Source: Polaromonas sp. AET17H-212
GTDB taxonomy: Bacteria; Pseudomonadota; Gammaproteobacteria; Burkholderiales; Burkholderiaceae_C
Assembly: GCF_002379085.1 (NCBI RefSeq)
Contig: NZ_NBZW01000001.1
Span: forward strand, 62,001 to 126,000
Direction of reading: 5' to 3'
Length of the DNA stretch: 64,000 nt
Below the pieces are notes generated by a model. That model saw only the letters and a program-made list of their open reading frames with translations, searched no databases and was not told where the DNA came from. Of this stretch, positions 1 through 64,000 are shown one piece after another (the stretch's first letter is position 1; every line of letters begins with the position of its first letter). The translations under genes and the position numbers were made by a program.

Positions 1-2501
1 TCGACATGCAGGATGCGCGGCTTGCCTTCGGCCATGCTGCCGATGGCATGGCGCAGTGCGAGGACCAGCTGGTTCTCGTCGATCGGCTTGTCCAGCCAGT
101 CCGAGACCTCCAGCGGCAGGCTGTTGCACTCGATCCGTTCTTCGCTGGCCGAGGCCGAAACCACGACGATGGGCAGATTGCGCGTGTGCGCCTGCCGGCG
201 CAAGGTGAGGACCAGGGTGATGCCGTCCTGGTCGGGCAGCCCCAGGTCCACCGTCATCGCGGCGTAGCTGGTTTTTTCCAGAAAGGCCAGTGCTGTGGCG
301 GCGGTATAGGCCCGGTCCACGTCAAAACCGCCTTTTTCCAGCATCAGGCCGATCAGGTGGGCGATGTCGCGGTCGTCTTCGCACACGAGAATGCGCGGGC
401 GGACGCCGGCCGGCTTGGTGGTGGAGGCGGCAGGTGTTGCCACGGGCAGGTTGCCTGGTTGCGGCGATGGCGATTGCGGCAACTCGAAGAAGAAGGTGGT
501 GCCCGTGCTGGCGTCACTCTCGAAACCCATGGTGCCGCCCAGGCGTTCGATGATCGCCCTCGAAATATTCAGGCCCAGCCCGGTGCCGCTGTTCTGGCGC
601 GTGTCGGACGAGTCGGCCTGTGAGAATTTCTGGAAAATGCGCTTGCGAAACTCGTCGGGAATGCCCGGGCCGCGGTCGCGCACCTCGACCCGCACGCCCA
701 GGCCGGCGCGCGACACATGCACTTCCACCGTGCCACCGGGTGACGAAAACTTCATGGCATTGGACAACAGGTTGGTCACGACCTGGGTCAGGCGGTCGCT
801 GTCCGCGCGGACGTGCAGGGGCTCGTCGGTACAGAACAGCTTCAGGTGCACGTTTTTCGCGGCACCAAAACCCTCGTTGGCGGCCAGCGCCTGCACCAGC
901 AGTGGTTTGAGCGCCAGCTCCTGCAGGTCGAGCTGCATTTGTCCGGACTCGATCTTCTCGATGTCCAGGATGTCGTTGATCAGGCGGATCAGGCGCTCGC
1001 AGTTATTCTTGGCAATCTCCACCAGCGACTTGACGGCGTCGGGCACCTGGCCGGCCACGCCGCCGGCGATCAGGCCCAGCGAGCCCCGGATGGAGGTCAG
1101 CGGGGTGCGCAACTCGTGGCTCACGGTGGAGACGAACTCGCTCTTGATGCGGTCCAGGCGTTTGAGTTCGGTGACGTCGGTCGCCATGGAATAAAAGCCG
1201 ATGACCCGACCCTCGTCTTCACCTTCGCCATACCGCGGGAAGTAGTTGACGACATAGTCACGCGGGTCGCCGCGAGGGTTTTTCCGGGTGCGTTCATAGA
1301 CTACCGGGTAACCCGCCATTACCTGTTCAATCTGGGGGGTCGTGGCTTGATAAATTTTCTCGCCCAGGACTTCGCGCAGGTGTTTTCCCTCGATCTGCTC
1401 CGAGGACAGCCCCAGCGCCTCTTCATAGGCCCGGTTATGAAAGCGGAAGCGCTGCTCCGCATCGACGTAGGCAAGCAGGGCCGGCAAGGTGTCGGTGATA
1501 TCGCGCAACTGCGTTTCGTTGTTGCGCAGCAGGGCATTGGCATCACGCGCGGCTTTTTCCGAGAGAACCAGTTTGCGCACGAGCGGCGCGACCAGAACAT
1601 TGAGCAGCAGCATGCCCACAATCGCCAGCGCAGCCAGCAGGGGCAGGATGTACTTGAGCTGCGCGAGGATGGGCGCGTACAGCTCCTTCTGGTCGATTTT
1701 GAGCACCATCCCGAAAGCGAAAGGCGCAATGGGCGTATAGGCCGCCACCACCTGTTCGCGCCGGTAGTCCCGGGCGACGATGATGCCGGTCTTTCCAAGC
1801 AGGGCGTGGTTCATGGGCAGGGCCTTGCCCTCGACGACACGCGCAAGGCGCTTGAACTCTATGCCGGACACGCGTCCCAGAAAACAGTTCATGTCCTTGC
1901 CGTCGTCCAGCGGCGCGCAGATCGCGAATTCGGCACTCTGGCCTATGGCGGCCACATCGCCAAAGACCCGGGTCAACAAGGGCAGGGCGACCTCCGTCCT
2001 GACCTCGCCCACGCGAAGGCCCTGGGGGTCGAGGATGTCCAGGTGCGTCTGGACAATGAATTTGCCGTTCCACAACAGGACCGCGTGGTCTTTCTGGCTC
2101 AGCAGGACGTGTTGCTCGCCACCGCGCGAAAAACTGCCGGCACGGGCCACTTCACGTCCCCGCGCGTCATGAAAGGACAAACCATTGAAACCAGTGGACA
2201 GAAACGAGGTGGCAGCCCGCTGCATCGCCAGCGTTGCCGCGGCATCGTCCGGCGTGGACCCGAGAATCTGCAGGGTCTGCACCAGGAAAGGACGCGTCGC
2301 CGCGGTCCGCGCATCGGTCAGGGCCTGGTGGGTCTGGCTTTCAAACAGGCGGACATTGCTTTGCAGGGCTGCCTGCAGGCCACGGCTGAGAACCGACTCT
2401 GTCTGCCGCTCCATGACGGCATACACGGCGATGCCTGCTGTCAGGGTTGTCACCAGAAAGATGATCCCGCCGATCAGGCTGATCCGGCGGTCTTGGCGCA
2501 T
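1..2501 (-). CDS. Sensor histidine kinase with receiver domain(s), C-terminus cut by window edge
   Basis: Membrane-bound hybrid histidine kinase, open from the ATG at 2501 to the left edge (about 833 codons visible). Order of parts: N-terminal membrane helix (about residues 8-28), a large periplasmic sensor region, a second helix (about 284-309), a PAS domain, HisKA with SHELRTPL (His near residue 463), HATPase with a GTGLGL box, then a receiver domain starting near residue 700 (LVCEDD; phospho-acceptor Asp in VDLGLPD near 752). The last visible residues, RILHVD, look like the start of a second receiver. The start is preceded by a purine-rich stretch (gagagaac). A dCACHE-type sensor is likely from the architecture, but the ligand cannot be read. 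No neighbouring gene shares its strand, so its partner is unknown. Confidence 0.88.
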   Translation of the reverse strand, partial: MRQDRRISLIGGIIFLVTTLTAGIAVYAVMERQTESVLSRGLQAALQSNVRLFESQTHQALTDARTAATRPFLVQTLQILGSTPDDAAATLAMQRAATSFLSTGFNGLSFHDARGREVARAGSFSRGGEQHVLLSQKDHAVLLWNGKFIVQTHLDILDPQGLRVGEVRTEVALPLLTRVFGDVAAIGQSAEFAICAPLDDGKDMNCFLGRVSGIEFKRLARVVEGKALPMNHALLGKTGIIVARDYRREQVVAAYTPIAPFAFGMVLKIDQKELYAPILAQLKYILPLLAALAIVGMLLLNVLVAPLVRKLVLSEKAARDANALLRNNETQLRDITDTLPALLAYVDAEQRFRFHNRAYEEALGLSSEQIEGKHLREVLGEKIYQATTPQIEQVMAGYPVVYERTRKNPRGDPRDYVVNYFPRYGEGEDEGRVIGFYSMATDVTELKRLDRIKSEFVSTVSHELRTPLTSIRGSLGLIAGGVAGQVPDAVKSLVEIAKNNCERLIRLINDILDIEKIESGQMQLDLQELALKPLLVQALAANEGFGAAKNVHLKLFCTDEPLHVRADSDRLTQVVTNLLSNAMKFSSPGGTVEVHVSRAGLGVRVEVRDRGPGIPDEFRKRIFQKFSQADSSDTRQNSGTGLGLNISRAIIERLGGTMGFESDASTGTTFFFELPQSPSPQPGNLPVATPAASTTKPAGVRPRILVCEDDRDIAHLIGLMLEKGGFDVDRAYTAATALAFLEKTSYAAMTVDLGLPDQDGITLVLTLRRQAHTRNLPIVVVSASASEERIECNSLPLEVSDWLDKPIDENQLVLALRHAIGSMAEGKPRILHV

Positions 2502-2970
2502 TGAAAACAAGGGGTTCTCTCTCCGTGTCGGGGATTTGATTATCCAGTGTTGCAGCGCTGGTGCAGCGCCTTCACACCCAAAAACGTGTCAGAAAAAGCG
2601 CCGGGCGCGCAGTCTGCGCGGCGTTTGTTGGCTGATTCGCTATTGTTTCGATAGCTCTTGGCGCTTGTCTGTAAAGGGCTGCAGGCCATTTTCTTCATAA
2701 TTCTGGTCCCGCGGCACAAACGCGCTGCAGGTCCCGGTACCTGCGCAGGCGCCGGAAGCAACTGCGCGAAGGCTTTCCGGGTGCGCCCAGCCCGCGGTTG
2801 GTCCTCGCTATGATCTTGCCCGGGGCGCTTCCTGCAGTCTGCCCCCGCCGACTGTCACGCACCGGGCCGCACCCCGCTGCTGCCGCGTGACTTCCCTTTT
2901 TCGACGACCCAACCCGCCATGCGTGGAGGGCTGGAGTCGTTTTTTCACAGCCATCCCTGACGAACTCACC
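2502..2970. other. Gene-free stretch of about 470 bp
   Basis: No convincing gene. It holds one copy of the interspersed repeat near 2640-2694 and the upstream regions of the divergently transcribed kinase (minus) and the ParB-like gene (plus). I see no clear promoter or terminator. Confidence 0.5.
2640..2694 (+). repeat. Interspersed repeat copy 1 (ATAGCT family)
   Basis: About 55 bp with the family layout: CTATTGTTTCGATAGCT, then a GCGC core, then AAGGGCTGCAGGCC, then a T-rich tail. It is intergenic, and the same layout recurs at about eleven other places in the window. Confidence 0.7.
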
Positions 2971-3726
2971 ATGAACATCACGGTCAACCAAGAATTGCTT
3001 GCCTACATCGATCCGCTGACCGCCGACGAACGCGAGGCCCTGGAGCGCAGCCTGCTGGCCGAAGGTTGCCGCGATGCGCTGGTGCTGTGGGGCGACGTGC
3101 TGGTGGACGGCCACAACCGCCACAGCATCTGTACCCAGCACGGCATCTCTTTCAACACCGTGCAGAACAGCCATTTCAAATCCATGGACGACGTGCACCT
3201 GTGGATGATCGACCAGCACCTGGGGCGGCGCAGTGTGTCTGACTTCCAGCGTGGTGTGCTGGCCCTGCGCAAAAAGGACATCCTGGCGGCGCGCGCGCAA
3301 ACCACGGCGGATGGCTCTTCCGCGTCCGACCAGGCGCAAGGCGCCCCGACCCCGGCGCCCGAACCCCTGCTGACGCGCGACGCTCTGGCCAAGGCAGCCC
3401 GCATCAGCAGCAACACCATCAGCCAGATCGAGAAGATCCAGAAGTCGGCCGCCCCCGAACTGATGGCGGCGGTGAAGTCCGGCACGATTTCCATCAACGC
3501 CGCTGCCAGCGTGGCCTCGCTGCCGGTCGAGGTGCAGGTGGCCGCCGCCGCCGGTGGCCGCAAGGAGCTGCAGCAGGCCGCCCGCCAGGTGCGCGAAACA
3601 CGCGCCGTGGCGCGCACCGAACCGGAGTCACCCGAGGGAGTGATTGCGCGGCTCCGGCAGACCATCAGCGAACTGACGGCGGAAAATGCCGCGCTCAAGG
3701 CCCAGCTGGCCGGGCAAAGCCGTTGA
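2971..3726 (+). CDS. Orphan ParB-like (ParB N-terminal domain) protein
   Basis: 251-residue protein. Residues about 5-60 resemble the ParB/RepB/Spo0J N-terminal domain of plasmid and phage proteins, with an acidic start, EGCRDALVLW and VDGHNRHSIC. This is followed by a region like the ParB helix-turn-helix linker (DFQRGVLALR), then LTRDALAKAARISSNTISQIEKI, and a C-terminal coiled coil (about 220-247, ISELTAENAALKAQL). ParB-like proteins bind DNA, and some cleave CTP or DNA. No parA, parS cluster or plasmid genes lie nearby, so a role in partition is not supported; an orphan DNA-binding regulator or a relic of a mobile element is possible. An in-frame extension upstream exists, but the ATG at 2971 begins the recognisable domain. 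Confidence 0.75.
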   Translation: MNITVNQELLAYIDPLTADEREALERSLLAEGCRDALVLWGDVLVDGHNRHSICTQHGISFNTVQNSHFKSMDDVHLWMIDQHLGRRSVSDFQRGVLALRKKDILAARAQTTADGSSASDQAQGAPTPAPEPLLTRDALAKAARISSNTISQIEKIQKSAAPELMAAVKSGTISINAAASVASLPVEVQVAAAAGGRKELQQAARQVRETRAVARTEPESPEGVIARLRQTISELTAENAALKAQLAGQSR

Positions 3727-3765
3727 GTCGTCGGCGCCGTTGAGTTTGCCCCTCAGCGGTTTTGT

Positions 3766-3823
3766 CATGAGTCAAAACGGCCTCCAGCCCTTATGTTGCG
3801 AGCGCAAGCAGCTATCAAATAAG
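3766..3823 (-). repeat. Interspersed repeat copy 2
   Basis: Read on the minus strand: CTTATTTGATAGCTGCTTGC, then AAGGGCTGGAGGCCG and a T-rich tail. This is one of the best-conserved copies. It lies just downstream of the ParB-like gene and ends about 14 bp from the stop of the permease gene. Confidence 0.8.
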
Positions 3824-3836
3824 GAGCATGCTGGCG

Positions 3837-4583
3837 TCACCAGCCACGCCACACCAGCCAGCCGCCCAGCACCAGCAAGCCGCCCATGAAACAGGCGCGG
3901 AAGCCGTTCTGGCTCAGTTCGTCGCGCAGGTTCTGGCCCAGCCACATGCCCAGCATGGCAGGCAGCAGCATCAGCAATGACTGTGCAGCCGAGTCCGCAT
4001 TCAGGTGGCGGCTGCCGGCCAGTGCCACGGCCAGTGCGAGCGTGGAGACCGTGAACGACAAGCCCAGTGCCTGTGCCATCTCGTCCTTCTTCAGCCCCAG
4101 CGCCTGCAACCAGGGCACGGCCGGCAGCACAAACACGCCGGTGGCCGCCGTCAGCAGGCCGGTCAGCGTGCCGATGAGGCCGGACAGGCCCGCTTCCCGC
4201 TGCGGCCGGGGCGGTGGCAGGCGCAAGCCCGCCAGCCCGGCCAGCGCGTAGGCGACCAGGCTCAGGCCCAGCCACAGCATGGCGTGCCCGCCCGGTGTGG
4301 CCATCCAGCCGCGCCCCAGCCAGACGCCGAAGCAGACGCCGGCCATCATGGGCCACAGCCGCTTGAGCAGCGCCCGCAGGTGCCCGCCGCGCGACATCTG
4401 CCACAGGTTGGTCGCCAGCGCAGGCAGCACGAGCAGGGCCGCGCCTTCGGCCACCGGCATCATCAACCCCAGCAGACCCATGGCCACCGTCGGCAGGCCC
4501 ATGCCCAGCACGCCCTTGACACCGCCCGCCGCGAGAAAGACAAAACTCACCAGCATGAACTCGTGGACGTCGGGGACAAACAT
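3837..4583 (-). CDS. TauE/SafE family membrane permease
   Basis: 248-residue polytopic inner-membrane protein with two homologous halves of hydrophobic helices, each with a Gly-rich first helix (GGVKGVLGMGLPTVAMGLLG and GTLTGLLTAATGVFVLPAVP). This is typical of the TauE/SafE (former DUF81) family, which exports or moves sulfite, sulfonates or other small organic anions. The substrate cannot be told. The ATG at 4583 was chosen because upstream residues are not hydrophobic and do not look like family sequence. It is transcribed divergently from the LysR gene at 4693 with only 109 bp between, the classic layout of a LysR regulator and its target. Confidence 0.85.
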   Translation of the reverse strand: MFVPDVHEFMLVSFVFLAAGGVKGVLGMGLPTVAMGLLGLMMPVAEGAALLVLPALATNLWQMSRGGHLRALLKRLWPMMAGVCFGVWLGRGWMATPGGHAMLWLGLSLVAYALAGLAGLRLPPPRPQREAGLSGLIGTLTGLLTAATGVFVLPAVPWLQALGLKKDEMAQALGLSFTVSTLALAVALAGSRHLNADSAAQSLLMLLPAMLGMWLGQNLRDELSQNGFRACFMGGLLVLGGWLVWRGW

Positions 4584-4692
4584 GCGTGCTCCTGGGGAAT
4601 GCGGGCTTGCAGTGTCGCCCGACGCCGCCGCCCTGACCATCTGTCTTTGCTTGAGGTAGGCTCAGCGCTGTGTGTAGCCACCGGTGACCTCA

Positions 4693-5589
4693 ATGCGTTT
4701 TGACTGGACCGACCTTCAGCTTTTTGTGCATGCCTGCGAGGCCGGCAGCATGACGGCCGCCGCCAGCCGTTCACACCTCACGCTGGCCGCCGCCAGTGCC
4801 CGCCTGCGCGGCATGGAAGCGCAAGCCGGTGTGGCACTGCTGGCGCGCCATTCACGCGGTGTGCGACCCACGGCCGCCGGCGAGGCACTGCTGCGCCACG
4901 CCCACGCCGTGCTGGCGCAGATGGCCCAGCTGCGCGGCGAGCTGGCCCTGCATGGCCGCGGCGCCCTCGGAAAAATCCACCTCATGTGCAACACCTCGGC
5001 CCTGGTGCAGCACCTGCCGCCGCTGCTGGCGGCCTTCCTGCGCAAGCACCCGTCCATCGACACCGTGGTGGAAGAAAGCGCCAGCCCCCTCACCGTGCAG
5101 GCGGTCAGGCAGGGCGCCACCGACATCGGCATTGCGTCGGATGCAGAAGACATGACCGGGCTGCAAACAGCTTTTTTCTGCAAAGATCCGCTGGTGCTCG
5201 TGCTGCCGCGTGGCCATGCGCTGGCGCGCAGCCGCTCGGTGGCTTTTGAGCAGGTGCTCGATCTTGAGCTGGTGGGGTACAGCGCTTCCAGCGCCCTGCA
5301 CACCTACCTGAGCCTGCAGGCCGCGCAGCTGGGCAAACCCATGCGGGTTCGTGCCAACCTCGGTAGCTTCGAGGCGATGTGTACGCTGGTGGAGCAGGGC
5401 GTAGGCGCGGCGGTGGTGCCGGCTGCCGTGTTGGGGAAGAGTGAGGGCGGCAGGCGGCTGACTGTGCGGCCCTTGTCGGATGGGTGGGCCAAGCGGTCGC
5501 TGGTGTTGTGTGCGCCGGTGGATCTGGTGGAGTCGCAGCCCGCTGGGCGGTTGTTTCGGTTTTTAGAAACAACTTCAATTGAAAAATAG
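4693..5589 (+). CDS. LysR family transcriptional regulator
   Basis: 298-residue LysR-type regulator. The N-terminal winged helix-turn-helix spans about residues 1-60 (FDWTDLQLFVHACEAGSMTA, then ASARLRGMEAQAGVALLARH). The effector-binding domain follows from about residue 90 with the usual two-lobed periplasmic-binding-protein fold. It most likely controls the divergent TauE/SafE permease (start 4583) from the shared 109-bp region. The inducer is unknown. An in-frame GTG lies 9 bp upstream; the ATG at 4693 is preferred. Confidence 0.88.
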   Translation: MRFDWTDLQLFVHACEAGSMTAAASRSHLTLAAASARLRGMEAQAGVALLARHSRGVRPTAAGEALLRHAHAVLAQMAQLRGELALHGRGALGKIHLMCNTSALVQHLPPLLAAFLRKHPSIDTVVEESASPLTVQAVRQGATDIGIASDAEDMTGLQTAFFCKDPLVLVLPRGHALARSRSVAFEQVLDLELVGYSASSALHTYLSLQAAQLGKPMRVRANLGSFEAMCTLVEQGVGAAVVPAAVLGKSEGGRRLTVRPLSDGWAKRSLVLCAPVDLVESQPAGRLFRFLETTSIEK

Positions 5590-5645
5590 AAATCAAAAAG
5601 GAAGCGTTCTTTTTGAATGACGTCTACGTGTCATGAACCTCATGT

Positions 5646-7142
5646 CTAGTCCCAGAACGGCCGTATCTGCCGGGCCAACAGGTCGCAGGCCTGCTGGCAG
5701 GCCTGCACATGCACCTCGCGGCGCGCGCTGAGCCAGCCGGCACCGAACAGGGCGCGCGGATCGTGGACCGACAGGCCTTGCCAGACCTGCAGCGCCGCCA
5801 CTTCGTCGTGGTAGATGCCGAGCGCGTCCTGCAGCGGCTTGAGGGCCGTCAGGTAGGCGGCGGCCTTGCGCCTGGCAAACAGGGGTTGCGCGAACTCGGC
5901 CAGATAACGCAGGCGTTTGACGCGCCTGCGCAGGGCGTGTTGTTCGGCCTCGGGCAGGGCGGTGAATTGGCGGCCGCGCGCCAGCACCTGCTGGTGCAGG
6001 CGCCTCAGGCGTTGGCGCAGGAATTTTTTCGGCGCTGTGTCGTCAGGCGCAGGCGCGGCTTCACTCGGGGCGGTGTGCACAAAACCAATCAGGCCCAGCA
6101 GCGCCTGCTGGAAGGCCGGCGCGCGCACCACATCGGCGGGGCTGGGCAGCGGGCCCAGTGCGCCTTGCCAGTCCACGGGAGGCCCGCCTGCGGCTTCGAT
6201 CTGGCCCTGCAGCTTGCCGAGCAGGTAGTCGCGGTCGCGGTGCTGGCCCAGTTCGCGGAACACGCTGGCCAGCACCGCCTTCCAGGCATCGCCCTGATCG
6301 CCCCAGCCGCCGGCAAGGGCCTCGAGTTCCTGCAGCGCGGTGCGCAGCCGGCGCAGACCCACACGCAGCTGGTGGATGTTTTCTTCGGCGGTGCAGCCGG
6401 CGGCCACGTCGCTGGCGTTGGCCAGCACCTGGTTCAGGCAGGCGGCTACGACGGCGGCGGCTACCTCGCGGCCCGAGGCGTGGCGGGGAAAGCGCGGCGC
6501 TTCTGCGTCCACGGCTGCGCCGAAGTCCTGGCCCAGCGCCAGGCGCTGGCCTTTCTGGGACTTGCTCACGCTGCTGAGCCACAGGCCATGTCTGAGGCAC
6601 CAGGTGGTGGCCAGTGCCACAGCGCCGGCGGCCTGGCCTTGCTTGAGTTCGAGTTCCAGCTCGCGCACAGGCCGCGTCCTGTCGCCGGCGGCGATGTGGC
6701 CCTGGTCCAGCGCAAGCTCGACCACCGCGCCGCGCGCCCGCACGGTTCGCGTGAGGCGAGCCATGTCGGTGGCATAGACGAGGGTCAGGTCGGGCGCCGC
6801 CGCGCCGGGTTGGTGTTTTTTCAGGGCCTGGCGGATGCGTTCGCCGACCGGCGTGCCGTCGTGGCGTGACAGCTCGGGCAGGGGCGCGGTCTGGCTGCCC
6901 AGCGCGACGTTGTGCTCCAGCCGCTCCAGCGGCCGGCTGCCCGGGGCCTTGGCCGTCTGCACCCATTGCCGGCCTTCCTTGCGCAGGCGCAGCACCACGC
7001 CCTGCGCCGCCAGTGCACCGTCGGCCGTGTCGAAGTAGCGCGCCCGCAGGCGCTGGGTGCGTGTCATGCCGCGGCGCAGCGCCGCTTCCACCGAAGCCAG
7101 CCGGGCGGGCGGGATTTCAAGCTTGAGTTCGAACTCGGTCAT
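5646..7142 (-). CDS. CYTH and CHAD domain protein
   Basis: 498-residue cytoplasmic protein. The CYTH domain (about residues 1-200) starts with the diagnostic ExExK motif (EFELK at residues 3-7) and continues with conserved basic and acidic strands that line a tunnel for triphosphate or polyphosphate. The CHAD domain (about 215-498) is all-helical and rich in conserved His, Arg and Lys (IHQLRVGLRRLR, RRRVKRLRYLAEF). CHAD domains bind inorganic polyphosphate, and the fusion is linked to polyphosphate metabolism, so a triphosphatase/polyphosphate-binding role is likely. No ppk or ppx is present in the window. The start is the ATG at 7142, which begins the CYTH domain directly. Confidence 0.9.
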   Translation of the reverse strand: MTEFELKLEIPPARLASVEAALRRGMTRTQRLRARYFDTADGALAAQGVVLRLRKEGRQWVQTAKAPGSRPLERLEHNVALGSQTAPLPELSRHDGTPVGERIRQALKKHQPGAAAPDLTLVYATDMARLTRTVRARGAVVELALDQGHIAAGDRTRPVRELELELKQGQAAGAVALATTWCLRHGLWLSSVSKSQKGQRLALGQDFGAAVDAEAPRFPRHASGREVAAAVVAACLNQVLANASDVAAGCTAEENIHQLRVGLRRLRTALQELEALAGGWGDQGDAWKAVLASVFRELGQHRDRDYLLGKLQGQIEAAGGPPVDWQGALGPLPSPADVVRAPAFQQALLGLIGFVHTAPSEAAPAPDDTAPKKFLRQRLRRLHQQVLARGRQFTALPEAEQHALRRRVKRLRYLAEFAQPLFARRKAAAYLTALKPLQDALGIYHDEVAALQVWQGLSVHDPRALFGAGWLSARREVHVQACQQACDLLARQIRPFWD

Positions 7143-7229
7143 GGTGGGGCCTGCGGCAGGACAGTCCCTCCATCCTACGCGCCCGCAGGCGCCATGCAAT
7201 GGCATGCAGCAGGCGGCCCTTGCCCGGCT

Positions 7230-7293
7230 TTTTTGAAGCCAAATTGGCCTCTAGCCTATGTTGTACGTGCGCCGGTAGCTATTAATTCAATAG
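7230..7293 (-). repeat. Interspersed repeat copy 3, supplying a stop codon
   Basis: Read on the minus strand: CTATTGAATTAATAGCT, then GCGCACGTAC, GGCTAGAGGCC and a TTTGGCTTC tail. The CTATTGAATTAA part forms the last codons and stop of the CoA-transferase gene (7282-8199), so the repeat overlaps the 3' end of that gene. Confidence 0.75.
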
Positions 7294-8199
7294 CGTATGC
7301 AGGGGAATGTCTTTTGCCGTTGCCAGCTGGTCGAGCTGCGCGCGTGTCTGTGTGAGCATGAATGCCGCTATCGCCTGGTGTGTGGCGGGTGCAAACATGG
7401 CCTGAATGGTTGCCGCCTCCACGCCCGCCGCCGCACACAGGGCGGCGGCAAAGTGCGGCTCCAGCGCCGCCACCGCCACACGGCCGTCCCGGCAGGGGTA
7501 GACCCGGTAGCCGGCATGCGCACCGCCGACCGAGCCGCTGGGCTGCGTCAGGCCCCACTGCCGCGGCAGCGCCAGGTAGGCCGCGGCCTCGGACAGGGCC
7601 ACTTCGATGAAGGCCCCGCGCGGATGCGGGTCGCCCGAGCCGGCATACGGCTCCTGCCGGCGCAGGGCCGCTTGCAGCACGGCCTCGCTGGCCATCAGCG
7701 AGCCGCTCATATCGGCGTACAACGTGGGTGGCAGGTTCAGCCCGGTCACCAGGTCGTTGTGGGCCATGTAGGTGAGGTCGTGGCCGGGCTCTTCGCCCAG
7801 CGCACCTGGCGCGCCAACGATGGCGACATGCGACAGCGCGGGGTAAAGCGAATGGATTTTTTTCCAGCCCAGGCCCAGCTTGTCAATCGCTGAAGGACGG
7901 AAGGAGGTGAGCAGCACGTCGGTTTTCTCAAGTTCGCGGTGCAGCACCTTCTGGCCGGCTTCGGTTTTCAGGTCGGCCGACAGCACCTTCACGCCCTCAT
8001 GCAGTTGCGCATAGGCCGGCTTGTTGTAGAGCCCCATGGGGTCGCCCGCGGGTGGCTCGAGCTTGATGCAGGTTGCACCCATCTGCCGGCAACGCATCAG
8101 CGCGGCCGGGCCGGGCAGGTTGAGCGCCAGGCTCAGGATGCGCAGGCCTTGCAGGGACTGGAGGGCAGGGTGTTTGGCTGGCGTGGCGCTGGATGGCAT
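7282..8199 (-). CDS. CaiB/BaiF family CoA-transferase
   Basis: 305-residue member of the family III CoA-transferases, which also holds alpha-methylacyl-CoA racemases. The N-terminal half carries LRILSLALNLPGPAALMRC and GATCIKLEPPAGDPM, the usual CoA-binding segment. HDLTYMAHNDL is where the catalytic Asp of the family sits (Asp in GHDL). At 305 residues it is shorter than the roughly 350-400 typical of many members but fits racemase-like short forms. The substrate is unknown. The last codons LLN-stop come from an interspersed repeat (7230-7293), so the C-terminus may have been altered. The start at 8199 avoids a Pro-rich leader that does not match the family. Confidence 0.82.
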   Translation of the reverse strand: MPSSATPAKHPALQSLQGLRILSLALNLPGPAALMRCRQMGATCIKLEPPAGDPMGLYNKPAYAQLHEGVKVLSADLKTEAGQKVLHRELEKTDVLLTSFRPSAIDKLGLGWKKIHSLYPALSHVAIVGAPGALGEEPGHDLTYMAHNDLVTGLNLPPTLYADMSGSLMASEAVLQAALRRQEPYAGSGDPHPRGAFIEVALSEAAAYLALPRQWGLTQPSGSVGGAHAGYRVYPCRDGRVAVAALEPHFAAALCAAAGVEAATIQAMFAPATHQAIAAFMLTQTRAQLDQLATAKDIPLHTLLN

Positions 8200-8348
8200 G
8201 GATGGACCTGGGTGAAGGGCGGGCAGGATGAAGAAGGGCGAGAAGGGAAAAAGGGGCGGCGAAGTGTGCTGGCAATTTACCCTAAACGGAGGGCGCCGCG
8301 CCATGCCGCGGACAGGCCCTGAGGTCAGGGCCGGGAAGACTAGCTTTT

Positions 8349-8402
8349 GTTTTGTAAAAAATACTGCTTTACAGAAATTAATTATTGTTTAACAGAAATA
8401 AA
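8349..8402. promoter_or_regulatory. Candidate operator: repeated TTTA(A)CAGAAAT half-sites
   Basis: AT-rich region upstream of the DUF2975 gene. TTTACAGAAATTAA (8368-8381) and TTTAACAGAAATAA (8388-8401) are direct repeats 20 bp apart, about two helical turns. An inverted relative, TTTTGTAAA, lies at 8349-8357. This suits binding by the small HTH protein encoded at 9019-9231. The role is inferred. Confidence 0.4.
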
Positions 8403-8439
8403 TGAGAGATACTGGCGGCCTCTAGAAAGGGTGTCTCTC

Positions 8440-9009
8440 ATGAAAAACACACTGACTGCGGCGGCCTTGTCGGGGCCGGACGTGCAGCGCCTGAACAGCG
8501 CGTTTGCCTGGGTTTGTGCTTTGCTGACGGTGGCTTTGCCGCTGGCCGTGTTGTACCAACTGGTCACCACGCCGACCGAGGGCCTGCTGCTTCGTGCAGG
8601 CGTCCAGCTGTCGGCGCTGCAACTGGTCATGCTGGACGTGGACCTGTGGCAGCGCGTGCTGGCGGTGGTGCTGGGCATGGTGCCGGTATGCTGCACGTCT
8701 TACGGCCTGGTGTGCGCGATGCGCTGCTTTTCGGGGTTTTCGCAGGCCGAGTACCTGAGCCTGCGCACCGTGCGTTACCTGCGTGGTTTTGCCGCCGGCA
8801 TTTTTGCCTCGGTGGTGGCCGGTCTGTTCGTGGCCATGCTGATCAGCATGGTGCTGACGGCGGGGGCGCCGGCCGGACAGAAGGCGCTGGCCTTTGGCCT
8901 GGGCAGCAACGAGTTGCTGACGCTGCTGTTTGCCGGCATGGTGTGGCAGATTTCTGCCGTCATGGCCAAGGCCGTGGCCCTCGCCGAAGAAAACGCCCGG
9001 TTCGGCTGA
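8440..9009 (+). CDS. DUF2975 family membrane protein
   Basis: 189-residue integral membrane protein with four predicted helices (about residues 25-45, 75-97, 120-143 and 155-180). It matches the layout of DUF2975 proteins, which are regularly found immediately upstream of a small YozG-type HTH regulator, as here. No biochemical function is established for the family. The ATG at 8440 begins MKNTLTAAAL; the upstream in-frame extension runs through AT-rich non-coding sequence and is rejected. The stop is 9 bp before the next gene, so the two are one transcription unit. Confidence 0.8.
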   Translation: MKNTLTAAALSGPDVQRLNSAFAWVCALLTVALPLAVLYQLVTTPTEGLLLRAGVQLSALQLVMLDVDLWQRVLAVVLGMVPVCCTSYGLVCAMRCFSGFSQAEYLSLRTVRYLRGFAAGIFASVVAGLFVAMLISMVLTAGAPAGQKALAFGLGSNELLTLLFAGMVWQISAVMAKAVALAEENARFG

Positions 9010-9018
9010 AGTTTTCCT

Positions 9019-9231
9019 GTGGGCATCGTCGTCAAACTCGACGTGATGCTGGCGCAGCGCAAGGCCAGGTCCAAGGACCTGGCCGCCTACGTCGGCATCA
9101 CGGAAGCCAACCTGTCGCTGCTCAAGCAGGGCAAGGTCAAGGGCGTGCGTTTCGACACCCTGCAGAAGATCTGCGAGTTTCTCGACTGCCAGCCCGGCGA
9201 CCTGCTGGTGCATGAGGCCGATGGCGGCTGA
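9019..9231 (+). CDS. YozG-type small HTH (Xre family) regulator
   Basis: 70-residue protein made almost only of a Cro/C1-type helix-turn-helix: MLAQRKARSKDLAAYVGITE followed by ANLSLLKQGKVKGVRFDTLQ and CEFLDCQPGDLL. The ending CQPGDLL is typical of the YozG family. It starts at GTG 9019, 9 bp after the DUF2975 gene. By family habit it should regulate its own operon, and repeated half-sites upstream of that operon are plausible targets. Cytoplasmic. Confidence 0.85.
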   Translation: MGIVVKLDVMLAQRKARSKDLAAYVGITEANLSLLKQGKVKGVRFDTLQKICEFLDCQPGDLLVHEADGG

Positions 9232-9256
9232 CGGACGGCGGTGACGCCGGCCCGCT

Positions 9257-10471
<1,215 letters not shown>

Positions 10472-10538
10472 CTAGCGTAGGCCTCATGCCCGGTGCTTGC
10501 CAGATGGCCACGCGGGCGGTGCACGATCTGCAGGCCAT

Positions 10539-10557
10539 TTGTGCGATGATCGCGCAA
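10539..10557. promoter_or_regulatory. Candidate operator in the pobA-pobR intergenic region
   Basis: Imperfect inverted repeat TTGTGCGA-TGA-TCGCGCAA, ending at the first base of the pobR start codon. It lies between the divergent pobA and pobR genes, where an IclR-type regulator would be expected to bind. Only the sequence symmetry supports it. Confidence 0.4.
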
Positions 10558-11396
10558 TGAGCAGACATTCTCCCCCCTCCGAGCAGATGGGCGCGGTCCT
10601 GCAGACCAGCCGGCCCATTGCCAAGGCAGACATGATCGAAGGCATGGCCAAGGGCATGGCGGTGCTGGAGAGTTTTGACACGCAGCGCCAGCGGCTGAAC
10701 GCGACGCTGGCCGCCGAACGTGCCGGCATCACCCGCGCCGCCGCGCGCCGCCACCTGCTGACGCTGGCGCACCTGGGTTACCTGGAGACCGATGGCAGTT
10801 ATTTCTGGCTGGCCCCCAAGGTATTGCGCTTTTCAGGCAGCTACCTGGCGTCGGCGCGTCTGCCGCGTGCGGTGCAGCCGACGCTGAACCGCCTGGCGGC
10901 GCAGACCCAGGAGTCGTTTTCAGCCGGTGTGCTCGACGGCGACGAGGTGGTGATCGTCGGGCGCAGCGGTTACGAATGGAAGAACGGATCAGACGGTGCC
11001 GTGCGCGTGCTGGCCTACGGGCTGCACCTGGGCGCGCGCCTGCCGGCCCATGCCACCTCCACCGGGCGGGTGCTGCTGGCCGCCAAACCCAAAACCGGCC
11101 TGACACAGTGGCTCAAGGGCCGCACCCTGCCGCGCCTGACCACCCGCACCATCATCGACATCAAGCAGTTTCGCGCGGTGATCGAGCAGGTGCGCACCGA
11201 CGACTGCTGCCTGGCGGTGGAAGAACACGAACTCGGCGTGCATGCGCTCGCCGTGCCGCTGCGCAACATGCAGGGCCGAACGGTGGCCGCGCTCAACATT
11301 GTTGCGTCGCCGCAGCGGCTGAGCGCCCAGCAGATGCAGCGTGACCTGCTGCCGCTGCTGTTCGACGCGGCGCGCGAACTGCGGCCGCTGATGTAA
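10557..11396 (+). CDS. pobR: IclR family regulator, probable PobR
   Basis: 279-residue IclR-type regulator. The N-terminal winged HTH spans about residues 25-85 (GMAVLESFDTQRQRLNATLA, then AGITRAAARRHLLTLAHLGY). The C-terminal effector-binding domain holds ATSTGRVLLA and VEEHELGVHALAVPL, which are family signatures. IclR-family PobR and PcaU/PcaR proteins activate aromatic-acid genes, and the divergent neighbour is pobA, so activation of pobA by 4-hydroxybenzoate is the likely role. The ATG at 10557 is chosen over an in-frame upstream start that would extend into the intergenic region. Confidence 0.87.
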   Translation: MSRHSPPSEQMGAVLQTSRPIAKADMIEGMAKGMAVLESFDTQRQRLNATLAAERAGITRAAARRHLLTLAHLGYLETDGSYFWLAPKVLRFSGSYLASARLPRAVQPTLNRLAAQTQESFSAGVLDGDEVVIVGRSGYEWKNGSDGAVRVLAYGLHLGARLPAHATSTGRVLLAAKPKTGLTQWLKGRTLPRLTTRTIIDIKQFRAVIEQVRTDDCCLAVEEHELGVHALAVPLRNMQGRTVAALNIVASPQRLSAQQMQRDLLPLLFDAARELRPLM

Positions 11397-11740
11397 ACCC
11401 CGTCCAGCAGAGGCCCTGGCGTCTTCCCGTACGCTGGTGTCTGGGCAGGCGCCTGTCCGGTGCGAATCGACCGCCGTGCGCGCGCGCGTGGAGCGCAGCG
11501 TCACCGGGAACGGCCTGGTGTCCTACGCCGTTTGTAGGCTTTCTCCGGCGCAGCGTGCTGCCGGCTTGGTGCTCCGCGCCCGAGGTTTCCGGATACTATT
11601 CCTTACGTCATCTTCTCCTTGTCACCAGCCTCTTCGGGCCTCCGTGCCGATCCAGGTGGTCATCCGTGAGTCTGTTTTACAGCCGCGTGCCGTTTTGCCA
11701 AGCCGCTTGCTGACGTGTGATTGTTTGCGCGAAAGGAAGT
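11397..11740. other. Gene-free stretch of about 340 bp
   Basis: No gene is supported. It contains a short inverted repeat CCTAC-GCCGTTT-GTAGG at 11522-11538 and the upstream region of the triple-PAS kinase. I see no sigma70 promoter with both elements well matched. Confidence 0.5.
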
Positions 11741-13954
11741 ATGCTGAAAACCGGTGCTTTTGATGACGTTGGCGAAAAACAGGGCGGGGCCGACGGCGTC
11801 ATGGAATTTCGGCGCCAGGCAACGCTGATCAAGACGGGCGCTTTGCAGGACGCCATATTCAACAGCGCCAACTTCTCCAGCATTGCCACCGATGAAAAAG
11901 GCGTCATCCAGATTTTCAATGTCGGCGCCGAACGCATGCTGGGCTATGCCGCATCGGATGTCGTCAACCAGGTCACGCCGGCCGATATCTCGGACCCCAA
12001 AGAACTGATCGCACGGGCAGCGGCCCTGAGCCTGGAGCTCGATACGCCCATCACGCCGGGTTTTGAGGCGCTGGTCTTCAAGGCCTCGCGCGGGATCGAG
12101 GACATCTATGAGTTGACCTACATCCGCAAGGACGGCAGCCGCTTTCCGGCGGTCGTGTCCGTCACGGCACTGCGCGACGATCAGGCGGTGATCATCGGCT
12201 ACCTGCTGATCGGCACCGACAACACCGCCCGCAAGCAGGCGGAGGAGGCACTCCTTAAAGCAGGGGCCCTGCAAAATGCGATCTTCAACAGCGCCAACTT
12301 CTCCAGCATCGCTACCGACGAAAAGGGCGTCATCCAGATTTTCAATGTCGGCGCCGAACGCATGCTCGGTTACGCCGCCGCCGACGTCCTGAACAAGATC
12401 ACGCCGGCCGACATTTCCGATCCGCAGGAAGTGATCGCGCGCGCTCAAAGCCTGAGCCTCGAGCTGGCGACCCCGATCACGCCGGGTTTTGAGGCGCTGG
12501 TGTTCAAGGCCTCGCGCGGCATCGAGGATATTTACGAGCTGACCTATATCCGCAAGGATGGCAGCCGCTTTCCCGCCATCGTCTCGGTCACCGCACTGCG
12601 CGATGCGCAGGAAAACATCCTTGGCTATCTCTTGATCGGCACCGACAATACGGCCCGCAAACAAATCGAGGCGGCCCAGGCGCTGCTCGATCAACGGCTG
12701 CGCGACCAGCAGTTCTACACCCGCTCCCTGATCGAATCGAATATTGACGCGCTCATGACGACCGATCCGCAGGGCATCATCTCGGACGTGAACCAGCAGA
12801 TGATGGCGCTCACCGGGCGCACGCGCGATGAATTGATCGGCGCGCCCTGCAAGAAATTCTTCACCGACCCGGTGCGGGCCGACGCGGCGATCAAACGCGC
12901 CCTCACGGAGAACAAGGTCAGCAACTACGAACTGACCGTGCGCGCCCAGAATGGCGAAGAAACTGTGGTTTCCTACAACGCCGCGACCTTCCACGACCGC
13001 GACCGCAAGCTGCAAGGGGTCGTTGCGGCGGCACGCGATGTGACCGAGCTCAAGCGCTTCGAGCGCGCCTTGCAGGAGAAAAATATCGAGCTGGAGCATG
13101 CCAGCCGCATGAAGTCGGAATTCCTGGCCACCATGTCGCACGAGTTGCGCACGCCGCTGAACGCCATCATCGGTTTTTCAGAGGCGCTCAAGGATGGCCT
13201 GATGGGCCGGATGAGCGAGACCCAGCACGAATATATCGGCGATATTTTCACCAGCGGGCAGCACCTGCTGTCCCTGATCAATGACATTCTGGATTTGTCG
13301 AAGGTCGAGGCGGGCATGATGACACTCGAGCTGGAGGCGGGCGACTTGAACAGCCTGCTGTCGAACAGCCTGTCCATCGTCAAGGAGAAGGCGTTGGCCC
13401 AGCGCATCCAGCTCGAACTCGAAACAGCCGGCGACCTGGGCCTGACCCTGCTGGACATGCGCAAGACCAAGCAAATTGTCTACAACCTGCTGTCCAACGC
13501 CGTCAAATTCAGCGCCAACGGCGGACGCGTGACCTTGTGCGCGCGGCGCGTCTCGCGCGGCATCGTTGGCACGCTGCCCGGCGCCTGGCCGGTGCACGGC
13601 TTCCCCCTGGCCGACAGCGAGTGCAACGAATTTCTCGAAATAAGCGTCAGCGACGGCGGCATCGGCATTTCGAAGGAAAACATGGCGAAACTGTTCCTGG
13701 CCTTCAGCCAGATCGACAGCAGCCTGGCGCGCAAATTCGAGGGCACCGGTCTCGGTCTGGCGATGGTCAAGCAACTGGCCGAACTGCACGGGGGCACCGT
13801 GGCCGTGGCCAGCGCAGAGGGCGAGGGTTCGCGCTTCGCCGCCTGGTTGCCGCTGCGGCTACCGGCCCACGCCATGCCCGTCCAGCCGGACAGCACTGGC
13901 GCCGCGATCCTGGCCGCAGCCGGACCACCCCTGGCCACGTTGCAGCCACATTAG
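11741..13954 (+). CDS. Triple-PAS sensor histidine kinase with tandem PAS duplication
   Basis: 737-residue kinase with no membrane helix, so probably cytoplasmic. PAS1 (about residues 35-165) and PAS2 (about 177-307) are nearly identical copies offset by exactly 142 residues, sharing FNSANFSSIATDEKGVIQIF and FEALVFKASRGIEDIYELTY. A third, diverged PAS follows (about 325-445, SLIESNIDALMTTDPQGIIS). HisKA has SHELRTPL with His near 466; HATPase has NLLSNAVKFS and GTGLGLAMVKQLAELHGG. The C-terminal 30 residues are Ala/Pro-rich. There is no receiver domain; a CheY-like gene starts 12 bp after the stop and is the likely phosphate acceptor. GGAAG close before ATG 11741 supports the start, but a GTG at 11717 is possible. 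Confidence 0.88.
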   Translation: MLKTGAFDDVGEKQGGADGVMEFRRQATLIKTGALQDAIFNSANFSSIATDEKGVIQIFNVGAERMLGYAASDVVNQVTPADISDPKELIARAAALSLELDTPITPGFEALVFKASRGIEDIYELTYIRKDGSRFPAVVSVTALRDDQAVIIGYLLIGTDNTARKQAEEALLKAGALQNAIFNSANFSSIATDEKGVIQIFNVGAERMLGYAAADVLNKITPADISDPQEVIARAQSLSLELATPITPGFEALVFKASRGIEDIYELTYIRKDGSRFPAIVSVTALRDAQENILGYLLIGTDNTARKQIEAAQALLDQRLRDQQFYTRSLIESNIDALMTTDPQGIISDVNQQMMALTGRTRDELIGAPCKKFFTDPVRADAAIKRALTENKVSNYELTVRAQNGEETVVSYNAATFHDRDRKLQGVVAAARDVTELKRFERALQEKNIELEHASRMKSEFLATMSHELRTPLNAIIGFSEALKDGLMGRMSETQHEYIGDIFTSGQHLLSLINDILDLSKVEAGMMTLELEAGDLNSLLSNSLSIVKEKALAQRIQLELETAGDLGLTLLDMRKTKQIVYNLLSNAVKFSANGGRVTLCARRVSRGIVGTLPGAWPVHGFPLADSECNEFLEISVSDGGIGISKENMAKLFLAFSQIDSSLARKFEGTGLGLAMVKQLAELHGGTVAVASAEGEGSRFAAWLPLRLPAHAMPVQPDSTGAAILAAAGPPLATLQPH
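11833..12675 (+). repeat. Tandem 426-bp intragenic duplication (two PAS modules)
   Basis: Two head-to-tail units, about 11833-12249 and 12259-12675, with matching points exactly 426 bp (142 codons) apart, for example AACAGCGCCAACTTCTCCAG at 11861 and 12287. Most differences look synonymous, with a few substitutions such as SDVVNQ versus ADVLNK. Confidence 0.9.
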
Positions 13955-13966
13955 AAAGGGCACCGG

Positions 13967-14380
13967 ATGGCCAGCATACTGATCATTGAAGACAACGCGG
14001 CGAACATGAAGCTGGCCTGTCTTTTGCTGCGCAACGCCGGCCATGCGGTGCTCTGCGCCGTCGATGCCGAAACCGGCTTGACGCTGGCACGCGCCGATCG
14101 GCCCGACCTGATCCTGATGGACATCCAGCTGCCAGGCATGGACGGCCTGGCGGCAACGGCCCTGCTCAAACACGATCCGGCCACCGCCGCGATTCCCGTT
14201 ATTGCGCTGACCGCGATGGCGATGAAAGAAGACCAGGAAAAAACCCGGGCAGCCGGTTGCGACGCGTATATCGCCAAGCCCTTGCGCTACCAGGAACTGT
14301 ATGCAGTGATCGACACCCTCTTGACTGCTGGAAAATCGCCAGCGGCCAGCACAGCAAACTCCTTGCATCGGCCCCCATGA
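13967..14380 (+). CDS. CheY-like single-domain response regulator
   Basis: 137-residue protein consisting of one receiver domain plus a short tail. The acidic pair is E8-D9, the phospho-acceptor is D52 in LILMDIQLPGMDG, the switch Thr is in IALTAMAM and the conserved Lys is in AYIAKPL (about residue 103). There is no output domain, so it probably relays phosphate or works by protein contact, as in DivK/CheY-type proteins. It follows the triple-PAS kinase by 12 bp, and its stop overlaps the start of the next receiver-kinase gene (ATGA), indicating translational coupling. Confidence 0.92.
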   Translation: MASILIIEDNAANMKLACLLLRNAGHAVLCAVDAETGLTLARADRPDLILMDIQLPGMDGLAATALLKHDPATAAIPVIALTAMAMKEDQEKTRAAGCDAYIAKPLRYQELYAVIDTLLTAGKSPAASTANSLHRPP

Positions 14381-15960
14381 CCCGTTCCCCTGCCACTATC
14401 CTCATCGTCGACGACGAACGCCAGAACTGCAAGCTGCTCGAAGCGCTGCTGCGGCCAGAAGGTTATCTCACGCTCAGCGCCGCCAGTGGCGAAGAGGCGC
14501 TGGCCTCGATTGCGCTGCAGGCACCCGACCTGATTTTGCTCGACGTCATGATGCCGGGCATGGACGGCCACCAGGTGGCCAGCCTGCTCAAGGCCAATCC
14601 CGCCACCGCGAGCATTCCGATCATCATGGTGACAGCGCTCGGCGACAGCAGCGCCCGCCTGGCGGGGTTGAATGCCGGGGCAGAGGAGTTTTTGACCAAA
14701 CCCGTTGACCACGCCGAGCTGAGGTTGCGGGTGCGCAATCTGTTGCGTCTGAAAGAGTTCAACGATCATCTTCAGAACCATGGCTTGCTCCTGGAGCAAC
14801 AGGTGCAGGCGCGCACGGCCGAGTTGCAACGCTTTCGCAGTGCGATGGACGCAACCGCCAATGCAATCGTGCTGGTGAACCGCTCCAACATGTGCTTTGT
14901 CGACGTCAACGCGACGGCCTGCGCCACGCTCGGCTATACGCGTGAAGAATTGCTCGAGATGGGACCGACGGGGTTGGGCACGGCTACGGTTGAACAACTG
15001 GGGGCTATGTACGATGCCATCATCGCCGGCCAAGGTACGGACGAGCTGACGGAAACCCAGGTGCGGCGCAAGGATGGCACCGAGGTGCAGGTCGAAGTGC
15101 ACCAGCACGCCAAACGCGTCGGCGCGGACTGGATCATCGTCCTGGTGGTGCGCGACATCAGTGTGCGCAAACAGGCGCAAGAGGAAATTTTGCGCCTCAA
15201 TGCGGAACTTGAAGAGCGTGTGCGGCAACGCACGGAGCAACTGCAGGCGGCCAACAAGCAGCTGGAGGCCTTTTCATACTCGGTGTCGCACGACCTGCGC
15301 ACGCCGCTCAGCGCCATTGACGGATTCAGCAACCTGCTCGGCAAGGAGCTTGACGCCAGTGCGTCCAGTGACCGCGGCAGACACTACCTGTCGCGCATAC
15401 GTGCCGGCGTCTCGCAGATGGGCGAGTTGATCGACGCCTTGCTCTCGCTGGCCCAGGTCTCGCGCACCAGCCTGCGCTGGGACAGTGTCGATCTGAGCGC
15501 CATCGCTCACGCGGTTTTCGACGGTTACCGGGAGCGCGAGCCCGAACGGAGGGTCTCGCTCGATATCCAGCCCGGGCTGCTGGCCCAGGGCGACCCGCGC
15601 CTGCTGCAGCGGGTGCTCGACAACCTGCTGGGCAATGCCTGGAAGTTCAGCGGCAGACAGCCGCAGACCCTGATTGCGTTCAGGTGCGAGACCCGGCCGG
15701 ACGGCGAACAGGTGTATGTTGTGCAGGACAACGGCGCTGGCTTTGACATGGCTTATGCGGACAAACTGTTCGGCGCTTTCGAGCGCTTGCACACCGCCTC
15801 GGAATTTGCCGGCACGGGCATCGGCCTGACGACGGTGCACAGGATCGTCACGCGGCACGGCGGCCGTATCTGGGCCGAGTCCGCGCCGGGCCTGGGCGCC
15901 AGCTTTTATTTCACGATTGGCGGGCTGGCAGACGTTTTGGACCCCGAGGCTTTGCACTGA
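14377..15960 (+). CDS. Receiver-PAS-histidine kinase
   Basis: 527-residue cytoplasmic protein with reversed hybrid order. The N-terminal receiver covers about residues 6-120 (IVDDE, phospho-acceptor D56 in LILLDVMMPG, Lys in FLTKPVD). A coiled stretch and a PAS domain follow (about 148-265), then a phytochrome-type HisKA with SVSHDLRTPL (His about 305) and HATPase ending GTGIGLTTVHRIVTRHGGRI. An N-terminal receiver suggests that another kinase, such as the one upstream, controls this one. The start overlaps the CheY-like stop by 4 bp. The kinase core closely resembles that of the convergent kinase at 16090-19479, so the two look like paralogues. Confidence 0.92.
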   Translation: MTRSPATILIVDDERQNCKLLEALLRPEGYLTLSAASGEEALASIALQAPDLILLDVMMPGMDGHQVASLLKANPATASIPIIMVTALGDSSARLAGLNAGAEEFLTKPVDHAELRLRVRNLLRLKEFNDHLQNHGLLLEQQVQARTAELQRFRSAMDATANAIVLVNRSNMCFVDVNATACATLGYTREELLEMGPTGLGTATVEQLGAMYDAIIAGQGTDELTETQVRRKDGTEVQVEVHQHAKRVGADWIIVLVVRDISVRKQAQEEILRLNAELEERVRQRTEQLQAANKQLEAFSYSVSHDLRTPLSAIDGFSNLLGKELDASASSDRGRHYLSRIRAGVSQMGELIDALLSLAQVSRTSLRWDSVDLSAIAHAVFDGYREREPERRVSLDIQPGLLAQGDPRLLQRVLDNLLGNAWKFSGRQPQTLIAFRCETRPDGEQVYVVQDNGAGFDMAYADKLFGAFERLHTASEFAGTGIGLTTVHRIVTRHGGRIWAESAPGLGASFYFTIGGLADVLDPEALH

Positions 15961-16089
15961 CCATTGCTGCCGCGCGCGGCTCGGACGAGCCGCCTTCAGA
16001 CATCGCATCGCCGTTCGTCACCGTCAGCTTGTGATCGGGCATCCGGGATGATGCGGGTGCGGTTTTTCCGGCGATCGCGCGGCGCGGCG

Positions 16090-19000
16090 TCATGCCACTG
16101 CCGGCAGCGTGAAGAAAAAAGTCGCGCCCTGTCCCGGCGCCGACTCGGCCCAGATGCGGCCACCATGGCGAGAAATAACGCGCGCAACCGTCGCCAGGCC
16201 GATGCCAGTTCCCGCGTACTCCGCGACATCGTGCAAGCGCTGGAAGGTGCCGAACAGCTTGTCCGCATAAGCCATATCAAAGCCGGCGCCGTTGTCGCGC
16301 ACAAAAAAGGCGCCGCGCGGCGACAGCCGGCCGACCGATATTTCTGCGTTGGCGCAGCGCGCGCTGAATTTCCAGGCGTTACTTAGCAGGTTTTCCATCA
16401 CGGCGTGCAACAACCGGCTGTCGCCGTGCACCAGCAAGTCAGGCGCGACGCTGAACACCACATGGCGCGAATGGTCTGCGGACTGCAGGCGCGCGAGTAT
16501 CTCGGTGCTGATGGCGCTCAGATCCACCGGCGCGTATTCGATGGCCTGCCGTGTCACATGGGCCAGGGACAGCAGGCCTTCGATGAGGTGCCCCATTTTT
16601 TCGACGCCGGCCTGGATGCGGTCCAGGTAGTGCTGGACCTTCACGGACTCCTGGCCCTGCAGCTCATTGAGCAACAGGCGGCTGAAGCCGTCCACCGTGG
16701 TCAGCGGTGAGCGCAGGTCGTGCGAGACCGAGTAGGAAAAGGCTTCCAGCTCCGCGTTCGACAGCCGCAAGGCGGTCTCGGTCGCCTTGATTTCCGTGAT
16801 GTCCACATCAATGCCGACCCAGAACAACTCCTCGCCGGCGTCGTTGAGCACCGGCGACACGCGGTAGGACATGAGGCGGTAGCTGCCGTCCGGCGTGCGC
16901 AGCCGCCGTGTTCCGGCGTAGGGCGTGCGCGTCTGGCGGTGGCCATGCCATGCTTCAAGCATGCCGGACAAATCGTCCGGGTGCACCAGACCCATCCAGG
17001 CCGTGCCGTGCCAGTCGGGCGCTGCGCCGCCGAAAAGTTCGTACCAGGCCTGGCTGATAAAGGTGGCATTGCCCTCCGGGTCAATCGTCCAGATCGGATA
17101 CGGTGCCTGCTCGGCCAGCGCCCTGAGCAGGGCTTCCTGGCGCGACAGTTCACGTGTGCGCTGGGCGATTTTTTCCTCCAGGCCGCTGTTGAACTCCTGG
17201 ACCTGGGCCAGCAGGTTGACGTTGTCGATCGCGATCAGGGCCAGCTCGGCGAGTTCGGTGACAACGTATTCGTCCTGCCGGGTGAAGTCGCCCTCGTGTT
17301 TGTCCGACAACTGCAGCAGGCCGACGTTGCTGCCGTCACGTCCCGTGAGCGGCACGGCGAGCCAGCCGCGCAGGGGCGGGTGCTGGTCTGCATACGCGCC
17401 GAAGCCGCGCCAGCGCGGGTGGGCCTGGAGCTCGGCCTGCGTCAGGCGCATGGGCCGGTTGGTCTCGCCGATGACGGCGGAGATTCCGCTGCCATCGGGC
17501 GGGTCGATCAGATGGCGGTAGTTCGCGTATTTGTCGGACAGCGACAGCGCGGTGATGGCCTGGCCTTTTTCGGGGCCGCGACGCAGGCTGATGACTGCCT
17601 GGTGGGCGCCGATGATGCTGCGCGCCTGCTCCGCCACTTCCTGCATCACCCCCTCCAGCGTGTGGTGCTGGGTGATGGCCTGCGCCGCCTCTGCGGCACG
17701 CTGCAAGGTTTGCAGATGGGCCTGAAGCTCATGCTCGACCTTGACGCGTTCGGTGACATCCTGCAGCGCCCCCTGCATGCGGATGATGCTGCCATGGTCG
17801 TCCCGCACGGCCTGGCCCATCGAGCGCACCCAGATGTGGCGGCCGGTGCCGGTCACCATCTCCACCTCGACATCGAAAGGCGTGCCGCTTTCCACGCATT
17901 CCTGTGCCACCCGGGCGGCCAGTGCCTGCGACTGTTCGGTGCAAAGGCCGATCGCGGAGGCCAGGGTGGGCTCGCTGCCCTGGGGCTGCTCGAGGATCAA
18001 CAAGGCTTCATCCGACCAGAGAAAGCGCATCTCGGGCAACTCCACCGCCCAGCCGCCCAGCCGGGACAACTGCCCCGCCATGCGCAGCAGCGCGGTTTGT
18101 GCATGCAGCGCAGCTTCGGCCTGTTTCAGGTCGTCAATGTCGGTGGAGGTGCCGTACCACGAGACAATGCGCCCGGCGTCATCGCGGTTGGGAAGCACTC
18201 GCGCCAGCTGCCAGCGGTAAGTGCCGTCGCCGCACAGCAGGCGATGTTCGTTGTGAATGCCTTGCCCGCTTTCGATGGCCAAGCGGAAATCCTCGGCGGT
18301 CCTTTCCAGGTCATCCGGGTGCACATGTTTGAACCAACCGCCCTGGAGTGAAGCCTCCACCGGCTGGCCCGTCACGTGGGTCCATTGGTCATTGACGAAC
18401 GCCATGTGCCCGCTTGCATCGGTGATGAAGACGATTTGCGGCATGGCCTGCGCCAACTGCCGAAAACGCAACTGGGTGCGTGCCCGCTGTTGGGAATATC
18501 GGTAGAGCAGCAGCGACAGCAGCGCCACCGTGGCCGCGGCAGCCAGCCAGATCAGCCAGGTCAGCGTGGCAAAACGCTTCCAGGGCGCGAGCACATCCTC
18601 GTAGGGAGAGCCGGCGTAGATCACCAGCTCGGGGTAGGTGTCGATGACACGGTAGGCGATGATGCGGACGCGGCCATCGATCACGCTGGTGCTCTGGTAA
18701 ACGCCTTGCGCGCTTTTGGGGAGCTGTTCGGAAAACAGGGGCAGGTCGGGAAAGGCCTTGCCCATGGCGCTGTCGTCCATCGGGCTGCGCATCATCAGCA
18801 CCCCGTCGCGGCGGAACAGCGCAATCGCGCCGCCGGCGCCCAGGTCCACCCCATGCCAGAGCTTGTCGAAGTAGGGCGGTTCCACGGCGGCCACGATGAC
18901 ACCCGCGAAGCTGCCGTTCGCCGCCCGCAAGGGCCGGGACGCGCTGATCAGCCAGCCGCCTGTGGATCGGCTGCGTACCGGTGTGCTGATGTGGAAACCG

Positions 19001-19479
19001 GCCAATGGGCGCTGCTGGTAGATCTGGAAATGCTCGCGGTCTGCCAGCCTGACTCCGATGTTGCCGAGGTCCGAGTCGAAAACGATGCGGCCGCCGGCAT
19101 CCAGCACCCAGATGGCGCGCACAAAGGGCAGGCCGTTGAGCTGCTCGCGCAGCATGGTGCGGGCCGTGTGTTCGTCAAGCCGTTTTTCTTCCTGCAATGC
19201 CTGCAGCCGGCTGGTCGCAAGTTGCAGGCGCTGGTCCACCGTCTGGAAGGAGCGGCCGGTCTGTTCCTCGATCACCTGCACCAGCGACTGGGTCAGTTTC
19301 TCCCCGGCGCGCAAGGCTTCGTCGCGAAGGTAAAAGAGGGCGATGGCCACCGCGCAGGCGGAAACCACCATCAGGCCACCCGTCAGCCAGGCGATCGGGC
19401 GACCGATCGAGTCCTGCGCAGAGTCTGCATGCGTCTGTGATTGCCGGAGTGGCGCATCAACTTGCCAGGGCCAACGCAT
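16090..19479 (-). CDS. Large multi-sensor histidine kinase (Cache-PAS-PAS-GAF-PAS)
   Basis: 1129-residue membrane kinase. Membrane helices lie at about 28-50 and 308-332, enclosing a periplasmic dCACHE-like sensor (PLRAANGSFAGVIVAAVEPP). Then come PAS (about 345-460), a second PAS-like region (470-580), GAF (about 595-755, with a GWLAVPLTGRDGSNVGLLQL core), PAS (about 775-895, WTIDPEGNATFISQAW), phytochrome-type HisKA (SVSHDLRSPL, His about 910) and HATPase (NLLSNAWKFS, GTGIGLATVARVISRHGG). No receiver is attached. It converges on the receiver-PAS-kinase, whose catalytic half it closely resembles. It may feed the CheY-like protein or N-terminal receiver nearby; this is inferred only from proximity. 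Confidence 0.92.
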   Translation of the reverse strand: MRWPWQVDAPLRQSQTHADSAQDSIGRPIAWLTGGLMVVSACAVAIALFYLRDEALRAGEKLTQSLVQVIEEQTGRSFQTVDQRLQLATSRLQALQEEKRLDEHTARTMLREQLNGLPFVRAIWVLDAGGRIVFDSDLGNIGVRLADREHFQIYQQRPLAGFHISTPVRSRSTGGWLISASRPLRAANGSFAGVIVAAVEPPYFDKLWHGVDLGAGGAIALFRRDGVLMMRSPMDDSAMGKAFPDLPLFSEQLPKSAQGVYQSTSVIDGRVRIIAYRVIDTYPELVIYAGSPYEDVLAPWKRFATLTWLIWLAAAATVALLSLLLYRYSQQRARTQLRFRQLAQAMPQIVFITDASGHMAFVNDQWTHVTGQPVEASLQGGWFKHVHPDDLERTAEDFRLAIESGQGIHNEHRLLCGDGTYRWQLARVLPNRDDAGRIVSWYGTSTDIDDLKQAEAALHAQTALLRMAGQLSRLGGWAVELPEMRFLWSDEALLILEQPQGSEPTLASAIGLCTEQSQALAARVAQECVESGTPFDVEVEMVTGTGRHIWVRSMGQAVRDDHGSIIRMQGALQDVTERVKVEHELQAHLQTLQRAAEAAQAITQHHTLEGVMQEVAEQARSIIGAHQAVISLRRGPEKGQAITALSLSDKYANYRHLIDPPDGSGISAVIGETNRPMRLTQAELQAHPRWRGFGAYADQHPPLRGWLAVPLTGRDGSNVGLLQLSDKHEGDFTRQDEYVVTELAELALIAIDNVNLLAQVQEFNSGLEEKIAQRTRELSRQEALLRALAEQAPYPIWTIDPEGNATFISQAWYELFGGAAPDWHGTAWMGLVHPDDLSGMLEAWHGHRQTRTPYAGTRRLRTPDGSYRLMSYRVSPVLNDAGEELFWVGIDVDITEIKATETALRLSNAELEAFSYSVSHDLRSPLTTVDGFSRLLLNELQGQESVKVQHYLDRIQAGVEKMGHLIEGLLSLAHVTRQAIEYAPVDLSAISTEILARLQSADHSRHVVFSVAPDLLVHGDSRLLHAVMENLLSNAWKFSARCANAEISVGRLSPRGAFFVRDNGAGFDMAYADKLFGTFQRLHDVAEYAGTGIGLATVARVISRHGGRIWAESAPGQGATFFFTLPAVA

Positions 19480-19610
19480 GCATCCAGCCTTTCAGTGGGG
19501 CCGGACATGACGCCCGGCGTGGACCATGATGCCATGCGGGTCGGACTTTGTCGATTGAGAGCAGCCCTTGCTGCGCCGACCTTGTTCTGTTACGGGGCTG
19601 CGTCGGCGTA

Positions 19611-20348
19611 CTAGACGCCCAGGTATTGCGTCAGCAGCTCCGGCCGCGCATGCAGGTCGGCCGAGCTGCCTTCAAACACCACCTCGCCCTTGACCAGAAT
19701 CACGTTGCGGTCGGTGATCTGGGTGACATGTTTCCAGTTCTTGTCGACGATCACGCTGCTGATGCCGCTCTCACGAATCACGCCGCAGATGCGCCAGATC
19801 TCGCGCGCAATCAGCGGCGCCAGGCCTTCGGTAGCTTCGTCGAGGATCAGCACATCGGGGTTGGTCATCAGTGCGCGGCCGATGGTCAGCATCTGCTGCT
19901 CGCCGCCGGACAGTTGCTGGCCGCCGTGGCCCAGGCGCTCTTTCAGCCGGGGGAAGGTCTCCAGCACCCGGTCGTAGGTCCAGTCGTTCCTTCGGCCCAC
20001 GCCGTCGGCGGCGCTTCCCGGTCGGCCGGCGCGCGCGGCCATCTTGAGGTTCTCGACCACGCTGAGGTTGCCGAAAATGCCGCGGCCCTCGGGCACATAG
20101 GCGATGCCGAGCTGGGAAATCTCGTACGGTGCGCGGCCCAGCATCGGTTGACCCATGATGTCCAGGCTGCCCGAGCGCGGCTTGACCAGGCCCATGATGC
20201 TTTTGAGCAGGGTGCTTTTGCCCATGCCGTTGCGGCCCATGAGGCCGATGGTTTCGCCGCGCGCGACGGAAAAGTTGATGCCGCGCAGGATATGGCTCGC
20301 GCCGTAATAAGTGTGCAAGTCCTTTGCGTTGATCAGCAGGTCGGCCAT
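19611..20348 (-). CDS. livF: Branched-chain amino acid-type ABC transporter ATPase LivF
   Basis: 245-residue ATPase of the LivF type. Walker A is GRNGMGKST (about residues 38-46), the ABC signature is LSGGEQQMLTIGRAL, and Walker B is DVLILDEATEGL. It pairs with LivG to drive LivHM in the inner membrane. The start overlaps the livG stop (ATGA). In this context, beside benzoate-CoA ligase and box genes, the transporter is more likely to import an aromatic acid such as benzoate than leucine. That is an inference from neighbours; sequence alone cannot separate the two. Confidence 0.92.
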   Translation of the reverse strand: MADLLINAKDLHTYYGASHILRGINFSVARGETIGLMGRNGMGKSTLLKSIMGLVKPRSGSLDIMGQPMLGRAPYEISQLGIAYVPEGRGIFGNLSVVENLKMAARAGRPGSAADGVGRRNDWTYDRVLETFPRLKERLGHGGQQLSGGEQQMLTIGRALMTNPDVLILDEATEGLAPLIAREIWRICGVIRESGISSVIVDKNWKHVTQITDRNVILVKGEVVFEGSSADLHARPELLTQYLGV

Positions 20349-21097
20349 CAGTGTTCCTCCCCGAGGTAGGCAGCCTGCACGCCGGCATCGGCCCGGATCT
20401 CGGCGGGTGTGCCGCTGGCAATCACCTGGCCGTTGACCATGACGGTGAGCCGGTCGGCCAGCGCGAAGACCGCGTCCATGTCGTGTTCGACCAGCAGGAT
20501 GCCGTGGTCGGCCTTGAGCTTGAGCAGCAGCGCGACCATGCGTTCGGCCTCGGCCACCCCCATGCCGGCCAGCGGCTCGTCGAGCAGCAGCACCTGCGGC
20601 TCGGTCGCCAGCGTCATGGCAATTTCAAGCTGGCGCTGCTCGCCATGGCTGGTGGCACCGGCGATCGCCTGTTTCCGGTCTTGCAGGCCGGAAAGCTCGA
20701 TGGCCCTTTCCGCCCGGGTATTGACTGCTTTCAAATGGGTCGCACGGCTGAACCAGTGCAGGGCATGCGGCTGGCGCGATTGCGCGGCCAGGCGGACGTT
20801 TTCCCAGACCGTGAAGGGCAGGAAGATGTTGGTCTTCTGGTAGCTGCGGCCCAGGCCCTGGCGCGAAATTTTTTCGGGGTTCCAGCCGGTGATGTCGCGG
20901 TCGCCGAGCCGTACCGAGCCCGAGGTGGGCGGCAGGTCGCCGGACAGCAGGTTGGTCAGCGTCGATTTGCCGGCGCCATTGGGGCCGATCACGGCGTGGA
21001 TCTGCCGACGCTGCAGGTCGAGCGAGACGTCGCTGACGGCGGCCAGGCCGCCGAAGCGTTTGGTCAGGTTTTTTGCAGAAAGGAGCACTTCATTCAT
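20348..21097 (-). CDS. livG: Branched-chain amino acid-type ABC transporter ATPase LivG
   Basis: 249-residue ATPase of the LivG type. Walker A is GPNGAGKST, the Q-loop region YQKTNIFLPFTVWENVRL is typical, and Walker B is QVLLLDEPLAGMG. The signature region SHGEQRQLEIAMTLA shows His where most ABC proteins have Gly (LSGGEQ), a variation known in LivG-type ATPases. It is the second ATPase of the operon. The start overlaps the livM stop by 8 bp, and its stop overlaps the livF start. Confidence 0.92.
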   Translation of the reverse strand: MNEVLLSAKNLTKRFGGLAAVSDVSLDLQRRQIHAVIGPNGAGKSTLTNLLSGDLPPTSGSVRLGDRDITGWNPEKISRQGLGRSYQKTNIFLPFTVWENVRLAAQSRQPHALHWFSRATHLKAVNTRAERAIELSGLQDRKQAIAGATSHGEQRQLEIAMTLATEPQVLLLDEPLAGMGVAEAERMVALLLKLKADHGILLVEHDMDAVFALADRLTVMVNGQVIASGTPAEIRADAGVQAAYLGEEH

Positions 21098-22103
21098 GAC
21101 CGGCTTCCTTGCGTCGTCCAAAGCGTTCGACCAGGCCCAGGATGCCACGCGGCGCAAAGGTCACCAGCAGCACGATGAACAAGCCCATCCACAGCTGCCA
21201 GTGTTTGCCGAGGTTGACGCTGCCGACCTGCGGCAGGTCCTTGAAGACATGCAACAGGTATTCGAAGGCGAAGGCGCCGACAATCGCGCCGGCGAAGTTG
21301 CCCATGCCGCCCAGAATGACCATCATGATGGCGTGTGCGCTCATGTGAAAACCCATGAGTTCGGGGTTGATGTAGCCGGTTTGTGTGCCCCACAGGTAGC
21401 CCGCCAGGCCGGCCAGCGCGCCGGCCAGGGTGAAGGCTGCGAGTTTGTAGCGGAAGGTGCCAAACCCCATGGCGCGCATGCGGTGTTCGTTGACGCGGAT
21501 GCCGGCCAGCGCGCGGCCGAACGGGCTCCACAGCAGGCGGCGCAAAAAGGCGTAGACCCCCAGCATCACGGCCAGCGTGAAGTAATACAGCGTGCGCTTG
21601 TTGTCCAGGTCGAAGGGCATCCAGCCGAACAAGGTGGTGTCGGGCTTGAAATTGATGTACAGCCCGTCCGAACCGCCCAGCACCTTGTTGTCAAAAAACA
21701 GGAAAAACACCATTTGCGCAAACGCCATGGTGACCATGATGAAGTAGATGCCGTGGGTGCGAACGACGAAAAAGCCAATGATGAGCGCGGCCAGCCCCGA
21801 GGCCAGCACCGCCACCGGCAGCGTCCACCACAGGCTGACGGCTTCGCCCTGCGGCATGAGGAAGGCCAGTGCATAACCGGCCAGGCCGAAGTAGGCGGCG
21901 TGGCCGAGCGAAACCAGGCCGGTGACGCCCTGCAGCAGGTCCAGGCTCATGGCAAAAATCGCCATGATCATCATGCGGGTGACCATCTGGGTGTAGAAGT
22001 CGGTGCCTGCAAACGGGAAGGCGATGAGGGCGACCAGGCCCAGCACCAGCGTGACCTGCACGCCGCGCGGCAGGATTTCGAGGTTGGCTTTCATCGTGCT
22101 CAT
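21090..22103 (-). CDS. livM: Branched-chain amino acid-type ABC transporter permease LivM
   Basis: 337-residue inner-membrane permease with about eight to ten hydrophobic helices. It carries the LivM-type cytoplasmic loop LLWSPFGRALAGIRVNEHRM, which contacts the ATPases (EAA-like loop), and GHAAYFGLAGYALAFLMPQG. The start ATG at 22103 overlaps the livH stop in ATGA fashion. A longer open frame upstream is only livH read out of frame. Confidence 0.92.
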   Translation of the reverse strand: MSTMKANLEILPRGVQVTLVLGLVALIAFPFAGTDFYTQMVTRMMIMAIFAMSLDLLQGVTGLVSLGHAAYFGLAGYALAFLMPQGEAVSLWWTLPVAVLASGLAALIIGFFVVRTHGIYFIMVTMAFAQMVFFLFFDNKVLGGSDGLYINFKPDTTLFGWMPFDLDNKRTLYYFTLAVMLGVYAFLRRLLWSPFGRALAGIRVNEHRMRAMGFGTFRYKLAAFTLAGALAGLAGYLWGTQTGYINPELMGFHMSAHAIMMVILGGMGNFAGAIVGAFAFEYLLHVFKDLPQVGSVNLGKHWQLWMGLFIVLLVTFAPRGILGLVERFGRRKEAGHE

Positions 22104-22963
22104 TGCTTGAACAAACCTTCCGGCTTCCAGAGCAGCACGGCCGCCATCAACATATAGACCAGCATGCCCGCCACCTGCGGCAGCAGCACCTTGCCGAAGG
22201 TATCGACCAGGCCGACCAGCAGGGCGGCAATCAGGGCGCCGCGCACCGAGCCAATGCCGCCGATGACCACCACCACAAAACACATGATCAGCACTTGCGA
22301 GCCCATGTTGGGGTAGACGCTGGCGATCGGTGCAGCGATCATGCCGGCCACCGCGGCCAGGGTCACGCCCAGGGCAAACACCACCGCGTGGATCAGCTTG
22401 ATGTTGATGCCCAGCGCGCCCGCCATGTCGCGGTTGAAGGCGCCGGCGCGGATTTTCATGCCCAGCCGGGTTTTTGAAATCAGGAGGTACAGGCCGACAG
22501 CCAGCGCAATACACACGCCCGACATGAAGAGGCGGTAGACCGGGTAGGACAGGTTCTCGGTCAGCGGGATCGACGCGCTGAGCAGCTCGGGAATCGGCAC
22601 GCCATGGACATCGTCGCCCCAGAGAATGGAGCGCAGCTCTTCAAAGATGTAGATCAGGCCGAAGGTCAGCAGCACCTGGTCGAGGTGGTCGCGCTGGTAG
22701 AAGTGGCGAAACAGCAGCCACTCCAGCGCGAGCCCGAAAATTGCCGACAGCACGGCCCCGCCGAGGATGGCCAGGGTCAGGCTGCCGAAATAGGCACTGA
22801 GCGACCAAGCCAGGTAGGCACCCAGCATGTAGAAGCCGCCATGGGCGAGGTTGACCACGCCCATGATGCCGAAAATCAGCGTCAGGCCGGCGGCCAGCAT
22901 GAACAGCAGCAGGCCGTACTGGACGCTGTTGAGCAGCTGGATGAAAAAGTTGGCGAGATCCAT
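22100..22963 (-). CDS. livH: Branched-chain amino acid-type ABC transporter permease LivH
   Basis: 287-residue inner-membrane permease of the LivH type with about eight helices. Signatures include GIMGVVNLAHGGFYMLGAYL near the N-terminus, the loop TRLGMKIRAGAFNRDMAGAL that faces the ATPases, and VVVIGGIGSVRGALIAALLV near the C-terminus. It forms the channel with LivM. It lies 9 bp downstream of the LysE-family gene, so it is in the same transcription unit. Confidence 0.93.
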   Translation of the reverse strand: MDLANFFIQLLNSVQYGLLLFMLAAGLTLIFGIMGVVNLAHGGFYMLGAYLAWSLSAYFGSLTLAILGGAVLSAIFGLALEWLLFRHFYQRDHLDQVLLTFGLIYIFEELRSILWGDDVHGVPIPELLSASIPLTENLSYPVYRLFMSGVCIALAVGLYLLISKTRLGMKIRAGAFNRDMAGALGINIKLIHAVVFALGVTLAAVAGMIAAPIASVYPNMGSQVLIMCFVVVVIGGIGSVRGALIAALLVGLVDTFGKVLLPQVAGMLVYMLMAAVLLWKPEGLFKQ

Positions 22964-22972
22964 CGTGTAGTT

Positions 22973-23599
22973 TCAGGCCTGCCTGCGGGTGAGCAGCAAC
23001 AGCCCGCCCATGAGCGCGAACAGCCCGCCGGACACCCGGTTGAACCAGCGCACCGCGCGGCTGGAACGCAGCAGCGGGGCAATGCGCGACACGCCCAGCG
23101 CGCAGCCGCTGAGCACGCTGAACTCGAAGGCCATGAAGGTCAGCGCGAGGATGGCGAACTGTGGCGCGAAGGGCGCTTGCGGATCGAGGAACTGGGGAAA
23201 GAAGGCGGCGAAAAAAAGCACGGCCTTGGGGTTGCTCGCACCGACGAGGAAGCCGCGCAGGAAAAACGAGCGGCGCGGCGTTTCAGCCGGCCCCGCATCG
23301 GCCCGCAGCACCGAGGCGTCATTGCGAAAGGTTTTGACGCCCAGGTAAATCAGGTAGGCCGCCCCCAGTACCTTCGCGGCCACGAAACCCGTCTCCGATG
23401 CTGCCAGCAGCGCGCCCAGCCCCAGGGCGGACAGCAGCATGACGCACAGCACGGCGCTGACGCTGCCAGCCACCGAGGTCATGGCCTTGCGCGGGCCGTG
23501 GTTCAGCGAGGTCGTCATGCACATCAGCATGGTCGGGCCCGGCGTGAAGATCAGCAGCGCAACTGCTGCGAGGTAGAGAAAATAGGTGGTGAGGGTCAT
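22973..23599 (-). CDS. LysE/RhtB family exporter inside the liv operon
   Basis: 208-residue membrane protein with six predicted helices. It has the LysE/RhtB N-terminal pattern (LLIFTPGPTMLMCMTTSLNH) and GASNPKAVLFFAAFFPQF in the middle, both hallmarks of the family, which exports amino acids and related small molecules. It sits between livK and livH, 9 bp from livH, an unusual guest in an import operon. It could act as a relief valve for the imported compound or a product; this is inference. The ATG at 23599 was chosen because the upstream extension runs through the terminator hairpin. Confidence 0.87.
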   Translation of the reverse strand: MTLTTYFLYLAAVALLIFTPGPTMLMCMTTSLNHGPRKAMTSVAGSVSAVLCVMLLSALGLGALLAASETGFVAAKVLGAAYLIYLGVKTFRNDASVLRADAGPAETPRRSFFLRGFLVGASNPKAVLFFAAFFPQFLDPQAPFAPQFAILALTFMAFEFSVLSGCALGVSRIAPLLRSSRAVRWFNRVSGGLFALMGGLLLLTRRQA

Positions 23600-23633
23600 G
23601 GTGGGAAGTGGAGGCTTCGCTGCGAAACAAGGC

Positions 23634-23666
23634 AAAAAAATGGGAGGCCCGAAACCTCCCATTTTG
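23634..23666 (-). terminator. Intrinsic terminator/attenuator after livK
   Basis: Inverted repeat AAAATGGGAGG / CCTCCCATTTT (23637-23647 and 23655-23665) with a 7-nt loop. On the minus strand it is followed by a run of seven U. It lies between the livK stop and the LysE start, so it probably lowers expression of the downstream permease genes relative to the binding protein. The symmetric stem could also work on the plus strand. Confidence 0.8.
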
Positions 23667-23681
23667 AAGCAGAAAAAAAAA

Positions 23682-24881
23682 TCAGCCCATCTTGCAGCCG
23701 GCACCGGAGTCGGCCAGCGCCTTGGCGGCCACGCCGATCACCTTGTTTTCCTTGTTCTCGACCTGGCGCAGGTAGATGTCCTGCACCGGGTTGTGGGCCT
23801 TGCTCATGGTCCACTTGCCGCGCGGGCTGTCGATCACGGCGGACTCGAGCGCCTTGTAGAGGGCCGGTTTGCTGTTCAGGTCGCCCTTGACGGCATTGGC
23901 GCCCTGGACCAGCAGCAGGCCGGTGTCGTAACCTTGCACCGCATACACGTCGGGCTGCATCTTGAAGCGGCTGGCATAGGCGGTGCGGAAAGCCTTGTTG
24001 CGCGGCGTGTCCAGCGAGTCGCTGTAATGCATGGTGGTGATGATGCCGTCGGCTGCGGGGCCGGCGGCGTCCAGCACACCCTCGGTCAGGAAGCCCGAGC
24101 CGTACAGGGGAATCTTGCCTTTCAGGCCGGCCGCCGCATAGTCGCGGATGAACTTGGCGGCGCCGCCGCCGGCAAAGAAGCAGGCCACGGCGTCGGGCTT
24201 GAGCGCGGCGATTTCGGTCAGCAGCGCCTGGAACTCGACGTTGGGGAAGGGCAGGCCGAGTTCCTTGACGATGGTGCCGCCGGCCGCGGTGTAGCTTTCC
24301 TTGAAGCCTTCAAAGGCCTCGTCGCCGGCAGCGTATTTCCAGGTGATCCAGACGGCTTTCTTGTGGCCGCGGGCGACCATGGCCTGGCCCAGCGCGCGGG
24401 TAGGCTGGGAGTTGCTGAAGGAGGTGCGGAAGACGTTGGGTGCGCACAGGCCGCGGGTGGCGGCATGCACACCGGCGTTCGGGATCAGGCTCAGCACGCC
24501 GGAGTCGCGCGCCACTTTCTGGATACCCATCTGCACGCCCGAGTGCACGGTGCCGACCAGTACATCGACCTTGTCGCGCTGCACCAGCTTGCTGGCGTTT
24601 TCAATGCCCTTGGAAGGCTCGGATTCGTCGTCCACCTTGAAGTATTCGATCTCGCGGCCGCCCAGCTTGCCGCCCTGCTGGTCGATGGCCAGGCGGAAAC
24701 CGTTTTCAATCGCCACGCCGAGCTGCGCGAAGGTGCCGGTGTAGGGCAGCATGAAACCCACGCGCACCTTGCCCGATTGCGCCCGCGCCATCTGGGGGAG
24801 CAGCAAGCCGGTGGAGGCGGCGCCGATGACGGCCGCACTCTGGCTCAGGATCAAACGACGTGAAGGAAGGCGTGAGGTCAT
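23682..24881 (-). CDS. livK: Periplasmic substrate-binding protein of the liv-type ABC transporter
   Basis: 399-residue periplasmic binding protein (type I fold, Leu/Ile/Val-binding family). The N-terminal signal has a twin-Arg-like start (SRRLILSQ) and a hydrophobic core ending MARAQ (cleavage about residue 35). The mature start GKVRVGFMLPYTGTFAQLGV is typical, as is WKYAAGDEAFEGFKESY. It captures the ligand for LivHMGF. It is first in the cluster and followed by a terminator hairpin, matching the usual surplus of binding protein. Its position next to benzoate-CoA ligase suggests benzoate or a similar aromatic acid as ligand. Confidence 0.9.
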   Translation of the reverse strand: MTSRLPSRRLILSQSAAVIGAASTGLLLPQMARAQSGKVRVGFMLPYTGTFAQLGVAIENGFRLAIDQQGGKLGGREIEYFKVDDESEPSKGIENASKLVQRDKVDVLVGTVHSGVQMGIQKVARDSGVLSLIPNAGVHAATRGLCAPNVFRTSFSNSQPTRALGQAMVARGHKKAVWITWKYAAGDEAFEGFKESYTAAGGTIVKELGLPFPNVEFQALLTEIAALKPDAVACFFAGGGAAKFIRDYAAAGLKGKIPLYGSGFLTEGVLDAAGPAADGIITTMHYSDSLDTPRNKAFRTAYASRFKMQPDVYAVQGYDTGLLLVQGANAVKGDLNSKPALYKALESAVIDSPRGKWTMSKAHNPVQDIYLRQVENKENKVIGVAAKALADSGAGCKMG

Positions 24882-24988
24882 GGATAACTCCTGGTTGGAA
24901 CGGCAGGGGATGCGCCGGAAGGCTTCAATGGTAATGGCGGTCTGCGCTCGCTACCCTAGTGAAAAACCCGAGATTGAAGATTAAATTG

Positions 24989-25000
24989 TTTAGATCTAAA
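24989..25000. promoter_or_regulatory. 12-bp perfect palindrome upstream of livK
   Basis: TTTAGATCTAAA, a perfect palindrome in an AT-rich pocket between the bclA stop and the livK start, 108 bp upstream of livK. On the minus strand a weak TTGCTT...TAATCT pair overlaps it with 15-bp spacing. It could be an operator or promoter part; only the symmetry supports this. Confidence 0.35.
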
Positions 25001-25025
25001 GCAATTACCCTGCCAGCCTGCCGGC

Positions 25026-26609
25026 TCAGGGTGTGCCTTGCTGGCGCAATTTGAAGCGCTGGATCTTGCCGGTCGCGGTTTTCGGCAACTCGTCCACAAA
25101 CTCTATCCAGCGCGGGTACTTGTAAGGCGCCAGTTGCTGCTTGACGTGCGCCTTGAGGTCGTCGGCCGAGGCGGCCTGGCCTTTCTTCAGCACCACAAAC
25201 GCCTTCGGCTTGACCAGCTGGTCGGCATCGGCCAGACCGACCACCGCCACTTCGAGCACCGCCGGGTGGGTCATCAGCGAGGCCTCCACCTCGAAGGGCG
25301 AGACATAGATGCCACCGACCTTGAGCATGTCGTCGGTGCGGCCGCTGTAGGTGTAGTAGCCATCGGCATCCACCGTGTATTTGTCGCCGCTGCGTGTCCA
25401 CTCGCCGGCAAACGTGGCCTTGGTCTTGGCGCGGCTGTTCCAGTACATCAGGGCCGAACTCGGGCCCTGGATCTGCAGCTCGCCGATCTCGCCGACGCCG
25501 CACTCACGGCCGTCATCACCGACGATGCGCAGCGCATAACCGGGCACGGCCTTGCCGGTGCTGCCGTAACGTACTTCGCCGGGCCGGTTGCTCAGGAAGA
25601 TGTGCAGCATTTCGGTCGAGCCGATGCCGTCGAGGATGTCGCAGCCATACTCGGCGGCCCACTTGTGGCCGATGCCGGCGGGGAGGGCCTCGCCGGCGCT
25701 GGTGCAGACGCGCAGCTTCAGCGCAGCCCGGGGCTGTCGCGCCGGGTCCGCCAGCAGCGAGGCGTACAGCGTCGGCACGCCGTAGAAGATGCTGGGCTGG
25801 TGTTCCTTCAGGATGCGGAAGACCTCGGCCGTGGTCGGGCGTGCCGGCAACAGGATGGCCGTGGCGCCGACACTCATCGGAAAGGTCAGGCCGTTGCCCA
25901 GCCCGTAGGCAAAAAACAGCTTGGCCGCGGAATACACCACGTCCGACTCCTGGATGCCCAGCACACCGCGGCCGTACAGTTCGGCGGTCTGGATCAGGTG
26001 GCTGTGCAGGTGCACCGTGCCCTTGGGCGCACCGGTGGAGCCGCTCGAATACAGCCAGAAACAGGCGTCGTCGGCGCAGGTGGGCGCAATGGTTTTGGTA
26101 GCTTCCTGCGCGCGTACCATCCGGGCCAGGCTTGCATACGGTGCGGCATCTTCGGTGCCGGCAACAATCACGCTGCGCAGCGTGGGAATGCTCCCGATCA
26201 GCGGCGCAAACGCGGGCAGCAGCGCCTGGGACACGATCAGGCCCTGGGCGCGCGAGTCGCGCAGCATGAAGTCGAAGTCGGGCGTGGTCAGCAGGGTGTT
26301 GGCAGCCACCGGCACCACACCGGCCAGGATGCAACCCAGAAAAGCCACCGGCCATTCAGGGGTGTCCAGCATGGCCAGCAGCACACGGCTCTCGGGGGCG
26401 AAGCCCTGGGCGCGCAGCGCATTGGCGAAGCGGTGGGCCTGGTCGTCCAGTTCGCCGTAGCTCAGCGTCGCACCGCTGACGGCATCGATAAACGCGAGCT
26501 TGCCGGCGCGGCCGGTGTTGCGTGCCAGCAGGTCATGGGCAGCGTTGTAGTCGCGGGGAATGTCAACGCGAGGGGGGCTCACCGACTGGTCGGCGCGGCT
26601 CAGGTTCAT
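25026..26609 (-). CDS. bclA: Benzoate-CoA ligase
   Basis: 527-residue member of the adenylate-forming (ANL) family that converts benzoate, ATP and CoA to benzoyl-CoA. Motifs: the phosphate loop YSSGSTGAPKGTVH, the A5-type motif DGIGSTEMLHIFLSN, the motif DGYYTYSGRTDDMLKVGG (Asp plus hinge), and the catalytic Lys in LPKTATGKIQRFKLR near the C-terminus. FFAYGLGNGLTFPM and the SSTEMLH-like motif are typical of benzoate-CoA ligases. Position and strand place it between the transporter and the box genes. Residues encoded near 26083-26131 may derive from a decayed interspersed repeat. Confidence 0.95.
   Translation of the reverse strand: MNLSRADQSVSPPRVDIPRDYNAAHDLLARNTGRAGKLAFIDAVSGATLSYGELDDQAHRFANALRAQGFAPESRVLLAMLDTPEWPVAFLGCILAGVVPVAANTLLTTPDFDFMLRDSRAQGLIVSQALLPAFAPLIGSIPTLRSVIVAGTEDAAPYASLARMVRAQEATKTIAPTCADDACFWLYSSGSTGAPKGTVHLHSHLIQTAELYGRGVLGIQESDVVYSAAKLFFAYGLGNGLTFPMSVGATAILLPARPTTAEVFRILKEHQPSIFYGVPTLYASLLADPARQPRAALKLRVCTSAGEALPAGIGHKWAAEYGCDILDGIGSTEMLHIFLSNRPGEVRYGSTGKAVPGYALRIVGDDGRECGVGEIGELQIQGPSSALMYWNSRAKTKATFAGEWTRSGDKYTVDADGYYTYSGRTDDMLKVGGIYVSPFEVEASLMTHPAVLEVAVVGLADADQLVKPKAFVVLKKGQAASADDLKAHVKQQLAPYKYPRWIEFVDELPKTATGKIQRFKLRQQGTP
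26083..26131 (+). repeat. Possible decayed interspersed repeat inside bclA
   Basis: CAATGGTTTTGGTAGCTTCC then TGCGCGCGTAC and GGGCCAGGCTTGC resembles the family layout with several mismatches, antisense to bclA. It corresponds to a linker segment (around MVRAQEATKTIAP) before the ATP-binding loop. The match may be chance. Confidence 0.3.
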
Positions 26610-26628
26610 GGGGTCTCCGGATGCTCTC

Positions 26629-26688
26629 TTTTTTATAGCTGCTTGCGCCCGATTCTATTGGGCTTGAGGCTTTTTCTATTGAAATTCA
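26629..26688 (+). repeat. Interspersed repeat copy between flavodoxin gene and bclA
   Basis: CTCTTTTTTATAGCTGCTTG, then CGCCCGATTCTATTGGGC, TTGAGGC and a TTTTTCTATTGAAATT tail. CGCCCGATTCTATTGGGC is itself a small hairpin. The tail runs into the stop codon of the flavodoxin gene. The copy sits in the 73-bp gap between two cotranscribed genes and could form an mRNA hairpin. Confidence 0.8.
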
Positions 26689-27174
26689 GGCGGCTTCGGT
26701 GCTGGGCGTGCTGCTCAGTGCCAGCGCCAGCCATTCGCGGCACCAGGCGGCACCTTCGGTCTCGGGCAGGGTGCCGGCGCTGGCGTCGTGGCACCAGACC
26801 TCGCCGATACGCTGCGCACCTAGGCCTTGCAGGCGCTCGTCGAACTTCTTGCCGCCGAAACAGAAGGTCTGCAGGTAGGTGCGGTCGCCGAGGGCGATCA
26901 CGCCGTAACGCACATGGCCCAGGAATTTGGGTTGGGCATCGAGCGAGTCATACAGCAGCCGGGCGTTGTCCGGCACATCGCCTTGGCCATAGGTGGAAGA
27001 GCAGATGAGATATATTGCATCTTCTTCGGCGGCGCCGTCAAAGACGCTGATGTCCAGGCCGTCCATCAACTGCACCTCGATATCACTGACGAGATCGGCG
27101 CAATCCATCTGGATGGCTTGGGCGACATAGTCGGCCGTGCTGGTCATGGTGCCCACGAGAATTTTGAGTTTCAT
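26686..27174 (-). CDS. MioC-like flavodoxin-domain protein of the box cluster
   Basis: 162-residue single-domain flavodoxin-fold protein. The FMN phosphate-binding loop is ILVGTMTSTADYVAQAI (about residues 5-21), the second loop is SSTYGQGDVPDNARLLYDSL (about 59-78), and the third is VIALGDRTYLQTFCFGGKKF (about 90-110), all close to MioC and short-chain flavodoxins. It would carry one or two electrons via FMN in the cytoplasm. It lies between bclA and boxR, divergent from boxR, and probably belongs to the aromatic regulon. boxA, the usual reductase for BoxB, is not in the window, so this protein may serve in electron delivery to BoxB; that is a hypothesis. Confidence 0.85.
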   Translation of the reverse strand: MKLKILVGTMTSTADYVAQAIQMDCADLVSDIEVQLMDGLDISVFDGAAEEDAIYLICSSTYGQGDVPDNARLLYDSLDAQPKFLGHVRYGVIALGDRTYLQTFCFGGKKFDERLQGLGAQRIGEVWCHDASAGTLPETEGAAWCREWLALALSSTPSTEAA

Positions 27175-27194
27175 CAGTGATCTCCGGTGAAAGA

Positions 27195-27241
27195 TGCAAT
27201 AAACTGCTTGACAAGTGATTTGTGTGAAGTATAGTGCAATA
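27195..27241 (+). promoter_or_regulatory. Sigma70 promoter of boxR flanked by TGCAATA repeats
   Basis: TTGACA (27208-27213), 16-bp spacer, TATAGT (27230-27235): a near-consensus promoter reading toward boxR, 40 bp upstream of its ATG. TGCAATA occurs at 27195-27201 just upstream of the -35 and again at 27235-27241 overlapping the -10 end, exactly 40 bp apart. BoxR/BzdR-type regulators are known to bind TGCA-containing repeats, so these are good candidate operators for repression in the absence of benzoyl-CoA. Confidence 0.7.
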
Positions 27242-27275
27242 TTGATTTAACGCAAACTTTTTTCAAATAACGCAG

Positions 27276-28172
27276 ATGTCCAACGTCGAATCCTTATCCG
27301 AACAGGCGAACAAGGCCACGCTCGCCGAGCTGGGTGCCCGGGTGCGAGCCTGGCGCGCCCGCCGCGGCATGACGCGCAAGGCGCTGGCGAGCGACTCCGG
27401 CCTGAGCGAGCGTTTCCTGGCCGACGTGGAAAGCGGCAAGGGCAATGTCTCGATCAACTCGCTGGAAGCGGCGGCCCGCGCGCTGAACATCTCGATTCTG
27501 GAACTGCTGCAGGACGCACCGCGTCCGGCGCTGGCCCGTGTCCAGGGTCTGCTGGGCCGGCTCGACGACACCCAGCTGGACCAGGCCTACGCGTTGCTCG
27601 GCAGCACCTTCGGCCTGAGCGATGCGCTCGGCCGCGAGCGGCGCATCGCCCTGATCGGCCTGCGCGGGGCGGGCAAGTCCACACTGGGCCTGAAGCTGGC
27701 CACCGAGCGCGGCGTGCCTTTTGTCGAACTCGACCGCGAGATCGAACGCGAAGCCGGCACCAGCATGAACGAAATCCTGCTGCTGCACGGGCAGGCCGGT
27801 TACCGCCGCTACGAGCGCCGCGCGCTGTTCCGCATCGCCGAGGACCATGCCGACGGTGTCGTCATGACCACCGGCGGCAGCATCGTCAGCGAGCGCGAAA
27901 CCTTTGACCTGCTGCAAAGCCGCTTTTACTGCGTCTGGCTCAAGGCCAGCCCGGAAGAACACATGGCACGCGTGGTGGCGCAGGGCGACATGCGGCCTTT
28001 CAGTGCCACCCGCGGCGCCACCGACGAGGCGATGGAAGACCTGCGCCGCATCCTGGCCAGCCGCGAAGCGCTGTATGCGCGCGCCGACGCCGTGGTGGAC
28101 ACCGCCGCCCGCACCCTCAAACAAAGCCTGAAAGACCTGGAACGCGCCGTTCCGCAGGTCGCAGGCGCCTGA
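27276..28172 (+). CDS. boxR: BoxR: HTH plus shikimate-kinase-like benzoyl-CoA sensor
   Basis: 298-residue regulator. The N-terminal Cro/C1-type HTH (about residues 15-75) includes RARRGMTRKALASDSGLSER and LADVESGKGNVSINSLEAAA. The C-terminal domain (about 125-290) is a shikimate-kinase fold with Walker A GLRGAGKST and VELDREIEREAGTSMNEILL. This fusion defines BoxR/BzdR, which represses box/bzd genes until benzoyl-CoA binds the kinase-like domain. The gene starts the plus-strand boxR-boxC-boxB unit (24 bp to boxC) and is divergent from the flavodoxin-bclA-liv side, so it can control both from one region. Confidence 0.95.
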   Translation: MSNVESLSEQANKATLAELGARVRAWRARRGMTRKALASDSGLSERFLADVESGKGNVSINSLEAAARALNISILELLQDAPRPALARVQGLLGRLDDTQLDQAYALLGSTFGLSDALGRERRIALIGLRGAGKSTLGLKLATERGVPFVELDREIEREAGTSMNEILLLHGQAGYRRYERRALFRIAEDHADGVVMTTGGSIVSERETFDLLQSRFYCVWLKASPEEHMARVVAQGDMRPFSATRGATDEAMEDLRRILASREALYARADAVVDTAARTLKQSLKDLERAVPQVAGA

Positions 28173-28196
28173 CAACTGAAACAAAAGGAGACCCCG

Positions 28197-29900
28197 ATGA
28201 ACGCCATGACCGAACCGCTGTTATTCAAGCAGGTGATCGAAGGCCAGGAGCGCGAGCTCGTGAGCTTTGCCACCCATCCGACCAAGTACCAGCACTGGAC
28301 CCTGAGCGTGGAGGGCGACATTGCCCGCCTCAAGCTCGACATCAATGAAGACGGCGGCATCAAGCCCGGCTACAAGCTCAAGCTCAACAGCTACGACCTC
28401 GGCGTGGACATCGAGCTGCACGACGCGATCAACCGCATCCGTTTCGAGCATCCTGCCGTCAAGGTGGTGGTGTTCGAGTCGGGCAAGGAAAAGATCTGGT
28501 GCTCGGGCGCCAACATCTACATGCTGGGACTGTCCACCCACGGCTGGAAGGTCAACTTCTGCAAGTTCACCAATGAAACCCGCAACGGCCTGGAAGACTC
28601 CTCGCGCCATGATGGCCTGAAAGCCATCGCGGCCGTGACCGGCGCCTGTGCCGGCGGTGGCTACGAGCTGGCGCTGGCCTGCGACCGCATCGTGATGGTC
28701 GACGACCGCTCCAGCACGGTGAGCCTGCCCGAGGTGCCGTTGCTCGGCGTGTTGCCCGGCACCGGTGGCCTGACGCGCGTGACCGACAAGCGCAAGGTGC
28801 GCCGCGACCTGGCCGACATCTTCTGCACCACCTCCGAAGGCGTGCGGGCCGACCGCGCCAAAGACTGGAAACTGATCGACGCCTATGCCAAGCCGCAGCA
28901 GTTCGGCGCCTTGCTTGCTACTGAAATAGAAGCGCTTCGCGTCCAGTCGACAAGGGCTACAGCCTCAAAAGGCATTGAACTGACGCCACTCACGGTGCGC
29001 ATCGACGATGCCGGCTACCACTACAGCGTGGTCGATGCGCAGGTGGACCGCGAAAAACGCATCGCCACCCTCACCATCAAGGCGCCGGCCGCCGCCATCG
29101 AGTCCACGCCGGAAGCCATCGAAGCCGCGGGCGCCAGCTGGTACCCGCTGAAGCTGCAGCGTGAACTCGACGACGCCATCCTGAACCTGCGCACCAACGA
29201 ACTCGAAGTCGGTACCTGGGTCATCAAGACGCAGGGCGACGCCGGCCAGGTGATGCGTATGGACGAGGTGCTGGCCAGACTGAAGGACCACTGGCTGGTC
29301 AAGGAAACCACAGGCGCGCTGCGCCGCACGCTGGCGCGGCTGGACGTGACCAGCCGCTCGCTGATCGCGCTGGTCGATGCCGGCTCGTGTTTCGCTGGCA
29401 CCTTTTACGAACTGGCCCTGGCCTGCGACCGCATCTACATGCTGGACCTGCCGGATTCGCCCGACGCGGCACCCGCGCTGCAGCTGAGCCCCGCCAACTT
29501 TGGCTGGTTCCCGGCCGTCAACCACCTGACGCGGCTGCAGACCCGGTTTTATGAAGACGAGGCCACCATCGCGCAGTTGCAAAAACTCGGCGACAGCCCG
29601 CTGCGCGCCGACCAGGCGCTGGCACTGGGTCTGGTCACCCTGAGCCCCGACGACATCGACTGGGACGACGAGATCCGCATCATGCTGGAAGAGCGTGCGT
29701 CCATGTCGCCCGACGCCATGACCGGCATGGAGGCCTCGCTGCGTTTCCCCGGCAAGGAGACCATGGAGACCCGTGTGTTCGGTCGGCTCAGCGCCTGGCA
29801 AAACTGGATTTTCATCCGCCCGAATGCGGTGGGCGAGGAGGGTGCCCTGAAACTTTTTGGCACCGGTAAAAAAGCGAAATTCGACTGGAAAAGGATTTAA
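28197..29900 (+). CDS. boxC: Benzoyl-CoA-dihydrodiol lyase / 2,3-epoxybenzoyl-CoA dihydrolase
   Basis: 567-residue enzyme with two crotonase-like halves. It opens the ring of 2,3-epoxybenzoyl-CoA by hydrolysis, releasing formate and 3,4-dehydroadipyl-CoA semialdehyde. Crotonase features: SGKEKIWCSGANIYMLG (about residues 95-111), TGACAGGGYELALACDRIVM oxyanion region (about 148-167), and a second-half counterpart, DAGSCFAGTFYELALACDRI. AAGGAG lies 7 bp before ATG 28197. A segment near residues 240-263 (ALLATEIEALRVQSTRATAS) matches the interspersed repeat family read in frame and may be an inserted surface loop. boxB follows after 4 bp. Confidence 0.96.
   Translation: MNAMTEPLLFKQVIEGQERELVSFATHPTKYQHWTLSVEGDIARLKLDINEDGGIKPGYKLKLNSYDLGVDIELHDAINRIRFEHPAVKVVVFESGKEKIWCSGANIYMLGLSTHGWKVNFCKFTNETRNGLEDSSRHDGLKAIAAVTGACAGGGYELALACDRIVMVDDRSSTVSLPEVPLLGVLPGTGGLTRVTDKRKVRRDLADIFCTTSEGVRADRAKDWKLIDAYAKPQQFGALLATEIEALRVQSTRATASKGIELTPLTVRIDDAGYHYSVVDAQVDREKRIATLTIKAPAAAIESTPEAIEAAGASWYPLKLQRELDDAILNLRTNELEVGTWVIKTQGDAGQVMRMDEVLARLKDHWLVKETTGALRRTLARLDVTSRSLIALVDAGSCFAGTFYELALACDRIYMLDLPDSPDAAPALQLSPANFGWFPAVNHLTRLQTRFYEDEATIAQLQKLGDSPLRADQALALGLVTLSPDDIDWDDEIRIMLEERASMSPDAMTGMEASLRFPGKETMETRVFGRLSAWQNWIFIRPNAVGEEGALKLFGTGKKAKFDWKRI
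28914..28978 (+). repeat. Interspersed repeat read in frame inside boxC
   Basis: CTACTGAAATAGAAGCGCTT, then CGCGTCCAGTCGACAAGGGC, then TACAGCCTCAAAAGGCATTG. This follows the family layout (CTACT...TAGCTGCTTGCGC...CAAGGGCTACAGGCC) with the TAG stop removed by reading frame. It lies in frame in boxC without breaking it. Confidence 0.6.
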
Positions 29901-29904
29901 CACC

Positions 29905-31329
29905 ATGAGTACCATTGACCTGCAAGCCCTGATCCCCAACAACGTCAACCTCGGCGAAAACCGCCAGCTGCAGCGTGCCCTCGAGCACTGGCAGCCGGCC
30001 TTCATGAGCTGGTGGGACGAAATGGGCCCGAGCGACTTCAATGCCAAGGAGGTCTACCTGCGCACCGCCGTCGGCGTGGACGCTTCCGGCTGGGCCAGCT
30101 ACGGCTACACGCCGATGCCCGACTACCGCTGGGGCATCTTCCTGGCCGACCAGGAAGAAAACCGCAAGATCGGTTTTGGCGACCACATGGGTGAGGACGT
30201 CTGGCAGGAAGTGCCGGGCGAGTACCGCAGTGCTTTCCGCCGCCTGATCGTGACCCAGGGCGACACCGAGCCGGCGTCCGTCGAGCAGCAGCGCCTGCTG
30301 GGCCACACCGCGCCCAGTTTGTACGACCTGCGCAACCTGTTCCAGGTCAACGTCGAGGAAGGCCGCCACCTCTGGGCCATGGTCTACCTGCTGCACGCCC
30401 ACTTCGGCCGTGACGGCCGCGAGGAGGCCGAAGAGCTCTTGACGCGCCACAGCGGCGACGCCGACAAGCCGCGCATCCTGGGCACCTTCAACGAGCCCAT
30501 GGACAACTGGCTGAGTTTCTTCATGTTCACCTATTTCACCGACCGCGACGGCAAGTTCCAGCTCAAGTCGTTCGCCGAAAGCGCGTTTGATCCGCTGGCC
30601 CGCACCACGCGTTTCATGCTGACCGAAGAAGCGCACCACATGTTTGTCGGCGAGACCGGCATCGGCCGCGTGATCAAGCGCACGCTGGAAGTCATGAAGG
30701 AGCTGGACACCGACAACGTGGACACCCTGCGCAAGGCCGGCGTGATCGACCTGCCGACCATCCAGAAATTCATGAACTTCTGGTTCACCTCCTCGCTGGA
30801 CCTGTTCGGCTCGGAGGCCTCGTCGAATGCCGCCAACTACTTCAGCAACGGCATCAAGGGCCGGCCCGACGAAGCCAAGTTTGCCGACCACGTCGAACGC
30901 GAGAGCGAAATGACCATCCAGGTGCCGGACGGCAAGGGCGGGCTGAAGAACGAAACGATTTCCACACGCAACGGCATGAACGAAATCACCCGCCTGGAAT
31001 ACGTGAAAGACTGCAATGTCGGCGTGACGCGCTGGAACATGGCGATCAAACGAGCCGGCGTGGACTTCGAGCTGGGCCTGCCAAACTCGCGTTTTCGCCG
31101 CAGCGTCGGCGCCTGGTCGGCCGCCCACACCGACCCGCAGGGCAACCCGATCAGCGCCGCCGAGTTTGAGGCGAAAAAAGACGCCTGGCTGCCGACGGAC
31201 GAAGACAAGACCTTTATCCACAGCCTGATGCAGCGCGTGACCGAGCCCGGTAAAATGGCCGGCTGGATCGCACCGCCGGACCGCGGCATCAATGCCAACG
31301 CAGTCGAGTATGAATACGTGAAGCTGTGA
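29905..31329 (+). CDS. boxB: Benzoyl-CoA 2,3-epoxidase oxygenase component BoxB
   Basis: 474-residue diiron oxygenase that epoxidises benzoyl-CoA at C2-C3 with O2. Ligands of the diiron centre are expected in the helical core; visible candidate motifs are NVEEGRHLWAMVYLLHAHFG (E..H, about residues 149-168) and FMLTEEAHHMFVGETGIGRV (EE..H, about 236-255). The length fits known BoxB (about 473). The start ATG 29905 follows AAGGA. It is the last gene of the boxR-boxC-boxB unit and is followed by a strong terminator. BoxB normally takes electrons from BoxA, an FAD/Fe-S protein, which is absent from the window. Confidence 0.96.
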   Translation: MSTIDLQALIPNNVNLGENRQLQRALEHWQPAFMSWWDEMGPSDFNAKEVYLRTAVGVDASGWASYGYTPMPDYRWGIFLADQEENRKIGFGDHMGEDVWQEVPGEYRSAFRRLIVTQGDTEPASVEQQRLLGHTAPSLYDLRNLFQVNVEEGRHLWAMVYLLHAHFGRDGREEAEELLTRHSGDADKPRILGTFNEPMDNWLSFFMFTYFTDRDGKFQLKSFAESAFDPLARTTRFMLTEEAHHMFVGETGIGRVIKRTLEVMKELDTDNVDTLRKAGVIDLPTIQKFMNFWFTSSLDLFGSEASSNAANYFSNGIKGRPDEAKFADHVERESEMTIQVPDGKGGLKNETISTRNGMNEITRLEYVKDCNVGVTRWNMAIKRAGVDFELGLPNSRFRRSVGAWSAAHTDPQGNPISAAEFEAKKDAWLPTDEDKTFIHSLMQRVTEPGKMAGWIAPPDRGINANAVEYEYVKL

Positions 31330-31360
31330 TCTGAAGTTTCAGGCCCAAGCCTGAGCCAAC

Positions 31361-31396
31361 AAGCCCCGGGCGCGCATGCGCTGCGGGGCTTTTTTG
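31361..31396 (+). terminator. Intrinsic terminator after boxB
   Basis: AAGCCCCG ... CGGGGCTT with an inner GCGCATGCGC palindrome, followed by TTTTTT. It lies 32 bp after the boxB stop and ends the boxR-boxC-boxB unit; boxA is therefore not cotranscribed downstream. Confidence 0.9.
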
Positions 31397-31401
31397 ATGC
31401 A

Positions 31402-31788
31402 TCAGCTGATCAGGGCGCCGCGCTCCTTGAGCAGATCCCGCAGCAGCGAACGGTGGCAGCGCGCTTCGTTCTCGCAATAACAACCCATCGCAAAATTCGT
31501 CTGGTGCGACAAGGCCGCCAGCAGGTCCAGGTTGCGGCTGGCATCGGGCTCGTTCATTTCGGTGCGGTATTTTTTGCTGAATACGACCCAGTCCTTGTCG
31601 GTTTCCACCGCCTGGCCGAGTTTCATGGTCTCCGCGCTGGGGGCCAGGTTGGGGTACCAGACGTCGTACCAGTCCTGCGCAGCGAATTCACTTTTGGGCA
31701 CGCCGCGCGGTGGCCGCCGCACCGTGCCTATGCGCAGGCCTTCTCCGCTGCTTCGGGCGGTACCCAACCGGATGATTTTTACTGCCAT
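31402..31788 (-). CDS. DUF488 domain protein
   Basis: 128-residue cytoplasmic protein of the DUF488 family (VKIIRLGTARSSGEGLRIGT, RRPPRGVPKSEFAAQDWYDV, CYCENEARCHRSLLRDLL). The C-terminal C-x-C-x5-C-H-R pattern with two or three Cys and a His is typical of the family. Its function is unknown. The ATG at 31788 gives the standard N-terminus. It ends right at the boxB terminator, which is symmetric enough to serve both genes. Confidence 0.8.
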   Translation of the reverse strand: MAVKIIRLGTARSSGEGLRIGTVRRPPRGVPKSEFAAQDWYDVWYPNLAPSAETMKLGQAVETDKDWVVFSKKYRTEMNEPDASRNLDLLAALSHQTNFAMGCYCENEARCHRSLLRDLLKERGALIS

Positions 31789-31858
31789 GGGAGGTCCTTT
31801 CAGCACAGGCGATTCAGCGCCATTTTGAACGGTTTTGGATGACGGCAGTGGCGTGTGG

Positions 31859-31935
<77 letters not shown>

Positions 31936-31971
31936 AAAAAGCGGCTACAGGCGAATGTAAACGCAGATGCG

Positions 31972-31999
31972 AAAAAAGCCCACAAGAGTGAGCTTTTTT
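31972..31999 (-). terminator. Hairpin between the two tRNA genes
   Basis: On the minus strand: AAAAAGCTCAC-TCTT-GTGGGCTTTTT, an 11-bp stem (one G-U pair) with a 4-nt loop followed by U residues. It lies just after tRNA-Pro and before tRNA-Arg, so it may end tRNA-Pro transcripts or form a processing structure. Confidence 0.65.
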
Positions 32000-32007
32000 G
32001 GATTTTT

Positions 32008-32084
32008 TGGTCGGAGTACAAGGATTCGAACCTTGGACCCCCTGGTCCCAAACCAGGTGCGCTACCAGACTGCGCCACACTCCG
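32008..32084 (-). tRNA. tRNA-Pro (anticodon TGG)
   Basis: 77-nt cloverleaf on the minus strand. Acceptor starts CGGAGTG, anticodon stem CCTGG/CCAGG with loop TTTGGGA (anticodon TGG), T-loop GTTCGAATC, discriminator A and an encoded CCA. It is upstream of tRNA-Arg in the same direction. Confidence 0.96.
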
Positions 32085-32169
32085 ACAAGAACAAGATTAT
32101 AGACCGAACCGGCAGCCCGCTGAGCGCTGCGCTGAATTATTTCGCGGACTGAAGTTGGTGGCGGGAGAT

Positions 32170-32874
32170 TCAGTGTTTCTGGTATTGCGTTTTACCGAAC
32201 AGGATGTCCCGCGACTTGTCGTCGGTGATGGGGCGGCGCAACTCGGCCAGCACCTTGACGCCGCGCTGCACGGCGGGCCGGGCAGCGATAAGGTCAAACC
32301 ATTTCTTGAGATGCGGGTAGTCTGCCCAGTCAATGCCGTGGTTTTCCCAGTTGCGCAGCCACGGGAAGATGGCGATGTCGGCCACCGTGTACTGGTTGCA
32401 GGCGATGAACTTGCTGCCTGCCAGCTGCTGGTTCATCACACCGTAGAGCCGCCGGGTCTCGTTGGTGTAGCGGTTGATTGCGTACTCTATTTTCTCGGGC
32501 GCGTACTGGCGAAAGTGGTGGGTCTGTCCGATCATGGGGCCGACGCTGCCCATCTGGAACATCAGCCACTGCAGGACCTGGAACTTCAACCGGTCGCTCT
32601 TGGGCAGGAACTTGCCGGTTTTGGCCGCCAGGTACAGCAGGATGGCGCCGGATTCGAACAGCGCCATGGGTTTGCCGTCCGGCCCCTCGGGGTCCACCAG
32701 CGCGGGAATCTTGTTGTTCGGGCTGATCGCCAGGAACCCGGGCCTGAACTGGTCGCCTGCGCCGATATCGACTGGAATCGCTTCCCAGTCGCGCCCGAGG
32801 CGAAAACCGCATTCTTCCAGCATGATGTGGACCTTGTGGCCGTTGGGTGTGGGCCAGGAATAGACTTTGAGCAT
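32170..32874 (-). CDS. Glutathione S-transferase, YfcG/YghU type
   Basis: 234-residue cytoplasmic GST. The N-terminal thioredoxin-like domain has TPNGHKVHIMLEEC, FLAISPNNKIPALVD (cis-Pro) and ALFESGAILLYLA (glutathione gamma-Glu site). The helical C-terminal domain has QYTVADIAIFPW. TPNGHK is the signature of nu-class enzymes such as E. coli YfcG and YghU, which show disulfide reductase activity with glutathione. The start is the ATG at 32874. It is a single gene, with tRNAs on one side and a divergent hypothetical gene on the other. Confidence 0.9.
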   Translation of the reverse strand: MLKVYSWPTPNGHKVHIMLEECGFRLGRDWEAIPVDIGAGDQFRPGFLAISPNNKIPALVDPEGPDGKPMALFESGAILLYLAAKTGKFLPKSDRLKFQVLQWLMFQMGSVGPMIGQTHHFRQYAPEKIEYAINRYTNETRRLYGVMNQQLAGSKFIACNQYTVADIAIFPWLRNWENHGIDWADYPHLKKWFDLIAARPAVQRGVKVLAELRRPITDDKSRDILFGKTQYQKH

Positions 32875-32970
32875 GTACGCAACCTTTGGAACTATGATGA
32901 CAAAGAGGCCGTCCGCGGCCCTTGCTGGCGGGTGGACGAGTCGTCAAACTTTAAGAGAAAAGCCGGAATC

Positions 32971-33654
32971 ATGTTTGAGCGCCTGAAAAAAGTCTTGGTG
33001 CGAAGCGAGACTCGGCCGCTGGAAGCGGCGAGGTCCGACGCGGTGTCGGAGTGGGCCAGCACGCACGGCTTCAGTTATTCCAGCCAGGGCAAGGGCGCCG
33101 GTGTTGTGCTGACCGGCAAGGTGCGCGGCAAGAGCTGGAAGCTGGAGAGCGGGGCGGCCTCACGCGACTACATCGTCGGTGAGGAGCTTCGCGCCCGTGC
33201 TGCGCTGGACATCAACGAAGATGCGGCGGTGCTCATCATGAACCGGCCCCTCAAGGAATCGCTGGAAAAACGCGCCTACGCGATTTACACCGACACGCTG
33301 CAGACCACGGCCGCCCCCAGCCTGCCTGAGGAAATGCGCTGGCTCGCGATGTACGACGAAGTCGGCTGGAGCAGCCTGGTGCCCGAATTCTGGGAGCGTT
33401 ACACCGTGCGGGCCGACCGGCGCGAAAATGCCCTGGCATGGCTGGACAGCAACCTGGCCGAATTGCTGCTCCACTGGCCGGCACCGGGCCTGGATGTGCA
33501 AACCCCGTTCATCCTGATGCTGCTCCGCGGCAAGGCCTACCTGCGCATGCAGTACAGCCCGCCCAGCATTGCCACGCTGCAACATGCCGCGATCGTGTAC
33601 ACCAGCGCCTGTGAGTCGGCGCTGGCGGGCCTGTCGACGGACATTCCCCTCTGA
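32971..33654 (+). CDS. Conserved hypothetical protein
   Basis: 227-residue protein that I cannot assign to a family. It begins MFERLKKVLVRSETRPLEAA, has no signal peptide or membrane helix, and contains a mixed alpha/beta pattern (GYSSQGKGAGVVLTGKVRG-like strands near residues 30-50) followed by a helical C-terminal half (ENALAWLDSNLAELLLHWPA). It is probably cytoplasmic. Codon use matches neighbours. A much longer open frame upstream is antisense to the GST gene and is rejected. It is divergent from the GST gene across 96 bp. The stop is immediately followed by an interspersed repeat. Confidence 0.7.
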   Translation: MFERLKKVLVRSETRPLEAARSDAVSEWASTHGFSYSSQGKGAGVVLTGKVRGKSWKLESGAASRDYIVGEELRARAALDINEDAAVLIMNRPLKESLEKRAYAIYTDTLQTTAAPSLPEEMRWLAMYDEVGWSSLVPEFWERYTVRADRRENALAWLDSNLAELLLHWPAPGLDVQTPFILMLLRGKAYLRMQYSPPSIATLQHAAIVYTSACESALAGLSTDIPL

Positions 33655-33716
33655 TTCAAGCCAAAAATGGCTTGCGCCCAACAAAGACGGGCGCATTCAG
33701 CTATTATTTTTATAGC
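33655..33716 (-). repeat. Interspersed repeat between hypothetical and acyl-CoA dehydrogenase genes
   Basis: Minus-strand reading: GCTATAAAAATAATAGCT, then GAATGCGCCCGTCTTTGTTG, GGCGCAAGCCATTTTTGGCT. A variant copy whose GCGCCCG...GGGCGC arms form a hairpin. It abuts the stop of one gene and lies 24 bp from the next convergent stop, so it could act as a bidirectional 3' end structure. Confidence 0.7.
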
Positions 33717-33739
33717 TAACCAGCGCCCGGTTTTCTCCA

Positions 33740-34999
33740 TCAGCTGCCGCGGGTGATCGGCATCTCGACCTCGCCGGGCATGGCCAGGTGTTTGGCCAGT
33801 TCCAGCTTGGCCAGCGAAGCGCGGTGCACTTCATCGGGGCCGTCGGCCAGTCGCAGGGTGCGCTGGTGGGCGTAGGCATAGGCCAGCGGGAAGTCATCGG
33901 ACACGCCGCCGCCGCCGTGCGCCTGGATGGCCCAGTCGATGATCTGGCAGGCCATGTTGGGCGCGACGACCTTGATCATGGCGATTTCGGCCTTGGCGAT
34001 CTTGTTGCCGACGGTGTCCATCATGTAGGCCGCTTTCAGCGTCAGCAACCTGGCCTGGTCGATCATGCAGCGTGCGTCGGCAATGCGTTCATGCCAGACC
34101 GACTGGCGTGCCACCGGCTTGCCGAAAGCGACGCGGGTGTTCAGGCGCTTGCACATCAGTTCCAGTGCACGTTCGGCAATGCCGATGCTGCGCATGCAAT
34201 GGTGGATGCGTCCGGGGCCAAGGCGGCCTTGCGCGATTTCAAAGCCGCGGCCTTCGCCAAGCAGCAGGTTGGTTGCCGGGACACGCACGTTGGTCAGGCG
34301 CACCTCCATGTGGCCGTGCGGTGCATCGTCGTAGCCGAACACGCTGAGCGGTCGGATCACGGTGATGCCGGGTGCATCGGCCGGCACCAGGATCATGGAC
34401 TGCTGCTCGTGGCGGCCCGCGTCGGGGTTGGTTTTGCCCATGACGATGTAAATCGCGCAGCGTGGGTCGCCGGCGCCCGACGACCACCATTTCAGGCCGT
34501 TGATCACATAGTCGTCACCGTCACGGACGATGCTGCACTGGATGTTGGTGGCGTCGGACGAGGCCACTTCGGGCTCGGTCATCAGGAAGGCGGAACGGAT
34601 CTCGCCCTTGAGCAGGGGTTCCAGCCAGCGGTCCTTGTTGGCTTCCGAGCCGTAGCGGGCGATCGTTTCCATGTTGCCGGTGTCGGGTGCCGAGCAGTTG
34701 AAGATCTCGGGCGCAAATGGCACGCGGCCCATGATTTCGCACAGCGGCGCGTACTCGAGGTTGGACAGGCCCTCCGGTGCACGCGGCGAATGTGGCAGGA
34801 ACAGATTCCACAAACCGGCCGCGCGGGCCTTGGGCTTGAGTTCCTCGATGATGGTGGTCGGAATCCACGGATTGCCCTTGGCGCGGTTCTCCGCAATCTC
34901 GCGGAAAAAGCGCGCCTCGTTCGGGTAAACATGCTGGTCCATGAACGCCAGCAGGCGGGCCTGCAGTTCCTGGACCTTGGGGGTGTAGTTGAATTCCAT
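33740..34999 (-). CDS. Acyl-CoA dehydrogenase (ACAD10/11-like)
   Basis: 419-residue FAD enzyme that forms a C2-C3 double bond in an acyl-CoA. The three-domain fold is evident: N-terminal helices, the central beta domain with [20 protein letters not shown] and [12 protein letters not shown], and C-terminal helices with [20 protein letters not shown] and [20 protein letters not shown]. The late motif [18 protein letters not shown] is typical of ACAD10/11-type enzymes rather than classical short-chain ones. Next to it is an APH-like kinase, the partner fused to the dehydrogenase in ACAD10/11; in these, 4-hydroxyacyl-CoA breakdown is a known role. The start is ATG 34999. Confidence 0.92.
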
Positions 35000-35041
35000 C
35001 GTTATCTCCTGGAGTGGCGTCGTCGTAAAGGGGGAGGGCGG

Positions 35042-36142
35042 TCAGGCGCTCTGTGATTGGCTCTTCTGCGCAAAGTCCCAGGCCATCCGTGCCAGCGCGG
35101 GAGCGCCTTTGGCGGAGGCGACGGCCTGGGCGCTGGCCGCGGTGCCGGCTTCAACCCGCTTGGCGATGCCCTGCAAAATGGCCGCGAGCCGGAACAGGTT
35201 GTAGGCGAGGTAGAAATTCCAGTCGGCCTTGATCAGCTCGGGACTGGCAAAGCCGGTGCGTTCGCAGTACAGGCGGATGTACTCGGCCTCGGTCGGAATG
35301 CCCAGGCTGGCCACGTCCAGTCCGCCGATGCCGCGAAAAGCGCCGGGCGGAATGTGCCAGGCCATGCAGTGGTAGCTGAAGTCGGCCAGCGGATGGCCGA
35401 GGGTCGAGAGTTCCCAGTCCAGCACGGCGAGCACGCGCGGCTCGGTCGGGTGGAACATCAGGTTGTCGAGGCGGAAGTCGCCGTGCACGATGGACACCAT
35501 GCTTTCGTCACGCGCGCTGGCCGGAATGTTCTCGGGCAGCCATGCCATGAGGGCGTCCATTTCGGGGATGGGCTCGGTGATGGAGGCGGCGTACTGCTTG
35601 CTCCAGCGGCCGATCTGGCGCTCGAAATAATTGCCCGGTTTGCCATAGTCGGCCAGGCCGCGCTCGGCGAACTTGACCTTGTGCAGGGCGGCAATGACGC
35701 GGTTCATTTCCCGGTAGATATCGCCGCGCTGGGCATTCGTCATGCCTGGCAAGGCCTGGTCCCACAGGACACGCCCCTCGACAAACTCCATCACGTAGAA
35801 GGCGCGGCCTATCACGGCCTCGTCTTCGCACAGGCAGTACATCCTGGCGACCGGCACGTCGGTGCCCTGCAGGCCGGTCATGACCTTGAACTCGCGCTCG
35901 ACCGCGTGGGCCGAAGGCAGCAGTTTCGCGACCGGCCCCGGCTTGGCGCGCATCACGTACGAGCGTTGCGGCGTGATCAGCTTGTAGGTCGGGTTGGACT
36001 GGCCGCCCTTGAAGATCTCGGCGCTCAGCGGTCCCTGGAAACCCGGCAGGTGCCTCTCGAGGTAGGCGCTCAGCGCTTCCAGGTCAAAAGCGTGCGGGCC
36101 CGAGACTTCGCGGGTGCCCAGGAAATGGTCAAAGTTGCTCAT
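35042..36142 (-). CDS. APH-like phosphotransferase (ACAD10/11 kinase type)
   Basis: 366-residue protein kinase-like fold enzyme. The catalytic loop is SIVHGDFRLDNLMFHP (HGD..x..N, about residue 220) and the metal-binding loop is VLAVLDWELSTLGHPLADFS. The N-lobe has GGQSNPTYKLITPQRSYVMR. It is not an antibiotic resistance gene: this subgroup pairs with acyl-CoA dehydrogenases and is thought to phosphorylate a hydroxyacyl-CoA before elimination. It is 42 bp upstream of the dehydrogenase and 4 bp downstream of the Crp/Fnr gene on the same strand, so the three are likely cotranscribed. Confidence 0.88.
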   Translation of the reverse strand: MSNFDHFLGTREVSGPHAFDLEALSAYLERHLPGFQGPLSAEIFKGGQSNPTYKLITPQRSYVMRAKPGPVAKLLPSAHAVEREFKVMTGLQGTDVPVARMYCLCEDEAVIGRAFYVMEFVEGRVLWDQALPGMTNAQRGDIYREMNRVIAALHKVKFAERGLADYGKPGNYFERQIGRWSKQYAASITEPIPEMDALMAWLPENIPASARDESMVSIVHGDFRLDNLMFHPTEPRVLAVLDWELSTLGHPLADFSYHCMAWHIPPGAFRGIGGLDVASLGIPTEAEYIRLYCERTGFASPELIKADWNFYLAYNLFRLAAILQGIAKRVEAGTAASAQAVASAKGAPALARMAWDFAQKSQSQSA

Positions 36143-36146
36143 GGCT

Positions 36147-36872
36147 TTATTTTTCCAGGTCGGCTTCAGAAATACGCATGAGTGCTTCGCGGTTGCGCAC
36201 CACCAGGCCGCCCGGTTCGATGCGGATGGCGTCCTCGCGTTCCATGGCCTTGAGTTCCTGGTTCACGCGTTGACGCGAGGCACCCAGCAGCTGCGCCAGT
36301 TCTTCCTGCGCCAGTTGCAAGCCGATGCGCACCTCGCGCCCGTCGCTGAGGCTGCTCACGCCGTAACTGCGCACCAGGTGCAGCAGCTGCTTGGCCAGCC
36401 GTGCACGCAGGGGCAGGGTGTTGAGGTCTTCCACCAGGCCGTAGAGCTGGCGGATGCGGCGCGCATGCAGGCGCAGCATGGCCTCGTAAAGCTCCACATG
36501 CGCGGCCAGGATTTTCTTGAAGTCGGCCTTGGCCACACACAGGATGGTGGTCTCGCCGTGTGCGTAAGCGTCGTGCGTGCGCCGGTCGCCGTCGAAGATC
36601 GCCACATCGCCGAACCAGATGCCGGGCTCCACATAGGTCAGCGTGATCTGCTTGCCCGAGATCGAGGTCGAACTCACACGCACCGCGCCCTTGGCGCAGG
36701 CAATCCATTGTTCCGGCGGGTCGCCGCGGGCGGCGATCAGTTCGCCATCCTTGAAACGTTGGACGTAAGCGCATCGAAGTATGTCGTGCCTGAGTGAGGG
36801 GGATAGGGATGAAAACCAGCGGCCACCGTTGATGGCCTCTCTTTCGTCTATCGTAAGAATGGGATCGTCCAT
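36147..36872 (-). CDS. Crp/Fnr family transcriptional regulator
   Basis: 241-residue regulator. The N-terminal cyclic-nucleotide-binding fold spans about residues 25-140 (KDGELIAARGDPPEQWIACA, VEPGIWFGDVAIFDGDRRTH). The C-terminal winged HTH spans about 165-235 (LQLAQEELAQLLGASRQRVN as recognition segment, then QELKAMEREDAIRIEPGGLV). There is no Fnr-type N-terminal Cys cluster, so oxygen sensing by an Fe-S centre is unlikely. It is the first gene of the unit with the APH-like kinase and acyl-CoA dehydrogenase and probably controls it. The effector is unknown. Confidence 0.88.
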   Translation of the reverse strand: MDDPILTIDEREAINGGRWFSSLSPSLRHDILRCAYVQRFKDGELIAARGDPPEQWIACAKGAVRVSSTSISGKQITLTYVEPGIWFGDVAIFDGDRRTHDAYAHGETTILCVAKADFKKILAAHVELYEAMLRLHARRIRQLYGLVEDLNTLPLRARLAKQLLHLVRSYGVSSLSDGREVRIGLQLAQEELAQLLGASRQRVNQELKAMEREDAIRIEPGGLVVRNREALMRISEADLEK

Positions 36873-37003
36873 AGCCTGTCTTTTGGGTGACTCACAAGAG
36901 GGTTATTGTCGCGCCAGCGACGATGCCACAGGCCGCCATCTGTCGCCTCGGTGTCCCGGCCGCCCGCCCCGTGCGCAAGCACGGTCGGCACTCCCGCGGC
37001 CGC

Positions 37004-37783
37004 TCAGTCGTAGACCGGCGGGCGCTTTTCCAGAAAGGCCGCAATGCCTTCGCCGCCATTGGGATGGTGCAGGTTGCGCACGAAATGCCCGCGTTCGGCG
37101 TCCAGCTGCTGGCTCAGGGTGTTGGCCGGTGCGTCATTGATGAGTTCCTTGATGCTGGCCAGCACATTGGGCGCACGCGCATTGAGCGTGTCGGCCAGTT
37201 TCAGTGCCTCGCTGAGCGCATCACCGGCGGCGACGCTGCGGTTGACCAGGCCGAGCGCATGGAGCCGCGGTGCGCCTATGCGCTCGCCGCACATCAGCAA
37301 CTCCGCGACCAGCGGGCGCGGCAGGGCCCGGCTCAGGGCCCAGCTGCCGCCGCCGTCAGGCGACAGCGCGACGCTGCTGTAGGCCATCACAAAAACAGCG
37401 TTGTCTGCCGCGACCACGAAGTCGCAGGCCAATGCCAGTGAAAAACCGGCGCCGGCCGCGGCGCCCTCGACCGCGGCAATCACCGGTTTCGGGAAGGTGC
37501 GTATCGAGTCGATCCAGCTGTGCAGTCCATTGATGCTCTGGGCCTGCACCTCCATGGGCAGTAGCCGGTTGCCCTGCAGGCGATGCAGGTTGCCGCCGGC
37601 GCAGAAGTGGCCGCCTTCGCCGGTGATGACCACGCTGCGGATCTCCGGGTTGTTTTCGGCGGCGTTCAGCGCTTCCACGCCCGCGGCATAGATTTCCGGC
37701 CCGAGTGCATTCTTGAATTCCGGGTTGCTCAGGGTCAGCACCAGGGTGGCGCCGTCGCTGGTGCTTTTGAGTGCGCCTGCCAT
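37004..37783 (-). CDS. Enoyl-CoA hydratase/isomerase family protein
   Basis: 259-residue crotonase-fold enzyme. The oxyanion hole segments are GGHFCAGGNLHRLQGNRL (about residues 58-75) and EGAAAGAGFSLALACDFVVA (about 105-125). The segment ALSPDGGGSWALSRAL is where Glu or Asp catalysts lie; here Asp is at the second position, suggesting hydratase or isomerase activity on an unknown acyl-CoA. It has the same strand as the 3-hydroxyacyl-CoA dehydrogenase upstream, with a GC-rich repeat between them. Start ATG 37783. Confidence 0.9.
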   Translation of the reverse strand: MAGALKSTSDGATLVLTLSNPEFKNALGPEIYAAGVEALNAAENNPEIRSVVITGEGGHFCAGGNLHRLQGNRLLPMEVQAQSINGLHSWIDSIRTFPKPVIAAVEGAAAGAGFSLALACDFVVAADNAVFVMAYSSVALSPDGGGSWALSRALPRPLVAELLMCGERIGAPRLHALGLVNRSVAAGDALSEALKLADTLNARAPNVLASIKELINDAPANTLSQQLDAERGHFVRNLHHPNGGEGIAAFLEKRPPVYD

Positions 37784-37839
37784 GTCAGTTTTTCCAGTTC
37801 AGCGAAATGAGGTAGAGGCAGGGACGGCGTCCCCGTACA

Positions 37840-37944
37840 GGTTTCCCTGCAAGCAGGGGCCGCGGAACTGGCTTCGCCAGGCCGCAGGCGCCGCCCCCTC
37901 GAGGGGGGAAGGCGCTACACGCAGTGAGCGTCCGACGGGGGGAG
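37840..37944. repeat. GC-rich intergenic element with CCCCCTCGAGGGGG palindrome
   Basis: Region with a small hairpin CCCTGCAAGCAGGG-like start, then CCGCCCCCTCGAGGGGGG and GGCGCTACACGCAGTGAGCG. I recall similar elements as dispersed repeats in Comamonadaceae genomes. Only one copy is in this window, so repeat status rests on memory and the strong CCCCCTCGAGGGGG symmetry. It separates two cotranscribed acyl-CoA genes. Confidence 0.55.
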
Positions 37945-39465
37945 TCATGGCTCTTCGTGCATCAGGCTCAGGCCAATCGCGCCGCGGCGGCGCAGCCACG
38001 GGGAAGGGCGGTAACGCGGATCGCCGTACACGGTCTGCATGTTGAACAGCACTTCGAGGATGTTGGTGGGACCGTAACGGTCACCCATGGCGAGCGGACC
38101 CATGGGATAGCCCAGGCCCAGCGTGACGGCGGTCTCCAGGTCTTTGGGGCTGCAGATGCCCTGCTGGCAGATGTCGCTGGCAATGTTGACGATGGCGGCC
38201 ACCACACGCTGTGTGACAAAGCCACCGCTGTCACGGATCACGCTGACGGCCTTGCCGTCGCGCGCAAACAGCGCGTGCGCGGCGTCGCGCATGTCGCTGC
38301 GGGTGGCAGGGTTGGTCGCCAGCACGCGGCGCTTGCAGGCTGCGTCGTCGATCAGCATGTCGATGCCCACCGTGCGTGCGGGGTCGAGTCGTTCGACCAC
38401 GGCCACGGTGGTGATGTCAAAGCCCAGGGGCGCGACCAGCACCAGTGCATGCATCGAAGGTGACGCGCCGGTCTCTATGCTGGCGCCGAGGTTCTTGAGC
38501 AGTTGCAGCAGCTCCGATCGGCGCGCCGCCCGCGGCGACACCCAGACCGGCGGCATCTCGGCCACCACCGGCACGGCCGGCTCTGCAGGGGTTTGTGCGG
38601 CGCCGTCGGTGTAGCGGTAAAACCCTTCGCCGGTTTTGCGGCCCAGCAGGCCGCCGGCCAGGCGCTGCGCCGTGATCACGCTGGGGCGGTAGCGCGGTTC
38701 CTCGTAATACTGGTGGTACACCGACTCCATCACCGGGTGCGAGACATCAAGCGCGGTCAGGTCCATCAGTTCAAACGGCCCGAGCTTGAAACCGGCCTGG
38801 TCCTTGAGGATGAGGTCGATGGTGGCGAAATCGGCAATGCCTTCGCTGACAATGCGCAGGGCCTCGGTGCCGTAGGCCCGTCCGGCGTGGTTGACGATGA
38901 AGCCCGGCGTGTCCTGGGCCTGCACCGGCGTATGGCCCATTTGCCGCGCATAGTCGGCCAGCGCGCTGCAGGTTGCGGCGTCCGTCTTGAGGCCGGCAAT
39001 CACCTCGACCACCTTCATCAGCGGAACAGGGTTGAAAAAATGGTAACCGGCAAAACGCCCCGGGTGCTTGAGTCCGGCGGCAATGGCCGTGATGGACAGC
39101 GAGGATGTGTTGCTCACCAGGATGGTTTGTCCGGAAACAACACTTTCCAGCGACAAAAACAGTGACTTCTTCACATCCAGACGTTCGACGACCGCTTCGA
39201 TAACGAGGTCGCAATCGGCCAGATCTTCAAGTGTGTCAGCGCGCAGCAGGCGGGCTTTGTGGCCGGTGGCCAGGCCGCTGTCGAGGCGGCCCTTGTCCAC
39301 CAGTTTGTCCCACTGCGCCGCCAGAGCGTCGCGCGCCTTGTCGGCGGCACCGGCCTGGGTGTCGAACAGCTTGACGGTGCTGCCCGCCTGAGCGGCGATT
39401 TGTGCAATGCCCCGGCCCATGGCGCCCGTGCCAACCAGGCCAACAGTTTTAAAAAGAGGTTTCAT
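37945..39465 (-). CDS. 3-hydroxyacyl-CoA dehydrogenase (PaaH type, double C-terminal domain)
   Basis: 506-residue NAD-dependent enzyme oxidising 3-hydroxyacyl-CoA to 3-ketoacyl-CoA. The Rossmann motif GLVGTGAMGRGIAQIAAQAG is at residues 9-28. NTSSLSITAIAA and FHFFNPVPLMKVVEVI-like (GYHFFNPVPLMKVVEVIAGL) carry the catalytic Ser and His region, and DTPGFIVNHAGRAYGTEALR follows. A second C-terminal domain (DSGGFVTQRVVAAIVNIASD) repeats this half, as in PaaH/PaaC-type enzymes. Enzymes of this type act in phenylacetate and benzoyl-CoA lower pathways, so it could process box-pathway products, but the enoyl-CoA hydratase beside it could equally mark another acid. Confidence 0.92.
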   Translation of the reverse strand: MKPLFKTVGLVGTGAMGRGIAQIAAQAGSTVKLFDTQAGAADKARDALAAQWDKLVDKGRLDSGLATGHKARLLRADTLEDLADCDLVIEAVVERLDVKKSLFLSLESVVSGQTILVSNTSSLSITAIAAGLKHPGRFAGYHFFNPVPLMKVVEVIAGLKTDAATCSALADYARQMGHTPVQAQDTPGFIVNHAGRAYGTEALRIVSEGIADFATIDLILKDQAGFKLGPFELMDLTALDVSHPVMESVYHQYYEEPRYRPSVITAQRLAGGLLGRKTGEGFYRYTDGAAQTPAEPAVPVVAEMPPVWVSPRAARRSELLQLLKNLGASIETGASPSMHALVLVAPLGFDITTVAVVERLDPARTVGIDMLIDDAACKRRVLATNPATRSDMRDAAHALFARDGKAVSVIRDSGGFVTQRVVAAIVNIASDICQQGICSPKDLETAVTLGLGYPMGPLAMGDRYGPTNILEVLFNMQTVYGDPRYRPSPWLRRRGAIGLSLMHEEP

Positions 39466-39708
39466 GGAAAAGTATTATCCAGCAGCCCGGACCGCGTTCC
39501 ACATCCTGCTGGAGAGGCGTTCGCAGGGCCCGCGTCGTTTGCGCGGTCATGGGCCGAGAGTTAGACTTGTGCGTCGGTTTTAGCCACGATGGTGCAGGGA
39601 CGTGGGCTGCGGGGGCAGACGGGTCGGCCCCGGGGCCGTGTCTTTTTTTCGTTCAAGTGACCTCTGCCTGCACTTCCTGCAGGGGCCGGACATGCCAGAA
39701 TCAGCCAA

Positions 39709-41487
39709 GTGAACACCTTTTTGCATCCACTCCAACACCGTGCCCTGCTGACAGGGGGCCTGTGGCTGTGTCTGTCGGCGGGTGCTTTGGCGGTGACATT
39801 GGGGCCCAGCACCCGGTCGGCCGTGCTGGGCCAACCGCTGGATCTTTCCATGCAGCTGATGCTTGACTCCGGGGATGACCCGCAGGCGCTGTGTCTTGAA
39901 GCCGATGTTTTCTACGTGGACAAGCCGCTCGACAAGGCCAGTGTCCGGATAACGCCGGAAAAGGGCGCCACCGCCCCGGACTGGCTGGTCCATATCCGCT
40001 CTGCGATACCCGTCGAAGGACCCGTGGTCACCGTGCATCTGCGTGCCGGGTGCGTACAGAAAACCATACGCCGTTATGTGGTGCTGGCGGCCACCAAACC
40101 GCGCGCGGTGGGGGCCCCTCTGCAAACCACGCTTGTGGCGGGAGATCCGCCGCCACTGTCTGCGGGCGCACCACCGGCGGAGTCAGCGGTGGCCGGCACA
40201 GCGGACGGCAACAAGGTCCAGGCGCTGGAAGCAGAGCTTCGCCAGTTGCGTGCAGACATGATGCGCAACCAGGCGGCGCTGGCCGAAAACCGGCAGCAAC
40301 TCGAGCAGGCCGAGAATGCGCGATTTGGCAGGGTGGTTGTGTATGGCCTGGCCGCACTTTTTTCCATCGCGGTCATGGGCCTGCTTTTCCTGTGGTACCT
40401 GCGCTCCACCGCCCAGGCAGCGGCCGCCGTCTCTTCCTCCGAGAACAGCACTTTCAGCCCGGAATCCGGCCTCTCGACAGGCTTGCCGATGGCGGTTGCA
40501 AGCCGGACCGCTGATCTCGACGCCAATGAGTCGCTTTTCGACGAGCTCAGGCGCGCGTCCCGCTATCCAGCGGCCGAATCCATCCCGTCGCTGCCACCCC
40601 GCGATCGCCCCCGTTTCTCGGTCAGCGTGCCTTTCGTACCGCGGACCGTCAAGGTTCCGGAACTGTTCGATCTTCAGCAGCAGGTGGAGTTTTTCAGCTC
40701 CCTGGGTCAGCAGGCCAATGCCATCGCGCTGTTGCGCAAGCACCTGGTCGACAACGTCAAAACCAGTGCGCTGGTTTATCTGGACCTGCTGGATCTCTAC
40801 CACCAGACCGGCGATGTGCAGAACTACGAGGACCTGCGTGACGATGTCAACAAGGTTTTCAGCACCCGGATCGCACCCTTCGACCGTTATGTGCCGGCCA
40901 GTGCGGGAGGCGCCGCTTATGCCGCCATTTTGGCGCAGATCCAGGCCGCGTGGCCGACGCGGCGGGTCTTCAGGATCATTGAAGAGGCCCTGTTTCGGGA
41001 GCCTGGCGACGGCGCGGCGGTGCTGGCCCTGGAGGAGTATCGCGAACTGCTGCTGCTGTATGCCGTGGGCCGCGAAATCATCGAACTGGAATCCGGCTCG
41101 GCAGGCCGCGGCGGCGATGCCCAGTGGCCTGATCTGGCCATGCAGCCGAGGTCTTCGCCGCGCCTGGGTCTGGACATCGACCTGACCCGGCTGTCAGGCG
41201 GCAGCGACAGCAAGCCTGCGGGCAACCAGGCAACGGCCAGGACTTCATCGGCGGCGGGGCGTGTGTCCCGGATGGAACCTGTACGGGCCGGTTCCCCCGC
41301 CAGCCTTGCGACACTGCCGCACACGGCACAGCGCAGGGACGCTCAGCGCACCGGTGGGGCCTCCCCGGCCTCACCGTTGTCCATTGCGCCCAACGCCGTG
41401 AGGCCGACGGGGCTGGATTCCCTGGTGGACTTTGATGACTACGACACGGGCTACCGGCCCGACGATGTCGACAAATCCCGACGCTGA
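39709..41487 (+). CDS. FimV-like membrane protein
   Basis: 592-residue protein starting at GTG 39709. N-terminal signal or anchor (TGGLWLCLSAGALAV, about residues 15-29), a periplasmic beta domain like the FimV N-terminal region (LGPSTRSAVLGQPLDLSMQL, about 31-120), a coiled coil (about 170-205, ALEAELRQLRADMMRNQAAL), one membrane helix (about 207-228), and a cytoplasmic part with a TPR-like FimV C-terminal segment (LFDLQQQVEFFSSLGQQANA, about 325-350) followed by a low-complexity tail. There is no LysM motif. FimV-type proteins organise polar structures and twitching motility; this function is inferred. It has no operon partners. Confidence 0.75.
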   Translation: MNTFLHPLQHRALLTGGLWLCLSAGALAVTLGPSTRSAVLGQPLDLSMQLMLDSGDDPQALCLEADVFYVDKPLDKASVRITPEKGATAPDWLVHIRSAIPVEGPVVTVHLRAGCVQKTIRRYVVLAATKPRAVGAPLQTTLVAGDPPPLSAGAPPAESAVAGTADGNKVQALEAELRQLRADMMRNQAALAENRQQLEQAENARFGRVVVYGLAALFSIAVMGLLFLWYLRSTAQAAAAVSSSENSTFSPESGLSTGLPMAVASRTADLDANESLFDELRRASRYPAAESIPSLPPRDRPRFSVSVPFVPRTVKVPELFDLQQQVEFFSSLGQQANAIALLRKHLVDNVKTSALVYLDLLDLYHQTGDVQNYEDLRDDVNKVFSTRIAPFDRYVPASAGGAAYAAILAQIQAAWPTRRVFRIIEEALFREPGDGAAVLALEEYRELLLLYAVGREIIELESGSAGRGGDAQWPDLAMQPRSSPRLGLDIDLTRLSGGSDSKPAGNQATARTSSAAGRVSRMEPVRAGSPASLATLPHTAQRRDAQRTGGASPASPLSIAPNAVRPTGLDSLVDFDDYDTGYRPDDVDKSRR

Positions 41488-41553
41488 GCGTCCGGATCTA
41501 TAACCGCCTGCCGCCGGAGCCGCCTGCGCTCGCGGCCTTGCGCCCTTTGAGCT

Positions 41554-42561
41554 TCAACGCCGTACCTGCAATGCGCCGGGGTTGACGATGTTGGTGGGCG
41601 TGCCCTTGATGAAGTTGACCACGTTGTCGAAGGCAGCGCTGAAATACATCTCGTAGCTTTCCTGCTCCACATAACCGATATGCGGCGTGCAGATGCAGTT
41701 CTCCAGGCGCAGCAAGGCATGTCCCTGCAGGATGGGTTCAGACTCGAATACATCGACGGCCGCCATTCCCGGACGCCCGCGGTTCAGGCTGGCAATCAGT
41801 GCTTCAGGTTCAATCAATTCGGCGCGTGAGGTGTTGACCAGCACGGACGAGGTTTTCATCAGCGCCAGGTCTTCCAGTGTGACGGCCCCGCGTGTGTCGT
41901 CCTGCAGCCGCAGGTGCAGGCTGAGCACATCGCTGTCCCTGAAAAATTCGTTCTTGGAAAGGGCCACTTCATAACCATCGGCCTGGGCACGTGCGCGCGA
42001 GGCCTGGCTGCCCCACACCAGCACGCGCATGCCGAAAGCGCGGCCATAACCGGCAACAATCTGGCCGATCTTGCCGTAGCTCCAGATGCCCAGGGTCTTG
42101 CCCTTGAGTACCGAGCCGATGCCGAAGTTGGGCGGCATCGAGGCGTTTTTCAGGCCGGCCTGCTGCCAGGCGCCGTGCTTGAGGTGCGAGACATAGTGCG
42201 GAATCCGGCGCATGGCGGCCATGATCAGGGCCCAGGTGAGTTCTGCCGGTGCCGTGGGGGAGCCCACGCCCTCGGCGACGACAATGCCGCGCTCGGTACA
42301 GGCGCCGACATCGACATGACTTCCAACGCGGCCGGTCTGCGCAATCATCTTGAGCTTGGGCAGTTTCTCAATCAACTGGCGTGGCAAATGCGTCCGCTCA
42401 CGGATCAACACGACCACATCGGCATCCTTGAGCCGGACGGACAGTTGGCCGATGCCCTTGACGGTGTTGGTGTAGACCTTGGCCTGGTAAGCGTCGAGTT
42501 TCGCGGCACAGGCTAGCTTGCGCACCGCATCCTGGTAGTCGTCAAGGATCACAATATTCAT
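41554..42561 (-). CDS. D-2-hydroxyacid dehydrogenase family protein
   Basis: 335-residue NAD-dependent dehydrogenase of the D-isomer-specific family. The nucleotide-binding motif is GIWSYGKIGQIVAGYGRAFG, where the first Gly of GxGxxG is Ser. The catalytic Arg region is SSVLVNTSRAELIEPEAL, and the catalytic His is in CTPHIGYVEQESYEMYFSAA. Substrate could be a 2-hydroxy acid or phosphoglycerate-like compound; it is not a full-length SerA because the ACT domain is missing. Start ATG 42561. It stands alone, convergent with the FimV-like gene. Confidence 0.88.
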   Translation of the reverse strand: MNIVILDDYQDAVRKLACAAKLDAYQAKVYTNTVKGIGQLSVRLKDADVVVLIRERTHLPRQLIEKLPKLKMIAQTGRVGSHVDVGACTERGIVVAEGVGSPTAPAELTWALIMAAMRRIPHYVSHLKHGAWQQAGLKNASMPPNFGIGSVLKGKTLGIWSYGKIGQIVAGYGRAFGMRVLVWGSQASRARAQADGYEVALSKNEFFRDSDVLSLHLRLQDDTRGAVTLEDLALMKTSSVLVNTSRAELIEPEALIASLNRGRPGMAAVDVFESEPILQGHALLRLENCICTPHIGYVEQESYEMYFSAAFDNVVNFIKGTPTNIVNPGALQVRR

Positions 42562-42744
42562 GCCGATATTGTGCCTGCAAGTTTTCCCTCGGGGACGCGG
42601 CACGACATGAAGGCGTGTCGCAGTCCCGGAAAGGAACGCAACGGTCCTGCCATGTGGCCAACGGCTGGGCGGCAGCAGGTGCCGGCAACGGTTTTTACGG
42701 CATGTGACAGGGCAGGCGCCGGGGCACCCGGCCCGCCAGCTTCT

Positions 42745-43146
42745 TCAGGCGGACTGGACCGCTGCCTCTCGTTGGGCCATGCGATCGAGTTCGGCGCAGA
42801 CATCGGCCATGCGGCCCGAAATGACCATGCGGCCGGCGCATGAAGGGCTCACGCCGGCCTCAAATTCGCGGACGATTTTCAGCCGGCGCGGCGACGTGGC
42901 CTTGGCCACGGTCTGACAAGGTTTGTGGCCTGCCACGGATGCGTGGCGGACGCCGGTGGCCATGGTTTTGAGGGCCACTGGCAATTCACCCGTCACCTCG
43001 CACCGTGATGCTGCTGTGACAAATGCAGGCAAGGGGGTCACTGGCTGTACCGGCCGCAGCAGAGAGGCAAGCGCCTGCAGTGGCGAGAGCAGCAAGGACA
43101 AAAGGGGTGAATGAGCGGGTGAACGTGAAAAAACGGCGATTCCCAT
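42745..43146 (-). CDS. Small hypothetical protein downstream of lexA
   Basis: 133-residue protein that I cannot name. Begins MGIAVFSRSPAHSPLLSLLL with a hydrophobic N-terminal half (about residues 10-35), then a basic middle and a C-terminal segment FEAGVSPSCAGRMVISGRMA followed by DVCAELDRMAQREAA that looks like a conserved short domain. GGAG precedes the ATG 43146. It lies 148 bp downstream of lexA on the same strand. I see no CTG-N10-CAG box directly before it, so SOS control would have to come by read-through from lexA. Confidence 0.6.
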   Translation of the reverse strand: MGIAVFSRSPAHSPLLSLLLSPLQALASLLRPVQPVTPLPAFVTAASRCEVTGELPVALKTMATGVRHASVAGHKPCQTVAKATSPRRLKIVREFEAGVSPSCAGRMVISGRMADVCAELDRMAQREAAVQSA

Positions 43147-43294
43147 GAGAACTCCAGAAGTAGAGGTAAACACAGGCAGGATTGCAAACTGAACAACCGC
43201 CGCACCAGGGTGTTGGTCCACGCGACCAAACGCCCGCCACCTGTTGCGCGGAAAAAAATGGGTAGCCCCTGCATGCGCACTGCCCGGACCATGG

Positions 43295-43987
43295 CTACAT
43301 CAGCATGGTGTTGCGTATCAGGCCCACTGCCAGGCCCTCGATTTCGAAGGCATCGCCGGGCTCGACCACAATGGTTTTGAAGTCGGGGTTTTCGGGCAGC
43401 AGTTCGATCAGGTTCTTGTTGCGGCGGAAACGCTTGACGGTGACGTCATCGCCCAGGCGCGCCACCACGATCTGCCCGTTTTTGGCTTCCTTGGTCTGCT
43501 GCACGGCCAGCAGGTCACCGTCCATGATGCCGGCATCGCGCATGCTCATGCCGCGCACCTTGAGCAGGTAGTCGGGCTGGCGCTGGAACAGGCTGCTTTC
43601 GAAATAGTAGGTGTGGTCCACATGCTCCTGCGCGAGAATGGGGCTGCCAGCAGCAACCCGCCCCACCAGAGGCAGGGCGAGTTGGGCCAGGCTTTGCAAC
43701 GGCAGGGAAAACTGTTTGATGCGCGATTCGTTGATGGAGCGCAGGGTGTCGCTGCGCAGGCGGATGCCGCGCGAGGTGCCGCTGACCAGCTCGATCACGC
43801 CTTTGCGGGCGAGCGCCTGCAGGTGTTCTTCGGCGGCGTTGGCGGACTTGAACCCGAGTTCGTTGGCAATTTCGGCCCGCGTGGGCGGGGCGCCGGTGCG
43901 GGCGATGGCGCTTTGAATCAGTTCAAGTATCTGCTGCTGGCGTGCAGTCAGTTTGGGCATTTCGGAAAAATCGTTGAAGCTGCTCAT
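43295..43987 (-). CDS. lexA: SOS repressor LexA
   Basis: 230-residue repressor. The N-terminal winged HTH is [20 protein letters not shown] and [20 protein letters not shown]. Autocleavage occurs at Ala-Gly in [11 protein letters not shown] (about residue 105). Catalytic Ser is in [11 protein letters not shown] and Lys in DDVTVKRF. It represses DNA damage genes and is inactivated by RecA filaments. AAGGAG with 7-bp spacing precedes ATG 43987, so this start is chosen over the downstream Met of MPKLTARQ. Two tandem SOS boxes lie 64-98 bp upstream, consistent with autoregulation. Confidence 0.96.
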
Positions 43988-44050
43988 CACGGGGCTCCTT
44001 GTCAAACAGGTGATTCCATCGTCCAGAATGGGATGGGGAATCTTGGCGAG

Positions 44051-44085
44051 CTGTTTTAATATCCAGTAGCTGTATTTTCATCCAG
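44051..44085. promoter_or_regulatory. Two tandem LexA (SOS) boxes
   Basis: CTGTTTTAATATCCAG (44051-44066) and CTGTATTTTCATCCAG (44070-44085), both fitting CTG-N10-CAG with 19-bp spacing. They lie between lexA (minus) and the asparaginase gene (plus), so LexA bound here could affect both. Confidence 0.85.
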
Positions 44086-44114
44086 TTCTTTAAAGAATGC
44101 AAGTCTCAACGCTT

Positions 44115-45074
44115 ATGAACAGAAAAATCGTGATTCTGGGTACCGGCGGCACGATTGCCGGCACCGCCGCCAGTGCCTCGGACCATACGGGTTACACCGC
44201 CGCGCAGGTGGGCATTGCCCAACTGGTCGAGGCCGTGCCGGCGCTGGCCGAAGGCCCCTGCGATCTGGTGACCGAGCAGGTGGCGCAAATCGACAGCAAG
44301 GACATGAGTTTTGCCGTCTGGGCCCGGCTCGCCGCGCGGGTCAGCCACTTCCTGGCGCAGCCCGATGTGCAAGGCATCGTCGTGACACACGGCACCGACA
44401 CGCTGGAGGAAACCGCCTGGTTCCTGCACGCGTTGCTCCATCCCGGCAAGCCGGTGGTGCTGACCTGTGCGATGCGACCGGCCACGGCGCTGGCGCCGGA
44501 CGGCCCGCAGAACCTGCTGGACGCGGTGGCTGTCGCCGCGCATCCCGGCGCACGCGGTGTGCTGGCCGTGTGTGCGGGTGTCATTCACGGCGCGCTGGAC
44601 GTGCAGAAGGTGCATACCTACCGGCTCAACGCCTTCAGCTCCGGCGATGCCGGGCCGGTCGGTTATGTCGAGGAAGGGCGCTTGCGTATGCTGAGAAACT
44701 GGCCTGAAGCCCCCGCCCATCAAGCGCCAGCAGCTATCAAAAAAGTAGTAGCGCAGCAGGACGGCTGCAACTGGCCGCGTGTCGAGATCGTGATGAATTA
44801 CGCGGGTGCCCGCGCTGGTGTGGTGCAGGCGCTGGTGGCCGCGGGCGTGCAGGGCCTGGTGGTAGCGGCAACCGGCAATGGCACGCTGCACCAGGACCTC
44901 GAGGCGGCGCTGCTGGAGGCGCAGGCGGCCGGCGTGCGGGTGGTTCGCGCCACCCGTTGCCCGGAGGGCAGGGTGTTGCCCAGGCACGGCGACGTCATTG
45001 CGGATTCCCAGGGCCTGAGCCCCGTGAAAGCGCGGGTGGAGCTGATGCTTCAATTGATGGCCGGGCACGGTTGA
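44115..45074 (+). CDS. L-asparaginase family protein
   Basis: 319-residue asparaginase (asparagine to aspartate and ammonia). The first catalytic Thr is in ILGTGGTIAGTA (about residues 6-17), and the second in VVTHGTDTLEETAWFL (about 90-105). No signal peptide, so cytoplasmic. ATG 44115 gives the family N-terminus; an in-frame ATG at 44097 is possible. Codons near 44700-44751 (residues about 196-213, WPEAPAHQAPAAIKKVVAQQ) match the interspersed repeat in frame, giving an extra loop between the two domains. It faces lexA across SOS boxes. The stop is 4 bp before the next gene. Confidence 0.9.
   Translation: MNRKIVILGTGGTIAGTAASASDHTGYTAAQVGIAQLVEAVPALAEGPCDLVTEQVAQIDSKDMSFAVWARLAARVSHFLAQPDVQGIVVTHGTDTLEETAWFLHALLHPGKPVVLTCAMRPATALAPDGPQNLLDAVAVAAHPGARGVLAVCAGVIHGALDVQKVHTYRLNAFSSGDAGPVGYVEEGRLRMLRNWPEAPAHQAPAAIKKVVAQQDGCNWPRVEIVMNYAGARAGVVQALVAAGVQGLVVAATGNGTLHQDLEAALLEAQAAGVRVVRATRCPEGRVLPRHGDVIADSQGLSPVKARVELMLQLMAGHG
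44700..44751 (-). repeat. Interspersed repeat read in frame inside the asparaginase gene
   Basis: Minus-strand reading: CTACTTTTTTGATAGCTGCT, then GGCGCTTGATGGGCGGGGGC and TTCAGGCC. It is a close match to the family consensus at both ends, antisense to the gene, and leaves the asparaginase frame open. Confidence 0.75.
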
Positions 45075-45078
45075 CGCG

Positions 45079-45498
45079 ATGTTCGCAGCCCTGAAATCCC
45101 ATCTGTGGGCCTACCCGGCGCTGGAGATGGTGCATATCAGCGGCATCGCGTTGCTGCTCGGCAACCTGGTGCTGCTGGAATTGCGCGTGTTCGGCCTGGG
45201 TGCGGCCTTGCCCGTCAGGGAACTGGCGCGCCTGAGCCTGGGCCTTGCCCTCAGCGGCTTCGTCATCGCTGCGGCGTCCGGCCTGTTGATGTTTGCCTCC
45301 CAGCCGGCCGAGTTGCTGGCCAACCGGGCCTTTACCCTGAAGATGCTGCTGTTATTCACCGCGGCGTGTAATGCAGCCTGGTTCCACGGGCGCGGCTCGC
45401 TCGACAAACTCGATGTCTGGGCGCGCGTGCAGATGGGGGTGTCCACCCTGATCTGGCTGACCATACTGGCGTGCGGCCGCTGGATCGCCTACCTCTAA
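45079..45498 (+). CDS. Small four-helix membrane protein
   Basis: 139-residue integral membrane protein with four predicted helices (about residues 15-35, 50-70, 85-103 and 117-137) and little loop sequence. It resembles DUF2214/DUF6644-type proteins, of unknown function, that often accompany a small DUF6152 protein, as here (45526-46005). It starts 4 bp after the asparaginase stop. The assignment to a DUF is from memory of the pattern. Confidence 0.7.
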   Translation: MFAALKSHLWAYPALEMVHISGIALLLGNLVLLELRVFGLGAALPVRELARLSLGLALSGFVIAAASGLLMFASQPAELLANRAFTLKMLLLFTAACNAAWFHGRGSLDKLDVWARVQMGVSTLIWLTILACGRWIAYL

Positions 45499-45525
45499 GC
45501 AAACCATGCCTCAAGGAGTTGACAG

Positions 45526-46005
45526 ATGAAACGACGTGACGTGATCGGGGCCGTAGGTGCCGTCTCCAGTGTCGGCCTGATGCCTTTTGCGCAGGCGCAC
45601 CACGGCTGGAGCGGTTTTGACCAGGACCGGCCGATCTACCTCGAAGGCAGGGTGCTCAAGTCCCTCTGGAAAAACCCGCATGTCGAACTCGAAATTGAAT
45701 TGCCGGCCACGCTGAAACTGCCGGCCGACCTTGCCCAGCGCGCGTTGCCGGCGCAGAGCGCCCCGGTCGATGGCAAGGGGTTGCTGGCCAGGGCCGTCGT
45801 GCCCACGCGCCAGGACAGGCGCTGGGAGATCGAGCTGGCGCCCCTGACGCGGCTGCAGGCCTGGAAAGTCGCGGAGATCAAGCCCGGCACGCAGGTTTCG
45901 GTGCTGGGCTTCACCTTCGCCGGCGAGAATGGGGACGCGGTATTGCGCGCCGAATACCTGTTTGTCGACGGCAAGGCGTATGGCCTGAGGTCCAGTCCGG
46001 CCTGA
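45526..46005 (+). CDS. DUF6152-type exported protein
   Basis: 159-residue protein with a signal peptide (MKRRDVIGAVGAVSSVGLMP, ending FAQAHH, cleavage about residue 24). The mature part begins HHGWSGFDQDRPIYLEGRVL, the typical start of this family, and folds as a small beta domain. Its function is unknown; the HH after cleavage hints at metal binding. AAGGAG lies before the ATG 45526. It follows the four-helix membrane protein by 27 bp and ends just before a bidirectional terminator. Confidence 0.78.
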   Translation: MKRRDVIGAVGAVSSVGLMPFAQAHHGWSGFDQDRPIYLEGRVLKSLWKNPHVELEIELPATLKLPADLAQRALPAQSAPVDGKGLLARAVVPTRQDRRWEIELAPLTRLQAWKVAEIKPGTQVSVLGFTFAGENGDAVLRAEYLFVDGKAYGLRSSPA

Positions 46006-46037
46006 GTGACGGTGAGTGACGCCGTGCGACGTCCAGC

Positions 46038-46066
46038 AAAAAGACCGTCTGTCGACGGCCTTTTTT
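46038..46066. terminator. Bidirectional terminator between DUF6152 and adk genes
   Basis: AAAAAGACCGTC-TGTC-GACGGCCTTTTTT: 5-bp GC stem plus an A/T stem with one mismatch, with A and T runs on both sides. The two genes converge here. Confidence 0.8.
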
Positions 46067-46084
46067 ATCGTGCGGTGAGAGCGC

Positions 46085-46807
<723 letters not shown>

Positions 46808-46850
46808 TTATTTTGCTCTGGAGGATAGCATGCGTCCCCCTGCGCGCAGC

Positions 46851-47618
46851 TTACACAAACAGCCGTCGCACGCGCTCCAGGTCCTCGGGGGTGTCGACGC
46901 CGGGCCCGGGTGCCTGCGCGGTGACGTGGACGGCAATGCGGTGGCCGTGCCACAGTGCGCGCAGCTGCTCGAGCTGCTCGAGCCGCTCCAGCGGTGCTTG
47001 CGGCAAAACCGGAAATTGCCGCAGGAAGCCGACGCGGTAGCCATAGATGCCCACGTGGCGCAATGGGCGCGGCAGATCCTGCGCCGCCGGGCCGGCCTGC
47101 CACCAGGCCTGGCCGGAAAAATCCCGCGTGGCCGGGATAGCTGCGCGGCTGAAATACAGTGCCGTGTCGCGTGCATCCAGCACCACCTTGACGACGTTCG
47201 GGTTCAGCAATTCCTCGAGGCTGGCGATGGCATGGGCGGCCGTGCTCATGGCGCAGTCGCTGCGCTGGTCCAGCAGATGGGCCACGGCATCAATCAGCGC
47301 CGGGTCGATCAGTGGTTCGTCGCCCTGGACATTGACGACACATTCCCCGTCAGCGAGTCCCAGCAGGTCGCAGGCCTCGGCCAGCCGGTCGCTGCCGCTC
47401 GGGTGGTCGGGACGGGTCAGCACGGCGGTCACGCCAAAGGCGGTGCAGGCCGCCACGATCTGGTGGCTGTCGGCCGCCACCACCACGCGGTCCGCTCCAC
47501 TCTGGATGGCGCGCTGCGCCACCCGGACCACCATGGGCACGCCCGCGATGTCGGCCAGCGGTTTGTCGGGCAGGCGGGTGGACGCGAGGCGGGCCGGGAT
47601 CAGGACGGTAAAACTCAT
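46851..47618 (-). CDS. kdsB: 3-deoxy-manno-octulosonate cytidylyltransferase
   Basis: 255-residue enzyme that makes CMP-Kdo for lipopolysaccharide. Signature segments are [20 protein letters not shown] (residues 4-23), [20 protein letters not shown] (the metal-site Asp in GDEP) and [18 protein letters not shown] 47618 starts the normal N-terminus. It lies 10 bp after the Trm112 gene, in the envelope operon. Confidence 0.97.
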
Positions 47619-47628
47619 GCGCGGCGGG

Positions 47629-47811
47629 TCACAGGCCGAGTTCCTCGTCTGTGAGGGTGCGCGCCTCGCTCTCGAGCATCACCGGCAGTCCGTCGCGAAT
47701 GGGGTAGGCCAGACGTGCGCTGCGCGAGATCAGCTCCTGTTTTTCACGGTCGTAGTCGAGCGGGCCCTTGGTCACGGGGCAGACCAGCAGTTCAAGCAGT
47801 TTGGTGTCCAT
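47629..47811 (-). CDS. Trm112 family protein
   Basis: 60-residue small protein: [20 protein letters not shown], then [20 protein letters not shown] and LTDEELGL. It belongs to the Trm112/YcaR family, which in eukaryotes activates methyltransferases; bacterial members are mostly uncharacterised. Only one Cys (CPVT) of the zinc pairs seen in some members remains, so metal binding is unlikely. The start overlaps the lpxK stop by 20 bp, indicating coupled translation. Confidence 0.88.
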
Positions 47812-48841
47812 GGGAGGATGGTAATGGAGAAAGCAGGGGGGCCAGCAAGGCATCGAGCGCTGTGAAAAAGGCCGGTTCGGGTGAAAACTCCAGCGGCACA
47901 GCCAACACATCTGCTTGCCGCGGAAACAGCTTGACCGCGTCTTTTTCAGTGCAAATCACGGTGTAGCCCTTGTCCTGCGGACGCGGATAGCTATCAAAAC
48001 TGTAGTGATCGGGCAATGCCCGGGTTTCGGCCAGCACCAGGCCGCGGTCGCGCAACATGGCAAAAAACGCCTCGGGTTTGGCGATGCCGGCCAGCGCCAG
48101 CAGCGACTGGCCGGCCAGGCTCTCGAGTGCCACGCGGCTGCCGTCGGCACGCAGCGCGTGGTCGGCCAGGCGCCGCGTCGAGCCAAAACCCGAAGAGCCC
48201 GTAAAGGCGGCGTGTTCGCCGTTGTGCAGCACCAGGTCAATGCCGCGCCCGCCGGCGCGCACGCCGCGTTGCAGGCGGTCCGGCCAGGGCTCGCGCAGGG
48301 GGCCGGCCGGCAGTAGCCAGCCGTTGCCGACGCCACGCTCGTCGAACACCGCAATCTCGACGTCACGCTGCAGCGCGTAATGCTGCAGGCCGTCGTCACA
48401 GACGATCAGCTGTGTCTGGCAATGGGCAGCGAGCAGCGCACGCGCGGCCTCGACGCGCCGGGATGCTACAAAAACAGGAGCACCCGTCACCCGCCGGATC
48501 AGGGCCGGCTCGTCGCCCGACGCGTCGACGGGGGTGCCCGGCAAGACCTCCAGGCAATGCGGGCTGCTACGCCCGTAGCCGCGCGAGACCACCCCGACCT
48601 GCAGGCCGCGGGCCTGCAGGTGCTGCACCAGGGCAATCACCGCCGGGGTCTTGCCGGCTCCGCCCGCCACCACGTTGCCCACCACCAGCACCGGCACGGG
48701 CAGGCGTTCAGATTTGAAGTAGCCGGCCCGGAAGGCCAGCCGGCGCAATTCGGCCAGCAGGCCGTACAGCCGGGACAGCGGCCAGAGCAGACAGGCAAGC
48801 ATGCCGCGCCGCAGCCAGGCCTGCTGCAGCCGGGTCGCCAC
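47792..48841 (-). CDS. lpxK: Tetraacyldisaccharide 4'-kinase
   Basis: 349-residue inner-membrane-associated kinase that phosphorylates the lipid A precursor. N-terminal amphipathic/membrane segment, then [20 protein letters not shown] (Walker A, about residues 48-67), [12 protein letters not shown], and [31 protein letters not shown] is the usual C-terminal segment. The stretch before it, [18 protein letters not shown], matches the interspersed repeat family in frame (47951-48008). ATG 48841 is 3 bp after the exbD stop. Confidence 0.95.
47951..48008 (-). repeat. Probable interspersed repeat read in frame inside lpxK
   Basis: Minus-strand reading: CTACAGTTTTGATAGCTATC, then CGCGTCCGCAGGACAAGGGC and TACACC. 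It fits the family layout (CTACnnTTTTGATAGCT, GCG, ACAAGGGCTACA), here in the sense direction of lpxK, just before the conserved TEKDAVK segment. Confidence 0.55.
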
Positions 48842-48843
48842 GT

Positions 48844-49272
48844 TTAACGGGCGCCGGCCTGCGCCGCGCTCTGGGTGGCAAAAGTGATTTGCGTCATGCC
48901 GCTGCGCCGGGCCGCTTCCATCACGGTGATGACCGACTGGTGCGTGGCGCTGGCATCGGCGCTGATGATGATCACGCTGTCCTTGCCGGCCTTGGCCGCC
49001 GCGACGATGGCCGCAGCCAGGGCCTCAATGCTGCGGCCGGGGACCGGCACCTTGCTGACCATGTAGCGGCCATCGCTGCTGACGGCGACGATCACTTCCT
49101 TGGGGTAGTCGCGCTGCTGGTCGGCGTCGGCCACCGGCAGCTTGATCTGCAGTTCGGTGAACTTGCTGTAGGTGGTCGACAACATGAGGAAGATCAGCAC
49201 CACCAGCAACACGTCGATGAACGGAATCAGGTTGATCTCGGGTTCATCACGCGATGAGCGTCGGAAATTCAT
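48844..49272 (-). CDS. exbD: ExbD/TolR family biopolymer transport protein
   Basis: 142-residue inner-membrane protein: one N-terminal helix ([20 protein letters not shown], about residues 14-33) carrying the essential Asp in FIDVLL, followed by a periplasmic domain. With the ExbB/TolQ-type protein upstream it would form a proton channel that powers TonB-dependent uptake or lipid transport. It lies 34 bp after exbB. In Burkholderiales this pair commonly precedes lpxK. Confidence 0.93.
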
Positions 49273-49306
49273 GCTGCGCCTCCGCCGCGCCAGGCGTGGG
49301 AATTCA

Positions 49307-49945
49307 TCATTTGCGCAGGGTGTTCAGGTGGCGCACAAACCGCTCGGAGGCAATTTCCATGGTGAGCAGGTAACCATCGACACGGGCGCGGAAATAACGC
49401 CAGAAGATCAGCGATGGAATCGCCACGATGAGGCCGAAGGCGGTGTTGTACAGCGCAATCGAGATGCCCTGTGCCAGTTGCGCGGGGTTGCCCCCAGCGG
49501 CATTGGCCACGCCGCCGCCGCCGGCCTGCGAGCCAAAAATCTCGATCATGCCGATCACCGTGCCGAGCAGGCCCAGCAGCGGTGCGGCCGAGGCAATGGT
49601 GGCCAGCGCCGCCAGGTAACGCTCCAGCGTGTGGGCGGCGCGCCGGCCCGCACCCTCGAGCGTGGAGCGCAGATCGTCCTCGCTGATGCGCGGGTTGGTG
49701 TTGAGCGCACGAAAACCGCTGGCCAGCACCTGCCCGAGCAGGGAGTTCTGTTCGAGGTGCGAAACCACGTCGGGGGCGGGCACCGTGCTGCGTGAGACAG
49801 TGATGGCCTCGTCCAGCAGCCGGGGCGGGGCGATTTTTCCGGTTTTGAGGCTGACAAACCGTTCGATGACCAGGGCCAGGGCCAGGATGGAGCAGGCAAC
49901 CAGGGGCCAGATGGGCCAGCCTGCGGCTTGTATGATCGAAAACAA
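49307..49945 (-). CDS. exbB: MotA/TolQ/ExbB family proton channel protein
   Basis: 212-residue membrane protein with three helices (about residues 9-30, 115-140 and 160-182) and a large cytoplasmic loop. AAPLLGLLGTVIGMIEIFGS and NTAFGLIVAIPSLIFWRYFR are the family signatures. The start is TTG 49945 (MFSIIQAAG) with GGGAG 8 bp upstream, preferred over a TTG at 49963. It is the first gene of the envelope operon. Confidence 0.92.
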   Translation of the reverse strand: MFSIIQAAGWPIWPLVACSILALALVIERFVSLKTGKIAPPRLLDEAITVSRSTVPAPDVVSHLEQNSLLGQVLASGFRALNTNPRISEDDLRSTLEGAGRRAAHTLERYLAALATIASAAPLLGLLGTVIGMIEIFGSQAGGGGVANAAGGNPAQLAQGISIALYNTAFGLIVAIPSLIFWRYFRARVDGYLLTMEIASERFVRHLNTLRK

Positions 49946-50285
49946 GTAAACGTCTCCCGGCAAATAGTTGCTGTGGATTATGGCCCAGCCGGGGGGCGCG
50001 CCCCGGATGCGGCGTTGTCAATTCGCTGCCTTTGCGCGTTGGAGGGTTGTAGGACCTAACCCACAGATCTTGTGGATAACTTTGTTAGCAAGTAGCCGGC
50101 GGGAGGCCGCCAAGCCGCGCCAAATGGGCCCTGTGACAGAACGATGAAAAAATAAGCGGAATATTGTTCCTATAAATCAATGAGTTACATGAATTTATCT
50201 AGGCTTCCCCGGCAAACCAGAGGTTTGATCCCGCTGTCATGCGGCTCTGTGGAGTATTACCCCCGAGTTACTGAGGGGTTTGCCC
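49946..50285. other. Gene-free region with DnaA-box-like 9-mers
   Basis: 340 bp between exbB (minus) and xseA (plus). TGTGGATAA at 50071-50079 is a perfect DnaA box (TTATCCACA on the minus strand), within the inverted repeat CCACA-GATCT-TGTGG. TGTGGATTA at 49972-49980 differs at one position. CCCC-GAGTTACTGA-GGGG near 50261-50278 could form a hairpin near the xseA start. No dnaA or dnaN is nearby, so this is not oriC. Confidence 0.55.
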
Positions 50286-51581
50286 ATGTTTGAGTCTGCG
50301 GGGACGCCAGCGAGCGCTTCGCCGGGGGTGCGGGTCTGGCCCGTCGGCTCCTTGCTGCGCGCGATTGCCGACAGCCTGGAGGCACGTTTCAACCCGGTGG
50401 CTGTGCAGGGGGAGGTCAGCGGGTTTTCGCGGGCCGCCAGTGGGCACTGTTACTTTTCCCTGAAGGACGAGCAGGGCCAGATCCGCTGCGCCATGTTCCG
50501 GCGGGCCGCCGGCCTGCTGGATTTTTCGCCCCGCGACGGCCAGCTGGTCGAAGTGCGTGGCCGGCTCGGCGTTTACGAGCCGCGCGGCGAGCTGCAGATG
50601 GTGGTCGAGTCCATGCGGCAAGCCGGGCAGGGCAACCTGTTCGAGCAATTCCTGTTGCTCAAGGCCAGGCTGGAGGCCGAGGGCCTGTTCGAGCCCGGCC
50701 GCAAGCGGCCCTTGCCGCTGCTGCCGCGCGCCATCGGCGTGGTGACCTCACTCGGCGCAGCCGCCCTGCATGACGTGGTGACGGCCTTGCAGCGCCGCGC
50801 GCCGCACATTCCGGTGGTGATTTACCCGGCCAGCGTGCAGGGCGCCCAGGCGCCCGAGGAGTTGCGCCAGGCCCTGCGCAAGGCCAGCGAGCGCGCGGAG
50901 GTGGACGTGCTGCTGCTGGTGCGCGGCGGCGGGGCCATGGAAGACCTGTGGGCCTTCAACGACGAGCAACTGGCGCGCCTGATCGTCGCTTCGCCGGTGC
51001 CCGTGGTGTGCGGCGTCGGCCACGAGACCGATTTCACAATTGCCGATTTTTGCGCTGACCTGCGCGCGCCCACCCCTACTGCGGCGGCCGAAATGTGCGC
51101 CCAGCCGCAAAGTGTCTGGCTCGGCGCGCTGGACCTGATGCAGGGGCGCATGCAGGATGGCGTGGAGCGGCAGTTGCAGGCCCAGAACCAGCGGCTCGAC
51201 TGGGCCGCGTCCCGCGTGAGCCGGCCGTCCCATCTGGTGACCCGCCAGCAGGCCCGGTTGGCCAGCCAGACACAGCGCCTGCGGCATGCGCTGCAGTCGG
51301 GTGTGCAGCGGGAAAGCAGCCGCCTCCAGGGGCTGGCGCTGGCGTTTCCGCAGGCCATGGTGGGCGCGCTGGTGCAGCAGCAACGGCGGCTGGAGCGGGC
51401 GCAGTTCAGGCTGGCGCCGCTCGACCCCAAGCTCGTGCTGCAACGCGGGTATGCCTGGCTGGCCGACCTGCAGGGGCAGGCGGTTACCAGCGCCCGGGCC
51501 ACCCATCCGGGCCAGGCGCTGCGCGCTACCCTTGCCGACGGCGAGGTCGATTTGACCGTTTCTGCACCGCGGCTGATTTAG
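50286..51581 (+). CDS. xseA: Exodeoxyribonuclease VII large subunit
   Basis: 431-residue nuclease subunit. N-terminal OB fold ([40 protein letters not shown]), then the catalytic domain with [40 protein letters not shown] and [20 protein letters not shown], and a coiled-coil C-terminal part that binds XseB. GAGGGG precedes ATG 50286. xseB is not adjacent. It degrades single-stranded DNA in mismatch repair and recombination. Confidence 0.97.
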
Positions 51582-51639
51582 TTTTTACAATGGCCGTCGA
51601 CACCGGTTTTATCAACAACACCTCACGAGGAAAAAAAAC

Positions 51640-52221
51640 ATGGAACACAAACTCCCCCCACTTCCGTACGCCATCGACGCGCTGGCCCCCCACTACAGCC
51701 AGGAGACGTTTGAGTACCACCATGGCAAGCACCACAACGCCTATGTGGTCAACCTCAACAACCTGCAAAAAGGCACCGAATTCGAGGCCATGACGCTCGA
51801 AGAGATCATCAAGAAATCCAGCGGTGGCGTGTACAACAACGCGGCCCAGATCTGGAACCACACCTTTTTCTGGGACTGCATGAAGCCGGCCGGTGGCGGC
51901 GAGCCAAGCGGCGCGCTGGCTGCGGCCATCAACGCCAAGTTCGGTTCCTACGCGGCTTTCAAGGAAGCGTTCGTGAAGTCGGCCGTCGGCAACTTCGGTT
52001 CGGGCTGGACCTGGCTGGTGAAAAAAGCCGACGGCTCGGTTGACATCGTCAACACCGGCCCGGCCGGCACCCCGCTGACCACCGCCGACAAGGCGCTGCT
52101 GACGGTGGACGTGTGGGAACACGCTTATTACATCGACTACCGCAACCAGCGCCCCAAGTTTGTCGAAACCTTCCTCGACAAGCTGGTGAACTGGGATTTT
52201 GCAGCGAAGAACTTCGCCTGA
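51640..52221 (+). CDS. sodB: Superoxide dismutase (Fe/Mn family)
   Basis: 193-residue superoxide dismutase. Metal ligands are His in [11 protein letters not shown] (about residues 27-37), His in NHTFFWDCM (about 75), and Asp and His in [12 protein letters not shown] (about 155-165). The Gln in GNFGSGW region and the overall sequence are closest to iron-type enzymes (SodB). No signal peptide, so cytoplasmic. GAGGA lies before ATG 51640. Followed by an intrinsic terminator. Confidence 0.96.
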
Positions 52222-52647
52222 CATCCATTGGGCTGTTCCCTGTGTTCCTCCGGGAAAGGGGTCCGCGTAGAACAAGCCAGTTTTAAACCCGCCTGGGTCG
52301 CTTGAGGCACAGGCTGGAAACAAAAAGGGCTCGAAGATTTGATCTTCGAGCCCTTTTTGCTTTATGGCCGTCAACGGGTCCTGCGCTCGCGCAGGCTGGC
52401 GTCATGCCTTCGCGGGTCATCTCCATTGGGTGCGCCGCAGACTTTTTTTGACCTGGCGGCGCCGATTTTTTCGGCCGTATGGAAAAAAAAGTTGCTGTAA
52501 CCACCTGCAATTTCGCATTGTGATATTGCATTGCATAAAATGCAGCGTGGGTCAGATTCCTCTAAGGAACCTCAGACAACATTCGACCGTGACCTCCGGG
52601 CTGTGCCGCAGCCGGTGGCGTTCCGTAACAATTTCTGGAGATAAGCG
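52222..52647. other. Intergenic region of about 425 bp
   Basis: Contains the sodB terminator hairpin (52322-52358) and, nearer the next gene, TGCATT-GCATAA-AATGCA at 52527-52544, an inverted repeat with 6-bp arms that may be an operator for the isocitrate dehydrogenase gene. No gene is supported. Confidence 0.5.
52322..52358 (+). terminator. Strong intrinsic terminator downstream of sodB
   Basis: AAAAGGGCTCGAAGAT / ATCTTCGAGCCCTTTT, a perfect 16-bp stem with a 3-nt loop, followed by T residues. It is about 100 bp after the sodB stop. Confidence 0.88.
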
Positions 52648-54885
52648 ATGAGCACCGAGCAACCCACCATCATCTACACCCTGACCGATGAGGCACCGCT
52701 GCTGGCGACCAGCGCCTTCCTGCCCATCGTGCGCACGTTCACCGCGCCGGTCGGAATCAAGGTGACGACCAGCGACATCTCGGTGGCTGGTCGGATTCTG
52801 GGGCAATTTGCGGAATACCTGACCGAGGAACAACGGGTTGCGGACAACCTGTCAGAGCTGGGCAGGCTAACGCTCAGACCCGAAGCCAACATCATCAAGC
52901 TGCCCAATATCAGCGCGTCGGTGGCTCAGCTCAAGGACGCGATCAAGGAGTTGCAGGGCAAGGGCTACAAGATCCCGGACTACCCGGAAGCCCCCAAGAC
53001 CGACGAGGACAAGGACATCCGCGCGCGCTACAACAAGTGCACCGGCAGCGCCGTGAACCCAGTGCTGCGCGAAGGTAATTCGGACCGCCGCGCGCCCAAG
53101 GCCGTCAAGGAATACGCGCGCAAGAACCCGCACAGCATGGCCGACTGGAGCCAGGCCTCGCGCTCGCACGTTTCGCACATGCACGCCGGCGACTTCTACC
53201 ACGGCGAAAAGTCGATCACACTGGACCGCGCGCGCGACGTCAAGATGGAGCTGATCACCAAAAGCGGCAAGACCATCGTGCTCAAGCCCAAGGTCGCGCT
53301 GCTGGACCGTGAGATCATCGACTCGATGTTCATGAGCAAGAAGGCGCTGGTGGAGTTCTACGAGAAGGAGATCGAGGACGCGCACAAGACCGGCGTGATG
53401 TTCTCCCTGCACGTGAAGGCGACCATGATGAAGGTGTCGCATCCCATCGTGTTCGGCCACTGCGTGAAGATCTTCTACAAGGAAGCGTTCGAAAAACACG
53501 CCAAACTGTTCGAGGAGCTGGGCGTCAACGTCAACAATGGCATGGTCGATCTGTACAACAAGATCGGTACGCTGCCGCAGAGCAAGCAGGACGAGATCAA
53601 GCGCGACCTGCACGCCTGTCACGAAGGCCGCCCCGAGCTGGCCATGGTTGATTCGGCCAAGGGCATCACCAACTTCCATTCGCCCAACGACATCATCGTG
53701 GACGCCTCCATGCCTGCGGCCATCCGCAACGGCGGCAAGATGTGGGGCGCCGACGGCCGCCTGAAGGACGTCAAGGCCGTGATGCCCGAATCGACTTTCG
53801 CCCGCATCTACCAGGAGATCATCAACTTCTGCAAGTGGCACGGTGCCTTCGATCCCAGGACCATGGGCACGGTGCCCAACGTGGGACTGATGGCCCAGCA
53901 GGCCGAGGAATACGGCTCGCACGACAAGACCTTCGAGATCGCCGAAGACGGCATGGCGAACATCACTGACCTGGCCACCGGCGAGGTGCTGGTGAGCCAG
54001 AATGTGGAAGCCGGCGACATCTGGCGCATGTGCCAGGTCAAGGACGCCGCGATCCGTGACTGGGTCAAGCTGGCTGTGACCCGTGCCCGCAACTCCGGCA
54101 TGCCGGTGGTGTTCTGGCTCGATTCCTACCGCCCGCACGAAGCGCAGATGATCACCAAGGTCAAGATGTACCTGCACGAGCACGACACGGCGGGTCTGGA
54201 CATTCAGATCATGAGCCAGGTGCGTGCCATGCGCTACACGCTGGAGCGCGTTGTGCGCGGCCTGGACACCATCAGCGCCACCGGAAACATCCTGCGTGAC
54301 TACCTGACAGACCTGTTCCCCATCATGGAACTCGGCACCAGCGCCAAGATGCTGTCCATCGTGCCCCTGATGGCCGGCGGCGGCATGTATGAAACCGGCG
54401 CCGGCGGCTCCGCACCCAAGCATGTTCAGCAACTGGTTGAGGAAAACCACCTGCGCTGGGACTCACTGGGCGAATTCCTGGCCCTGGCGGTATCGCTGGA
54501 AGACCTCGGTATCAAGACCGGCAACGCCCAGGCGAAGATTCTGGCCAAAACGCTGGATGCCGCCACTGGCAAGCTTCTCGACAACAACAAAAATCCGTCG
54601 CCGAAGACCGGCCAACTGGACAACCGTGGCAGCCAGTTTTACCTGGCCATGTACTGGGCCCAGGAACTGGCCGCACAGACCGAAGACGCGGCCCTGGCTG
54701 CACGGTTCGCGCCGCTGGCCAAGGAGCTGATGACCAGCGAGCAGACCATCGTTGCCGAACTCCAGGCCGTGCAAGGCAAGGCGGTGGACATTGGCGGCTA
54801 CTACCAGCCCGACCTGGCCAAGCTGGACGTTGTGATGCGTCCGAGCAAGACACTGAACGCGGCACTGGCGGCTTTCAACGCGTAA
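52648..54885 (+). CDS. icd2: Monomeric NADP-dependent isocitrate dehydrogenase
   Basis: 745-residue monomeric-type isocitrate dehydrogenase (isocitrate to 2-oxoglutarate, NADP). It starts [20 protein letters not shown], the hallmark N-terminus, and has [20 protein letters not shown] (substrate phosphate site region), [18 protein letters not shown] and [18 protein letters not shown]. Length is normal for the family (about 740). GGAG precedes ATG 52648. It is unrelated in sequence to the homodimeric enzyme encoded 1.2 kb downstream. Cytoplasmic, TCA cycle. Confidence 0.96.
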
Positions 54886-54912
54886 ACAAACTTGACGCCT
54901 TAACTGGCCCAC

Positions 54913-54941
54913 AAAAAAGCCGACTTCACGTCGGCTTTTTT
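54913..54941 (+). terminator. Terminator between icd2 and the DUF192 gene
   Basis: AAAAAAGCCGAC-TTCAC-GTCGGCTTTTTT: a 12-bp symmetric stem with A and T runs on both sides, so it can serve both convergent genes. Strong. Confidence 0.9.
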
Positions 54942-54974
54942 CATGGTGCCGCCAATGGCGCGACGCATGCCTGT

Positions 54975-55460
54975 TCAGCGGGGCGGCGCGAACACCGGTC
55001 CCGCCAGTTTGCTGCCGGCCTTGATGCCTTTTTTGGCAAACCAGCCGACGTTCATCTCCAGCACGTAACGCACCGGTTTTTCCGAGCAGTGCGACTCTGT
55101 CGTCTGCGGTTTCATGTCGGCGAGGTTCACGATGGTGCCGTCGTCGGCGACAAAGGCTGCGGTCAGCGGCAGCAGGGTGTTTTTCATCCAGAAACACTGC
55201 TGGGCAGGCTGTTCGAACACAAACAACATGCCTTCGGTTTGCGGCATCTCCCGGCGAAACATCAGGCCGATTTGCCGTTGCTCGGGCGTCAGCGCCAGTT
55301 GCGCATCAATCTGGTGCATGCCTGCCGACAGTTTGGCCCGCGGCAGGTTTGTTTGCGGCGTTCCTTGGGCCAGCGCGCATCCGGTGGTCAACACCAGGCA
55401 GGAAAGTGCGAGCTTCAGGCCGCGCAGGGACGGCTTCGGGAGATCGGGCAAGAAGGGCAT
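54975..55460 (-). CDS. DUF192 family exported protein
   Basis: 161-residue protein with an N-terminal signal (LKLALSCLVLTTGCALAQ, possible lipobox LTTGC near residue 28). The mature part is a DUF192 domain: LTPEQRQIGLMFRREMPQTE, QQCFWMKNTLLPLTAAFVAD and YVLEMNVGWFAKKGIKAGSK. These small beta-barrel proteins are found widely in bacteria and archaea; function is unknown, with a possible stress or envelope role. It converges on icd2. Confidence 0.85.
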   Translation of the reverse strand: MPFLPDLPKPSLRGLKLALSCLVLTTGCALAQGTPQTNLPRAKLSAGMHQIDAQLALTPEQRQIGLMFRREMPQTEGMLFVFEQPAQQCFWMKNTLLPLTAAFVADDGTIVNLADMKPQTTESHCSEKPVRYVLEMNVGWFAKKGIKAGSKLAGPVFAPPR

Positions 55461-55511
55461 AAGGGTTCACCGGAAAGAGGTCAGACGGTCAGCATAAACG
55501 ACGGCCATGAA

Positions 55512-55534
55512 AAATGCCCGCAAAGCGGGCATTT
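55512..55534 (-). terminator. Terminator of the Ala/Lys-rich protein gene
   Basis: AAATGCCCGC-AAA-GCGGGCATTT with a T run on the minus-strand side, 18 bp after the stop of the Ala/Lys-rich gene at 55552. Confidence 0.85.
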
Positions 55535-55551
55535 CAGACAGGCGCGAAGAA

Positions 55552-55884
55552 TTACTTCTTGGCGGCAGCAGCTTTGTCTTCTTTGGCTTTCTTGGCAGCA
55601 GCGGCTTTTTCAGCTTTGGCAGCTTTGGCAGCGGCAGCTTTTTCAGCTTTGGCTTTCTTGGCAGCAGCGGCTTTTTCGGCCTTGGCGGCCTTGGCATCAA
55701 CCTTGGCAGCAGGCACGGCTGGCGTTGCAGCAGTCGCTGGCGTCGCCGGTGTGGCAGCAGTCGCCGGAGTGGCAGCCGTAGCAGGGGTGGCAGGCTTGGC
55801 GGCCATAGGAGCGCCAGCGTGGGAAGCGGCAAAAGCGCCTGCAGCAAACAGGCCGGAAATCAGGGCAGCAAGAATCTTGTTCAT
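55552..55884 (-). CDS. Exported Ala/Lys-rich low-complexity protein
   Basis: 110-residue protein. Signal peptide MNKILAALISGLFAAGAFAA (cleavage about residue 20), then a Pro-Ala-Thr repeat (about 30-58, PATPATAATPATAATPATPA), then an Ala-Lys-Glu repeat (about 62-110, AKAEKAAAAKKAKAEKAAAA) predicted as a continuous charged helix. The arrangement recalls histone H1-like or PAT/AK-repeat tails, but with a secretion signal. I know of no function. It has its own terminator and a 5' region facing icd. Such sequence evolves fast and may be over-predicted, but the signal, terminator and stop-free frame support it. Confidence 0.75.
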   Translation of the reverse strand: MNKILAALISGLFAAGAFAASHAGAPMAAKPATPATAATPATAATPATPATAATPAVPAAKVDAKAAKAEKAAAAKKAKAEKAAAAKAAKAEKAAAAKKAKEDKAAAAKK

Positions 55885-56091
55885 TTGGAGTTTTCCTAAA
55901 TAAGTTTTTGAACCAAGTCCCCCGAAAAACTCGTGGACCTGAATGTAACGAGGCCCGTTTGGAAACGGTTGACACGCAGGCCGTTAAATCTGTCGAGGGA
56001 AGATTTGGGGCTAAAATTTGCGGGTTATCACCTAAACAGCGCCCGGCAGTCGATCACTGCAATTTCTGGCGCGTACCGGAGACTTGTTCAC

Positions 56092-57345
<1,254 letters not shown>

Positions 57346-57419
57346 GCAAGCAGGCTGCCTTGCAGCCCACCGCGCCAGCCAGGGGCTGGGCGGCCGGGAA
57401 ACCAGGCAGAATATGCTGC

Positions 57420-57455
57420 AAAGCCGCCGCGGCTCAGGCTGGGCGGCTTTTTTTT
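57420..57455 (+). terminator. Terminator after icd
   Basis: AAAGCCGCC ... GGCGGCTTTTTTTT: GCCGCC/GGCGGC stem with flanking A and T runs, 75 bp after the icd stop. Confidence 0.8.
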
Positions 57456-57568
57456 GGTCTTTTGAACCGGCCGGCCAGAAGCCAATTGTCCGCGCTTGAT
57501 TGTCGCGTTCCCGCCACCAATTTCCCTGTCAGGCGCACTGGACAATTCCGGTCGCTAGAATGATTTCC

Positions 57569-57937
57569 ATGGCCAGCAAACCTCCCAAAACTCCCGCACC
57601 ACCCAAGGCACCGGCCTTCAAGCCCGAGGATGCCAACGGCGGGGATGCGGTCGTGCTTGAGCGCCGTCCGCAAAAGACCGAGCCGCCGCAGATGTACCAG
57701 GTCGTGCTGCTCAACGACGACTACACCCCGATGGAGTTTGTCGTCGTGGTGATCCAGGAATTTTTCAACAAGGACCGGGAAACGGCCACGCAGATCATGC
57801 TGAAGATTCACCTGGACGGCAAAGGCGTGTGTGGCGTGTTTTCCAAGGATGTCGCGTCGACCAAGGTCGACCAGGTCACGGAAGCAGCGCGAAAGAATGG
57901 CCATCCGCTGCAGTGTGTGTGCGAGCCCATTGAATAA
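57569..57937 (+). CDS. clpS: ATP-dependent Clp protease adaptor ClpS
   Basis: 122-residue adaptor that delivers N-degron substrates to ClpAP. The disordered N-terminus is Pro/Lys-rich; the core is [20 protein letters not shown] (the NDD and M of the N-end-binding pocket), then [20 protein letters not shown] and [13 protein letters not shown]. Start ATG 57569 (MASKPPK); ATG 57560 is possible. It lies 82 bp upstream of clpA and is cotranscribed with it. Confidence 0.95.
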
Positions 57938-58019
57938 TGGAAAAAACAGCCCATATCGGCTTGAAGAGTTACACAATGATCCCATCAGATATCCCAGCAG
58001 CAAGCCGAAAGGAAAAGCA

Positions 58020-60356
<2,337 letters not shown>

Positions 60357-60376
60357 GGCAACAGCGGGCAAGCCGT

Positions 60377-60413
60377 AAAAAAGGCCGGTGGCGTCATGCC
60401 CCGGCCTTTTTTT
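60377..60413 (+). terminator. Terminator after clpA
   Basis: AAAAAAGGCCGG ... CCGGCCTTTTTTT with a 12-nt loop, 20 bp after the clpA stop. Confidence 0.9.
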
Positions 60414-60420
60414 ATTTGCT

Positions 60421-60475
60421 CCTGAAACAATAGCTGCTTGCGCCCGTGTTTATTGGGCAAGAGGCCTGTTTCATG
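60421..60475 (+). repeat. Interspersed repeat copy downstream of clpA
   Basis: CCTGAAACAATAGCTGCTTG, then CGCCCGTGTTTATTGGGC, AAGAGGCCTGTTTCATGAG. Very close to the copy at 26629-26688. It immediately follows the clpA terminator. Confidence 0.8.
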
Positions 60476-60527
60476 AGTCGTCGCCGGCCACGTTCGGCAC
60501 GCCGCGGCGACACGCCCAGGCGGGCGT

Positions 60528-60956
60528 TTATTTGACCAGCAACACGGGCACCGGCGACTGATGGATCACGCGCTGGGCCACCGAGCCCAGCACCACGCTG
60601 CCGACGGCGCCCATACCGCGTGTGCCCATGGCAATCTGGTCCACCTGCAGGTCCTTGGCGATACGCACGATCTCGTTGGCAATCACCCCATGGGCGCGGG
60701 CGGGCTCGGCGAGCTTGAGTCCCTGCGCCCTGGCGCGTTCCGCGGCTTTGGCGAGGATCACGGTTTGCTGCTTTTTCTGATCCTCTTCAATTTTCTCTAT
60801 GGTGGCCAGGGTATAGCCGCCATACAGGAGCGGCTCCGGGCTGACGCAGAGCAGCGTGGCCTCCACATCCAGTGAAGACCGGACCATGGCGCCGACGGCG
60901 TCCACCGCCCGGTCAGCATGCTCGGAACCATCTACCGCAATCAGGATTTTCAGCAT
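60528..60956 (-). CDS. Universal stress protein (UspA family)
   Basis: 142-residue UspA-domain protein. N-terminal strand KILIAVDGSEHADRAVDAVG and C-terminal ATP-binding motif GTRGMGAVGSVVLGSVAQRV fit G-x2-G-x9-G-S, so it is probably an ATP-binding (UspFG-type) member. Function in stress survival, exact role unknown. ATG 60956 begins the domain. It lies downstream of the host-attachment-family gene on the same strand, 50 bp apart. Confidence 0.92.
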   Translation of the reverse strand: MLKILIAVDGSEHADRAVDAVGAMVRSSLDVEATLLCVSPEPLLYGGYTLATIEKIEEDQKKQQTVILAKAAERARAQGLKLAEPARAHGVIANEIVRIAKDLQVDQIAMGTRGMGAVGSVVLGSVAQRVIHQSPVPVLLVK

Positions 60957-61006
60957 GAATCACACCTTTTTTGTCAGGCACAAAAAGCACCTCGCACCTC
61001 GTTCCC

Positions 61007-61465
61007 TCAATCGGGCAGTCGCAAGGCGTCATCGACACGTTTTTTCAACTCGGGGCCCTCGTAGCGGGTCAGGTCGCCGACCACGGCACTCTGCACCACC
61101 TTCTGGGTGGCAGGGCTCAAACAGGGCCGGAGTTCACCCAGCATGGGGCTGGAGGCAATCAGCACCAGCCCGTTGCAGCGCTTCGCGGCCACTCCCTCGT
61201 TGAGGTAATCGGCGAGCTGGCGGGCAAAGCTGTCACGTTCCTTGGCCTGGGCTGGCGTATGCGGCTCAAACTGCGTGCCGGCATGCCCGGTGCGCCCGTG
61301 GCCCTTACCCGCCGCGCCTGTCAGCGCGCCACCCTGGGCCTCGCCGCCAAGGCTGGCATGTGGATGCACAAAGTCGCTCAACTCGGTGAGTGCATGGCTG
61401 GTGGAATCACGCTGGAAGCAGCGTGCACGCTCGGCATTGGCGACCAGAACCCAGGTTTTGTCCAT
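61007..61465 (-). CDS. Host attachment family protein
   Basis: 152-residue protein that resembles proteins annotated as required for attachment to host cells (Pfam host_attach): DKTWVLVANAERARCFQRDS at the start, a variable middle with Gly-rich GALTGAAGKGHGRTGHAGTQ, and FARQLADYLNEGVAAKRCNG near the end. The fold is RNase H/eRF1-like, and members are found in many free-living bacteria, so the name is not informative. ATG 61465 preferred; upstream extension is not family-like. It shares its strand with the universal stress gene, suggesting a stress-linked unit. Confidence 0.8.
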   Translation of the reverse strand: MDKTWVLVANAERARCFQRDSTSHALTELSDFVHPHASLGGEAQGGALTGAAGKGHGRTGHAGTQFEPHTPAQAKERDSFARQLADYLNEGVAAKRCNGLVLIASSPMLGELRPCLSPATQKVVQSAVVGDLTRYEGPELKKRVDDALRLPD

Positions 61466-61916
61466 GATGTTTCCTTTGGAGACTCCCGCCCGTGAAACCG
61501 GCGTCGTTCGGGTTTCATGGCCGGCACTTGATCGGAGCGCCTGCAAATAGTAGGACTGGCTGGCCGTGGCCTGCTTGATGTATCGCAAAGGTTCACGGTG
61601 CTGCATGGCGCGCTGTCCTGGGCGGGGATTTCTGGCGCGCGAGGCGGATGAGGGGATGGCCGCCGGGTTCCTGCGAGCCAGGACAATATCTGCCGCGCAT
61701 GAGTCGACGAACGGCTGTGGGGGCGCCGAAAAATGGCGGAACGACCCGGACAGCGCCCGGAAGAATCTGGAAGCGCCGAAAAGGCCGGTAGCATCGCGCT
61801 ACCGGCCATTTTGCTTTGGCCGCCTGAAATGCTCCTGAAACCATAGCTGCTTTCGACCGTCCGGTAAGGGATGGCGGCACTTTTTACTCCCAACCCTGGC
61901 TGACAGGCCCCGACCG
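61466..61916. other. Intergenic region with a hairpin and a repeat
   Basis: About 450 bp. GGCCGGTAGC-ATCGC-GCTACCGGCC at 61783-61807 is a perfect 10-bp stem flanked by AAAA and TTTT, a terminator-like structure that has no gene in front of it on the plus strand. An interspersed repeat follows at 61830-61885. Otherwise no gene is supported. Confidence 0.55.
61830..61885 (+). repeat. Interspersed repeat copy upstream of sbcB
   Basis: CTCCTGAAACCATAGCTGCT, then TTCGACCGTCCGGTAAGGGA and TGGCGGCAC. A partly decayed copy with the core ATAGCTGCT and AAGGG kept. Confidence 0.6.
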
Positions 61917-63386
61917 ATGGCGACGCACACCTTCCTCTGGCACGACTACGAAACCTTCGGCCTGAACACGCGCCGCGACCGGCCGGCGCAGTTTGCCGGC
62001 ATACGCACCGACGCCGAACTCAACGAGATCGGCGAGCCGCTGATGATTTATTGCCAGCCGGCGCGCGACTACCTGCCCGACCCGTCCTCCTGCCTGATCA
62101 CCGGCATCACGCCGCAGCTGTGCCTGGAGCGCGGCCTGCCCGAACATGCATTCGCCGCCCGCATCGAAGCCGTGCTGGCCGAGCCCGGCACCATTGGCGT
62201 GGGCTACAACACCATCCGGTTCGACGACGAGGTCACGCGCCACCTGTTCTGGCGCAACCTGATCGACCCCTACGCGCGCGAGTGGCAAAACGGCTGCGGC
62301 CGCTGGGACCTGCTCGACGTGGTGCGCATGGCTTATGCGCTGCGGCCCGAAGGCATCACCTGGCCGATGAAACCCGATGAACGCCGCCCCGGCGAGGCCG
62401 GTGCCTTGCGTCCCAGCTTCAAGCTCGAAGACCTGGCGCGCGCCAACGGCCTGCTGCACGAAACGGCGCACGACGCGCTGTCGGACGTGCGCGCCACGAT
62501 TGCGCTGGCCCGCCTGGTCCGCACGGCCCAGCCCAAGCTGTTCGACTTCTGCCTGGGGCTGCACAAGAAAGACCGGGTGGCGGCCGAACTCGGCCTGCCC
62601 ACCAGCCCGCAGACGGCGCAGCCGTTTCTGCATGTGTCGGGCATGTTCCCGCCCGAGCGCGGCTGCCTGGCTGTCATGTGGCCGCTGACCATACACCCCG
62701 CCAACAAAAACGAGCTGCTGGCCTGGGACCTGGCGCAGGACCCCGGCGAATTGCCGCTGCTCGACGTGGCGACCCTGCGCCAGCGCCTGTTCAGCAAAAG
62801 CGCGGACTTGCCGGAAGGCGTGCTGCGCCTGCCGATCAAGTCGGTGCACCTGAACAAGTCGCCCATGGTGGTGCGCAAGCTGGCCACCCTGAGCCCGGAG
62901 ATGGCCGCCCGGTGGGGGGTGGACATGGAGGCCGCACTGCGCCACGCCGAAAAAGCTGCCGGCCTGCCCGACATGAGCGCGATCTGGCCGGAGGTTTTTG
63001 CGCGGCCCAAAGAGGGCATTCCCGACGTGGACGAAGACCTGTACGGCGGCTTCATCAACAACGACGACCGGCGTCGCCTGAACCAGCTGCGTGCCTTGCC
63101 GGCGGCCGAACTGGCGCACAGCCGCACCGGCTTCGACGACGACCGGCTCGAAGAGCTGGTGTTTCGCTACCGCGCCCGCAATTTCGAGGCGACACTCTCG
63201 CCGGAAGAGGCCGAACGCTGGGAGGCGCACCGCGCCGCGCGGCTGCTCGAAGGCGAAGGCGGGGCGCGCAATGTCGATGCCTTTCTGGCCGCACTCGATG
63301 TGCTGTCGGAGACGGCGGACGAACGCGGGGAAACGGTGCTGGCGGCGCTGTATGACTATGCGGAGATGGTGGCGCCCGAGGTGTGA
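61917..63386 (+). CDS. sbcB: Exodeoxyribonuclease I
   Basis: 489-residue 3'-5' single-strand exonuclease, DEDDh family. Exo I: HTFLWHDYETFG (Asp and Glu, residues about 3-14); Exo II: GVGYNTIRFDDEVTRH (Asp about 101); Exo III: ETAHDALSDVRATIALA (His and Asp about 182-187). SH3-like and helical C-terminal parts follow, matching the E. coli enzyme (475 aa). ATG 61917 starts the domain. It works in mismatch repair and recombination. Confidence 0.95.
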   Translation: MATHTFLWHDYETFGLNTRRDRPAQFAGIRTDAELNEIGEPLMIYCQPARDYLPDPSSCLITGITPQLCLERGLPEHAFAARIEAVLAEPGTIGVGYNTIRFDDEVTRHLFWRNLIDPYAREWQNGCGRWDLLDVVRMAYALRPEGITWPMKPDERRPGEAGALRPSFKLEDLARANGLLHETAHDALSDVRATIALARLVRTAQPKLFDFCLGLHKKDRVAAELGLPTSPQTAQPFLHVSGMFPPERGCLAVMWPLTIHPANKNELLAWDLAQDPGELPLLDVATLRQRLFSKSADLPEGVLRLPIKSVHLNKSPMVVRKLATLSPEMAARWGVDMEAALRHAEKAAGLPDMSAIWPEVFARPKEGIPDVDEDLYGGFINNDDRRRLNQLRALPAAELAHSRTGFDDDRLEELVFRYRARNFEATLSPEEAERWEAHRAARLLEGEGGARNVDAFLAALDVLSETADERGETVLAALYDYAEMVAPEV

Positions 63387-63412
63387 ATGGCGCATCCGGA
63401 AGCGGTGGTTTG

Positions 63413-63470
63413 CTTCTCTATTGATAGCTGCTTGCGCTTATATCGAAAGGGCTGGTGGCCGATTTGATGC
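63413..63470 (+). repeat. Interspersed repeat copy downstream of sbcB
   Basis: CTCTATTGATAGCTGCTTGC, then GCTTATATCGAAAGGGCTGG and TGGCCGATTTGATGC. It lies between the convergent stops of sbcB and the GST gene. Confidence 0.75.
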
Positions 63471-63511
63471 ACCGTTCTTCACGCAAGCCAGAAAGGACCG
63501 GTGCACCGGTA

Positions 63512-64000
63512 TCACCGCTGCGCGACAGCGGCCGGTTGCCATGGCGCCTGTTTTTGCATGACGCCCGCATACAGGGCACTGGCCTCGAAGGCCACCAGCC
63601 AGCCCTGCAGGCGCGGCCACGGCTGCGTGGCGAACCAGTCGGCATCGGTGTGGGCGAACTGGCGCACAAATGGCAGCAGGGCCATGTCGGCCAGACTGGC
63701 ACGGGAACCCAGCAGCCAGCCACCGGCCAGGCGCGCGTCGAGTTGCGCCAGCCAGCGCGCCGCCTGCGTGCGATGCGCCAGCGCAAAGCCTGCTGCATCA
63801 GCACCGCCGGATTCGTCGGCATGACGGTGCGGGTATTTGTAGCGGTCCAGGTGGCGCTTGAAGTCGCCGTCGTTGGCGGCGATCAGCGCGGCCATCTCGT
63901 CGGGCGGTGCACCCGGCGGCGCCAGCCACTGCGCGGGGTCGTGGCGGCCCAGCGCCCAGCGCATGATGTCCAGGCTTTCGTCCAAGACTTCGCCGCCGGC
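63512..64000 (-). CDS. Glutathione S-transferase family protein, N-terminus beyond window
   Basis: The frame is open from the right edge to 63512 (about 162 codons). The visible part begins AGEVLDESLDIMRWALGRHD, where the thioredoxin domain of a GST ends (ES of the glutathione site), then an all-helical C-terminal domain with SLADMALLPFVRQFAHTDAD. The N-terminal part with the Cys or Ser catalyst is outside, so the class is uncertain. Converges on sbcB. Confidence 0.82.
   Translation of the reverse strand, partial: AGGEVLDESLDIMRWALGRHDPAQWLAPPGAPPDEMAALIAANDGDFKRHLDRYKYPHRHADESGGADAAGFALAHRTQAARWLAQLDARLAGGWLLGSRASLADMALLPFVRQFAHTDADWFATQPWPRLQGWLVAFEASALYAGVMQKQAPWQPAAVAQR

Follow-up and report, generated by a model that had tools for sequence, protein, structure and literature searches.

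What are the short repeats scattered through the window analysed here, a stretch of 64,000 nucleotides from Polaromonas sp. AET17H-212? An earlier note described them as about twelve copies of an element of about 55 bp, possibly mobile or involved in processing. When all twelve places were checked, the family turned out to be real, with nine clear and three weak sites (26083, 28914, 47951), and its density in the window, one site per 5-7 kb, agrees with the one per 5 kb first estimated. The length has to be corrected, since information limits in Polaromonas and in three other genera define a repeat unit of 66 nt. The 34 Polaromonas copies align without gaps though gaps were allowed, which indicates a fixed length, and the same limits are found in g38, Xenophilus g81 and Acidovorax g92, with 46.5-53.6 bits for the unit. 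These three groups were scanned by an ungapped matrix, so that gapped copies there could be missed.

The detection profile (R1) was made from sequence only, using 34 copies, some of them from the window; nine window places match it with E-values of 2.3e-12 or lower, and 47951 does so at 0.0014. Because the profile includes window copies, counting across the whole genome gives a cleaner control. The pattern ATAGCTGCTNGCGC, with at most one mismatch, has 201 matches in the Polaromonas sp. AET17H-212 genome, its reversal has 15, and the profile search finds at least 150 sites in this genome. In the reversed window, zero sites exceed 12 bits by the weight matrix, the best scoring -6. These reversed-pattern and reversed-sequence controls exclude a chance origin of the strong window copies. 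Two related Polaromonas carry 59-bit copies where this genome has the weak site 26083, a decayed orthologue of them.

Table 1. Repeat sites of the window, with their surroundings and their counterparts in related genomes
Feature	Position	Strand	Location	R1 E-value	Bits	Orthologous places and remarks
66-nt element	2638..2703	+	intergenic, after ORF 813-2504 (+)	3.1e-13	65	
66-nt element	3763..3828	-	convergent, ORF 2887-3726 (+) on one side, TauE-family gene 3837-4640 (-) on the other	5.4e-17	75	
66-nt element	7230..7295	-	overlaps 3' end of CoA-transferase gene 7282-8304 (-)	2.5e-14	69	G359, G361
decayed element	26085..26150	+	within AMP-binding enzyme gene 25026-26609 (-)		7	59 bits in G361, G362; 15 bits in G360; 21 bits in G359; near-equal length
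66-nt element	26622..26687	+	between AMP-binding gene and flavodoxin gene 26686-27174 (-)	1.6e-15	76	G359, G360, G361, G362
marginal element-like stretch	28916..28981	+	within enoyl-CoA hydratase-family ORF 28197-29900 (+)		24	conserved coding sequence in four relatives, 23-32 bits
66-nt element	33652..33717	-	convergent, ORF 32155-33654 (+) versus acyl-CoA dehydrogenase 33740-34999 (-)	2.2e-12	61	G359, G360, G361, G362
element	44685..44750	-	within asparaginase gene 44097-45074 (+), antisense, open frame	2.3e-12	53	G359, G360, G361, G362, G363
marginal element-like stretch	47942..48007	-	within lpxK 47792-48841 (-)	0.0014	30	native coding sequence, conserved among relatives
66-nt element	60417..60482	+	after clpA and a terminator-like hairpin	5.4e-15	63	pairs with copy 61830 around a 1.4-kb insert
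66-nt element	61830..61895	+	immediately upstream of sbcB	1.4e-13	63	orthologue of the relatives' single clpA-sbcB copy (L061, L062, others)
66-nt element	63411..63476	+	downstream of sbcB	3.3e-14	64	G359, G360; decayed in G362

Sites of 66 nt are present by hundreds per genome in many, not all, genera of Comamonadaceae, water and soil bacteria included; the earlier note had already mentioned similar sequences in this family. In six stretches of Polaromonas DNA their density is 12.5-18.2 per 100 kb. The profile has zero matches in another member of the genus, G013, whose genome is 100% complete. The motif has genus dialects, namely GCGCCCG..GGGC in Polaromonas and GCGCT..AGCGC in g38 and g92. 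A 150-kb sample of plasmid pPNAP01 carries 2 copies, compared with the above density on chromosomes of other strains. Among 80 virus-collection contigs matched by the core pattern, 12 carry full elements, in what may be either host or phage context, and a consensus search of a plasmid collection, a method too insensitive for this purpose, returned 7 records with E-values up to 10, the lowest being 0.01. Such a Comamonadaceae family is unnamed in the open-licence literature consulted, including the available portions of PMC2755013, PMC2817692 and PMC3733652.

Intergenic DNA holds 200 of 273 copies, with 19 between divergent genes, and the number of copies per kb of intergenic DNA falls from 1.85 in convergent to 1.19 in tandem and 0.32 in divergent gaps. 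The suggested location at gene ends is thus upheld as a preference for 3' ends, and both orientations do occur, with copies on + and - strands and, between tandem genes, 57 sense and 56 antisense. Hairpins are visible by eye in single copies, but the consensus supports none, its fold having 2 pairs and zero covariation. Position near 3' ends and these individual hairpins would suit a transcription terminator, attenuator or RNA-processing element, the last having been proposed at the outset. Nevertheless, we regard such a role as highly improbable: it is disfavoured because sense and antisense copies are equally frequent, no covarying fold emerges, and the window matches in Rfam at the gathering threshold are two tRNAs and nothing else. 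With no fold, no Rfam family and no strand bias, an RNA element was rejected.

Mobility was assessed by the occupancy of orthologous places, using elements with both flanks placeable in a relative. All 16 sites of this genome scored in G360 (90% identical) are occupied, as are 16 of 18 in the reverse direction, the two unoccupied ones being eroded with length unchanged. The Xenophilus pair gives 11/11 and, in reverse, 11/12, and change is greater in Acidovorax (~84% identity), where three of five G215 sites are found in G127, near-palindromic sites being counted once. No clean empty site appears among the mapped pairs of Polaromonas, Xenophilus, Acidovorax and g38: the best candidate, Xenophilus G277 67612 versus G116, looks like an ancestral copy that has been partly deleted, and those from Acidovorax and g38 sit in unalignable or larger gaps. 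Conservation of all copies at the same places across genera, which the earlier note named as refuting its view, gives a mixed outcome: sites are kept within a genus but not across genera, where 0/10 are shared in a small sample.

The similarity of copies points in the same direction. In samples from 10 genomes, not a full census, the closest pairs are 66-79% alike and no pair is at least 85% alike. Among 68 copies of this genome, the best pair is 76% alike versus 75% after column shuffling (p = 0.24), and the 99th percentile of pair identity is 0.71 versus 0.69 (p = 0.017). The shuffling test detects excess variance in 7/7 sets, and best pairs exceed the shuffles in G073, G314, G277, G361 and G180; this residual structure indicates that descent or subtypes exist. 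Insertion of a transposon or MITE was rejected, since by eye the consensus lacks terminal inverted repeats and the mapped pairs contain no clean empty site. Hence, of the mobile family first envisaged, the family is genuine, but current mobility is not supported, given the shared sites, the lack of clean empty sites in these pairs, the lack of a sampled pair at 85% and the little or no length that most coding copies add.

Copies inside coding genes offer a further view, since insertion of 66 nt would add 22 aa to a protein. At 7 of 12 coding sites (kdsB, the C-terminal part of xseA, folP, dppD, citE and two sites in putA), protein length differs by at most 2 aa from that of motif-free homologues. 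At the kdsB place, length being unchanged, four species of one genus score 26-42 bits, against -21 to -42 for two other genera. Four of the twelve show +4 to +10 aa against at least one homologue, and the asparaginase bearing a window copy has +6 aa against 3nxk. One comes near +22 aa, the N-terminal part of xseA in g38, with an insertion of 16-24 aa. Length-neutral sites in conserved proteins do not reflect transposon-like behaviour. Rickettsia palindromic elements are likewise translated in frame within many unrelated proteins, but those are described as in-frame insertions (PMC3733652), whereas coding copies here are mostly length-neutral.

The linked RAYT-like gene that the earlier note proposed to look for does exist: a single-copy RAYT/TIRYT Y1 (HUH) nuclease gene is located upstream of gltB and often bears a copy at its 3' end. 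Its product is a REP_Tyr_transpos equivalog of NCBIfam, with a weak match to TnpArep 4er8 (E = 0.00015), and 18/18 element-rich genomes have a Y1_Tnp gene. Among gltB-linked loci, an antisense copy lies across the RAYT stop codon in 13/18 from rich versus 2/11 from poor genomes (Fisher p 0.008). Of genes elsewhere, 3-7% have an antisense copy at the 3' end, with the cross-genus sharing of 0/10 given above. In G144 and G172 the flanking motif comes almost immediately after the RAYT stop, with no element there. These data speak for a close rival explanation, a non-autonomous, REP-like family whose mobilisation by the gltB-linked RAYT/TIRYT lies mostly far in the past, in which the 3'-end copy would be part of the unit and the dispersed copies would be old and now constrained. 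The placement near gene 3' ends with few copies in divergent gaps resembles the reported bias of REP sequences (PMC3733652), the orientation skew on the P2-4 chromosome (94 of the 150 matches listed) is what lagging-strand transposition predicts, and some relatedness between copies is seen in five of seven sets.

Several observations nonetheless make RAYT mobilisation a doubtful, if serious, possibility. A Y1_Tnp match is also found in 13/16 poor genomes, and the RAYT-like gene in 60/61 Polaromonas, element-free genomes included; its presence or absence as sole explanation was rejected on these grounds. Within Polaromonas, the 3'-end copy is present at 2/14 scored loci and absent from the rich genomes G000, G004, G026, G035 and G008. 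As the RAYT locus is fixed beside gltB, the 13 copy-bearing cases are not independent, and since the stop-to-TGTCCC spacer measures 36-56 nt in loci lacking the element too, most such loci are not clean empty sites. As in REP/REPIN-RAYT systems, short repeats lie near 3' ends and number in the hundreds per genome, a RAYT-like gene is linked in single copy, and vertical persistence is old; but the repeats studied here have no stable hairpin consensus, no near-identical sampled copies and no GTAG foot, and length-neutral coding sites also speak against RAYT mobilisation. Instead of the 20-40-nt palindrome with a GTAG/GGAG foot characteristic of REP, the unit is 66 nt, with no foot in the consensus by eye. 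RAYT proteins have reportedly been divided into groups by Bertels in 2017. The gltB-linked protein appears to have the motifs and length of TIRYT/TnpA-Y1 subclass 2.1, as described in PMC3733652 and PMC6006769. Its downstream flank reads TGTCCCC in 14/20 loci and TGTCCCT in 6, and GGGGTCAG is seen by eye upstream in some loci; both fit or nearly fit the TIRtron TIR consensus GGGGWSAS. The dispersed 66-nt repeats differ from TIRtrons in lacking this TIR motif (0/107), which was ruled out as their component. The 2018 paper reports no REP-like sequences by subclass 2.1 genes (PMC6006769).

In Polaromonas, evolution of individual columns suggests constraint. At orthologous intergenic sites of Polaromonas, mismatch is 0.092 in the most informative column third versus 0.237 in the least informative one; the ratio of informative to variable columns is 0.39 (about 2.5 times slower), as against 0.89-0.95 in a neutral simulation. 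Outside this genus, 6 intergenic pairs from Xenophilus give a ratio of 0.69 and 6 from g38, at 2 places, give 0.97; coding sites give 0.50-0.67. In pooled Polaromonas differences, the gap between conserved G/C columns (12.7%) and G/C in the 30-nt flanks (17.6%) is modest. Collectively, the fixed length, dialects, strand neutrality, slow informative columns in Polaromonas, absence of recent copies from the samples, mostly length-neutral coding sites and strong sharing between close species but little between genera fit a recognition motif. The reading we lean to, at somewhat less than even confidence, is that these repeats represent a long (66 bp) double-stranded DNA recognition motif kept in place and not recent transposon copies. 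A putative protein complex would read the motif; recombination, together with selection or molecular drive, would account for the gain and retention of sites in place; and loss of the reader in a lineage would entail loss of its sites.

For such a recognition motif, the likeliest driver would be biased DNA uptake in natural transformation, by analogy with the USS of Pasteurellaceae and the DUS of Neisseriaceae. Known uptake signals have AT flanks around cores of 9-12 bp. The likeness lies in genome-wide and strand-neutral sites, lineage dialects, retention at orthologous places between close species, coding sites mostly without length change and few copies on the plasmid sample; differences are the 66 bp, the ~50 bits and the lower density. 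USS arise through point mutation instead of insertion and seldom occur in newly acquired DNA (PMC7811141), and DUS are conserved within permissive core regions (PMC2397512). The repeats could belong to a DNA uptake signal system of Comamonadaceae that evolved independently and would be the third of its kind, its 66-bp signal having genus dialects and spreading through intergenic and coding DNA by molecular drive, mostly without insertion. We consider this specific proposal rather unlikely. Several points weigh against the motif reading in general and its uptake driver. A signal of 66 nt and ~50 bits is far above the known cores, point mutation alone would hardly produce it, and to our knowledge it would be several times longer than any described. 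Polaromonas density is several-fold below that of H. influenzae USS, roughly one per kb (PMC7811141). Column protection is weaker or absent outside Polaromonas, the structure left after shuffling and the xseA insertion in g38 also count against the motif, and the association with the RAYT 3' end is not predicted by motif reading. ComEC, over the cut-off in 33/34 genomes, rich and poor alike, is uninformative as a discriminator.

The second-choice driver would be ordinary cell-level selection on a chromosomal binding site, for instance for a nucleoid protein, gyrase or a replication or segregation factor. Column protection, strand neutrality, the few copies on the plasmid sample and the mild orientation skew along the chromosome would all suit it, but the complete same-genus genome G013 lacks profile matches, and we know of no 66-bp binding site of this sort; we hold it to be improbable.

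Whichever driver applies, hundreds of strand-neutral 66-bp sites across a large environmental family suggest that a reader of them has gone unrecognised. Should they serve as uptake signals, the evolution of uptake specificity and the maximum signal length could be tested in a third family. If, on the other hand, RAYT reads the sites, the long-open role of domesticated RAYT nucleases would become directly testable, in a subclass that had been reported to be repeat-free.

Aligned without gaps across 68 columns, 34 copies (30 from a core-pattern search and 4 from the window) carry information from about 13 nt 5′ of ATAGCTGCT to about 51 nt 3′ of it, which defines a 66-nt unit (rough consensus TGCTAYTnAWTTGATAGCTGCTnGCGCCCGTnnnnATTGGGCTGGAGGCCnATTTTGnCTnnnAAA). 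The limits are identical in three other genera, where the scan was ungapped. The earlier note had described about twelve copies of a ~55-bp repeat in the window; such a family is indeed present, nine copies being recovered by profile search at E <= 2.3e-12 and a tenth at 0.0014, but its unit is longer than proposed. Comparison with relatives, whose orthologues are strong, shows that the weak copy at 26083 is an eroded state. Genome-wide, the profile search gave at least 150 matches and the core pattern 201, versus 15 with the reversed pattern as control.

The closest named relatives of the window's sbcB gene are in Polaromonas, the genus to which this genome belongs. Within Polaromonas, 29 of 37 genomes including the present one have profile matches, from 1 to at least 84 per genome, while 8 of the 37, among them the 100%-complete G013, have none; no match was found in 24 genomes from other families of the order. 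In a scan of 300 genomes of the same family, core counts on both strands ranged from a background of about 3 to 20 up to 783 (genome G073) and differed sharply within genera, for instance 225, 13, 258 and 15 in Xenophilus. The carriers identified through their loci are Polaromonas, Acidovorax, Rhodoferax and Xenophilus, all Comamonadaceae. Near clpA, four genomes of a genus labelled g38 hold 28-43 copies per 85-100 kb, and the reversed-sequence control of these stretches gave zero matches. A 150-kb sample of plasmid pPNAP01 contains 2 copies. Full elements also occur in 12 of 80 virus-collection contigs matched by the core, and these may be host flanks of prophages.

The mobility suggested earlier is not supported by the within-genome comparisons, which showed no sign of recent copying and covered samples of 10 genomes and 68 copies of the present one. 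Variable columns of paralogous copies are saturated (mismatch 0.63-0.68). The samples, each about 2-4% of its genome, hold no pair with 85% identity, the most similar ones reaching 66-79%. The best pair among the 68 copies (taken from 60 loci, picked for their core match or their score, and from a further 180 kb) is 76% identical versus 75% after column shuffling (p = 0.24). Traces of descent or subtypes do exist: the 99th percentile of pair identity is 0.71 versus 0.69 shuffled (p = 0.017), its variance exceeds the shuffles by a ratio of 1.5 (0 of 300 as high), and the best pair lies above column shuffles in G073, G314, G277, G361 and G180.

Between close relatives, sites are largely shared. 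Of 28 elements in the present genome, 16 had two flanks that could be placed in G360 (~90% identity), and each of these sites was occupied there; in the reverse direction 18 of 26 were placeable and 16 occupied, while the remaining two score 4 and 11 bits and have kept their length. In the G361 comparison, 13 of 14 placed sites were occupied. G362 has weaker sites in coding sequence (25 and 32 bits) whose counterparts in relatives are eroded or missing, at nearly equal length. A Xenophilus pair gave 11/11 and, in reverse, 11/12, the single unoccupied site looking like a partial deletion. In g38 every placed site was occupied save 1 of 9 from G180 to G254, and in Acidovorax 3 of 5 G215 sites are present in G127. 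Sites common to different genera are rare, with 0 of 10 conditional comparisons in a small sample of 20 orthologous gene families. A partial exception lies upstream of sbcB, where Polaromonas and six Acidovorax loci have copies on one strand; three other genomes have theirs on the opposite strand and in a different gene context. In this region, the 1.4-kb window segment encodes a universal stress protein and a Host_attach/baeRF-family protein. Its two flanking copies, versus one terminator and element between clpA and sbcB in loci L061 and L062, suggest recombination at the repeat.

An inserted 66-mer would add 22 residues to a protein. For 12 coding sites, motif-free homologues were available for comparison. 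The net gap is zero in kdsB, folP, dppD and citE, and in the C-terminal part of xseA versus Polaromonas (alignments to the more divergent g38 homologues contained gaps of both signs). It is +1 at the first putA site and 0 to -2 at the second, +4 in truB versus E. coli-type TruB and 0 versus 1sgv, +6 in asparaginase, +6 in a hydroxyisobutyryl-CoA hydrolase homologue versus 4hdt, and +10 in cobU versus 8yep, yet cobU is no longer than 7tm8. Only the g38 xseA shows a large gain, 16-24 residues in its N-terminal part. The kdsB site scores 26-42 bits in four g38 species and -21 to -42 in Xenophilus and Polaromonas, with identical length around it. Such length neutrality is the strongest argument against simple insertion; recombinational replacement and stepwise change could each account for the coding sites.

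Column constraint was clearest in Polaromonas. Intergenic orthologues mismatch at 9.2% in the most informative third of columns versus 23.7% in the least, a ratio of 0.39 against 0.89-0.95 in neutral simulations of equal ascertainment (46 ordered pairs at 21 positions, which represent fewer independent loci; second member unfiltered); coding sites gave 0.49 (74 ordered pairs). For all Polaromonas pairs pooled, mismatch was 9.2% in conserved A/T and 12.7% in conserved G/C columns; variable columns reached 25.7%, and the 30-nt flanks 22.7% at A/T and 17.6% at G/C. The signal is weaker elsewhere: 0.69 intergenic (6 pairs) and 0.50 coding (12 pairs) in Xenophilus, and 0.66 (30 pairs) and 0.67 (6 pairs) for coding sites of g38 and Acidovorax. 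The g38 intergenic ratio of 0.97 (6 pairs, 2 positions) gives no support for constraint there.

In a census of 273 copies from 15 genome stretches with simple gene calls, not all independent since orthologous stretches are included, 73 copies were coding, 68 convergent, 113 tandem and 19 divergent, or 1.85, 1.19 and 0.32 copies per kb of convergent, tandem and divergent intergenic DNA (gaps of at least 80 nt). Tandem copies are 57 sense and 56 antisense, and 74 of 113 lie closer to the upstream stop than to the downstream start. When the complete chromosome of Polaromonas P2-4 is split near 2.8 Mb, 94 of its best 150 matches take a consistent orientation (p = 0.002), only a hint, as the split was picked post hoc and not placed by origin or terminus.

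Dispersal of a REP-like family by a REP-associated tyrosine transposase (RAYT) was weighed against these data. Y1_Tnp matches occur in 18/18 element-rich genomes tested, usually singly, and in 13/16 poor ones. The present genome's RAYT, recognised as such, has 232 aa; its length and motifs (NHVH, WE, YIDLNP, WSS) would place it in subclass 2.1, a group without REP-like repeats according to a 2018 survey (PMC6006769). The ORF downstream, of class-II glutamine amidotransferase type and at least 969 aa, is taken for gltB. About 36-58 nt 3′ of the RAYT stop stands TGTCCCC (14/20 loci) or TGTCCCT (6/20), and some loci also have GGGGTCAG on the upstream side; these match or nearly match the TIRYT TIR consensus GGGGWSAS given in PMC3733652. 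An antisense element (>16 bits) crosses the RAYT stop codon in 13/18 rich versus 2/11 poor genomes with the gltB-linked gene (Fisher p = 0.008), but since the locus is fixed, the cases have a common history and are not independent. Furthermore, only 2 of 14 scored Polaromonas loci have the stop-codon element and several rich genomes lack it (6 of 20 loci were unscorable), whereas 60 of 61 Polaromonas genomes, some of them free of elements, have the gene itself.

Locations of elements and associated features
Feature	Location	Remark
RAYT/TIRYT gene	L377:4159-4857	other loci L378-L396; directly 5′ of one gltB-like gene in 20/20 loci first examined
pPNAP01 elements	L430:36066 and 37421	flank ATPase gene between pglX and pglW, BREX-2 cluster; conjugative plasmid
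1.4-kb segment	window 60357-61829	flanked by two terminator + element copies
sbcB-upstream elements	L107:4919-4964, L124:4917-4978, L128:3631-3668	strand opposite to Polaromonas/Acidovorax; one of three genomes named Rhodoferax
putA sites, own genome	L023	two, opposite orientations, each open in frame
Virus-collection contigs with full elements	L310, L257, L262, L331, L301, L275, L269, L260, L324, L265, L280, L259	

We favour the elements as a maintained recognition motif, with RAYT-mediated dispersal close behind. In behaviour, the most similar known system is that of uptake sequences, for which two papers describe in-place origin, dialects and avoidance of new DNA (PMC7811141, PMC2397512), the latter arguing for origin by recombination; the main objection is the length of the element, 66 nt. 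Verminephrobacter, also of the Comamonadaceae, is naturally transformable, and the authors of that study suspected sequence-limited uptake (PMC4212676). A maintained motif and RAYT activity can be combined if the RAYT is the reader of the motif.
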